Under the pieces are notes generated by a model, which saw nothing but the letters and a program-made list of their open reading frames with translations, was not told the origin of the DNA and ran no database searches. Shown piece after piece: positions 1-40,390 of a stretch of 40,390 nt of DNA (positions within the stretch are counted from its first letter, which is position 1; every line of letters begins with the position of its first letter). The stretch comes from an uncultured Caryophanales bacterium (GTDB lineage: Bacteria; Bacillota_I; Bacilli_A; RF39; UBA660): assembly GCA_946410555.1 (NCBI GenBank), contig CAMKAT010000009.1, forward strand, positions 1-40,390. Direction: 5' to 3'. Position numbers and translations under genes: made by a program.

Positions 1-794
1 CCATAATCTTTGATTGATTCAGTTGCTACATTAACCGCAGTTTGAAGTGCTTCTTCATCACTCTTACCAATTGACTTAAGTGCACAGAATACTCCAGTTA
101 CACAATCCCCTGCGCCTGTCTTATCTACGACAAAATCACAAGTTGGTGCTGACACACTAAATGTCTTTTCATCTGAGATATACTTACATCCTTCTTTTCC
201 TAATTTAATTATTTTAATTGGAGCATTACAATCAAATAATTTAGTAAATTCTTTATCTATAAATGCTATATCTACTAGATCAAATGAAGATTTAATAATA
301 TCAAACATTTTATCATCATAGTAGTAATCTTCAAGGGTATCTATACTAAGAACAGCATTAGAGTTTTCTTTTAAATACTTAACTAAATTATATTGAGCTT
401 CAGGATAATTAGTACATACATGAATATATTTTGCATTTAGAAATGATTCAGGAATATCTTCAGGGAAAAGTACTGTGTTAGGATTTACAAATTCAGAGAA
501 GTCTCTTAATTGACCATCTTCACTTGTGAATACTTGTTTAAACATTGTAGTTTTACCATCGACTGTTTTTACTCCGCTTAAATCTAAATTATAATCCTTT
601 AAAACATTAAGATCATAATCCGTTCCTACCTTAGCGGAAACTCCAACTTTTGTAAAAAGTGAAGCTGGTATTCCAGAGTAAATTGTAGCTCCTCCATAAT
701 TCATTACTTCTTTAAAATCTTCTGAATCTCTATTTGGAAAATAATTATAATCATATGATATGTTGCCTACGACTACGAAGTTTAAATTTTCCAT
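1..794 (-). CDS. PfkB-family carbohydrate/nucleoside kinase, 3' end cut off by the window
   Basis: The frame is open from an ATG at 794 to the window edge, giving 264 codons; the C-terminus lies outside. The N-terminus reads VVVGNISYD and is followed by a glycine-rich NYGGATIYSG stretch, as in ribokinase-like enzymes. The PfkB signature DKTGAGD lies at residues 224-230, and D230 is the expected catalytic base that activates the substrate hydroxyl for phosphate transfer from ATP. The substrate cannot be told from sequence. The start is supported by AGGTGAT six bases upstream and by an extended -10 (TGCTATAAT) just before it, so the leader is very short. A decayed copy of the 3' end of a close paralogue lies at 32402-32605. 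Confidence 0.9.
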   Translation of the reverse strand, partial: MENLNFVVVGNISYDYNYFPNRDSEDFKEVMNYGGATIYSGIPASLFTKVGVSAKVGTDYDLNVLKDYNLDLSGVKTVDGKTTMFKQVFTSEDGQLRDFSEFVNPNTVLFPEDIPESFLNAKYIHVCTNYPEAQYNLVKYLKENSNAVLSIDTLEDYYYDDKMFDIIKSSFDLVDIAFIDKEFTKLFDCNAPIKIIKLGKEGCKYISDEKTFSVSAPTCDFVVDKTGAGDCVTGVFCALKSIGKSDEEALQTAVNVATESIKDY

Positions 795-820
795 ATTATC
801 ACCTAGTTGATATTATAGCA

Positions 821-848
821 CAAAAAAACTAGACTATTTATCTAGTTT
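821..848 (-). terminator. Terminator of the 133-residue gene, abutting the pfkB promoter
   Basis: CTAGA/TCTAG arms are followed on the minus strand by seven T. The hairpin overlaps the stop codon of the gene above it, and its T run leads within a few bases into the -10 box of the pfkB-like gene. Confidence 0.75.
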
Positions 849-1235
849 TAATGTCTTAATATTTAATTTTTTTTGCATATCTGAATCAAATAAAATTTTA
901 TAATTACTATCTTGAATAATTAACCTTTCAAAATCACATGGAGATTCAAAATTTAGTCCATAACTATATTGAGTAATAATAAGAGTTTTACCCTTTGATG
1001 TTTTTACAGTAAAAATTTCTTTGATATTATCTTTTTCAAAAAATTCAATCGGAGAATGAGGAGGACATGTTGTGAAATCTTTTTTATAATAATCAATAAC
1101 TTCAACAATATTACCTAAGCCTAGATTATCGCTTACATATGTTTTTGTATATGTCCATATATTCATAAGTAATAACTTGTTTTTTAATTCCATTAAATAT
1201 TTTTTTAATAACTTGTGTTTCATATGATCACTCAC
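834..1235 (-). CDS. Hypothetical protein, 133 residues
   Basis: I do not recognise a family. The protein is lysine-rich at the N-terminus (MKHKLLKKYLMELKNKLL), then mixed alpha/beta with a CPP motif near residue 57. There is no signal peptide or membrane segment. Two in-frame Met codons four codons apart are possible starts (1235 or 1223). It is a single-gene unit with its own terminator overlapping the stop codon. A cytosolic accessory protein is likely; nothing more can be said. Confidence 0.6.
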   Translation of the reverse strand: MSDHMKHKLLKKYLMELKNKLLLMNIWTYTKTYVSDNLGLGNIVEVIDYYKKDFTTCPPHSPIEFFEKDNIKEIFTVKTSKGKTLIITQYSYGLNFESPCDFERLIIQDSNYKILFDSDMQKKLNIKTLKLDK

Positions 1236-1280
1236 TATTCGTTAATTACATTTTACAACTTAGTATTTCTAATATCAAAC

Positions 1281-1308
1281 AAAAAAGACTAGAAAAACTA
1301 GCCTTTTT
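1281..1308 (-). terminator. Terminator of the ABC exporter operon
   Basis: AGGCTAG and CTAGTCT arms, loop of about five bases, then six T on the minus strand, two bases after the permease stop codon. Confidence 0.85.
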
Positions 1309-1309
1309 G

Positions 1310-4300
1310 TTATTCTACACTCTTAAGTGATTCAATTAAATCTATTTTCTTTAACTTAAAGTGAACTCCAACACTTACTATCGCGGTAAACACAAGCATG
1401 AATCCAAATGTTTGAACATAACTCATAAATTGAATGTCTTTAATGTATTGCATTGTATTTATTTCAATTGAATCTATCATAGCATATGCATAATATGTTC
1501 CTACGAAAAGACCTACTAGAATACCTAAGACAGTAATTATAAATTCTTCTTTCATAATATAATTATCTACTTCACGATTATAGTATCCTAAGACTTTTAC
1601 TGTTGCTATTTCTCTTTGTCTTTCACTTATATTAATATAAGCTAAACTATAAAAGACTACAAATGAAAGTAATGCAGTAAAAAGTACCAGAACATATACA
1701 ATTACATTTAATGATTTAAATAGTTGAACACATTGCTCTTTAACTGCTGAAACTGATACTGTACTTAAGATGTGAGTATTCTTATTCTTAATAGATGTCA
1801 TAATATCATTTTCTTTAGATAGATCATTTAATCCAATATATTGTGTATTTATTTTATATTCATCTATGTTTTTTGTATACATATGTTTATTAAAGTAAAC
1901 ATAATCACCAATATAATTTTCACATATATTAGTTATTGTAAAATCATATGGAAGATTATCACTTTCCATGATAGTAATTGTGTCTCCGACTTTCTTCTTT
2001 AAGAATTTAGCTAACTTTTGAGATACTACCACAGTATTATCAGTTAGAGTTATTTCTTTCTTAGTTTTAACATCTCTGATAGTTAAAGTTTTCTTAAAAT
2101 CTTCATAGTCATTAGGAACGACTAAAGAAACTCTCTTATTATTTATTTCTACTTGATCAATTCTAGCATAAACATTAAAACTTAAATCTTCATCTTTAAT
2201 ATAATCATTTAATTCTGGTTCTTCTGCTTTTCCATCAAGTGATATTAAAACATCATTATGATTAATATTATTATATTGTTTATCTACTACGAATGATATT
2301 GAATCTTTAATACCATAACCTGATAAAAGAATCATTGTACAAGATGCTATTCCAAAAATAGACATAAATATTCTTCTTTTATATCTAAAGATATTTCTAA
2401 TAGTTAATTTAGTAGAATAACTAAATCTATCCCAGATAAATGAAATATTTTCAAAGAATATTTTCTTTCCTATCGGAGGAGCAATAGGTCTTAATAGTTC
2501 AGTAGTTTTTTCTTTTACTAAACCATTAACAGTTATAATAGTAGAACCTACGATACATAATAAACTAATACCTATACCTAGTATGATAGGCATATGATTT
2601 GTATCATATACAAACTCAGGAACATTATGCATAATATTGAATATTCCTATGATTATCTTAGGAATAGTTTTATATCCTATGAATGCTCCAAGGAAACCTC
2701 CGATTAGTGTTGCAAATGTTGCATAGAAAACAAATTTAAGTCTTACATCAAAGTTACTGAAACCTAAGGCTTTAAGTGTACCTATTTCACTTCTATTTTC
2801 AATAGCCATTCTTGCCATAGCAAGTAAACTAATCATTACTGATACTAAATAGAATATTACAGGAAATAAATTAGATAAATTATTAATACTATCATAACTA
2901 CTTATAAAAGTTAGATATTCATTATTATCTTCCCTAGTTTGAATAAACCATGTAGCTTTTTCTATCTTCTTAATTTTCTCTCTTGCAAGATTTATTTTTT
3001 CTGTCACTTCTTGTTTTTTATCTTCATATTCTTGTTTGTTTTTATTATATAGATCTAAATTAGAATTATATTCATCTAGACTATTATTGTAGAACTCTAA
3101 ACTTGAATTATATGTTTTAAGTCCTGAGTTATAATCTTTTAATCCTTTGTCATATTGTTTAGATGCATTATTTAATTCTGTTTCTTTAGAGTTAACTAAA
3201 TTTAAGTTCTTATTATAATCAGAATAACCACTATCAACTTTTCTTACTGCATCAAATAACTTTAAGATATTATCATTATTAACTATAAAGTCACTTAAAT
3301 ATTTTTGAATATCATTATAATATGGAACATTTGATGGTATAGCCCCCTTTACTAGAGTAATAAAACTATCATCAAATATCATTCTCTTTAATTGGTTAAT
3401 GTTAGCAGCATCTATTACTTCATCTAAAACAATATAACTATTATTTAATAAGTCTTTATCTAATCCATAACTTGAGAATAAACTATCTAAGTTTATTCCA
3501 AAAGTATAAGCAAGTGCTTTAATATTTACTGTACTACTTTCAATCATGTTATTGATATCAATATTATTATCACTAAATATTTTTATAATGTCTGAAACTG
3601 AGAATGATGAACTATCATACTTTTTAACAAAAGAAGATAACTTATCGTAAGTTATATTATAACTACTTATTGTTCTTTCTATTTCTGATTTACTATTATT
3701 TAAAGTAACTAAAGCATTTGCTAATTCCTCTTTAGCTTTACTTATTTCTTTAGTTCCATTTTGAATATCTCTTTTAGCATTATCAAGTTTTGTTTTATTC
3801 TTATCAAGTTCAATTTTTCCTTTATCAAGTTCAGTTTTTGCATTATCTAATTCAATTTTTGCATTATCTAGTTTTGTTTTAGCATCATTTAATTCACTTT
3901 CTGCTTTTTCAAATTCTTCATTAGCTTCTTTTTCTTCTTCATCTACTTTTTTAGTATACTCTTCGATTATTTTTATATATCTTTCATTTTGTCTAGTTTC
4001 TTTGATTGATGCAAGTTTTTCTTCATCTTTATCTATTACTTTTAAGTAATCATCAGTATGAGTTATGTATTTAGTAGCTTTATTTTCTAAAACAAATATT
4101 TCACTATAATAGTCCATATTAAATAAACTACTTAATGCATATGCATAATAACCTACTTGTCCATTTCCAAGTTTAGTATTTCCTCTTGACTGAGATACTT
4201 CAGTTTTATTAACATATTCAGGACTTAAAACATAACCTACGATTTCTAATTCTTTGGTTTTAAGTGTATCATCGTCTTCTTCAAGTTCAAGAGTTATTAT

Positions 4301-4741
4301 ATCTCCGATTTTATATTCGCTTTTTTTATAAACTCCATCTTCAACTAAAATTTCATTATTCTTTTCTGGCATTCTTCCTTCGGTAATTATTAACTTATTA
4401 ATGTTTTCTTTTATTTCATGAATTCTTAAGACTTGTTCATATTTACCATCAAAGAATAATGCATCCTTTGAATGTGATGGTACTACTTCAAAAGAATCAC
4501 TAAGCTTTTTTATTTCATTAACATCGTCATCATCTAATCCAAGAGATGAATTAACTTTAAGATCATATACTCTTTTTTTATCATAATAAATATCTAAAGA
4601 CTTCAACATCGTAGGTCCAGACATTTTCATTCCTACGAAGAATGAAACTCCTAAGAAACTTAAAACACACAATGAAAAGAATCTCTTTAGAGATTTTTTT
4701 ATTTCCCTTAAACTCATTGTGATAATTCTATTTTTTCTCAT
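1310..4741 (-). CDS. FtsX/MacB-type ABC exporter permease with extracellular coiled coils
   Basis: The 1143-residue membrane protein carries two FtsX permease units. One helix lies at about residues 20-40. A large outer segment follows to about 620, then three helices and the first FtsX core (QQ at NRSEIGTLKALGF). A fifth helix near 800, a second outer domain, and three helices from about 1005 to the end follow, with SERQREIATVKVLGYY as the second core. The outer segment contains heptad-like repeats of the LDNAKxELD type (about 260-350) and a second coil near 520-600 that could form a hairpin. The gene follows its ATPase after 21 bases, so this is a type VII (mechanotransmitting) ABC system. 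Family knowledge suggests peptide or lipid export, or control of an envelope partner rather than nutrient uptake. The substrate is unknown. It is longer than most permeases of the family because of the coils. Confidence 0.92.
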   Translation of the reverse strand: MRKNRIITMSLREIKKSLKRFFSLCVLSFLGVSFFVGMKMSGPTMLKSLDIYYDKKRVYDLKVNSSLGLDDDDVNEIKKLSDSFEVVPSHSKDALFFDGKYEQVLRIHEIKENINKLIITEGRMPEKNNEILVEDGVYKKSEYKIGDIITLELEEDDDTLKTKELEIVGYVLSPEYVNKTEVSQSRGNTKLGNGQVGYYAYALSSLFNMDYYSEIFVLENKATKYITHTDDYLKVIDKDEEKLASIKETRQNERYIKIIEEYTKKVDEEEKEANEEFEKAESELNDAKTKLDNAKIELDNAKTELDKGKIELDKNKTKLDNAKRDIQNGTKEISKAKEELANALVTLNNSKSEIERTISSYNITYDKLSSFVKKYDSSSFSVSDIIKIFSDNNIDINNMIESSTVNIKALAYTFGINLDSLFSSYGLDKDLLNNSYIVLDEVIDAANINQLKRMIFDDSFITLVKGAIPSNVPYYNDIQKYLSDFIVNNDNILKLFDAVRKVDSGYSDYNKNLNLVNSKETELNNASKQYDKGLKDYNSGLKTYNSSLEFYNNSLDEYNSNLDLYNKNKQEYEDKKQEVTEKINLAREKIKKIEKATWFIQTREDNNEYLTFISSYDSINNLSNLFPVIFYLVSVMISLLAMARMAIENRSEIGTLKALGFSNFDVRLKFVFYATFATLIGGFLGAFIGYKTIPKIIIGIFNIMHNVPEFVYDTNHMPIILGIGISLLCIVGSTIITVNGLVKEKTTELLRPIAPPIGKKIFFENISFIWDRFSYSTKLTIRNIFRYKRRIFMSIFGIASCTMILLSGYGIKDSISFVVDKQYNNINHNDVLISLDGKAEEPELNDYIKDEDLSFNVYARIDQVEINNKRVSLVVPNDYEDFKKTLTIRDVKTKKEITLTDNTVVVSQKLAKFLKKKVGDTITIMESDNLPYDFTITNICENYIGDYVYFNKHMYTKNIDEYKINTQYIGLNDLSKENDIMTSIKNKNTHILSTVSVSAVKEQCVQLFKSLNVIVYVLVLFTALLSFVVFYSLAYINISERQREIATVKVLGYYNREVDNYIMKEEFIITVLGILVGLFVGTYYAYAMIDSIEINTMQYIKDIQFMSYVQTFGFMLVFTAIVSVGVHFKLKKIDLIESLKSVE

Positions 4742-4762
4742 TTAACGACCCTACTTATTTTT

Positions 4763-5464
4763 TTACCATTCAATATCTTTTACTTTAGTTGGTTTCTTAT
4801 TTATTTTTACTTCTTCAACTTTACCATTTTTTATTTTTACTACTCTATCTGCCATTGGTGCAATAGACATATTATGTGTGATTATAATTGTAGTTATTCC
4901 TTCGCTTCTACAAGTAGATTCAAGAAGCTCTAGGATTTGTTTTCCTGTTTTGTAATCAAGTGCACCAGTTGGTTCATCACATAAAAGAATTTTTGGTTTA
5001 CGCGCAATTGCTCTTGCAATAGATACTCTTTGTTGTTGTCCACCTGAAAGTTGTGATGGGAAATTATCCTTTTTATCTTCAAGTCCAACTTTCTTTAAGG
5101 CATTCTTTGGACTCATTGTTTTTTTACACATTTGAGTTCCTAACTCAATATTTTCTAAAGCAGTTAAGTTTTGAACAAGATTATAGAATTGGAATACAAA
5201 TCCAATATCATTTCTACGATATTGAATAAGTTCTTTTTCTTTTATCTTAGTGATGTCTATACCATCAACAACAACAGAACCTGAACTAACTGAATCCATT
5301 CCACCTAGGATATTTAAACAAGTAGATTTACCAGAACCAGATTGCCCTAAGATAATAACAAGTTCTCCTTCTTCCACAGTAAAACTCGCTTTATTTAAAG
5401 CTTTAAGATCTACTTCACCCATCTTATAGATTTTTTCTACATCTTTAAACTCAATATACGCCAT
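4763..5464 (-). CDS. ABC transporter ATP-binding protein (LolD/MacB type)
   Basis: The 233-residue cytosolic ATPase has Walker A GQSGSGKS (about 39-46), a Q-loop in FVFQFYNL, signature LSGGQQQR (about 139-146), Walker [13 protein letters not shown] and the switch histidine in IITHN. This arrangement is typical of the MacB/LolD/FtsE group that pairs with FtsX-like permeases, and the permease gene follows 21 bases downstream. The start is backed by AGGGTGAG upstream. The two genes form an operon between hairpins at 5499-5526 and 1281-1308. Confidence 0.96.
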
Positions 5465-5498
5465 ACTTAACTCACCCTTACCATTAATATAATAACAT

Positions 5499-5526
5499 AA
5501 AAAAGACTAGTATTTAACTAGTCTTA
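5499..5526 (-). terminator. Terminator after alkD-like gene
   Basis: AAGACTAG and CTAGTCTT arms with a short AT loop and a T run on the minus strand. It overlaps the last codons of the alkD-like gene. Confidence 0.85.
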
Positions 5527-6189
5527 TTTCAATTTTTTTAAATATTCTTTATGACTATCAGACACTCTGAAACTTTCACATGCTTTTTGAATTGCTTTTT
5601 TATGTATCCAGTCATCTAATCTTTTTTCTTCAAAGTAAGGAATAATTTCTTCATATTGTTTTGCTAATGCAGTAGCAAAATACCATGCAACCATCATCTT
5701 TAAATAATAGTCTTCGCTTTTAACTGATGCTACTAAGTCTAAATATTCTTTCTTAAAGTCATCACCTAGATATTCATTCATCAGGATTCTAATTCCAAAT
5801 CTTGATGTATATATATGTTTAGATTTAATCCATTTCTTAACATATGGTAAAAGTTTATCATGATGCTTTTTAAATACTTTTGGTGATGCTTGATCTGAGA
5901 CAGGCCAGCAATCAACATATGGTAAGAATTTTTCAACTTCTTTAATACATACATCAAAGTCTTTAATCATAGATATTATAAAGAAATGAATTAAGTTTTC
6001 TTCATAATATTTATGTGGTAAATCATTTAAGAAGACTTCTCTTTCATCACTATTAAAGATTTCTTTAGCGATATTTCTTAATTCAGGAGTTCTTATTCCT
6101 ATGATAGTATCTTTATTTATGTTAGGTACTAATTTAGATTGAAATTCTTTATACTTTTCGTCTTTTAATTTTATTAGTTTTTCTTTCAT
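5524..6189 (-). CDS. DNA alkylation repair protein (AlkD-like HEAT-repeat glycosylase)
   Basis: The 221-residue all-helical protein matches the AlkD/YhaZ family in length and motifs, including GIRTPELRNIAKE near the N-terminus and CWPVSDQASPK near the centre. Family members remove positively charged alkylated bases such as 3-methyladenine or 7-methylguanine from DNA, using a HEAT-like repeat fold that does not flip the base. A perfect AAAGGAGGT precedes the ATG. The gene stands alone between terminators. Its promoter (TGATATAAT, an extended -10) appears to lie inside a dead 5' fragment of another gene (6203-6302). Confidence 0.9.
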   Translation of the reverse strand: MKEKLIKLKDEKYKEFQSKLVPNINKDTIIGIRTPELRNIAKEIFNSDEREVFLNDLPHKYYEENLIHFFIISMIKDFDVCIKEVEKFLPYVDCWPVSDQASPKVFKKHHDKLLPYVKKWIKSKHIYTSRFGIRILMNEYLGDDFKKEYLDLVASVKSEDYYLKMMVAWYFATALAKQYEEIIPYFEEKRLDDWIHKKAIQKACESFRVSDSHKEYLKKLK

Positions 6190-6202
6190 GCTGACCTCCT
6201 TT

Positions 6203-6302
6203 GTAAAGTTACTAATAACTATATATTAGAACTTCAAACAATATAGATAATATTATATCAATAATTAAAGTAATAAACTTTTTTATCTTTCTTTTTACTC
6301 AT
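6203..6302 (-). pseudogene. 5' remnant of a paralogue of the membrane-protein gene at 12159-12854
   Basis: From an ATG at 6302 the minus strand reads MSKKKDKK before drifting out of frame to a stop. This is almost base for base the start of the intact gene at 12854 (MSKKKNKK). Similarity continues, with small gaps, over about 90 bases. The rest of the gene is absent and alkD follows. The remnant begins immediately after the glycoside hydrolase gene, whose terminator seems to have lost one arm (only ATTACTCTAGTCT remains). Confidence 0.6.
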
Positions 6303-6316
6303 TACTCTAGTCTATT

Positions 6317-8821
6317 TTAATTAATATTTAATGAAGGATATGTTTCCATCATTAAAGTTTTAAATTCTTCATTACCTGTGGTAACTACTACATTAGAATT
6401 AATACCATATAATACGTTTTCATAATCACATGTACTACTGAATTGATTAAATCCACTTAAGTCTAAGTTCTCAATTGAACTCATATTAGCAAATGTGTTT
6501 CTAAGTGATGTGATTGTACCCGTATTCCAGTTTGTTAAGTTAAGTGTTCTTAATGAATAATTGTTATAGAAGGCACCTGAGAAGTTCTTAGCATTAGTAA
6601 CATCAAAGTTATGTAGATCTAATTCTTCAAGACTTGAACAATCATAAAATACACTTACAAAGTCATATAATTTAGGACTCCAATTATCTAAATTAAGTGT
6701 TCTTAAACTAGAACATCCACTAAACATAAATCCTATGTCTGATAATGCTTCAGTATCAAACGATGATAAATTTAATATTTCAAGTGATGAGTTACCTGCA
6801 AACATATATGCCATTTTAATTACTAAATCAGTTCTAGCATTTTCAAAGTCATAACTCTTAACATTGGTTAAACCTTTAAATAAAGATGAAGCATTAGTTG
6901 GAAGATTAATATACCCATTAGAAATAATAGTTAAATCATACATGTTTTCTTCTGAAGTTTCAGTTAAATAACCTTTGATTGTTCCATCTTGACTAAACGA
7001 TAAATCCCAACTAGTAACAGCATTACTTGGAATTGTATTTCCCTTTTTAAATGAAACACTTAATATTTTAGTTCTATATTCATTACTTCTATAATCTAAT
7101 CCATTAGAAAGGTCTGAATTTTCTTTCATCAAATATGATTCAGTTTCAATCTTACCTCTGAGTAATTTCTTTATATATTTACCTGATTCACGCATTATTG
7201 AATCTGGTAAGTTTTCATCCCAAGCATGTTCTTTATAAGCAACAATGTTATAAGCCCACATACCTGAATCCCAACTGAAGTAAGTAAAACTGATATTCTT
7301 TTCTTCTAACATTTTAAAGAATGAATAAGCTTGAGCATCATTAATATAACTACCTACTGGTACACCAGTTTTTACACTTGAACATTCAGTTTCAAATATT
7401 GGTAAACCTGCATTAATTGCTTGATTTAAATAATTTAAGTGTTCACCAGTAAATTGATTCATGTAAGTATGATGAGTATACATTATGTTATCAACATTTA
7501 ATGGTGAAGCTGCAACGTAATCTAATCTTGAATCCCATTTTGGTGAACCTACTAAAATAATAGAATCAGGTGAAGTTTCTCTAATCGAAGGAATAACGAA
7601 ATTTGCATATTCTTTAACTTCTTCCCATGTTACATCATTAGGTTCATTCCATATTTCATAAATAACATGAATATCATTTGGATATAATGCTGAGATTTCT
7701 TCAAAGAAAGCTTTAGCATACTCTTTATTAGATAAACTTCCACAAGCCCAATTTAGAATAATATACATGTCATTACTAATCATAGCATCCATTGCATCTT
7801 TTAAATCATTCATGAGTTTATCATGTTGTTCGCCAGTCCAATTAATGTACTTTGTATTCATAAATATTCTAAAAACATTACCACCCCAAGTATGAAGTGT
7901 ATGTAGAGAATCTTCACTATACATTTCAGTTCCTTGTTCACGAATCGCTTGACTATTCTTTGGAGGTTCACTATTTGATACACCTGTAAGTCTAATTTCC
8001 TCATTATATTCATTTAAAAGTTTTGAACCACTTACATGTAATCTACCATTGTTAGATGCGAACTTAGTTATATCAGCTTCACAATAGTAATCATCTACGA
8101 CATCAATAAAATTACTTAAAGCACTCTTTCTATAACACTTATTATCTTTATTAATAGCTAGTTCTACTTTTCCTTCCCTTGTTATTACTACTTGATCATT
8201 ATCATTATGAGTTACATTAAGTTCATTTATTAAATTAGTTCCTAACTTATTAGAAGTATTACTCCTATAATAGCTATTAGCTTTTTCTACGATATTATCT
8301 ACATCAATCATATTAGAATCATATGAAGTAAATGCGCTTTTACCACGATAATAGTTATATAGTTTAGCTACATCACCAAGCGATATATTTTTATTTCCTG
8401 TAAGTTTTCCACTTTCTATTCTTTCTTCATTTAAAGTTTGTTTTGATTTATAAACATTATAAAGAAGTGATATATCACTAAGTTGGATTTTTCCATCTCC
8501 GGTGATGTCTCCTAGTAATATGATTTCATATGTAGTATTATTAGCTATTACTTTTGAGCCATTACTTATATAATCACCATTTTTTAATTCTTCATTATTA
8601 CTATTAAGAACTTTTATTTCAGAAGTACTTTCTATGTTTGAAAGTAGTTCTTCTACTCTATAGTTATAAGTAGTTGGAACTGCATAGATTTTATTATTTT
8701 TTATTTCATAAGTACTAGATGTAATATCGTTATTTAGAGCATATGAAAACTTGATTGCTATAAGTAAAACAACCATATTAAATAAAAACAAAGCTATAAC
8801 TATTTTATTTAGTTTTTTCAT
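6317..8821 (-). CDS. Secreted GH5 glycoside hydrolase with N-terminal dockerin-like module and C-terminal BspA-type repeats
   Basis: I place the start at the ATG at 8821 (MKKLNKIV, GAGGAC upstream, 834 residues). A longer frame begins at 8848 but overlaps the promoter. Domains in order: signal peptide/anchor (about 1-28); a module shared with two other proteins here; a dockerin-like pair of F-hand repeats (about 102-160; GDITGDGKIQLSD and a degenerate second); a GH5 catalytic domain (about 255-560); and DUF285/BspA leucine-rich-like repeats (about 590-834; FxxCSSLxxLxL pattern). The expected GH5 acid/base is E393 in YEIWNEP and the nucleophile E479 in IFETEC. It probably hydrolyses a beta-glucan or mannan outside the cell; the substrate is uncertain. 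Its 5' portion duplicates that of the upstream neighbour. Confidence 0.9.
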   Translation of the reverse strand: MKKLNKIVIALFLFNMVVLLIAIKFSYALNNDITSSTYEIKNNKIYAVPTTYNYRVEELLSNIESTSEIKVLNSNNEELKNGDYISNGSKVIANNTTYEIILLGDITGDGKIQLSDISLLYNVYKSKQTLNEERIESGKLTGNKNISLGDVAKLYNYYRGKSAFTSYDSNMIDVDNIVEKANSYYRSNTSNKLGTNLINELNVTHNDNDQVVITREGKVELAINKDNKCYRKSALSNFIDVVDDYYCEADITKFASNNGRLHVSGSKLLNEYNEEIRLTGVSNSEPPKNSQAIREQGTEMYSEDSLHTLHTWGGNVFRIFMNTKYINWTGEQHDKLMNDLKDAMDAMISNDMYIILNWACGSLSNKEYAKAFFEEISALYPNDIHVIYEIWNEPNDVTWEEVKEYANFVIPSIRETSPDSIILVGSPKWDSRLDYVAASPLNVDNIMYTHHTYMNQFTGEHLNYLNQAINAGLPIFETECSSVKTGVPVGSYINDAQAYSFFKMLEEKNISFTYFSWDSGMWAYNIVAYKEHAWDENLPDSIMRESGKYIKKLLRGKIETESYLMKENSDLSNGLDYRSNEYRTKILSVSFKKGNTIPSNAVTSWDLSFSQDGTIKGYLTETSEENMYDLTIISNGYINLPTNASSLFKGLTNVKSYDFENARTDLVIKMAYMFAGNSSLEILNLSSFDTEALSDIGFMFSGCSSLRTLNLDNWSPKLYDFVSVFYDCSSLEELDLHNFDVTNAKNFSGAFYNNYSLRTLNLTNWNTGTITSLRNTFANMSSIENLDLSGFNQFSSTCDYENVLYGINSNVVVTTGNEEFKTLMMETYPSLNIN

Positions 8822-8876
8822 ATACTGTCCTCTATTATATTGTAGCATAAAAAAGGCTAGATTACTCTAGCCTTTT
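8121..8876 (-). repeat. Direct repeat, copy 1 (promoter plus 5' module of GH5 gene)
   Basis: This stretch matches the segment 2577 bases further on (10698-11452) with only a handful of differences, such as positions 8130 and 8842. It covers the terminator, promoter, ribosome binding site, signal peptide and dockerin-like module up to codon ~231. Confidence 0.9.
8849..8876 (-). terminator. Terminator of the second GH5 gene
   Basis: AAGGCTAG/CTAGCCTT arms around a GTAAT-type loop with six T on the minus strand, directly after the stop at 8879. The T run leads into the extended -10 (TGCTACAAT) of the next GH5 gene. Confidence 0.85.
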
Positions 8877-8878
8877 AA

Positions 8879-11398
8879 TTATTGAATAGTAAGATTTGGA
8901 TATGAGTCTTCTAATTTATTTTTGAAGTCTGTATTTCCAGTGATTACTGTTAAAGATTCAGTAGTTGTTGAAAAAATAATGTCAATTGAATAATTCTCAT
9001 CAAATGTAGTAAATTTAGATAAATCAAGGGTACCTACCTTACTTACACCAGTAAACATTTGATTCATTTTCTTAACTTTTATTGGTTCCCAAGTTGAAAT
9101 GTTTAAAGTAGTTAATTCATAGTTATGATAGAATGTACCACTAAAATCTTGAACTGATGAAACATTTAATCCAGTTAAATCTAACGTTTTAATATTTTCA
9201 CAATTATAGAAAGTATAAGTCATTCCATGACCAATAATCCTTGCATCCCAACCAGTAAAGTTTACTGTCTCAAGTTCAGTATCACCTGAGAATGTTGAAT
9301 ATAAGTATCTAACCTTTTTAGAAGTTAGATTAGATAAATCTATTGATTTTATTTTCTTATTAGCCGCAAACATTTGAGATAAATTAAATATCTTATTAGA
9401 TTTAACATTTGTAAAATCATAACTTTCTACATTAGTTAATCCTTTAAATAAACATTCACAGTTTGCTGGTAAGTTAATATAACCATCTGCACCAATAACT
9501 AAATCATACATACCCTCTCTACTTGAAGGAACTAAATAACCTATGATTGTATTATCTTGAATTTTAGATAAATCCCAACTAACAATTGCATTACTAGGTA
9601 CATTCTTATCATTTTTAAATGATACAGATAATATTTTCTCTCTATATTCATTACTACGATAATATAGGCCATCAATTGTTGTACTACTATTTTCTGTCAT
9701 TAAGAAATTAGTTTGAGTATAATCATGTCTTAATATTCTTTTTAAGTATTTAGCTACTTCTCTTAATTTAGAATCAGGTAAAGATTCATCCCATTTTAAG
9801 TTTTTACTTATATCTACAAAGTTATAAGACCACCAACCTGAATCTAATGCAAATATCATATTACTTAATTTATGTTTATTTAAGAATTTAGCAAAGTAAA
9901 TAGCATGTGCTTCATCTATGTAGTCTCCTCTTGGTGTTCCACCATCAACTGCTGACCATTCAGTTACAAATATAGGAAGTCCTGCATTAAGTGCGGTTTC
10001 AATCGCTTTAATAAAGTTTTCAGTAATATCACCAGAATAAATATGACTTGTATACATAATATTAGTTAAATTAACTTCATTACCAATAACTTTATCAGGT
10101 TCTTTATCCCAATTTTGTGTTGCAACTAAACATACAGCATCAGGTGCTTTTTCTCTAATAATTGGAACTATTCTTTCAGCATATTCTTTAATAACACTCC
10201 ATGGTACTTCAGGTTCATTCCATATTTCATATAAAATATGTGGATCATTTTCATAAATATTAGTTATTCTTCTAAAGAAGTAAGTAGCAGAACTTTCTTG
10301 TGGTGGATTATAATCAGACCCTCCTGGATTCCAATTAAGTATTACATACATATCATTTGCAATTGCATTATTAATTGCAACTTTTAATTCTTCAAAATAA
10401 GTTTCGTATTCTTCACTTGTGGTATCCCAAAATTTACCACCAACAAATATTCTAATACCATTAACACCCCAAGTATTAAGTGTATTAAATGTCTTTAATG
10501 AATGACACTCACGTGGGATTGGTGTTGGTTGTGTTGGAAGTAGTGTTGCTAGATTAACACCGGTCATTTGAAATTCTTCATTATATTCATTTAATAGTTT
10601 AGATCCAGTTACATGAAGTCTTCCATTATTAGAAAAATATCTATCATTAGTAGTATCACAATATTCTTCATCAAGTACTTTAACTTCGCCACTAACTGCA
10701 CTCTTTTTATAACACTTATTATCTTTATTAATAGCTAGTTCTACTTTTCCTTCCCTTGTTATTACTACTTGATCATTATCATTATGAGTTACATTAAGTT
10801 CATTTATTAAATTAGTTCCTAACTTATTAGAAGTATTACTCCTATAATAGCTATTAGCTTTTTCTACGATATTATCTACATCAATCATATTAGAATCATA
10901 TGAAGTAAATGCGCTTTTACCACGATAATAGTTATATAGTTTAGCTACATCACCAAGCGATATATTTTTATTTCCTGTAAGTTTTCCACTTTCTATTCTT
11001 TCTTCATTTAAAGTTTGTTTTGATTTATAAACATTATAAAGAAGTGATATATCACTAAGTTGGATTTTTCCATCTCCGGTGATGTCTCCTAGTAATATGA
11101 TTTCATATGTAGTATTATTAGCTATTACTTTTGAGCCATTACTTATATAATCACCATTTTTTAATTCTTCATTATTACTATTAAGAACTTTTATTTCAGA
11201 AGTACTTTCTATGTTTGAAAGTAGTTCTTCTACTCTATAGTTATAAGTAGTTGGAACTGCATAGATTTTATTATTTTTTATTTCATAAGTACTAGATGTA
11301 ATATCGTTATTTAGAGCATATGAAAACTTGATTGCTATAAGTAAAACAACCATATTAAATAAAAACAAAGCTATAACTATTTTATTTAGTTTTTTCAT
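8879..11398 (-). CDS. Secreted GH5 glycoside hydrolase with dockerin-like module and BspA-type repeats (paralogue)
   Basis: The 839-residue protein has the same plan as its downstream neighbour: signal anchor (1-29), shared module and dockerin-like repeats (about 102-160), GH5 domain (about 255-565), and DUF285/BspA repeats to the end. The expected acid/base is E395 (YEIWNEP) and the nucleophile E480 (IFVTEW), the more classical form of the motif. The first ~230 residues are identical to the neighbour apart from one Lys/Arg change, while the catalytic and repeat parts are clearly diverged. This suggests gene conversion or domain shuffling onto one secretion/docking module. No cohesin partner is encoded in the window. 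Confidence 0.9.
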   Translation of the reverse strand: MKKLNKIVIALFLFNMVVLLIAIKFSYALNNDITSSTYEIKNNKIYAVPTTYNYRVEELLSNIESTSEIKVLNSNNEELKNGDYISNGSKVIANNTTYEIILLGDITGDGKIQLSDISLLYNVYKSKQTLNEERIESGKLTGNKNISLGDVAKLYNYYRGKSAFTSYDSNMIDVDNIVEKANSYYRSNTSNKLGTNLINELNVTHNDNDQVVITREGKVELAINKDNKCYKKSAVSGEVKVLDEEYCDTTNDRYFSNNGRLHVTGSKLLNEYNEEFQMTGVNLATLLPTQPTPIPRECHSLKTFNTLNTWGVNGIRIFVGGKFWDTTSEEYETYFEELKVAINNAIANDMYVILNWNPGGSDYNPPQESSATYFFRRITNIYENDPHILYEIWNEPEVPWSVIKEYAERIVPIIREKAPDAVCLVATQNWDKEPDKVIGNEVNLTNIMYTSHIYSGDITENFIKAIETALNAGLPIFVTEWSAVDGGTPRGDYIDEAHAIYFAKFLNKHKLSNMIFALDSGWWSYNFVDISKNLKWDESLPDSKLREVAKYLKRILRHDYTQTNFLMTENSSTTIDGLYYRSNEYREKILSVSFKNDKNVPSNAIVSWDLSKIQDNTIIGYLVPSSREGMYDLVIGADGYINLPANCECLFKGLTNVESYDFTNVKSNKIFNLSQMFAANKKIKSIDLSNLTSKKVRYLYSTFSGDTELETVNFTGWDARIIGHGMTYTFYNCENIKTLDLTGLNVSSVQDFSGTFYHNYELTTLNISTWEPIKVKKMNQMFTGVSKVGTLDLSKFTTFDENYSIDIIFSTTTESLTVITGNTDFKNKLEDSYPNLTIQ

Positions 11399-11452
11399 AT
11401 ACTGTCCTCTATTATATTATAGCATAAAAAAGACTAGATTACTCTAGCTTTT
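10698..11452 (-). repeat. Direct repeat, copy 2 (promoter plus 5' module of GH5 paralogue)
   Basis: Near-identical to 8121-8876 and in the same orientation. It carries the terminator-promoter unit and the first ~230 codons of the upstream GH5 gene. Confidence 0.9.
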
Positions 11453-11454
11453 AT
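11426..11454 (-). terminator. Terminator of the 12.8-11.5 kb operon
   Basis: AGCTAGAGT/ACTCTAG-like arms with six T on the minus strand, five bases after the stop at 11459. It is followed at once by the TGCTATAAT promoter of the GH5 gene. Confidence 0.8.
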
Positions 11455-11458
11455 TACA

Positions 11459-12154
11459 TTAACGTCTATGACTATTAATAAGATCATCTATTTTCTTTTC
11501 TCTTAACTTTTGTAAATATGTACCAAATTTACCATGAAGATTGCCTGTAATATTATTAGCAGAACACTTAGATACTCTTTTTACAGATGAACCATTTCTT
11601 TCATACTTTTTATATGAAGATTGAGTGATAGTAAACATCTCATAAGCTTCGCCATAGTTAAACATATAATCTACGATTTCTTTTTGTTCTTGGTTAATAA
11701 CTAATTCATTATTTTCTTTCATTTCTTTATACTTTTTAAGTTGATTTAAAATATGCGTAAAATATGCTTCGCTTTCACCTTTTACTCTCGCAGGAACATA
11801 AAATGTTATTACTCTTCCTGCACTATAGTCATAATCAACCAATGCTTTTATTTGATTTTTTGTTGTTGGAACTGATGCAAGAAAATAAGCAAAGTCTTCT
11901 TCATCATAATCTCTTTCAAATCTAAAAGAAATATAACCTGTTTCCATACTTCTAGTTATAATATCTCTTTCTTCAGGATGACCTTTACAAGAAGCAAGTG
12001 TAACTATATTATTAACGATACAATATTTGATTAATTCTGTTAGAGCCTTAGATCCCTCACCAAAAAGTTCTGCATATTTATCAGCTTCTTCGACTGGAAT
12101 TTCATCAGTAAATGTTTTACCAAATTCATAATTATCTAATACTTCATTATTCAT
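11459..12154 (-). CDS. Hypothetical cytosolic protein, 231 residues
   Basis: I do not recognise the family. The protein has an acidic first half with a CKGHPEERD stretch (about residue 55) and an RFERDYDEEDFAYFL segment, and a basic C-terminus rich in Lys/Arg (RNGSSVKRVSKCS). No signal peptide or membrane helix is visible. It lies four bases after the membrane-protein gene and is probably translationally coupled to it, so the two may act together. Confidence 0.65.
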   Translation of the reverse strand: MNNEVLDNYEFGKTFTDEIPVEEADKYAELFGEGSKALTELIKYCIVNNIVTLASCKGHPEERDIITRSMETGYISFRFERDYDEEDFAYFLASVPTTKNQIKALVDYDYSAGRVITFYVPARVKGESEAYFTHILNQLKKYKEMKENNELVINQEQKEIVDYMFNYGEAYEMFTITQSSYKKYERNGSSVKRVSKCSANNITGNLHGKFGTYLQKLREKKIDDLINSHRR

Positions 12155-12158
12155 ATAA

Positions 12159-12854
12159 TCAAATCCTATTGTAATTATAACATAATTTTTTATTTAATCT
12201 CCAAATAGCTAAAGATAAACAAAATGTTATACCTAACATCAAAGGAACAACTAATAATGTATTTAGTAATCCTTTTTGAGCAAAAGCATACCAATCATTT
12301 CTCATAGTTATTCCATCTTTCATAGTTACTAAAAGATTAGCTGAATAATAGATTTCATAAAGAAAAGTTGGTAATAATCCATAAAAAACATGTTTAAATT
12401 TTATAATGTCAGTTTTTTCAAAAATAACAAAATTTAATATACTAATAACTGGTATTATTAGATGAAAGAATAAATAACTATTTCTTATTAATCCTAAGTG
12501 TCCACCCCTAGCCATGAATCCAAAGATGAAAAACACTACAAAGAATGTTAAGCTTACTGCTACTGTAGCAACCATTTTTAAAATATAAAAATTTAGTGAA
12601 ATATCTTTTTTTCTTCCCTTTAAAACTTGATATTCCCTATTCGCAAAAACAAATGAAACAATTCCCATAAATACACTAGCTTGAACAGTGTAATAACTAT
12701 ATATTGGTACTTCAAATAATTCAGGATATGGTTCATATCCTTTCATAAATTGAAATCCTGTGATGCACATAATTATAGTATTAACTGTCAAAACAGATAA
12801 TATAATATTAATAATAAAAGATATAAACATTTTTTTATTTTTCTTTTTACTCAC
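12159..12854 (-). CDS. Hypothetical polytopic membrane protein, 231 residues
   Basis: About six hydrophobic helices follow a Lys-rich start (MSKKKNKKMF). I cannot assign a family. The start is GTG at 12854, supported by GAGGTG upstream and an extended -10 (TGCTATAAT at 12873-12881). It is the first gene of a two-gene operon. The 5' end of a second, dead copy of this gene is preserved at 6203-6302, so the family was once multicopy here. Confidence 0.65.
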   Translation of the reverse strand: MSKKKNKKMFISFIINIILSVLTVNTIIMCITGFQFMKGYEPYPELFEVPIYSYYTVQASVFMGIVSFVFANREYQVLKGRKKDISLNFYILKMVATVAVSLTFFVVFFIFGFMARGGHLGLIRNSYLFFHLIIPVISILNFVIFEKTDIIKFKHVFYGLLPTFLYEIYYSANLLVTMKDGITMRNDWYAFAQKGLLNTLLVVPLMLGITFCLSLAIWRLNKKLCYNYNRI

Positions 12855-12872
12855 TACCTACACCTCTAACTC

Positions 12873-12881
12873 ATTATAGCA
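12873..12881 (-). promoter_or_regulatory. Extended -10 promoter of the hypothetical operon
   Basis: TGCTATAAT on the minus strand, about 20 bases before the GTG start, with no good -35. The same extended form recurs before many genes in the window. Confidence 0.6.
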
Positions 12882-12929
12882 AAATAAAATAGGTTCTATC
12901 CAAGGTTTAAAATTTATATTTTTTAATTC

Positions 12930-13024
12930 TTTAATACGTGTAAAATATGATGTATAATGTGATTTTTTACACATGTTAAAAAGTAAATTTTACATATAAA
13001 ATGTATAATTAAATTATAAATGAG
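12930..13024 (+). promoter_or_regulatory. Leader of the plus-strand TasA-like gene, rich in GTGTAAAA/TTTTACAC half-sites
   Basis: The region has TTTACA (12989-12994) 17 bases before AATTAT. Upstream, GTGTAAAA and TTTTACAC face each other around an AT core, and similar half-sites recur to 13000. A repressor or activator site is plausible; the regulator is unknown. Confidence 0.4.
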
Positions 13025-13033
13025 GTGACAACT

Positions 13034-13630
13034 GTGATTAAGACAAAATTAAAAGTATTAATCGTATTTGTAATTTTTGCTTTTGCTCTATCAATAGTAA
13101 GTAACACTTATTCAAGATATGTTGCTGCTGCTGAAGAAAACATCGATATAGCACTTGCAAATTGGCAAATACTTCTTAATAATGAAGATATTACAAGTTC
13201 TTCTTCATCAGTTGGTTTAATAAATCCTGTTATACTTGAAAATGAAAATGTTGCAAGCAATAAACTTGCTCCTTCTTCAAGAGGATACTTTGATATCGAT
13301 ATAGATGCAAGTTCTGTTGAACTATCATTCAACTATAATATAAAGTTAGATAAAAATGAAATATTAGATGATTTATTTATTACAAAATATCAAATAATTA
13401 AAGATGAAAATGAAGAATCAGATTATATTGATATAGTTAACAATGAAATTAATGGTACAATTAATTACTCTAAAGACGAAATAATTAAACCATTTAAAAT
13501 AAGAGTATTCTTTGAATGGTTCGATGATGAAAACAATAATTCTAATGATGAAAATGATACAGAAATCATTAAGAATAATGAATCTCTAAAGATTAATGCT
13601 AGTATTAAATTTACTCAAAAAATAGAATAA
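13034..13630 (+). CDS. TasA/camelysin-like secreted protein, 198 residues
   Basis: This is the only plus-strand gene of the surface locus. A hydrophobic signal segment (about 6-25) is followed by NTYSRYVAAA, the Y-x-x-Y/F pattern seen at the mature N-terminus of TasA/camelysin-like proteins cleaved by SipW-type peptidases. The body is beta-rich (ALANWQILLN, SSRGYFDIDI) with a long acidic Asn/Asp/Glu linker near the C-terminus. I choose the GTG at 13034 because GAGGTGA lies five bases upstream; the GTG at 13025 is part of that binding site. It runs convergently to the rest of the locus and probably encodes an independently regulated fibre subunit. Confidence 0.75.
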   Translation: MIKTKLKVLIVFVIFAFALSIVSNTYSRYVAAAEENIDIALANWQILLNNEDITSSSSSVGLINPVILENENVASNKLAPSSRGYFDIDIDASSVELSFNYNIKLDKNEILDDLFITKYQIIKDENEESDYIDIVNNEINGTINYSKDEIIKPFKIRVFFEWFDDENNNSNDENDTEIIKNNESLKINASIKFTQKIE

Positions 13631-13654
13631 GTGATTAAATCACTTATTTTTTTA
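13627..13654 (+). terminator. Plus-strand terminator of TasA-like gene
   Basis: AATAAGTGATT/AATCACTTATT arms followed by seven T, overlapping the stop codon. Confidence 0.85.
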
Positions 13655-13660
13655 TCTAAT

Positions 13661-13688
13661 AAAAAAAATCAGACTTTATTAGTCTGAT
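13661..13688 (-). terminator. Minus-strand terminator ending the signal peptidase/AAA+ operon
   Basis: ATCAGACT and AGTCTGAT arms followed by eight T on the minus strand. It sits back to back with the plus-strand terminator, separating two convergent units. Confidence 0.88.
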
Positions 13689-14911
13689 ATTATATTTGAT
13701 TTTTGAGCAATTATTACAGGAATTATATTACATGTAGAATTACTACTTTCACCATATATTTTAGATTTATTATTATCGCTTGTATAAGCGTATCCTGATG
13801 TATTGTTATATTTAGTACTAGTCCATATACAATTATCATTATTAAATAATTTATATTTATTATCATAACTAATATATCCGTTTGTCTTACCTACCTTAGC
13901 AAGTATATTATCCGCTCTAGAACCATATTTTACTGTTCCTAAAATTGCATCAGATATATTAGGAGTCATAATAAGAGTTGAATTAATATCTTTTGATATA
14001 ACTTTTAATATATCTTTAGCTTCAAGTTCACGTACACTTGCATTCCATGAACTAGTACTTTCATCAAGTAAACTCTTATAGTCATTAAATGATCCTTGTA
14101 AATTAAAACTACTTATATCTGGTAAAAGAGATACATTTTTATCCCCGATTAAATTATCAGAATCAATTACATATGTTTTTAAACATGATTCACTTAATGA
14201 ATTACAAATCATATTATTTTTAACATCAAATAACACTTGCTTACCATATTCAAAGTCATAATCATGATCATCAACATCATCAGTTACTTGTTGTGCTGAT
14301 ACATCAAAACCTATTTTGATCGAAGGTTCTTTTATGTAATTAGAATCTTTCTTTTTCTTTTCTTCTTGTTTTTTTTCAAATTGATAAGCTTTAGATCCCC
14401 ACGCACTATCAAGTTTGTCATCCCCAGAGTCAAGTGGCCAAGAAACAGTAACAATAAATTCTGCATCTGTTTCTTTAGCATTAAGTCTTGTTTTACTTAA
14501 AGTTGCATTTATATGAAATGGATAATCATGGGATAATGCATCTTCGATTCTATCACTCGTATAATCATCACTTAAAACATAATAATCTTTGTTGTCATCT
14601 AAAATACGTGCATAATCAATTGTATATTTTAATTTAGCATCAGAGTCTCCTAAATTCTTAATAGTTATTACTTCACTTAATGGTTCCATGCCTGGATAAA
14701 GATCTGATAAAGAAATAACTATATCGTTAGAAACTACTTCGTTATTCTTTTCAAATTCAATATACCAAGCTTTTACACCTACCTCTGTTTTAACATCAAC
14801 AAGCCCACTGTAAGCAAACCACGCAAAACTTACTGATATAAACGAAACAACTGCAAACACTATCGAGACTAAATTCAATTTTAGATAAACTTTATGTCTT
14901 TTCTTAAACAT
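13679..14911 (-). CDS. TasA-like surface protein with extended C-terminal domain, 410 residues
   Basis: An N-terminal anchor (about 13-31) leads into SFAWFAYSG. It is followed by a beta-sandwich segment with LYPGMEPLSEVITIKN, the usual start of TasA-like strands, ending near residue 210. A charged KKQEEKKKKD linker separates parts of it. The C-terminal ~150 residues are a second domain ending TCNIIPVIIAQKSNI, resembling the tail of secreted proteins that end in a 'P-V-I-x-L-K-S' strand. AAAGGGATGA precedes the start. It is the last gene of the operon with the SipW peptidase immediately upstream, so it is a likely peptidase substrate. Confidence 0.75.
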   Translation of the reverse strand: MFKKRHKVYLKLNLVSIVFAVVSFISVSFAWFAYSGLVDVKTEVGVKAWYIEFEKNNEVVSNDIVISLSDLYPGMEPLSEVITIKNLGDSDAKLKYTIDYARILDDNKDYYVLSDDYTSDRIEDALSHDYPFHINATLSKTRLNAKETDAEFIVTVSWPLDSGDDKLDSAWGSKAYQFEKKQEEKKKKDSNYIKEPSIKIGFDVSAQQVTDDVDDHDYDFEYGKQVLFDVKNNMICNSLSESCLKTYVIDSDNLIGDKNVSLLPDISSFNLQGSFNDYKSLLDESTSSWNASVRELEAKDILKVISKDINSTLIMTPNISDAILGTVKYGSRADNILAKVGKTNGYISYDNKYKLFNNDNCIWTSTKYNNTSGYAYTSDNNKSKIYGESSNSTCNIIPVIIAQKSNIISD

Positions 14912-14941
14912 AAAATCATCCCTTTCGTTTATATAAATCTC

Positions 14942-15514
14942 TTACTTATCTTTTCTTTTTTCTTCTTCTTTTTCTATTAATGAATAAATAAATTCAGAAC
15001 CAATTATATATAATAATGGAAGTATAATAAATACGAATAATCCTACATTAGTACCTACCACTTTATATATAAATGATAAACTTTTTACCTTATATTTAAC
15101 TACTCCATATAATTGATTTTCAGATACAACTGGATCTTCAACTAAACAGCTTTCACAAATACCTTTAGTGTGGAAGTAGTATTTACCTGCATCATCTTTT
15201 TCAATATCAATTACTTGATGAGTAACTATTTTACCTTTAACATCTCTTTTTTCTCCAAGGTAACTAACTACATCACCTACTTTTATATCTTTAGGATCTG
15301 TTTCTACTGATATAAGTACATCACCAATTTTATATTTAGGCTCCATACTACCTGATATAACAGTAAATATTCTAAAATTAAATAATGATATTTCATTCTT
15401 ACTAAATTTTTGTAAACATACCATAAAAATAAATAATATAATCATAAGCATAAATATTCCTTTGATTATACCTGCTATTATTCTTACTACTTTATTGTTT
15501 AATATATTTTTCAT
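14942..15514 (-). CDS. SipW-type signal peptidase I
   Basis: The 190-residue protein has a transmembrane helix at about 12-34, the catalytic serine S56 in ISGSMEPKY, H99 in IVTHQ replacing the lysine of ordinary bacterial enzymes, and D127 in the VEDPVV region. A second helix lies near the C-terminus, before a basic KEEEKRKDK tail. The Ser-His arrangement is that of endoplasmic-reticulum/SipW-type peptidases, which in Bacillus mature the fibre protein TasA. The usual GDAN box is altered to KGICESC, with a pair of cysteines. An AGGAGG overlaps the stop codon of the upstream DUF2357 gene, indicating coupling. Confidence 0.92.
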   Translation of the reverse strand: MKNILNNKVVRIIAGIIKGIFMLMIILFIFMVCLQKFSKNEISLFNFRIFTVISGSMEPKYKIGDVLISVETDPKDIKVGDVVSYLGEKRDVKGKIVTHQVIDIEKDDAGKYYFHTKGICESCLVEDPVVSENQLYGVVKYKVKSLSFIYKVVGTNVGLFVFIILPLLYIIGSEFIYSLIEKEEEKRKDK

Positions 15515-15523
15515 TAAAACCTC

Positions 15524-16657
15524 CTATAGACTTTTATAAGCTTTTTCTAAATAATCGTTAATTTCAGATTTAAATTTTTTCTTAATATCTTCTATTCCTG
15601 CAAGTCTAGATTCTTGTTCAATCTTAACTTGATTTAAAAGAATACTTAATAACTCTTCTTCACTTATGTCTTTACCATTTATTTTAAGTAAATTAAGAAC
15701 TCTTTGAATCATATCTGCAAGAAGAATAATTGAATAGTTATTAATCTTTTCTTTTTCTTCTCTTTTTCTTTTAGATACAGAATCCATTACAAAATAATCT
15801 ATTAAGAATGAATTATCTAAAAGCGATTTTAAAGCATCATTTCCCTCACTTACTAGTGCTTCTTTATCTTTTTCATCTAAATTGAAACCATAATTTCTAA
15901 TATATTCCCACATTTGTACAGATAATTGAAAATTAGGATTTTTAAGAATAATATTAGTAGGTTTAACTGGTGGTTTGATAAATGTAACATGTAGTTTATC
16001 TAATTCTTTAAACATATCACTTTTAAACCAACTGTTAATAAATTCTTTGATAGCTTTAATTCTTTCTAATTGTTTATTGATAAGATTATCTATATTTTTA
16101 TCTTTACTACTGTTATCTTTTTGTTCTGAAGTAATCTTAAGTTCAATATTTATTTTTTCTCCATCTTCGATAGACTCTGCTTTATATTCTAAAGATTTAT
16201 TATTACCTAAGATAATATTTTTAAGTTCGTCTTCTCTTTCGAAGATGAATCTTTGTAAATCATGAATAAAAGTATAAAGAAATCTATTTTCATAAATATT
16301 AAATGTTTCTTCATTTCTTACTTCTAATATTTTAGATGGTCTTATATCTCCAGTTTCTTCATCCATATCATTTATATAATTTGAATGTTTAGCTAAATCT
16401 TTAACACTTTCAGAAGTAATCTTTTTTGCTCTTTCGATAGTTGAGACTACTTCTTCTTTTACAAGTGTTAATTTTGGGTGTCTTACAATTTGATCAATAA
16501 ATGGACAAGCTTCTTCGATTTTATCTAGCCATTCAAAGTTAAGAGAATCACAAGAATTATTCATTGTGTAATACATTTCGGATGTAGTATTCTTAACAAA
16601 AGACTCTTTTCTTTTAACAAGAGAATCATCAATAGAAATTAATTTTTTCTTGCCCAT
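15524..16657 (-). CDS. DUF2357-family partner of McrB-like ATPase, no evident nuclease domain
   Basis: The 377-residue cytosolic helical protein carries NEETFNIYENRFLYTF (about 132-147), the characteristic E-x-F-x-x-x-E-N-R-F motif of DUF2357 proteins, which occur beside McrB-like AAA+ ATPases. The second half is helical with an RKREEKEK segment and ends without a recognisable PD-(D/E)xK nuclease core, unlike McrC-type subunits. It lies 13 bases after the AAA+ gene and 9 bases before a signal peptidase gene. The setting argues against a plain restriction system and for an adaptor or substrate-recognition role at the membrane. That role is inference; the family call rests on the motif and the neighbour. 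Confidence 0.72.
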   Translation of the reverse strand: MGKKKLISIDDSLVKRKESFVKNTTSEMYYTMNNSCDSLNFEWLDKIEEACPFIDQIVRHPKLTLVKEEVVSTIERAKKITSESVKDLAKHSNYINDMDEETGDIRPSKILEVRNEETFNIYENRFLYTFIHDLQRFIFEREDELKNIILGNNKSLEYKAESIEDGEKINIELKITSEQKDNSSKDKNIDNLINKQLERIKAIKEFINSWFKSDMFKELDKLHVTFIKPPVKPTNIILKNPNFQLSVQMWEYIRNYGFNLDEKDKEALVSEGNDALKSLLDNSFLIDYFVMDSVSKRKREEKEKINNYSIILLADMIQRVLNLLKINGKDISEEELLSILLNQVKIEQESRLAGIEDIKKKFKSEINDYLEKAYKSL

Positions 16658-16670
16658 TATTAATCACTCC

Positions 16671-18197
16671 CTATAGATTCTTTTTAGTATTTTCTAGGTA
16701 TTCAATACATTCTTTCATTGTACCTTTACCATAGTTTTTATTTAAATAAGAAATAAATGGATCAATTTCATCTCTTAAGAATGAAACACTTAATTGATCA
16801 AATTTTCTTAATATTTTTTTAGCAACAAAATAATCTATTGCTTCAACTTCTTTTCCACCAGTTGCTACATATACTGATGTAAATACGTTTAATTGTTTCA
16901 TAATACGATTACCAAAAGCAATTCTAAAATGTTTAATAATATAATCATCAAGTTCTTTTACTTGTTTTAATCCTTTATCTGATAAAGGATATTTTTCTTT
17001 TGCTTCATCAAATAAAGATTCTAAGTAACTTGCATTAATATCAATTGCTTCTTGTTCTCTACATTTGAAAGGATCTACCTTTATATTAATATCTATTGGC
17101 ATAGCACGGTCATATACCTTATCAGTTACCATGAATGTTGATTCATCGTTATTGATTGTACCTATATACCAAAGGTTACCTGGAAGTCTTAGTTTACCAT
17201 TAACTAACTTTTTAGGATCTTTAGGCCAAGCAGATGGAACTAAATCAACAAGCCACTCATTTCTATCTGGCATTTCTAGAATTGATAAAAGGTCAGCAAA
17301 ATAATATTCAACACGTGCTAAGTTCATTTCATCTAGAATAATTGTATGAACATCATCATCAAAACCTGATGTATATATTTCACCTAAAGCTTTAGTTTCA
17401 TTAAACTTTTTAGTAAATTCATTAACATATCCTAAGAAGTCTGATTTATCTCTCCATGATGGTTCAACTGAAGATACACATGAATCTTGTTTAACAAACT
17501 TACCCCAAGCATATGCAAGAGATGTTTTACCTGTACCAGAGATACCTTGTAAAATAATTAACTTACCACAAGCAAGACCTGCAAAGAATGGTCTTAGAAT
17601 AATTGGATCATAGTATAGTTTTAATTGAGATGCAGCAAAGCATCTGAAGTCTTCAATTAGTCCATCTAAAGTATAATTATTATCATATTTCTTAGGAACA
17701 AAGTTAGCATATTTCTTATCAATCATTGTAAGTTTAGGGAAACGAACATCTGCTGGTCCATCTTCTTCACTTTCTTCTTCGGAAGAAATTGAAGCTTTAC
17801 TCTTATCATCAGGATTAATACCTAATTGACTTACTTTCATAGCCATTAGTTCGTCTTTTTCCTTCATTAGTTTAGCTACTTTATCATTTAAATTTGAAAT
17901 TTCTTCAACAAGATCTTCTTTATTCATTGAACTATAATTTCTAGTAACTTTATTTTTTATCTTACGAATAATTAAAAATACTATTAGTCCTACAAGAAGA
18001 ACAAGTATAAATACTGAAATCCATACCAATACCCATTCACCTTTATTAAAACTACCTTTATATGAATCAATTACTTTGGAATAATCATTTATACTTGCAA
18101 TACGAACCATTCCATTTTTTACACCTTTTAGGATATCTCCTACACCATCAAAAAATATAGAAATAAATTCATAAAAAAATCTGAAAAAAGTGTTCAT
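16671..18197 (-). CDS. Membrane-anchored McrB-like AAA+ ATPase
   Basis: The 508 residues comprise an amphipathic N-terminus, one transmembrane helix at about 54-78, a coiled coil (about 88-120), an acidic linker (about 138-150), and an AAA+ domain from about 170. Walker A is GISGTGKT (218-225) and Walker B is IILDEMN with D289/E290, continuing LARVEYYFADLLS. The sensor-1 region is YIGTINNDES, followed by DKVYDRAMPIDI. These are the marks of the McrB/MoxR-like group that pairs with DUF2357 proteins. The ATPase domain faces the cytosol. The gene starts four bases after the signal peptidase fusion stops (GGGGTG as binding site) and is followed by the DUF2357 gene. A remodelling motor at the inner face of the surface-fibre export site is my inference. 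Confidence 0.88.
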   Translation of the reverse strand: MNTFFRFFYEFISIFFDGVGDILKGVKNGMVRIASINDYSKVIDSYKGSFNKGEWVLVWISVFILVLLVGLIVFLIIRKIKNKVTRNYSSMNKEDLVEEISNLNDKVAKLMKEKDELMAMKVSQLGINPDDKSKASISSEEESEEDGPADVRFPKLTMIDKKYANFVPKKYDNNYTLDGLIEDFRCFAASQLKLYYDPIILRPFFAGLACGKLIILQGISGTGKTSLAYAWGKFVKQDSCVSSVEPSWRDKSDFLGYVNEFTKKFNETKALGEIYTSGFDDDVHTIILDEMNLARVEYYFADLLSILEMPDRNEWLVDLVPSAWPKDPKKLVNGKLRLPGNLWYIGTINNDESTFMVTDKVYDRAMPIDINIKVDPFKCREQEAIDINASYLESLFDEAKEKYPLSDKGLKQVKELDDYIIKHFRIAFGNRIMKQLNVFTSVYVATGGKEVEAIDYFVAKKILRKFDQLSVSFLRDEIDPFISYLNKNYGKGTMKECIEYLENTKKNL

Positions 18198-18200
18198 ATA

Positions 18201-20144
18201 TTATGCACCCCCTGAAACATCAATTAAGTCATTAATATTTTCTTTAATAACATTAATTTCTAAATTATTTTTTAAATTATTTGTTAAATTTAATTCTTTT
18301 TCTTTATTCTTATCTACAAAAACATAATCAATTAATGAAATGCTTGTTTTTTCATTTATTTTTTCATCTTCATCATTTACTAATAAACCAAATCTATATC
18401 CTTGTTTTTTCATTCTTTCAATAGTCTTTTTATTATTAGTAATAGCATCACTCTTATTAATAAGTATTACTCTATTTTTAGCCATTTCATCATTTAACAT
18501 ATTTTCTACTTTGTTTAGTTTATTATTCTTTTTATATAAGCTTTCAGGCATATATAAAAGATAATAATTATTAGTATTACAAGACAATATGTCTTCGGAA
18601 AGTTTACCAAGTAAAATATTAATTGTAACTAATATTTTATCTTCTGCTACTATTCCTTCATCATATGTTTTATCAATTATATAATCGCTATAAATCTTAC
18701 TAAAATTAATATTATGTTTAAGTTTTAAAGCATATACATTTTTCTTAGATGAAAGTTCATTAAACTCTAGTTCAAACGTATTTGTCTTTAGTGAATCAAT
18801 AAGTTTATTAGTAATGCTTTTATAAGTTCTTTCACAAATAAGTAGTTTTTTAACTACTTCAATTAATTCTTTATCGTTTTTATAATAGTTATTTAAATAT
18901 TTAGATATTGTTTCTTTATATTTAACTATTTTTTCTTCTAAAACAAGATCACTTTTAAACATATCTTCAATATACAAAATTGTAGTAAATATATTAGCAA
19001 TATTTTTAACTTTAATTGAATAGAATTTATCATTTCCGTTATAAGATTTAATTAATTTTTCACTACGATTAGTAATTAATTTTTTTAGTCTAGAATTCAT
19101 GTTTCTACCGTCATAGCTTACATCAACATTTCCAACTAAATTATAATATTTACCATCGATATAAATTTTTAATAATTTTGATTTTATAGATTCTTCATTA
19201 GCTTTTTTAAATTTTGTAGTACATAAGATATTTGCAAGTTCGGATATTTCTTCTTCTTTAAAATACATGATTTTCTCTAAAATATTATTAAACTTCTTTT
19301 TACGTTTGTTTAAGTATTTTAATATAGATTCTATATTATTATCTTCATCTACATTTTCAATTTCTTCAGATATTTCTTCAGGAATCTCTTCTTCTGAAGT
19401 ATCTACTATTGTAGGAGGATTTAATTCTTCAGCATCTACAGATATTTTTCTAAATATCATAGTCTTTTCTAAATCTTCTTCATTAACAGATTCAGTATTT
19501 ATATTTGTAGGTTCATTTATCAATTCTTCAGGAATTTGTTTTATTTCAATAGGTTCTTCATCTAAATCAGAAGTATCTTCCTCTTTGATAGAAGTTTCAA
19601 TCTTCATAGGAGTAGAATCTTCAAGTTCTTTTTTATCAACAGAGAATTTCAATATTTTCTTCTTATTAAATAAAGTATGAACTGCAAATGTAGCAATTAT
19701 TAAAGTTAATATAACAAAAGGATTTAAGATTGTTTTTCTAATAATTCCAAATTTGGGCAATACATGTGCTACTTTTCCAACGATTTCATCACTAGTAATT
19801 GCACCATCACGAGTATTATTAGCATCACCCTTAGTAATGTAGTTATTATCTGATTTTTCTACCACTCTATGAGTAATAAAATCATCTTTATTCTTGTAAG
19901 TAATAATATCGTTTACATTTGGATTTTTTTCACTTTTAACAATTATCACATCACTAGGGCTAATCGTAGGTTTCATACTTCCTGTTTTTACTTCAAAAGC
20001 TGAATAGCCAAAAAAAGAGGAATAACTTTTATTAAGAATCTTGATTTGTATACAAGAATATACATTAATAAGAATTATTATTCCTAGGATAACTATTAAA
20101 AAATCTAATAAAATATTGCAAGCTTTTCTTATAGTTGTACTCAT
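18201..20144 (-). CDS. SipW-type signal peptidase fused to a ~490-residue cytosolic region
   Basis: Residues 1-160 form a complete Ser-His signal peptidase: helix at about 10-30, S56 in KTGSMKPTI, H92 in FITHRVVE, a KGDANNTRD box with D107/D113, and a second helix at about 137-158. The polypeptide then continues for about 490 residues (family members are normally under 200). There is an acidic, threonine-rich linker (about 170-270), followed by a helical Lys/Asn-rich region of unknown family with NRVILINKSDA and YRFGLLVNDE segments. The topology puts this part in the cytosol beside the AAA+ ATPase encoded three bases downstream. It may link cleavage to the ATPase or to a cytosolic scaffold. 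Confidence 0.85.
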   Translation of the reverse strand: MSTTIRKACNILLDFLIVILGIIILINVYSCIQIKILNKSYSSFFGYSAFEVKTGSMKPTISPSDVIIVKSEKNPNVNDIITYKNKDDFITHRVVEKSDNNYITKGDANNTRDGAITSDEIVGKVAHVLPKFGIIRKTILNPFVILTLIIATFAVHTLFNKKKILKFSVDKKELEDSTPMKIETSIKEEDTSDLDEEPIEIKQIPEELINEPTNINTESVNEEDLEKTMIFRKISVDAEELNPPTIVDTSEEEIPEEISEEIENVDEDNNIESILKYLNKRKKKFNNILEKIMYFKEEEISELANILCTTKFKKANEESIKSKLLKIYIDGKYYNLVGNVDVSYDGRNMNSRLKKLITNRSEKLIKSYNGNDKFYSIKVKNIANIFTTILYIEDMFKSDLVLEEKIVKYKETISKYLNNYYKNDKELIEVVKKLLICERTYKSITNKLIDSLKTNTFELEFNELSSKKNVYALKLKHNINFSKIYSDYIIDKTYDEGIVAEDKILVTINILLGKLSEDILSCNTNNYYLLYMPESLYKKNNKLNKVENMLNDEMAKNRVILINKSDAITNNKKTIERMKKQGYRFGLLVNDEDEKINEKTSISLIDYVFVDKNKEKELNLTNNLKNNLEINVIKENINDLIDVSGGA

Positions 20145-20183
20145 ATAAAAACATCCAATCTTATCCTATGTTGTTCTATAATA

Positions 20184-20212
20184 AATATAGCATAAGAGAT
20201 AGTCTTTTACAA
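20184..20212 (-). promoter_or_regulatory. Promoter of the signal peptidase/AAA+/DUF2357 operon
   Basis: TTGTAA, 17 bases, then TATATT with the extended TGC element, on the minus strand, about 40 bases before the ATG at 20144. Confidence 0.7.
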
Positions 20213-20232
20213 TATAATTAAATAGTATAATA

Positions 20233-20262
20233 AAAAAAGAATTCTATTTTTTAGAATCCTCT
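20233..20262 (-). terminator. Terminator of the adhesin operon
   Basis: GGATTCTA and TAGAATTC arms followed by seven T on the minus strand, overlapping the 3' end of the signal-peptidase-like gene. Confidence 0.8.
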
Positions 20263-20789
20263 TTTTCTTCGTCTTCACCATATTTAATTTCAATGATTAA
20301 TGCATAAATTTCATATAAGAAAATTATAAATCCTGGAACTAACACTATAAATAAGAATCCCCATTTAGATTCGATGATAGAAAGTATAGATCCATAATCA
20401 TTATATGTTTTAGTAGCTTTACCAATTATAAATTCTTCAGAGAAGGAAGCACCATTTTCAAACGCTACAGCTTTTTCTTTGTCATATTTTTCTCCGACTT
20501 TTCCAATTTCAACTGTTGCTACTCCTTTTGAATTTACTGAATAAGTGAATATTTCATCACCCTTATTAATCATGTCATATCTTGTTTTTTGAACAATTAT
20601 CAAATCACCTTTTTTATAATTTTCATTTGATACTTCTTGTTCAAGAATTATTAGTGATTTATCTCCAAATTCTGTTACACCAAACTTATTAAAGTTTAGT
20701 AGTAAAATTGTCATTACTAATGCGAATATATAAAAGCAAGTTCCAAGAATTCCCATAAGTATATTTTTAATTGTTTTTAATGTCTTCAT
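20244..20789 (-). CDS. Signal-peptidase-like membrane protein lacking catalytic residues
   Basis: The overall plan matches a SipW-type peptidase: N-terminal helix (about 10-30), a beta-rich outer part with KKGDLIIVQK (the 'x-x-G-D-x-V' strand of the family) and an IIGKATKTYNDYG segment like the usual IVGKV region, then a C-terminal helix and acidic tail. However, the expected SGSMxP box reads LIILEQEVSN, and no T-H motif follows, so both catalytic residues appear to be missing. It is probably a pseudo-enzyme that binds substrates or the active peptidases. I choose the ATG at 20789 because AAGGTGG occupies the alternative GTG at 20798. It is the last gene of the adhesin operon. Confidence 0.68.
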   Translation of the reverse strand: MKTLKTIKNILMGILGTCFYIFALVMTILLLNFNKFGVTEFGDKSLIILEQEVSNENYKKGDLIIVQKTRYDMINKGDEIFTYSVNSKGVATVEIGKVGEKYDKEKAVAFENGASFSEEFIIGKATKTYNDYGSILSIIESKWGFLFIVLVPGFIIFLYEIYALIIEIKYGEDEEKEDSKK

Positions 20790-20869
20790 AATTACCACCT
20801 TGTCTATAATTATCCTATACTTATTATTACAAAAATAATGTTATCATAGTTATTTTAAACATGCAATAG

Positions 20870-21613
20870 TTATTCACATGAGCTAACTATTATATCTTCA
20901 CTCTTAACATTATTTCCGTATAAATTAATTATCATTTCTTCATTATTATTTAAAACTATATCAAATGAATTAATAACATCATCATTATTAGTTTTAATAT
21001 TTTTTATATTATTATTTTTAGAGACTCTTATATCATCTTTTAGAATTTTTATGTTAACACATTCTTCTTTCTTACTATTGTTATTTATAAGAAGTTTAGA
21101 TAAATTATCATATGATTTTAATTCATATTTAATATCATTTGTTTTAGTTTCTTTATTTACTTCATATGTGACTTGTAGAGTCTTTTTATAAGGCTTAATA
21201 CTTCTTGCTATAACTGTTACATTTGCAACACTTTCAAAATCACTAAGTGATAAATTTAACTTTTCGTTTGAGTAAACACCACCAGTTAATGTTGCAGTAA
21301 AGTTACTTTCACCATTTATTAAACAAACAGTATCTTTTGATATACAGCTTACTTCATATGTGATATCTTCATTTGTAAATGTATCTTTATTTAAAGCATT
21401 ACTAATATTAAATGTAATGTCACTTCCATCCCAGGAATTATAATAAAGAGTTTTTTCTTCCTCACTTAAATAATCACTTGCGAAATAAAAGTCTTTCGAA
21501 TTATAAGAATAATCCCACTTTGTTGTACTTACATATTTTGAAAATGTTTTACCTATAGAAATTAGAGATACTACTAAAAGTAAAACAATTATAATAATCA
21601 CTTTTCTTTTCAT
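20870..21613 (-). CDS. TasA-like secreted protein, 247 residues
   Basis: A signal segment (about 4-20) is followed by GKTFSKYVSTTKW, the aromatic pattern shared by the fibre-like proteins of this locus, and by DFYFASDYLS. The body is beta-rich with three or four scattered cysteines (CISKDTVCL, EECVNI and a C-terminal SSCE). AAAGGGGGAAC precedes the ATG, ten bases after the previous stop. It sits between another TasA-like gene and the signal-peptidase-like gene. Likely a minor fibre or cell-surface subunit; assignment rests on the N-terminal pattern and context. Confidence 0.65.
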   Translation of the reverse strand: MKRKVIIIIVLLLVVSLISIGKTFSKYVSTTKWDYSYNSKDFYFASDYLSEEEKTLYYNSWDGSDITFNISNALNKDTFTNEDITYEVSCISKDTVCLINGESNFTATLTGGVYSNEKLNLSLSDFESVANVTVIARSIKPYKKTLQVTYEVNKETKTNDIKYELKSYDNLSKLLINNNSKKEECVNIKILKDDIRVSKNNNIKNIKTNNDDVINSFDIVLNNNEEMIINLYGNNVKSEDIIVSSCE

Positions 21614-21623
21614 AGTTCCCCCT

Positions 21624-22148
21624 TTAATTAATTTTTTGATTTGCTTCTATCTCTAGATTTATATAGTCAACTAATCGAGAGTACTCTTCTCCACTATATT
21701 CTTTTGGAAATATAACTTCTAGAATATAATCATTTTTAACATTTTTAGAATAAGGCATTACAATATCATTTGTCTTTAATAAAGTTTCATTATCACTTGT
21801 TCTTATTCCATCTTTTGAATCAAAGAGTACATTATTATCACTATCATATAATTTAATATCTAATGGAATATAATTTCCTGTTTTTAGGACTATCTTATAC
21901 AAGATAGATACATCGCTCATACTCTCATCTATGTTATTAAGAATTGAAAAATCATAACGTTTAACACTTCCAGGTTCTAAATCACTTAACTCAATATCAA
22001 GTTTATCTTTTCTTTCTACTCCTACGCTAAATGATGCAAGTGAAATAGGTATTTCTTTTTTTACCATATTAGTATAAAGGGAGTAAGTAATACTCGTTAC
22101 ACTGATTAACATAAACATAATTATTATTATTAATATTCTTTTTTTCAT
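21624..22148 (-). CDS. TasA-like secreted protein, 174 residues
   Basis: The hydrophobic start (about 4-22) leads into ITYSLYTNMV, then ASFSVGVERKDKLDIELSDLEPGSVKRYDFSI. This is a clear match in pattern to the first strands of TasA/camelysin proteins, where a P-G-D/S turn precedes the '-x-I-x-N' strand. The domain is single and compact. The start follows the adhesin stop by five bases, with AAGGTAAG as binding site. Probably processed by the SipW-type enzymes encoded nearby. Confidence 0.72.
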   Translation of the reverse strand: MKKRILIIIIMFMLISVTSITYSLYTNMVKKEIPISLASFSVGVERKDKLDIELSDLEPGSVKRYDFSILNNIDESMSDVSILYKIVLKTGNYIPLDIKLYDSDNNVLFDSKDGIRTSDNETLLKTNDIVMPYSKNVKNDYILEVIFPKEYSGEEYSRLVDYINLEIEANQKIN

Positions 22149-22153
22149 ATTAC

Positions 22154-25135
22154 TTACCTTACTACTACCTTTATACTATTTTCACCTATATAAGTATCTT
22201 CATTATATAAAGCAAATTTAAACATATAAGAGTTCTTTTCTACACCATTTTTAAACGAAATTTGATTTTCACCATTTCTTATATTTGCAATAGATTCATT
22301 AATATAGTCGCTTATATTCACTTCAGTATATTCTTGATTAGATCCATTTCTTTCTTTCTTTTTATATAAAGAAACTTTTATATTTGGATTATCAATAGTA
22401 CTATTAATATTAAATTTAAATAGTTCATTTGCATTTATTAATCTCTTATTTACACTTACTCCAAAACTATAATTATTTATTCTTTTATTTATAACAATCG
22501 GAATGTTTATAGAATTATTACTTTGATATTTAATTACGTTATTAAAAGTTAATCCTAAAGTTATTTTTAATGTGCTACTCTCATCTAATAAACCACTTAT
22601 ATCTTCGCTTGTTTTAATTGTTAGAATATCTTTTATATTATTTAAATCATCTAATTTAATGATTGTTTTATTAGAATTATCAGGTGTATATGTTTTGTTT
22701 TTATAAACAAATTTAAGACCTTTATAATTGTCTTTATTAACTACATTATTATTAGAATCTATTACTTCAATAATTAATACTTTATCTAAATCTTCAAGAC
22801 TAGTATTTAAATATTTATTATCAAATGAAGTATTAAAATAAATATTTGTAGTTGATAAAGAATTATATTTTATTAAACTAATGTATCCTGAATTAGTGAC
22901 ATGTAAAATACTATTTATATCATCTGTTAAACTGTTTAGTTTAAAATAAATTGGATCACTTGTTAATTCACCATTATCTTTTTTAGCTTTAAAGTAAATT
23001 GAAAATTCTTTATTAGTTTCTTCAATATTTTTAAAATCAATTATTAGATTAAATTTTTCTTTATTAGAATTTTTATTAGTGTAAAATACATCACTTGATA
23101 ATCCAACTTCTCTAAATTTATTCAATAATATTTCATTATTAGTTGAATCATCTACAAGATATTCATACACTTTGTTTTCACTTAAATCATTTAAAATAAT
23201 ATGAGTATTAATTGGTAAGCTTTCATTACTAACAATACTTCTTGTAAATCCATCTAAAGAGAAATTACTATTATCTAATTCAACATTAAAACTAATAGAT
23301 GAATTATAAGTCATCTCACTATTAAACTTTAAGTTATTACCAGATTTAACATTTGTAAGTTCATATTTCGTATCAATAAAATGATCACTATTTATATATA
23401 TTACATTAGAATTATTATCCTCTACTTTTACATAAACAATCGAGTCATTCATTATATTAACAGACTTCTTATAATTAATCCATGAATTAACATTTTCTAA
23501 TTCATCTAAATTTAGAATATGATTAGTTACAAGATATTCAATACTTTTAATATCATTTTTACTATAAGTTTTTATCTCAAAACTTTTATTCTTTACAAAT
23601 AAGTAATCTGTATCATGTAGATTATCCCAGCTATAATCGTCCACTTGAATTGAAGCATATATATTATCTACATATAAATAAATTCTATCTGTATTTAAGT
23701 AATAAACATCATCATTATAGTTTACTACCTTAGCATATAAAATATATGTTCCTTTATTTTTAAGTCCTATTGGATTTTCATAACTAATCCAGTTGATATT
23801 TTCTAAATCACTTTTAGTTAATTGATCTTCTGATAAATAATAATAGACATCTTTAATTGCTTTATAATCTTTAGTACTTGTTAGAATTAATGATAAATCT
23901 TCATCATAACTAATATAATCAATATCTTCTTTAAAAGTATTCCAATTATTATCCTTTAAAACGATATTTACATATTTCAAATTTTCATAATCAAGTTCAA
24001 TCAAAGGCATATCATCATATATAAAATATTCATTATCAAACATCTCTTTAATAATATCTTCATTATAAGTTAAGAAATCTTCTTGAGAGATTTTATTATA
24101 TGAGTTGGTTATTGAAATGATTGAACTCTCATTTTCACCTAAAGCATAAGTATTATATGAATTATAACTATGATCTATATTAACATTTGAATTAATTATG
24201 TTACTAACTAAACCAGAAGAATCATTATTTAAAATTCCTTCATTATAAACATAACTTAATGATGAAGTAGAAGAATCGATTGTATTTGCTATACCAGATG
24301 AAATATCGCCATTAATATTTCCTATATTATAAGACTTAGAAATATTAGTGTTCTTTATTATTCCTACCAAACCTGAAGCTATTTTATTATTTACATAAGC
24401 TCTATTAACAACATTTTCTATATTTGAATCATTAGCATTAATAATAATACCTGCACTTATTGAATTTTCATCTGAATTTATGTCAGTACCCACACTACTA
24501 AGTATATTTCCTTCAACTACTACATTATTAATTGTTGCTCCATTACTATTAAGAGCTAAGCCTGAAGAATTATATTCGCCATATAAATAAGCATTTTCTA
24601 TTATTAAATTACTAATAGTTCCACCAATGCTATCAAAAAGTGAGCTGTTATCACCTTTAATAAATAAACCATATATTGTGTGATTACCACCATCTAATGT
24701 ACCATTAAATTCACTTAACATTTCGAATTCATTAATACTGCCTACACTTTTTGTAAAAGTGCCATCTTCATAGTATTTATTAGTAGTATTATCTAAATAA
24801 TAAGTTATATCATCTTTAATATATTTTAAATTGTCATCTACTTTAAAGAAACCTCTGTTAAGAATAATATCATTAGTTATTTTAATATACTTATTATCAT
24901 AATCATTCTTTTTTAATGATTCTTTAAAGTACGCAAATTCACTTGCATTTGAAATGATATATGGAGACTCAATTGTACCATTACCAGAATTAAATGAAGA
25001 AGCAATACTTCCATCCCATTCATTAAAAGCATAATTTTTAGAAGTTACTAGTTTAGCTAACGAAGGTATTAAAACACTAATAAAAAGGAAACTACATACT
25101 AATATACTTAATAGAATTAACTTTTTATTTTTCAT
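22154..25135 (-). CDS. Large surface adhesin with GLUG-type beta-helix repeats, 993 residues
   Basis: The start is taken at the ATG at 25135, because the earlier GTG at 25150 lies in the GGGTGAG binding site. A signal anchor (about 6-28) is followed by NEWDGSIASSFNSGNGT and SPYIISNASEFAYF, the usual opening of GLUG-repeat adhesins. There follow repeated GLV/GLA-x-N-x-x-N turns to about 360 (a likely beta-helix), then several Ig-like segments with recurring WxxY/IxYVD strands to the end. It has no LPxTG motif or C-terminal anchor, so attachment would rest on an uncleaved N-terminal helix or on the fibre. It heads its own unit with a palindrome-bearing promoter. Confidence 0.78.
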   Translation of the reverse strand: MKNKKLILLSILVCSFLFISVLIPSLAKLVTSKNYAFNEWDGSIASSFNSGNGTIESPYIISNASEFAYFKESLKKNDYDNKYIKITNDIILNRGFFKVDDNLKYIKDDITYYLDNTTNKYYEDGTFTKSVGSINEFEMLSEFNGTLDGGNHTIYGLFIKGDNSSLFDSIGGTISNLIIENAYLYGEYNSSGLALNSNGATINNVVVEGNILSSVGTDINSDENSISAGIIINANDSNIENVVNRAYVNNKIASGLVGIIKNTNISKSYNIGNINGDISSGIANTIDSSTSSLSYVYNEGILNNDSSGLVSNIINSNVNIDHSYNSYNTYALGENESSIISITNSYNKISQEDFLTYNEDIIKEMFDNEYFIYDDMPLIELDYENLKYVNIVLKDNNWNTFKEDIDYISYDEDLSLILTSTKDYKAIKDVYYYLSEDQLTKSDLENINWISYENPIGLKNKGTYILYAKVVNYNDDVYYLNTDRIYLYVDNIYASIQVDDYSWDNLHDTDYLFVKNKSFEIKTYSKNDIKSIEYLVTNHILNLDELENVNSWINYKKSVNIMNDSIVYVKVEDNNSNVIYINSDHFIDTKYELTNVKSGNNLKFNSEMTYNSSISFNVELDNSNFSLDGFTRSIVSNESLPINTHIILNDLSENKVYEYLVDDSTNNEILLNKFREVGLSSDVFYTNKNSNKEKFNLIIDFKNIEETNKEFSIYFKAKKDNGELTSDPIYFKLNSLTDDINSILHVTNSGYISLIKYNSLSTTNIYFNTSFDNKYLNTSLEDLDKVLIIEVIDSNNNVVNKDNYKGLKFVYKNKTYTPDNSNKTIIKLDDLNNIKDILTIKTSEDISGLLDESSTLKITLGLTFNNVIKYQSNNSINIPIVINKRINNYSFGVSVNKRLINANELFKFNINSTIDNPNIKVSLYKKKERNGSNQEYTEVNISDYINESIANIRNGENQISFKNGVEKNSYMFKFALYNEDTYIGENSIKVVVR

Positions 25136-25157
25136 CGTGCTCTCACCCACTTAGCTG

Positions 25158-25190
25158 TTCTCTATTATAAATTTATTATATCATAGAGAA
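25158..25190 (-). promoter_or_regulatory. Adhesin promoter inside a 33-bp inverted repeat
   Basis: TTCTCTAT (25158) and ATAGAGAA (ending 25190) form perfect arms around the extended -10 TGATATAAT. An operator or a leader hairpin would fit. Confidence 0.55.
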
Positions 25191-25191
25191 T

Positions 25192-25213
25192 AAAAAAAAG
25201 GCATTAATTTGCC
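25192..25213 (-). terminator. Terminator of the subunit operon
   Basis: GGCA and TGCC arms followed by eight T on the minus strand, overlapping the stop of the 530-residue gene. The stem is short. Confidence 0.6.
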
Positions 25214-26796
25214 TTCATTTTTTCAATAATTTTATTAGCATTTACTATAAACCAGATTTTCTCAACAGTTGTATCACTTTCATTAATTTTATTAATACGA
25301 GTAATAAGTGATATTTTATTTTTTAAAGCATCTAAGTTGTCTGGAGTTAAATCATCTTCATTAATAAGAATATTATTTAATTTATACTTATTAGCTATAA
25401 TTCTTGGGATGTTATTATCTTCAAAAACTGGTAATCCTTTAACAATTAAGTTCGTAGGATTCTTAGCAAATTCATCATAAATATTACTTTGTTTTATTAC
25501 TTCATTGTAATCATTTAATTCATATACTTTTTGAATAGTTATTTTTTTAAAGTAATCAAAACTTAAAAATAATTCTAGTACATCTGATACTGTCATATTT
25601 GAATTAAGTACAGATAATACTCTAGATTTAAAGAATTCATCATCATATTTTCTATATAGATCTCTAAGTCTTTTAGTAATATTTATAGATTCCATTTTTA
25701 AATTTTTATCTTTATTACCTCTAGAAATCTTAAAATTAATTATAGTAAGAGATGCTTCCTCTTTTTTTATTGAAGTTTGAATATTCTTTAATTCAGATGA
25801 ATTACTATTCTTTTTATCTTTAATATCTTCATATTCTTCTTTAAATGAATCTATTATTGGAAGAATACTTAAATAGCCTTCATATTCTTCTAAGTTAAAA
25901 TATAATTTATTCAAGATACTACATATTGTTTTCATATTTTCTTTATCATTAATATCAACATTTTCAGATAAGAACGATGAATATGCTGACTTTCTAAACT
26001 TTGACGATTCAAGGTATTGAGAGATATCAAATTCTTTATTAACTGCTTTTTCTACGATATCAGACACATCTTCATTATTCAATTTTTCTTTTTCTAAATA
26101 TGCAGATTTTAACTTTTCAATACAAGCACTATATGTTGAAATACCATTTTCTTTAACATATTCTTTCTTAATCTTAGAAATATAAGAATCAAACTTTCTC
26201 ATATTCTTCTTAATAAGCTTACGAAAATTTATTTCTATGTGACTAATTATGTCAGGATTTACCCAATAGATTTCTTCGAATGTAACATTCAAATCATCTT
26301 GAGTTTTTTCCCCTTTTCGTACTTTTAAGAAAACATCCATATATTTATGAACATAATAATTATATTTGAAATTTTTAGAATCAAGTTTAATTCCTGCGGA
26401 AACAAATTTATCAATAAACTCATTAATAAGATTATCTATTGAATCAAAATTAAAAACATAGTAATTACTCATTCTATAAAGTAGATTATCAAATCCCATT
26501 TTCTCATAACTAGTATTAAGAGGATTTAATATATTTCTTCCCTTTTCTAGAATTTCTATTTTTTTATTCACGGAATCAAAATCTTTTTTCACTTCTGGTA
26601 CACTTAAAGCTCTCTTTTTAGCTTTAATATAATTAAATACACTTTCTCTATAAGATGTATATTTATTGACAAACTCATCTATTGAAGAATTATATTTTTT
26701 TATATTTGTTTTTGTTTTAGTAGGTAATGAAGATAAAAATGTTTTTTTAACTTCGACATCATTACTAATAAAATCTAAAAAATTATTCATTTTCAT
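25204..26796 (-). CDS. Unrecognised helical cytosolic protein, 530 residues
   Basis: I do not recognise a family. The protein is almost entirely helical, Lys/Asn/Glu-rich, with no signal peptide or membrane helix. A coiled-coil-like stretch covers about 325-380, and a mixed region near the C-terminus includes LIVKGLPVFEDNNIPRII. Placed between fibre-subunit genes, it is a candidate cytosolic partner of the export apparatus, possibly of the AAA+/DUF2357 pair, but that is only inferred from position. Two starts six bases apart are possible. The gene overlaps the end of the 46-codon gene before it, which implies coupled translation. Confidence 0.7.
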   Translation of the reverse strand: MKMNNFLDFISNDVEVKKTFLSSLPTKTKTNIKKYNSSIDEFVNKYTSYRESVFNYIKAKKRALSVPEVKKDFDSVNKKIEILEKGRNILNPLNTSYEKMGFDNLLYRMSNYYVFNFDSIDNLINEFIDKFVSAGIKLDSKNFKYNYYVHKYMDVFLKVRKGEKTQDDLNVTFEEIYWVNPDIISHIEINFRKLIKKNMRKFDSYISKIKKEYVKENGISTYSACIEKLKSAYLEKEKLNNEDVSDIVEKAVNKEFDISQYLESSKFRKSAYSSFLSENVDINDKENMKTICSILNKLYFNLEEYEGYLSILPIIDSFKEEYEDIKDKKNSNSSELKNIQTSIKKEEASLTIINFKISRGNKDKNLKMESINITKRLRDLYRKYDDEFFKSRVLSVLNSNMTVSDVLELFLSFDYFKKITIQKVYELNDYNEVIKQSNIYDEFAKNPTNLIVKGLPVFEDNNIPRIIANKYKLNNILINEDDLTPDNLDALKNKISLITRINKINESDTTVEKIWFIVNANKIIEKMKAN

Positions 26797-26923
26797 CTTC
26801 CTTTTCTACTTCTATTTTACTATCTAGAAGATATTGAATAAAAGAATCAATATCATTAAAAACTTCTATTAATTCTTCTAACGAAAGAAGAGATAAATCA
26901 AAATCAACTTTATCATTTAACAT
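26783..26923 (-). CDS. Small acidic protein of 46 residues, coupled to the 530-residue gene
   Basis: ATG at 26923 is preceded by a strong AAAGGAG eleven bases upstream. The frame runs to a TAA at 26783 and overlaps the next start by 14 bases. The product (MLNDKVDFDLSLLSLEELIE at its start) is acidic and helical with an LxxLEELIE heptad pattern. No family is recognised; it may be a small partner or chaperone of the protein encoded next. Confidence 0.68.
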   Translation of the reverse strand: MLNDKVDFDLSLLSLEELIEVFNDIDSFIQYLLDSKIEVEKEDENE

Positions 26924-26941
26924 ATATATTTACTCCTTTCA

Positions 26942-28075
26942 TTAATTGAATGCTTGATATCCACTAGTATCCTTAATAAAGTTAATATCAACATATATTT
27001 CAGCACCAGTAGAATCTGTTTCTAAACTGTCTATATCTTGTCCTTCAATCCATAAATAAACACGAGCTTTTGTAATACCATCTGGTATTGTAAATAATGG
27101 TTTATCAAAATCTGTTTCTTTTATAGTTTTTTGGAGAGCAAAATAGTTATAATCAATTTTACTAGAACCAGATATATTATCTTCAACATAAATAGGTCCT
27201 CCAGCATTTATCATTCCATATGTTGGGAACTCTTCATTATCTTTTAAATCTAAATTATATTTAGCTGCTCTTTCTCTAGAAAGCATTGTATGAAATTTAC
27301 TATTAGGTTCATAGATAATTGATTCACAATCATGATTACATTGAATATTTTGAATTGTTTTAGGATCAGAATCTAAAGGAACAGTTCCAACTTTAACAAT
27401 ACCAATTCTTAAAGAATTAACTAGTCCTTGCATTTCATCTCCAGAGTCTGATGTCATATATGCTGTTGTACCATCATCAAAATAAAGACTATCAGGAACT
27501 GGTGAACCAGTTTCATTTTTGAAGAATATATCAAAAGCTATATAGTTATTAAAAGCTCTTGGTTTTGAATCAACAACTTTTGTTGTATTAATAAAACCAT
27601 TTATCTTTTGTTTATTCTTATATCTAACTCCAGCAGATGAATATATATCAAAGAAGTAAGAATTATTATCCTTTATTCCATTTGATGATACAGGTGTAAG
27701 ACCAGATGCTGCCCATTGATTAACATGATTTGGATAGTTTTTTTTTAATCCATTTATCAATGTTTCACGAGATATTTCAATCGTATTATCAAAATTTATT
27801 CCATCAAAAGAAATAGAAAGACCGCTATTCTTTGAAACTATCATATTAAATTCTTTAATCTTAACGTTTAACGATGTAGAAAACCATGCATACGAAGAAA
27901 CTATTAATAAAACACCTATCATAAAAATAACAAAAACAGTTAAATATCTTCGATTTAATAATCTAGTAAATAATGATTCTTGTTTATTATTAACTATTTT
28001 TGAATTTGTTTTCTTTTTAGATTTTTGTTTTTTAATATTTTTTGATGCTCGATTAACTATTTTTTTATTAGTCAT
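26942..28075 (-). CDS. TasA-like fibre subunit paralogue, 377 residues
   Basis: A long Lys/Asn-rich cytosolic tail (about 1-40) and one helix (about 45-63) are followed by SSYAWFSTSLNVKIKEFN, then GLSISFDGINF. Shared landmarks with the next two genes are LTPVSSNG, NYIAFDIFFKN, VNSLRIGIVKVG, a Y/WEPN turn and the near-terminal RVYLWIEGQDID. Two cysteines (CNHDCE) are in the position of the larger paralogues' cysteines. It is separated from the upstream paralogue by a strong hairpin and therefore may be made in smaller amounts. Likely a minor subunit of the same surface fibre. Confidence 0.75.
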   Translation of the reverse strand: MTNKKIVNRASKNIKKQKSKKKTNSKIVNNKQESLFTRLLNRRYLTVFVIFMIGVLLIVSSYAWFSTSLNVKIKEFNMIVSKNSGLSISFDGINFDNTIEISRETLINGLKKNYPNHVNQWAASGLTPVSSNGIKDNNSYFFDIYSSAGVRYKNKQKINGFINTTKVVDSKPRAFNNYIAFDIFFKNETGSPVPDSLYFDDGTTAYMTSDSGDEMQGLVNSLRIGIVKVGTVPLDSDPKTIQNIQCNHDCESIIYEPNSKFHTMLSRERAAKYNLDLKDNEEFPTYGMINAGGPIYVEDNISGSSKIDYNYFALQKTIKETDFDKPLFTIPDGITKARVYLWIEGQDIDSLETDSTGAEIYVDINFIKDTSGYQAFN

Positions 28076-28100
28076 ATGATCACACCTTTAAATAATATAA

Positions 28101-28126
28101 ATGAAGAGTAAAAATTTACTCTTCAT
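28101..28126 (-). other. Intercistronic hairpin between subunit genes
   Basis: ATGAAGAGTAAA and TTTACTCTTCAT form a perfect 12-bp stem with a two-base loop. No T run follows, so it fits an mRNA stabiliser or partial block rather than a full terminator. Confidence 0.75.
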
Positions 28127-28155
28127 TCATATTTCTTGATAAACTAAATGAATTT

Positions 28156-29532
28156 TTATCCTTCATTAGTTGATGATTGAGTATCATTTTTTGGAGTGAT
28201 ATCTGTAGATGGTCCTTCATAATGAATGTCATCTTCAGTATATCTTTCCTTAGTGAATCCAAATTTAACTGAGATTTTCTTTCCTAATGATGCAAAATCA
28301 TAGTTATCAATATCTTGACCTTCGATCCAAATGTAAACTCTTACTTTAGTAATACTGTTTGGAGCTAAAGTCATGAATGTTGGTCTAGAAGTACCAGTTA
28401 AGTTCTTCATTGTATCTGTGAAATATGGGAAATCTACTAATTTGTAATCTCCACGAGCAGCTAATTTAGCAGATTCAGCAGATTTAGCTGATTCACTATC
28501 TAAAGTTTGTTTTAATGCAGTTTCATTTAAGTTAACAGCGTTATTATAAGCATTGTATGCAGCACTGTTAGCTAAATAAGTATTATATTGTTCACCATCA
28601 TAGATGTCTACATTATCATCAATACCAATTACTCTACTAATAGCATAAGTTTTATTACTTGTACCATCAGCAACTCCACTACATTTATCTGCATTATAAG
28701 ATGATGATAATGTTAAGTTTGTACCATCTTCTTTTCTAGTATTACAACTTGTTTCATACCAGTTAATAGCATTTTGTACGTGGTTAGTATCATTTGGTTC
28801 CCAAATTTGAGCTTGACGACAAATTCCTGTTACTTGAGCTTGGTCAGCACCAGCAGCTACATTTGTACAAGTAATGTCAGTAATATTATTTGTAGATGCA
28901 ACACCAGGAGTAGCTTCTACTCTACCAATTTGAGCAAAACCAACTCTTACTGAGTTTTCAATACCAGTTCCAGCAACACCACCGTTTGTTGAAACTTTAA
29001 CTTCTGAGTTAGTTGTTAAGAAGATATCTTCTTCATTTAACACATTATTTTCAGTATAGTATTCATTTCCTGAAAGGTTTTTAATAAATAAGTCAAATGC
29101 AACATATCCGTCACCTTCAATGAATCCTTTTTTACCTTCTGCAGTTTTATCATAATTGTGTACACGACTAGCAAGTAATCTATATCCACCTTTAGTAGTA
29201 GCTAAACTACCTTTTTCATACATTTGTAATCTTGAAACAGTAGAATCAATATCACCAACAGTAGAAACAGGAATAAGACCATTATCAGCCCATGTATTAG
29301 TATTTCCATTGTATGGAGTAGCATTCTTTGCATCTAATTCGTAAGACCAATTCTCACCATCCATAGATAAGAATAAACCTTCAGTTGTAGCAATTTCTAC
29401 ATCGAATGATGATACATTAACAGTTTTCATACCAACAAACCATGCGTATGTTCCAACACCAATTAAAATAGAGCAAAGAAAGCAAATAACAATTAGATTT
29501 CTAATTTTTCTATTTTTTCTGTTATTATTCAT
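28156..29532 (-). CDS. TasA-like major subunit paralogue B, 458 residues
   Basis: GAAAGGAAAA before the ATG at 29532 fixes the start; an earlier ATG at 29559 falls inside the upstream hairpin. One helix (about 8-27) precedes TYAWFVGMKTVNVSSFD. The sequence then parallels its upstream paralogue closely: GLFLSMDG, GLIPVSTVG, GYVAFDLFIKNLSG, GGVAGTGIENSVRVGFAQIG, WEPND and RVYIWIEGQDIDNYDF. A variable, Ala-rich segment of about 60 residues lies before LVDFPYFTDT. The conserved parts probably form the beta-sandwich core of a polymerising subunit, and the variable part a surface loop. Confidence 0.8.
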   Translation of the reverse strand: MNNNRKNRKIRNLIVICFLCSILIGVGTYAWFVGMKTVNVSSFDVEIATTEGLFLSMDGENWSYELDAKNATPYNGNTNTWADNGLIPVSTVGDIDSTVSRLQMYEKGSLATTKGGYRLLASRVHNYDKTAEGKKGFIEGDGYVAFDLFIKNLSGNEYYTENNVLNEEDIFLTTNSEVKVSTNGGVAGTGIENSVRVGFAQIGRVEATPGVASTNNITDITCTNVAAGADQAQVTGICRQAQIWEPNDTNHVQNAINWYETSCNTRKEDGTNLTLSSSYNADKCSGVADGTSNKTYAISRVIGIDDNVDIYDGEQYNTYLANSAAYNAYNNAVNLNETALKQTLDSESAKSAESAKLAARGDYKLVDFPYFTDTMKNLTGTSRPTFMTLAPNSITKVRVYIWIEGQDIDNYDFASLGKKISVKFGFTKERYTEDDIHYEGPSTDITPKNDTQSSTNEG

Positions 29533-29557
29533 AATTTTTTCCTTTCTTGGTTTAATC

Positions 29558-29584
29558 ATGCAAGAGTAATAAATACTCTTGCAT
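29558..29584 (-). other. Intercistronic hairpin between the two major subunit genes
   Basis: ATGCAAGAGTA and TACTCTTGCAT form a perfect 11-bp stem with a five-base loop, followed by no T run. It mirrors the hairpin at 28101-28126 in place and form, but the stem sequences differ. Confidence 0.75.
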
Positions 29585-29602
29585 ATTAAACATTATTTTT
29601 TA

Positions 29603-30883
29603 TTACTCACCATCATTTTCTTTTTTAGTATATTGGTAAGCTGGATGATTTTCTTTAACTACATCTGATGGAAGATCAGCACCTTCTGGATTTTCATAGT
29701 CAAAGTCTTCATCATAGAATCTTTCTTTAGATAGACCAAATGCTACAGATATTTTCTTTCCTAATGATGCAAAATCATAGTTGTCAACATCTTGTCCTTC
29801 AATCCAAATATAAACTCTTACTTTAGTAATACTGTTTGGAGCTAAAGTAACAAATGTTGGACGATTAACGCCTGTTAATGATTTTTCAGTATCAGTGAAA
29901 TAATCGTAAGCAAATAATTTACCTGCTTGAGCTGTATCAGAGATACTAGCTGTATAACCATTGTAGTCAGAACCATCGTATACATCTACTTGGTCACTGT
30001 AATCAATAACACCACCGATAGCGTTAGTTTGTACATAAAGTCCATCAGTTAATGTATTACAAGCACCACCATATGAAGCTGCTTGTGTTAAATCAGCACC
30101 ACTTCTTAACTTACAAGAAGTTGAATACCAATTGATTGCATTTTGTACATGATATTTATCATTTGGTTCCCAAATTTGTGCAGGACGATTAGCACAAATT
30201 CCAGTAACTTTTGAATCAGAACTACATGTGATTCCAGTAATTACTGATTGAGTTGTTTCAGTAGCCTCTACTCTACCGATTTGAGCAAAACCAACTCTTA
30301 CTGAGTTTTCAATACCAGTTCCAGCAACTCCACCGTTTGTTGAAACTTTAACTGCTGAATCAGGAGATAAATAAATTGGTTCCTCATTTAATACGTTTAA
30401 GTCTTTATAATATTCTTTACCTGAAAGGTTTTTAACGAATAAATCAAAAGCAACGTATCCGTCTTGTTCAGGTTGGCCTTCAGCTGTATTTTGAACTTGA
30501 CTAGCCATAATTCTATAACCACCTGGTGTAGTAGCAAAACTTCCCTTTTCATACATGATCATTCTAGAAGCATCTGTATCAATTACACCTACAGATGAAA
30601 CTGGAACTAATCCGCTTCCACCCCAGCTGTTTGTATTATTAGATGTGTTTACTTCTTTGAAGTTTTCTTGGTTAATAGAAACTGTATCTGACCAAGTAAC
30701 ACCATCTAATGATAATGATAAGCCATCGATTGCCGCAATTTGTACATCGAAGCTTGAAACATTAACTGTTTTCATACCAACGAACCATGCGTATGATCCT
30801 GTGATTAAAATTAATGCCATAATTGTGCATATAAAAAATAGACGTCTAGTTTTTCTAATATGCATGCTGTGTTTCTTTTTCAT
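29603..30883 (-). CDS. TasA-like major subunit paralogue A, 426 residues
   Basis: A basic N-terminus with one helix (about 13-32) is followed by SYAWFVGMKTVNVSSFD, then GLSLSLDGVTW. Most landmarks are shared with the downstream paralogue, including GGVAGTGIENSVRVGFAQIG and RVYIWIEGQDVDNYDF, showing a tandem duplication. Paired cysteines (ITCSSD, GICANR, TSCKLR, GGACNT) may form disulfides outside the cell. AGAGGA precedes the ATG, 14 bases after the previous stop. As the second gene behind the strongest promoter of the locus, it is the best candidate for the main structural subunit. The TasA-like call rests on pattern and context. Confidence 0.8.
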   Translation of the reverse strand: MKKKHSMHIRKTRRLFFICTIMALILITGSYAWFVGMKTVNVSSFDVQIAAIDGLSLSLDGVTWSDTVSINQENFKEVNTSNNTNSWGGSGLVPVSSVGVIDTDASRMIMYEKGSFATTPGGYRIMASQVQNTAEGQPEQDGYVAFDLFVKNLSGKEYYKDLNVLNEEPIYLSPDSAVKVSTNGGVAGTGIENSVRVGFAQIGRVEATETTQSVITGITCSSDSKVTGICANRPAQIWEPNDKYHVQNAINWYSTSCKLRSGADLTQAASYGGACNTLTDGLYVQTNAIGGVIDYSDQVDVYDGSDYNGYTASISDTAQAGKLFAYDYFTDTEKSLTGVNRPTFVTLAPNSITKVRVYIWIEGQDVDNYDFASLGKKISVAFGLSKERFYDEDFDYENPEGADLPSDVVKENHPAYQYTKKENDGE

Positions 30884-30897
30884 GTTTAATCCTCTTT

Positions 30898-31596
30898 CTA
30901 AATCTCTGTATGTTCTGAAACAAAATTCATTGAAATTTTGATTTCACCACCCAAAATGTTATCATTACATTCTGGATCTGAACCCTCAATCCATAAAACT
31001 ATTGTATACTTGTCAACATCTCCGGGGTTAAAATCAGTTTTATGATCAACCGTAATTACACCATCCTTAGCAAACGGAGTAGTTTCTTTCTCAGGTGTGT
31101 TTTTTGCAGATAGTTTAGCATAAGTTACAAATTCAGAGTTTTTATAGACGCGAATTCTTACTGCCTCATCCACTTGCTTAATAACGTCATCAATTACTAT
31201 TTCGCTGTAGTAATCTACTACTTGATTTCCTGTATTTTCAACAAAGAAAGTATAAGCTAAATAGTTTTTGCCGTTATGCGAGCCACCATTGCTTTCATCA
31301 ATATCTTCGGGAAGCCATTTGTATGATATATTGTCAAAAGACTCAGGTGACTTGGCATATAACTCAGACCTAAACACTTTATAGTTAGGATCATCATAAA
31401 TGATTACTCCTTGCTCATAATAAAGGTTATCATCTAGAGATATGCAGAAGCTTTCATTATTATAAATAATACCAAATACAAAATATGAAAGTATAAGCAC
31501 AAAAAAAATGGACAACAAGAGAAGTTTCACTATTTTGTTGGTTTTCTTTTGATGTTTGTATCTTTTAATAGTTGAAGTTATTCTCTTGTCATCCAT
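30898..31596 (-). CDS. First gene of the subunit operon: anchored TasA-like protein, 232 residues
   Basis: A cytosolic basic tail (about 1-22) and one helix (about 23-45) are followed by a beta-rich outer domain with LAYTFFVENTG, EAVRIRVYKN and, near the end, YTIVLWIEGSDPECND. The last matches the RVYxWIEGQDxD landmark of the three larger subunits, so it belongs to the same family but is shorter and lacks the YAWF motif. Base use is visibly less AT-rich than in its neighbours, suggesting stronger constraint or a different history. It may be the fibre base or initiator, being promoter-proximal. AAGGAAG precedes the ATG. Confidence 0.72.
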   Translation of the reverse strand: MDDKRITSTIKRYKHQKKTNKIVKLLLLSIFFVLILSYFVFGIIYNNESFCISLDDNLYYEQGVIIYDDPNYKVFRSELYAKSPESFDNISYKWLPEDIDESNGGSHNGKNYLAYTFFVENTGNQVVDYYSEIVIDDVIKQVDEAVRIRVYKNSEFVTYAKLSAKNTPEKETTPFAKDGVITVDHKTDFNPGDVDKYTIVLWIEGSDPECNDNILGGEIKISMNFVSEHTEI

Positions 31597-31679
31597 AAGC
31601 TGCTTCCTTCATAAAAATTTTTTAAGCATATCAGAGATTGTTATACACTTAATTTTGATATCCTTTATAATATACTTAA

Positions 31680-31708
31680 ATTATATTCATAATTTTTTTT
31701 CATGTCAA
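31680..31708 (-). promoter_or_regulatory. Consensus promoter of the subunit operon
   Basis: TTGACA (31703-31708), exactly 17 bases, then TATAAT (31680-31685) on the minus strand: a perfect sigma-A match. It leaves an untranslated leader of about 75 bases before the ATG at 31596. Confidence 0.88.
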
Positions 31709-31748
31709 CATAAAACATTTTATTTTTATTTAAGATAATTTTTTCACT

Positions 31749-31774
31749 AAAAAAGACTAGTTATCTAGTCTTTT
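31749..31774 (-). terminator. Terminator of the lipoprotein gene
   Basis: AAGACTAG and CTAGTCTT arms with a three- to four-base loop and a T run on the minus strand, about five bases after the stop codon. Confidence 0.85.
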
Positions 31775-31779
31775 ATTCA

Positions 31780-32301
31780 TTATGGAGTAAGTGTTTTACT
31801 TTTGACACTTTCTTCATTAGTAAGTTCTATAACTGTTCCTGGTGCACTATAGTCATATCCATCAATAAGATCATTATAAACAGATGTTGCTTCGACTGTT
31901 TTGTTGTTAATAAACCAAACATCATATCCAGGAGTTCTAGATCCATACCCAGATTTTTCAGTCCATGGTTCAATATCTAAAATTTCATATCCTTCAGGAA
32001 TTTCAACTTGACCACCTTTAACATTAGCAGTACTAATTATATTTATTTGATTATTAATTCTTACAAAAAATACGTGTGTATATGGATCAAATACTTTTGT
32101 TTCATCAGCTTGTACTTCTTCGCTTGATGTTGTTTCTGCGGTAACTTCATCGACTGGTGTTACTTCCGAAGGAACTTCTTCCTCGATAGAGATGTCAGTT
32201 TTGCTTTCTGAAGCTACTTCTTCTCCACAACTAGTAAGTGTACTAACACTAATTACTGATGCTAGTGCCAAAGCCATTAAATTCTTTTTGCTTTTTTTCA
32301 T
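31780..32301 (-). CDS. Putative lipoprotein, 173 residues
   Basis: AGGAGG before the ATG at 32301 fixes the start. A signal peptide ends in the lipobox LTSC (about residue 24-27), so the cysteine would be lipidated and the protein held on the outer face of the membrane. An acidic Glu/Thr/Val linker (about 28-70) leads to a small domain with THVFFVRINNQINIIS and WFINNKTVEATSVYNDL. No family is recognised. It is a single-gene unit upstream of the subunit operon and in the same orientation. A relation to the fibre locus is possible but unproven. Confidence 0.75.
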   Translation of the reverse strand: MKKSKKNLMALALASVISVSTLTSCGEEVASESKTDISIEEEVPSEVTPVDEVTAETTSSEEVQADETKVFDPYTHVFFVRINNQINIISTANVKGGQVEIPEGYEILDIEPWTEKSGYGSRTPGYDVWFINNKTVEATSVYNDLIDGYDYSAPGTVIELTNEESVKSKTLTP

Positions 32302-32401
32302 TTTTATCCTCCTAATAATAGTTTCGTTCAAGTATTAATTATTCAAACTACTCCTTCTTTATCATTATATATTACTGTCTTTTTTTATTTTGTCAACTTT
32401 T
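32302..32401 (-). promoter_or_regulatory. Leader and promoter region of the lipoprotein gene
   Basis: TTGACA occurs shortly after the stop of the pfkB remnant, followed by AT-rich TAATATATAAT, giving a non-ideal spacing of about 17-21 bases to a -10. Nothing else is seen in this gap. Confidence 0.45.
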
Positions 32402-32605
32402 TTAATCTTTAGCTAAATGAAACATACCATAGTCTTTAATAGATTCTGTTGCATAATTAACTGCTGTTTGAAGAGCTTCTTCATTACTCTTACCAATTGA
32501 TTTAAGTGCATAAAATACTCCTGTTACACGGTCTTCTGCTTCACTCTTATCAACTACACAATCACAAAGTGGTGCTTCAACTGTAAAAGTCTTTTCAGGA
32601 GATAA
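32402..32605 (-). pseudogene. 3' remnant of a PfkB-family kinase gene
   Basis: The minus strand is open from EKTFTVEAP to a TAA at 32402. It aligns with the C-terminal part of the kinase at 1-794: by my count 46 of 57 compared residues agree. The signature has decayed from DKTGAGD to DKSEAED, removing both glycines of the GAGD motif. There is no start codon, promoter or N-terminal two thirds. The remnant begins at the T run of the upstream terminator, as if the gene had been cut there. Confidence 0.85.
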
Positions 32606-32636
32606 AAAAAGACTAGTTTTTTTATTTAATCTAGCC
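32604..32636 (-). terminator. Terminator of the dockerin/beta-helix gene
   Basis: GGCTAG and CTAGTC arms around a long A/T loop, followed by seven T on the minus strand. The loop is longer than in the other copies of this terminator type. Confidence 0.65.
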
Positions 32637-35237
32637 TTAATTTTTTATTATACTTCCATAACTATTATTATTAGTAAATGTTGTATTTGTAACATTAAAT
32701 GTTACTTTATTATTACTTGATACAGAACTATTTAAATCACCATACCAAATCTTATAAGCATAACCACTATTATTAAACGTTGAATTACTAATGTTATATA
32801 CTACTTCATTAGTAGATTTAGTAGTTACATCAAATACATTCCCAGTAGATGTTATATTTAAATTATCATAATTATAAGTACCATTATTATTATATTCATT
32901 AACTAATGCACCTTTTATACTAGTAGTTATATTAGATACATTATAACAATTTCTAAATATATTTTTTGCTTCGATAGGACTACCATCAGTTTTAGATAAC
33001 GTTTCATTATCTATAGATAAAACACCTACATATATTCCCGAGAAATTATTTGCATTATTAGTGAAGTTATTAACTTTAATAGTATTATTCTTAACTTGTG
33101 CAATTTTTCTTCTATCTTTAATAATGTTTCCGATTGATGCATTTTCAGATATTATAGTATTATTTTCAAATTTAATATCTGAGATTGCTACTTCTTCATG
33201 TTCTGGTTCACCTATCATAACTATTGTGCTACCATTTGCAAGGCCACTTGCTTTGTTTGAATTAATTATAATTGTATTATCATGGAAATTTAAGTTTTCA
33301 TTAATACCTTGGATTGCATCTTCATGTTGTTTAATACCCATTGATAATATTTTATAACTGTATTGTTCTTTAGTTATTGTATTATTGTGAACATTAATAT
33401 TTCTTGCTTCAGCTGTTTCATAATTAGCTGCAATGAAGAATGTAGATACTGCAACTCCTTTATCAATAAATGATGAATCATATAATTCTACATCTTCTAA
33501 GATACCATTCCAAGCATCAATCCATATTGATTCATCTTGTCCATTTTTTTCACCATATACATTGCTAATTACAATATTTTTAGAAGTATGATTTTGATAA
33601 CGTTCTCTTATACACATATGAGTTGTTAAACCAAGATTACTTGTATATATTTTACTAGTTATATTATCAATTCTAGTATTTGTATTAGATGTATATAAAT
33701 CTATTGAATTAACTCCATAAGTATTACCTTCACCTGTAGTAAATTCACAATTTTTAATTGAACTATTATCAGTAAAGAAGAATCTTACAACAAATATATG
33801 ATTCATATGAACTCCAGTAGATAAATCTTCTTGTTTATCAACTTCAAATTTTAATGAATTAATATTAACTGTATCTTTTTCTGATGAAGTTTTACCATTT
33901 CTATCATTTGCAAATGCATGTTCTTTATCACTTGCATATATCATTATTTTAGCGTTAGAGCCACCAATTATATTTCCTGATGTAAATAATATTGTCTTTG
34001 TTACATTATATGTTCCATCTGGTATATAAATAGTATTACAATCATCTTTCTTTAATTGATTAAATGCTAATTGTAATTTTGTCGATTCATCACCTTCACC
34101 ATTACCAATTAAACCAAATTGTTTAACATTAATAGTATTATTTTCTGGTATTAATTTAGCTACATTACCATTATCAAGTTTTATATATCTACCATTATCA
34201 ATTGTTTGTTTATTACTACTTTCAATTAAATAATAACCATTACCACCATCACCATAACTATAATAACCATTAGTAATAACATAATTACCCACTTCTAAAT
34301 TAGAAGATTTTAATTCACTTACATTATTTACCTCAAAAGCACTATCATCTATATTATTTTTATTATAAGTATTCATAGTTAACTTTGCACTAAATGATAC
34401 ATTACTATTATCATCTTGAGGCAATGTATCTTGTTCAAAAAGAATCGTTAAAGTATATTCATGAGTTTCACCTGAATTAATTGAACATCCATTAACTATT
34501 TTAGATTCTTCACCACTTATACTTGGAACTACTCTTTTATCTGCTGGACATCCTTTTGCTGATTCTAATTTATAAACTAAATCACTCTTATCATTAAAAG
34601 TATTAACTATATCAGATAAATAGATATCATAATTTGTAGTATTAGATCCATTATTTTTAACACTAAATGTTTTAGTTATAGAGTCACCTGGATTTGAATT
34701 AACTAATTCTATATTACTGTTATCTATATTTAACTTAATATCATTATCTACAACCTTAATAGATGTTTTACCTTTATAAAAATTATATAACTTAGATACA
34801 TCTCCTAAAGATATATCCTTTTTACTTGTTAATAAACCAGCTTGATATTTATATCCAGCAATATTATTATTTTTTCTATAATGATTATACATTAAAGATA
34901 CATCACTAAGTGAAATAGAACCATCACCAGTAACATCACCTAATAATACTATTTTATATTTTTTACCATTTACATCAATGCTATATCCTGTTCCTATATT
35001 ACCTTTATTTATTTTTTCTTGATTAGTATTATATAATTCATAACCAGATATATTGTTAATATTATTTATAAATTCTTCTTTAGATAGATTTAATCCAGTA
35101 GGAACAGCATATATCTTGTTACCTATGATTTTATATACATTAGATGACATTTCACCTGATGCATATGAAAATTTAATAATTAATGTTGTTACAAATAATA
35201 CAAACAATAAAATAAATGCTAAATATCTTTTCTTCAT
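32637..35237 (-). CDS. Secreted protein with dockerin-like module and right-handed beta-helix, 866 residues
   Basis: The start is taken at 35237 (MKKRYLAF), with AGAGATGA as binding site; the ATG at 35246 is too close to it. Domains in order: signal anchor (about 5-27); the IYAVPT module shared with the two GH5 proteins; dockerin-like repeats (about 97-155; GDVTGDGSISLSD, then KKDISLGDVSKLYNFY); an Ig/CARDB-like domain (about 165-290); then a pectate-lyase-3-type beta-helix (from about 370) opening with NVKQFGLIGNGEGDES and IYIPDGTYNV, with Asn-rich coils to the end. Family members bind or cleave polysaccharides; no catalytic residues can be named safely. Confidence 0.82.
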   Translation of the reverse strand: MKKRYLAFILLFVLFVTTLIIKFSYASGEMSSNVYKIIGNKIYAVPTGLNLSKEEFINNINNISGYELYNTNQEKINKGNIGTGYSIDVNGKKYKIVLLGDVTGDGSISLSDVSLMYNHYRKNNNIAGYKYQAGLLTSKKDISLGDVSKLYNFYKGKTSIKVVDNDIKLNIDNSNIELVNSNPGDSITKTFSVKNNGSNTTNYDIYLSDIVNTFNDKSDLVYKLESAKGCPADKRVVPSISGEESKIVNGCSINSGETHEYTLTILFEQDTLPQDDNSNVSFSAKLTMNTYNKNNIDDSAFEVNNVSELKSSNLEVGNYVITNGYYSYGDGGNGYYLIESSNKQTIDNGRYIKLDNGNVAKLIPENNTINVKQFGLIGNGEGDESTKLQLAFNQLKKDDCNTIYIPDGTYNVTKTILFTSGNIIGGSNAKIMIYASDKEHAFANDRNGKTSSEKDTVNINSLKFEVDKQEDLSTGVHMNHIFVVRFFFTDNSSIKNCEFTTGEGNTYGVNSIDLYTSNTNTRIDNITSKIYTSNLGLTTHMCIRERYQNHTSKNIVISNVYGEKNGQDESIWIDAWNGILEDVELYDSSFIDKGVAVSTFFIAANYETAEARNINVHNNTITKEQYSYKILSMGIKQHEDAIQGINENLNFHDNTIIINSNKASGLANGSTIVMIGEPEHEEVAISDIKFENNTIISENASIGNIIKDRRKIAQVKNNTIKVNNFTNNANNFSGIYVGVLSIDNETLSKTDGSPIEAKNIFRNCYNVSNITTSIKGALVNEYNNNGTYNYDNLNITSTGNVFDVTTKSTNEVVYNISNSTFNNSGYAYKIWYGDLNSSVSSNNKVTFNVTNTTFTNNNSYGSIIKN

Positions 35238-35266
35238 GTCTATCATCTCTATTCTAATTATATCAT

Positions 35267-35305
35267 AAAAAAATAGATTAAGTTTCCACTTAATCTATTA
35301 AAAAA
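35267..35305 (-). terminator. Terminator of the frameshifted gene, abutting the next promoter
   Basis: AATAGATTAAGT and ACTTAATCTATT arms, four-base loop, then seven T on the minus strand, followed directly by TATGATATAAT. Confidence 0.85.
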
Positions 35306-35384
35306 TATTTTTTTACTTTCTGACTTTATAGTAGCTGTTGAAGCCTTAATTTCAACTCCTTTATCATTTACATTATGACCATAT

Positions 35385-35719
35385 TTATCTTTTTCTATTT
35401 ATATTCTCCCCTTCACTATTTATTTTTTTTATCATTGCTTCATATAAAACCAATATGTCATCAGAAATAATCTTTTCATCACCTATCTCTTTATTAAAAA
35501 GTATTTCTTCTTTTACATCATCTAATATTGTATGAATTTTTAAAGAATCTTCATATGTAATTAAGTTTATATCATTAGATAATATATTAAGTAACTTTTT
35601 TTTACATCTAAATATTTATTCTTAACTTTTTTATAAGATTCAAAAGAAATAACTATATCTATATATCCAATAATAGTAGCAATATCTTTTATTATAATTC
35701 CATTCTTTTTATTGTACAT
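35385..35719 (-). pseudogene. Small helical gene broken by a frameshift in an A8 run
   Basis: An ATG at 35719 with AAAGGAGGA upstream opens a frame (MYNKKNGIIIKDIATIIGYI) that stops early. Adding one A to the A8 run (T8 at 35596-35603 on the plus strand) restores about 111 codons ending at 35385, with an acidic helical second half. Further 3', the frame VEIKASTATIKSESKK just before the terminator looks like another out-of-frame tail. No family is recognised. The rest of the gap from 35238 to 35954 holds only the terminators and the scar at 35835-35864. Confidence 0.6.
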
Positions 35720-35796
35720 GATATCCTCCTTTTATAAAAATTATTATATTATTACTATTATTTGTTGTCAAAACGACCACCTAAATGAATCAAAAT

Positions 35797-35824
35797 AAAA
35801 AAGACTAGTTTTGCCTAGTCTTTT
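35797..35824 (-). terminator. Terminator after the kinase cassette
   Basis: AAGACTAGGC and GCCTAGTC-type arms with T6 on the minus strand, 10 bases after the 3' scar. Confidence 0.85.
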
Positions 35825-35834
35825 ATCATTAATA

Positions 35835-35864
35835 TTAATTCTTCTTTGCTTTGATTGCAGCTTG
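35835..35864 (-). repeat. 3' scar A (QAAIKAKKN-stop)
   Basis: Minus-strand codons read Q-A-A-I-K-A-K-K-N-stop, with a stop just before them. It is one of five copies of a dead gene end lying before a terminator (see 36576, 37393, 37978, 39542). Confidence 0.7.
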
Positions 35865-35954
35865 TTAAACAAACACTATTGGAAAACTTAACTGAACGAT
35901 ATGTCTTTCTATTTTTGACTAAAATGATTTATTTCAATTATTATTTATTTTAAT

Positions 35955-36509
35955 CTATTTTATTTCTTCAATTATATATCCTAGTAATTCTTTTAAAACT
36001 TCATTTCTGTTTTTAGATGTATCTACAAATCTAATATTATGTTTTTCACTTTCATCTTCTAAATATTTACTATTTCTAATTTCACTTTCAGCATACGTTA
36101 ATAGCTTTTCATCACTTTTGTGTTTAGTCCAGTCTAACTCAGTATCATATTTTTTCCAGTTTGATACTACTTCTTCTTTAGTTATATTTGGATAACCAAA
36201 ACATAAAGTTATAGAGTTTTCAAATAAAGAACAATCCTTTGGCTCAAAATCTACAGTATCAACCACTTTAACATTATCTATATCATACATATTAGCATAT
36301 TTATAATAACTTAATATGTAATTAAGATAATCTTTATCTTTACCTACGATAGATGTCGATACTTTAGTATCTTTATATATTGCATCCCTAAATGCCAATC
36401 TTAATAAATCTGTTTGTATAATTGTTACATTACCTAATCTATCTTTTAACATTTTAGAGAATGTAGATTTGCCAGCTCTTGGAGCACCAATTAATATAAT
36501 ATTCTTCAT
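35955..36509 (-). CDS. P-loop kinase-like protein, 184 residues
   Basis: Walker A is IGAPRAGKSTFSK (about residues 5-17), followed by IIQTDLLRLAFRD. There is a VDTVDFEP segment that may hold a Walker B-like aspartate, and a C-terminal FVDTSKNRNEVL strand-helix. This is the layout of small nucleoside/shikimate-kinase-like or AAA_33 P-loop proteins, and the true substrate is unknown. The ATG at 36509 is chosen because AGGTGAT overlaps the alternative GTG. The gene has its own extended -10 promoter (TGATATAAT). It is a single-gene unit in the accessory stretch, followed by a scar and a terminator. Confidence 0.75.
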   Translation of the reverse strand: MKNIILIGAPRAGKSTFSKMLKDRLGNVTIIQTDLLRLAFRDAIYKDTKVSTSIVGKDKDYLNYILSYYKYANMYDIDNVKVVDTVDFEPKDCSLFENSITLCFGYPNITKEEVVSNWKKYDTELDWTKHKSDEKLLTYAESEIRNSKYLEDESEKHNIRFVDTSKNRNEVLKELLGYIIEEIK

Positions 36510-36537
36510 TTTTATCACCTACAGCAATTATATCATA

Positions 36538-36565
36538 TAAAAAGACTAGTTTTGCCTAGTCTTTT
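36538..36565 (-). terminator. Terminator after the zinc-finger cassette
   Basis: AAGACTAGGC arms almost identical to the copy at 35797-35824; the T run leads straight into TATGATATAAT of the kinase gene. Confidence 0.85.
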
Positions 36566-36575
36566 ATCATTAACA

Positions 36576-36605
36576 TTAGTTCTTCTTTGCTTTAATTGAA
36601 GCTTG
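36576..36605 (-). repeat. 3' scar B (QASIKAKKN-stop)
   Basis: Ten codons matching scar A. Of the five base differences from scar A within the codons, four are silent third-position changes or near-silent, which argues that the ancestor was coding. Confidence 0.7.
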
Positions 36606-36646
36606 TATGGGTACAATCAAAGGGAGTAAAATATATAAAATTAAGA

Positions 36647-37288
36647 TTATAAAGACTTATGAATAAATTTTTTAACATACTTTTTAGAGCAACAAAGCCT
36701 ATCAGCAATTTTATCTTCTTCTTAACAAAAATTTTTAGTTTTAATGTATCTATTAATTCTTTCATCTAATAACTTCGTTTTTCTTTGACTTTCTAATAAT
36801 AATTTATCTATAGATGGTGAATTATAATACTGAAACATTTCTTTTAATATTTTCATTTGTTTTTTATTTAATTCAGCTATTTCATTAGTTAAATAACTAT
36901 GTAACAACTCTAGTGATTCTTCTATTGAAATATCATAAAATTTTGATATAAGAGTAAAAATAGAGCCACTATATCCACATCCATAACATCCCCAGTACTT
37001 TTTTTCTTCTACAATACGAAGTGGTAGATGTGAAGCACGATGAAGCTCAGGATTACAAAAAACACAATTACAATAATAATTATTATTATTATTATTAATC
37101 CTTGCTTTAATTTTTTTCTTTAAATTATTACTTTCACAAATACTATAATATATTCTTAAAATAGATAAATTTGAATTCATAATTTCATCGTAGTATTTGA
37201 AATATTTATCAGGATTTTTAGAAAATTTAATATCTAAAAACTCCCAGTCATCAATTTCACAAATATTCATAAGATTAAAATGATTCAT
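36647..37288 (-). CDS. CHC2-type zinc-finger protein (DnaG-like), with an in-frame stop before a conserved-looking tail
   Basis: From the ATG at 37288 (AAGGAGGAC upstream) the frame gives 188 residues to a TAA at 36722. CNCVFCNPELHRASHLPL and WGCYGCGYSGSIFTLISKF match the CHC2 zinc-ribbon of bacterial primase DnaG (two Cys-x2-Cys knuckles with a histidine). That domain binds DNA and recognises priming sites, but no TOPRIM polymerase core is present. After the TAA the same frame continues for 24 codons as EEDKIADRLCCSKKYVKKFI, helix-turn-helix-like, to a second stop at 36647. The TAA may therefore be a nonsense mutation. The last ~75 bases of this entry are that tail; the certain coding part is 36722-37288. 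Confidence 0.65.
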
Positions 37289-37356
37289 AAGTCCTCCTTT
37301 GTTCTTTTATTATTATAACACTCTTTTATTTTTTAAAAAAAAATATTGACGATAAA

Positions 37357-37385
37357 TAAAAAAGATTAAGTTTTCACTTAATCTC
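37357..37385 (-). terminator. Terminator after the deoxyribosyltransferase cassette
   Basis: AGATTAAGT and ACTTAATCT arms with six T on the minus strand, the same stem type as at 35267-35305. Confidence 0.85.
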
Positions 37386-37392
37386 TTAGAAA

Positions 37393-37425
37393 TTATTTTT
37401 TACTTCCTTGTATGATAGCGGCTTG
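37393..37425 (-). repeat. 3' scar C (QAAIIQGSKK-stop)
   Basis: A divergent copy of the gene-end scar with the same boundary (ACAAGC). The upstream CTTCCAT/ATGGAAG palindrome is unique to this copy. Confidence 0.6.
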
Positions 37426-37468
37426 TACTTCCATTATGGAAGGTAGTAAAAGTTATATGAAATTAAAA

Positions 37469-37906
37469 CTAATTATATTGTTTTAAAAACTCTTCTAATT
37501 GTTGCTCACTTTCAAAGATGTTTTCAAAAATATTATATAATGAATCAGTAGCATCAAATTCACCAATCGCATAACATTTTTTACCCATGCCATAAGCTAT
37601 TCCTGCTTCGATATGTCCTGATTTTCCTGCAGGTAATACTAGCAATAGATTTTTACAAGCTTTTTCATTATCTAAATCTTGTTTAAAGATATTCAAAACA
37701 ATATCACTTTTTAATCCTAGATTTTCAAATGCTTGCATTTTCTCTTCTTCAGTTTGGCCTTCTTTACCATAACTATTCATAGTGTCATCATTCTTTAAAA
37801 AACAGTAGTACGAAATATTATGTTTATCAAAAATATCACATATTCTTAAAATGCTATCTTTGTTTCTAGTTTTTCCTGCTATAAAGAATTCATATTTTGT
37901 ATTCAT
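37469..37906 (-). CDS. Nucleoside 2-deoxyribosyltransferase-like protein, 145 residues
   Basis: The protein begins with a YEFFIAGKTRN strand. It carries SDIVLNIFKQD and, most tellingly, LPAGKSGHIEAGIAYGMGKK (about 91-110), matching the '-D/S-G-x-x-x-E-x-G-x-A-x-x-x-G-K' motif of this family; the glutamate would be the nucleophile. Members exchange bases between deoxyribonucleosides or hydrolyse NAD-like substrates in defence or salvage. Which one applies is unclear. AAGGAAGTGA and TGATATAAT precede the start. Confidence 0.75.
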   Translation of the reverse strand: MNTKYEFFIAGKTRNKDSILRICDIFDKHNISYYCFLKNDDTMNSYGKEGQTEEEKMQAFENLGLKSDIVLNIFKQDLDNEKACKNLLLVLPAGKSGHIEAGIAYGMGKKCYAIGEFDATDSLYNIFENIFESEQQLEEFLKQYN

Positions 37907-37937
37907 ATTATTATCACTTCCTTTCCAATTATATCAT

Positions 37938-37965
37938 AAAAAAGACTAGTTTTACCTAGTCTTTC
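37938..37965 (-). terminator. Terminator after the acyltransferase cassette
   Basis: AAGACTAG and CTAGTCTT arms with six T on the minus strand, fused to the TATGATATAAT promoter of the next gene. Confidence 0.85.
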
Positions 37966-37977
37966 AATTATTTTATA

Positions 37978-38007
37978 TTAGTTATTCTTTGCTTTAATTG
38001 CGGCTTG
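37978..38007 (-). repeat. 3' scar D (QAAIKAKNN-stop)
   Basis: Gene-end scar in the same place relative to the terminator. A promoter-like TGTTATAAT (38065-38072) lies between the acyltransferase stop and the scar, possibly a leftover of the lost gene. Confidence 0.68.
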
Positions 38008-38107
38008 TATTAGTGTCAAAGCTGGGGATCAAAACTATTATCAACTAAATTACTTATCTAGTTCATTATAACAAAGAAATCGGAATATGAGAATATTACG
38101 AACTCTT

Positions 38108-39184
38108 CTATTTATTTACTATACCTAGTAATAATCTATTTACAATTGGAATTCTTTTTAATGTTTCAGTCATTAAAGGTAATACAATTATTGTTCCTAT
38201 AATTATAATTATATAATTAAATATAAAATTATTAAGTTTAATATATTCAACAAGGATAAATGCTATAACAATTTGTATAGTATAATGAAGTACATAAAAA
38301 CTAAAATTATTCTTATTCATATAGTTAGTGAATTTATTTTCAAAATCTAAGTGTTTTTTGCCAATACCAAATGCTGACAAAATTACTAACCATATATAAA
38401 TATTTGTAAATATATTAGTTAAAAATTCGTTAGATCCAAAGTTAGCCCCATAGTTAACTATTGTAAATATAATTCCAATAATAAACGTTATTATTCCTAG
38501 TAATAATGAAATACTTTCTAATTGTTTAATAATCCTATCATTTGAAAATATATAATAGCCTAATATAAACATTAACAAATATATTCCCCATCTGTATACT
38601 GTAACAACTGGTGTATTTAATATAAAGGAAGAACCCCAAACTAATAGGAATAATAAAAATAGAATTGGTAAATTGATTTTGCCAAATAAGCTATCTAATT
38701 TTTGTCTCTTATCAATTTTTCTAATTAAAACTATTAACAAAGACGCTACAAATAAAACATGAGCGTACCATAATGGACCAATTCCTATTAAAGAAAAAAT
38801 AATATATTTAATTACAGATGGAATCATATTTGCATTACCAGCAAATATATTACCATAATAATTTGTTATCCAACCACTTATCCAACCATATACAAATATG
38901 CCTACAATGCTTGGAACTAATATTCTTTTTGCTCTATCTTTAATTAATTCTTTATTACTTTTATTATTTAAAGAATATTTAGTAGAAACACCTGATACTA
39001 CAAATAACAAACACATAATCCATGGGTATGTAAAAACACATATAGTATCGAGTTCTTTAATTCCTTTAACACCAATATTTGAAATTACACCACTTGAATT
39101 AAAAATATAAAATACATGATATAAAATTACAACGCATAAAGTAATCCATCTTATGTTATCTAAATAATTCTTTCTTTTATTCAT
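38108..39184 (-). CDS. Membrane acyltransferase (acyltransferase_3 / OafA-like), 358 residues
   Basis: The protein has about ten hydrophobic helices. NKRKNYLDNIRW and ILYHVFYIFNS at the N-terminus match the family's '-R-x-x-x-L-D-x-x-R-x-x-x-x-x-x-V-V-x-x-H' start, with the histidine in ILYH expected to be catalytic. FVVSGVSTKYSL and KDRAKRILVPS are the next conserved blocks. Such enzymes transfer acyl groups to sugars or other surface molecules. The start follows the AbrB-type gene by two bases, so both form one operon and the regulator probably controls this enzyme. Confidence 0.88.
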   Translation of the reverse strand: MNKRKNYLDNIRWITLCVVILYHVFYIFNSSGVISNIGVKGIKELDTICVFTYPWIMCLLFVVSGVSTKYSLNNKSNKELIKDRAKRILVPSIVGIFVYGWISGWITNYYGNIFAGNANMIPSVIKYIIFSLIGIGPLWYAHVLFVASLLIVLIRKIDKRQKLDSLFGKINLPILFLLFLLVWGSSFILNTPVVTVYRWGIYLLMFILGYYIFSNDRIIKQLESISLLLGIITFIIGIIFTIVNYGANFGSNEFLTNIFTNIYIWLVILSAFGIGKKHLDFENKFTNYMNKNNFSFYVLHYTIQIVIAFILVEYIKLNNFIFNYIIIIIGTIIVLPLMTETLKRIPIVNRLLLGIVNK

Positions 39185-39186
39185 AA

Positions 39187-39387
39187 CTATTTATCTTCAT
39201 TTGGTAATATTTTATCCATAGTATCTTCTAATACTTCAGACTTAATAATAGCCATACCTTTCTTTTTATCACATAAAACAACAACTGAATCACCAGGTTT
39301 AATATCAAACATATCTCTTGCTTCTTTAGGAATTACTATTTGTCCTTTTTCACCAACTTTAGCAATACCTACGAATTTATCTTTCAT
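39187..39387 (-). CDS. AbrB/MazE/SpoVT-family DNA-binding protein, 66 residues
   Basis: GIAKVGEKGQIVIPKEARDM is the swapped-hairpin AbrB motif, continuing with FDIKPGDSVVVL. These are small dimeric regulators, here without the extra C-terminal domain of AbrB itself. AAAGGAG precedes the ATG. A perfect inverted repeat between promoter and ribosome binding site makes autoregulation likely. Confidence 0.93.
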   Translation of the reverse strand: MKDKFVGIAKVGEKGQIVIPKEARDMFDIKPGDSVVVLCDKKKGMAIIKSEVLEDTMDKILPNEDK

Positions 39388-39400
39388 ATTTTTCTCCTTT

Positions 39401-39420
39401 AAGTATAACTGGTTATACTT
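39401..39420 (-). promoter_or_regulatory. Probable operator of the abrB-like/acyltransferase operon
   Basis: AAGTATAAC-TG-GTTATACTT is a perfect 9-bp inverted repeat placed just downstream of the promoter and directly before the binding site AAAGGAG. Confidence 0.65.
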
Positions 39421-39430
39421 TTCATACTTG

Positions 39431-39459
39431 ATTATACACTTACTATTTCAAAAAGTAAA
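39431..39459 (-). promoter_or_regulatory. Promoter of the abrB-like/acyltransferase operon
   Basis: TTTACT, 17 bases, then TATAAT on the minus strand. A further TGTTCG...CGAACA inverted repeat lies just upstream (about 39470-39500). Confidence 0.75.
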
Positions 39460-39499
39460 CACATAAAAAGTGTTCGGAAAATTATTCCTTTTGCGAACA

Positions 39500-39530
39500 T
39501 AAAAAGACTTCACTTTATCTGAAGTCTTTT
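39500..39530 (-). terminator. Terminator after the toxin gene cassette
   Basis: AAAAGACTTCA and TGAAGTCTTTTT arms with a T run on the minus strand. Confidence 0.85.
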
Positions 39531-39541
39531 AATTACTTATA

Positions 39542-39571
39542 TTAATTCTTTTTAGCTTTGATTGCAGCTTG
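39542..39571 (-). repeat. 3' scar E (QAAIKAKKN-stop)
   Basis: Same nine residues and stop as scar A, with silent changes in two codons (GCA to GCT, AAG to AAA). It lies 65 bases after the toxin stop. Confidence 0.7.
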
Positions 39572-39635
39572 TATAATGTGTTGGTCTGTACATAATTCAT
39601 TCCATATATACGGACTAAAATGACTATTTTTATAA

Positions 39636-40139
39636 TTATTTATTATACTCTTTGCATTTTTCTTCTAGTAATTTGAAATTACAACATCTTTTTGCAGTAT
39701 TTGGGTCAAGTGCTCCATTGATGTATTTATCATAAAGTTTTTTTGATCTTCCATATAGTTTATCATCATTACGATTTAACCAATATATTTGTTCTTTTAA
39801 TAATTTAGTATATTTTTCTTCTGATTTAGTTAAACACTCTTTATCTAAATCTAATTTAATAATATTATTTTGCGTTACAGGTAGCATATTATTAAAATTA
39901 ATAGCTCCAAGTTTACCATTATCAATCTTTAAAAAATCCAGTTTTGTTTTTAATTTTAAATGTTTTGGTTTAGGACTAGATAAAGGTGCAAAATACATTA
40001 AATTATCTATTCTAAAAAGAACTCCAACAAATGGTCTTAATTCTTTTTCTTTATAATTATATGGAACTTTATTATCATATTCTCTCAAATAGTTGCAATA
40101 ATCAGTATCTAGTCTAACTAATTGTAATTGATTATCCAT
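39636..40139 (-). CDS. Type III toxin-antitoxin toxin, ToxN/AbiQ-like endoribonuclease
   Basis: The 167-residue protein carries the family blocks in order: YCNYLREYDNKVPYNY, ELRPFVGVLF, YFAPLSSPKPKH (about 50-61), DFLKIDNGKLGAINFNNMLP (about 69-88), and C-terminal KRCCNFKLLEEK. These proteins are sequence-specific endoRNases held inactive by pseudoknot RNA repeats, acting in phage defence (abortive infection) or plasmid maintenance. The genetic layout agrees: promoter, tandem repeats, terminator and toxin gene follow one another. AAGGTGATAAT fixes the ATG at 40139. The toxin may be read through the leaky terminator or from the TATAAT 25 bases upstream. Confidence 0.93.
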   Translation of the reverse strand: MDNQLQLVRLDTDYCNYLREYDNKVPYNYKEKELRPFVGVLFRIDNLMYFAPLSSPKPKHLKLKTKLDFLKIDNGKLGAINFNNMLPVTQNNIIKLDLDKECLTKSEEKYTKLLKEQIYWLNRNDDKLYGRSKKLYDKYINGALDPNTAKRCCNFKLLEEKCKEYNK

Positions 40140-40180
40140 ATTATCACCTTCGGGCATATTATACTCTAAATTGCAAAATA

Positions 40181-40204
40181 AAACTAGAGTATGCTCTCTA
40201 GTTT
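40181..40204 (-). terminator. Attenuating terminator between antitoxin RNA and toxin
   Basis: AAACTAGAG and CTCTAGTTT arms followed by TATTTT on the minus strand, directly after the third repeat. In this toxin class such a terminator sets the RNA-to-protein ratio. Confidence 0.82.
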
Positions 40205-40205
40205 C

Positions 40206-40308
40206 TTTTTTAAGTTCCTCTTATGGTGGGAATCACCGCTTTTTTAAGTTCCTGTCAAAGCCGGAATCGCTTCTTTTTTAAGTTCCTCTTATGGTGGGAA
40301 TCACCAGC
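40206..40308 (-). repeat. Three tandem ~34-bp antitoxin repeats
   Basis: Units run 40206-40239, 40240-40273 and 40274-40308 and share TTTTTTAAGTTCCT on the plus strand. Units 1 and 3 differ by one inserted base. The middle unit differs at about ten positions, including paired changes in the stem. Confidence 0.9.
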
Positions 40309-40345
40309 TTTTTTTTAATTAAGTACATCACTTAATCGCAAAAAT

Positions 40346-40374
40346 AATATACTACAAAGTAGTAAAAATGTCAA
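40346..40374 (-). promoter_or_regulatory. Promoter of the antitoxin RNA
   Basis: TTGACA, 17 bases, then TATATT on the minus strand; a near-perfect sigma-A promoter. Confidence 0.85.
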
Positions 40375-40386
40375 TACATCGTAGTA
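40350..40386 (-). promoter_or_regulatory. Paired dyad operators over the antitoxin promoter
   Basis: TACTACAAAGTAGTA (40350-40364) is a perfect dyad between -35 and -10. CAATACATCGTAGTA (40372-40386) repeats it imperfectly, 22 bp away centre to centre. The form recalls BlaI/MecI/CopY-type sites; the regulator is not in the window. Confidence 0.6.
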
Positions 40387-40390
40387 TATC

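Follow-up and report, generated by a model that had tools for sequence, protein, structure and literature searches.

Results

Layout and limits of the conserved block

The window, that is, the whole stretch of 40,390 nucleotides that we analyzed, comes from a genome of 1.36 Mb; its closest matches are "Bacilli bacterium" assemblies, the best of them from goat rumen. It contains a block of genes located between positions 13025 and 31596, whose features are given below (TM, transmembrane helix; hhalign values are from profile-profile comparisons with proteins of the PF12389, or TasA/camelysin, type).

13025..13630, plus strand: nT, convergent, likely minor subunit of the TasA/camelysin type, motif YSRY (hhalign 95%, 92 columns)
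13668..13688, no strand assigned: terminator-like hairpin, bidirectional, where the genes c410 and nT converge
13679..14911, minus strand: c410, likely TasA-like surface subunit, motif FAWF, last gene of the operon (hhalign 95%, 76 columns)
14942..15514, minus strand: SPa, SipW-type signal peptidase, Ser56/His99 (TIGR02228, 75.8 bits, above cut-off)
15524..16657, minus strand: McrC-like DUF2357 protein of 377 residues (PF09823, 2.7e-12)
16671..18197, minus strand: AAA, McrB-type AAA+ NTPase (motifs and profile match to McrB structures)
18201..20144, minus strand: SPf, SipW-type signal peptidase (residues 1 to ~160, Ser56/His92) plus predicted EAL-fold domain (TIGR02228, 70 bits, cut-off 51.85)
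18204..19331, minus strand: residues 272-647 of SPf, helical part and degenerate EAL-fold domain (AlphaFold model, Foldseek)
20244..20798, minus strand: SPd, SipW-like pseudo-peptidase (NF046067, E 1.3e-4)
20870..21613, minus strand: n247, likely TasA-like minor subunit, motif FSKY (hhalign 89%, 61 columns)
21624..22148, minus strand: n174, likely minor subunit of the TasA/camelysin type, motif YSLY (hhalign to PF12389-matching proteins 96%, 68 columns)
22154..25150, minus strand: ADH, secreted or anchored surface protein of 998 residues, putative adhesin (TM 11-29; relatives in 30 other loci)
25197..25216, minus strand: terminator-like hairpin with T run at the end of the pilin unit, after c530
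25204..26796, minus strand: c530, soluble protein of 530 residues (no TM; relatives in 25 other loci)
26942..28075, minus strand: Y377, pilin-like, YAWF (beta-rich model)
28156..29559, minus strand: Y467, pilin-like, GTYAWF (paralogue of Y426, 56% identity)
29603..30883, minus strand: Y426, pilin-like, GSYAWF (motif)
30898..31596, minus strand: T232, anchored surface protein without a YAWF motif (TM 26-44)
31680..31708, minus strand: sigma-70-like promoter TTGACA-17-TATAAT, 84 nt upstream of T232, the first gene of the block (12/12, a consensus match only)

Every gene listed in a previous sequence-only reading of this DNA was found again at its place in the window, and nT indeed lies on the plus strand, facing c410 on the minus strand. 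The start of the locus needs correction, since its first gene, on the plus strand, begins at 13025 and not at 13034. The proposed division of the minus-strand genes into three units fits the terminator-like sites after c530 and c410 and the 12/12 promoter match before T232, but the third boundary consists only of a gap of 99 nt. No RNA families were detected with Rfam.

Relatives of each of the genes in the block are present in 26 to 76 of 87 related loci, whereas the genes on either side have relatives in at most six of the 87. The edges of conservation thus coincide with the block edges at 13025 and 31596, which shows that the block is a real unit, far beyond chance. Elsewhere in the window, two adjacent genes (6317-8848 and 8879-11398) encode GH5 cellulase proteins that contain leucine-rich/DUF285 repeats as well as a weak dockerin-like segment. 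Another gene (32637-35246) encodes a secreted protein of 869 residues; its segment GDVTGDGSISLSDVSLMYNHY is dockerin-like, its C-terminal half resembles a beta-helix, and it matched no Pfam family above its cut-off.

A membrane-anchored McrB-type protein and its DUF2357 partner

The AAA sequence on its own did not retrieve any family, and a profile built from 30 AAA relatives matched the McrB structures 6hz4, 6ut6 and 7vsr (E 4.8e-6 to 9e-6) and nothing besides. The Walker A (GISGTGKT), Walker B (LDEMN) and NND motifs are invariant. Residues N349-N350-D351, invariant in 30 relatives, correspond to the NxD and not the NxxD form, and the NxD form has been used to distinguish a branch of the McrB GTPases (PMC11090510). 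The protein also matches the PADLOC candidate PDC-M26A at 1.3e-36, and in Pfam searches FtsL was matched, weakly (E 0.006), by only one of the 30 family members. The membrane anchor ascribed to this protein is borne out by one strong transmembrane helix at residues 59-77, followed by a charged helical stretch; because the C-terminal flank of the helix is positively charged, the AAA domain should be cytosolic. The apparatus had also been called ATP-dependent, for which we find no warrant: the motor is of the McrB type, and McrB of Escherichia coli is a GTPase. "NTP-dependent" is therefore the better wording.

The DUF2357 assignment of the 377-residue protein is confirmed by its Pfam match. DUF2357, which corresponds to the N-domain of McrC, was detected in 24 of 25 relatives, and it was the only domain detected; no PD-(D/E)xK nuclease domain was found among them. 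In the clostridial relatives DUF2357 is followed by a long coiled coil, which the protein of the window does not have. The two genes are tightly linked: the DUF2357 gene is the next gene after AAA, on the same strand, in 72 of 73 cases, with a median gap of 13 nt, and the AAA and McrC distances are correlated (Mantel r 0.95, 0/999 permutations).

Signal peptidases and an EAL-fold component

The description of two Ser-His peptidases accompanied by a dead copy holds across homologues. In the case of SPa, the serine is kept in 59/59 and the histidine in 58/59 homologues, and in the case of SPf both are kept in 46/47. SPd, on the other hand, fails both the TIGR02228 cut-off and the Ser/His dyad; the catalytic serine is lost in 40/42 and the histidine in 42/42 of its homologues, so that it constitutes a conserved pseudo-peptidase.

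What had gone unnoticed is that the tail of SPf is, according to its predicted structure, an EAL-fold domain. The tail sequence belongs to no family that we could find, and it had no Pfam match, PF00563 (EAL) included. The AlphaFold model of its 376 residues (pLDDT 83, pTM 0.83) gave top Foldseek matches that are all EAL domains, the degenerate FimX among them (E down to 1.2e-4, probability 1.00). An acidic linker joins the domain to the peptidase part, whose two transmembrane helices (8-26 and 132-150) indicate that the tail faces the cytosol.

An EAL component recurs at related loci. Five clostridial loci have a separate EAL-domain protein encoded just upstream of T232, and the four clostridial proteins that we scanned match PF00563 at 1e-44 to 1e-49. 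In other families of the class, EAL or GGDEF-EAL proteins adjoin the module. EAL matches were found 29 times among 387 near genes and not once among 70 far genes. Only half of the class-wide loci, 17 of 34, have an EAL gene close to the block. Alignment shows that the EAL catalytic residues look intact in the other families, are partly lost in the clostridial proteins and are largely lost in the protein of L195. We infer from this a series from enzyme through structural adaptor to peptidase fusion. In the window, the fold is degenerate, and hence there is no sign of enzymatic activity.

Nearly all genomes encode a GGDEF protein of ~680 residues; we considered it as GdpP and dropped this assignment, as its GGDEF motif is degenerate (DGNEF) and it has no DHH domain. 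Separately, positions 657-1352 of L149 encode a small protein whose GGDEF motif (RDGGDEF) is intact, so c-di-GMP may be made in that genome.

Surface proteins and candidate fiber subunits

A single N-terminal hydrophobic helix is present in eight proteins of the block, as had been stated, and seven of these eight carry a motif of the type T/S-[YF]-[AS]-x-[FY] (YSRY in nT, FAWF in c410, FSKY in n247, YSLY in n174, and YAWF in Y377, Y467 and Y426). The exception is T232, which has no such motif. The T232 family has anchored, motif-less members in Clostridia, and the cleavage motif is absent from every relative that we aligned. T232 is therefore better read as a membrane-retained protein and a candidate for the base of a fiber.

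The PF12389 profile matches nothing in this genome and is too narrow for these subunits. The profile-profile likeness of nT, n174, n247 and c410 to PF12389-type proteins extends beyond the signal region, which makes the term "TasA-like" a likely one for these four minor subunits; relatives of nT occur in about 49 other loci. The alignment of the major pilins with PF12389-type proteins is confined to the signal region, and for them the term is unproven. Y377, a more distant paralogue of Y426 and Y467, is the most widely conserved of the YAWF pilin-like proteins. Among 350,542 PDB chains, the best Foldseek match of its model is the TasA fiber 8aur, and the match is weak (E 0.01, probability 0.35). 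A match to 8uzp was discounted, since this is a designed helical protein, and sequence searches of the PDB with the pilin, McrC-like and SPf tail profiles yielded nothing useful.

T232, c530 and the SPf tail show no profile-profile relation to PF12389-type proteins. The cytosolic nature proposed for c530 agrees with its lack of a transmembrane helix. The protein travels with the pilin genes, and we found neither a family for it nor a profile-profile link to other proteins of the block. ADH had been called a GLUG-type adhesin, a label that we could not confirm, as the protein matched no Pfam family. In one locus (L062, G076 C10), six pilin genes of the Y426/Y467 type lie in tandem, one of them with an in-frame stop, and one pilin copy in genome G077 also contains stops; these could reflect either pilin variation or assembly error.

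Synteny and co-occurrence

Among the 97 genomes of the order, 27 have the AAA gene, 23 a YAWF pilin and 22 both (22 both, 5 AAA only, 1 pilin only, 69 neither; p 5e-16); two weak AAA matches, with E values of 5.6e-4 and 1.3e-5, were left out of this count. SipW-type peptidases by themselves were dropped as a marker, because their presence in 93/97 genomes makes them uninformative for co-occurrence. A signal peptidase gene lies at most three genes from the AAA gene in 70 of 76 cases. We also compiled a class-wide set of 34 loci with a full-length AAA, taking as neighbors the genes within six genes. A signal peptidase, the DUF2357 gene and a YAWF-type pilin are each present in 32 of these 34 loci, and a relative of T232 in 28. 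Within the order, the core order is peptidase-AAA-DUF2357-peptidase-c410-nT; Clostridia, and several further families of the class, have T232-pilin-peptidase-AAA-DUF2357-peptidase.

The association that the sequence-only reading had suggested looking for is thus present. Nor does the pair reside mainly among nucleases or defense genes, an arrangement that the same reading had taken as the mark of accidental adjacency: in a sample of 100 unlabelled neighbors, no PADLOC family had more than three matches and no Pfam family more than two, and many were housekeeping genes. Synteny and co-occurrence strongly support the functional link that had been proposed between the AAA+/DUF2357 pair and the SipW/TasA-like genes.

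The pair also occurs in other settings. A sister group (L093-L098 and L100) has neither pilin nor peptidase; its loci do encode a protein resembling the EAL tail, along with a surface protein that is anchored in the membrane and has DxDGDG repeats. Two further loci (L225, L228) have the pair without peptidase or pilin, preceded by genes for proteins of ~450 and >2300 residues. A second group of AAA proteins, of about 610 residues, is encoded behind the gene for a SipW-like protein of 348 residues (L208-L211). The neighboring proteins in L209 and L210, the only two of these loci that were read, have N-termini that look TasA-like by eye, and an apparent ABC transporter is encoded directly downstream. 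Finally, in L212 and L213 tandem AAA genes surround the DUF2357 gene and there are no peptidases, which is possibly a defense branch.

Discussion

The sequence-only reading supposed that this apparatus had not been described. However, its core has a name: CoCoPALM designates McrB GTPases of the NxD type that carry a fused FtsB-like membrane/coiled-coil part and are located beside signal peptidases with a presumed role in assembling pili (Bell et al., eLife 2024, PMC11090510). The block shares with CoCoPALM the putative NxD McrB-type GTPase with an N-terminal membrane helix and helical stretch, the McrC-like DUF2357 partner and the adjacent signal peptidase genes. The CoCoPALM McrC homologue "usually" has a coiled coil, which the 377-residue protein lacks; given the word "usually", this does not exclude membership. 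The main text of that paper devotes one paragraph to CoCoPALM and announces a later paper, and we found no such follow-up in the open-access literature. The AAA/DUF2357 pair with signal peptidases is therefore already known. As far as the searchable, open-access literature goes, the steady pilin/TasA-like partners, the anchored T232, the conserved pseudo-peptidase and the recurrent EAL component are new; none of these four features appears in the main text on CoCoPALM, and the block has all of them.

Other known systems share parts of the block. The Bacillus tapA-sipW-tasA and Clostridium perfringens sipW-bsaA operons likewise combine a dedicated SipW-type peptidase with secreted, single-helix fiber precursors, but they contain no AAA+, DUF2357 or EAL component, and PF12389 matches nothing in the present genome. 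McrBC type IV restriction systems have the same McrB-type AAA+ and McrC DUF2357 domains, whereas in the block no PD-(D/E)xK nuclease or DNA-binding domain was detected, the motor is membrane-anchored and the partners are different. The degenerate EAL proteins FimX and YdiV use an EAL fold without phosphodiesterase activity, as the SPf tail probably does, and FimX acts in pilus biogenesis in Pseudomonas. The SPf tail differs from both in being fused to a signal peptidase, in lying next to an McrB-type motor and in being too divergent for Pfam.

Taking the gene content together, the block probably encodes a CoCoPALM-type system in which a membrane-anchored, nuclease-less McrBC motor serves the making, through maturation or assembly, of TasA-like fibers. 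In such a system, insertion of the pilin precursors by Sec would leave the N-terminal helix of each in the membrane. Subunits of the McrB-type protein would form a ring at the inner face of the membrane, held by their single helices, with the DUF2357 protein in the ring stimulating hydrolysis as McrC does. The EAL-fold tail would dock the peptidase to this ring, and docking would couple precursor cleavage (at T-[YF]-[AS], then x) to the motor. Cleavage would free the N-terminal strand of the subunit for polymerization by donor-strand exchange, the process by which TasA assembles (PMC9674648), and T232, which would stay in the membrane without being cut, would serve as anchor or first acceptor. 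Instead of pulling like a piston, the motor would gate subunit release or set its order, and SPd may hold precursors uncut. We infer the ring, the coupling through the EAL tail, the motor-gated cleavage and the donor-strand assembly on anchored T232 alike. The fullest version of this scheme is an as yet uncharacterized class of energy-driven assembly machines in Gram-positive bacteria: a McrBC motor, domesticated and devoid of a nuclease, would be physically linked to a SipW-type peptidase through an EAL-fold adaptor that descends from a c-di-GMP phosphodiesterase. Assembly would then be motor-powered and, ancestrally, under c-di-GMP control. We put this version forward tentatively and consider it less likely than not. 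Several results count against the scheme as a whole: the TasA fold of the major pilins has weak support, the sister group as well as L225 and L228 have the AAA/DUF2357 pair without pilin or peptidase, and half of the class-wide loci show no EAL gene near the block.

SipW is required for export and polymerization of BsaA (PMC7395162), and no motor is known for the donor-strand assembly of TasA-type fibers (PMC9674648). As TasA and BsaA fibers in Bacillus and C. perfringens need no such motor, it may do something else, for instance regulation. The motor and the EAL-fold tail might then constitute a GTPase switch that senses surface contact or the making of fibers and that regulates expression or the cell envelope, assembly itself being unpowered as for TasA. 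A second, regulatory role reported for B. subtilis SipW (as cited in PMC13082335) would fit such a switch, as would the EAL and GGDEF-EAL proteins that several families encode next to the module. Yet the EAL fold of the window is degenerate, without sign of enzymatic activity, and the constant members include no transcription factor or kinase, and we regard this explanation as unlikely.

It is also conceivable that the AAA/DUF2357 pair is a defense device, such as a type IV restriction derivative of the CoCoNuT kind, that watches the envelope, the pilins being sensors or baits and the fiber genes being guarded. The McrB/McrC ancestry, the PDC-M26A match and the close kinship to published CoCoNuT systems (PMC11090510) all speak for this reading. 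We consider it improbable: no nuclease domain was detected in the McrC-like protein, the sampled neighbors include many housekeeping genes and no recurrent defense gene, and the constant partners are dedicated peptidases and several secreted substrates; moreover, AAA and DUF2357 appear to diverge together smoothly, without the rapid turnover typical of defense genes. Finally, an accidental neighborhood of a mobile McrBC-like pair and a fiber locus, for which the sister group carrying the pair without pilins might be cited, is already contradicted by the AAA/pilin co-occurrence, the class-wide presence of peptidase and pilin, the fixed gene order and the short gaps, and is almost certainly wrong.

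Previously, TasA-type fibers were believed to require no more than secretion, cleavage and passive assembly by donor-strand exchange. A conserved, restriction-derived motor beside fiber genes in many gut Bacilli and Clostridia would add a powered, signal-linked route of assembly, and would show a restriction system turned to envelope work. The EAL component grades from intact through degenerate to fused across loci, and the named but unexplored CoCoPALM class gains likely substrates and a testable third component. Our results suggest that surface fibers are built, in some Gram-positive bacteria, by a machine that is dedicated to this task and driven by nucleotides.
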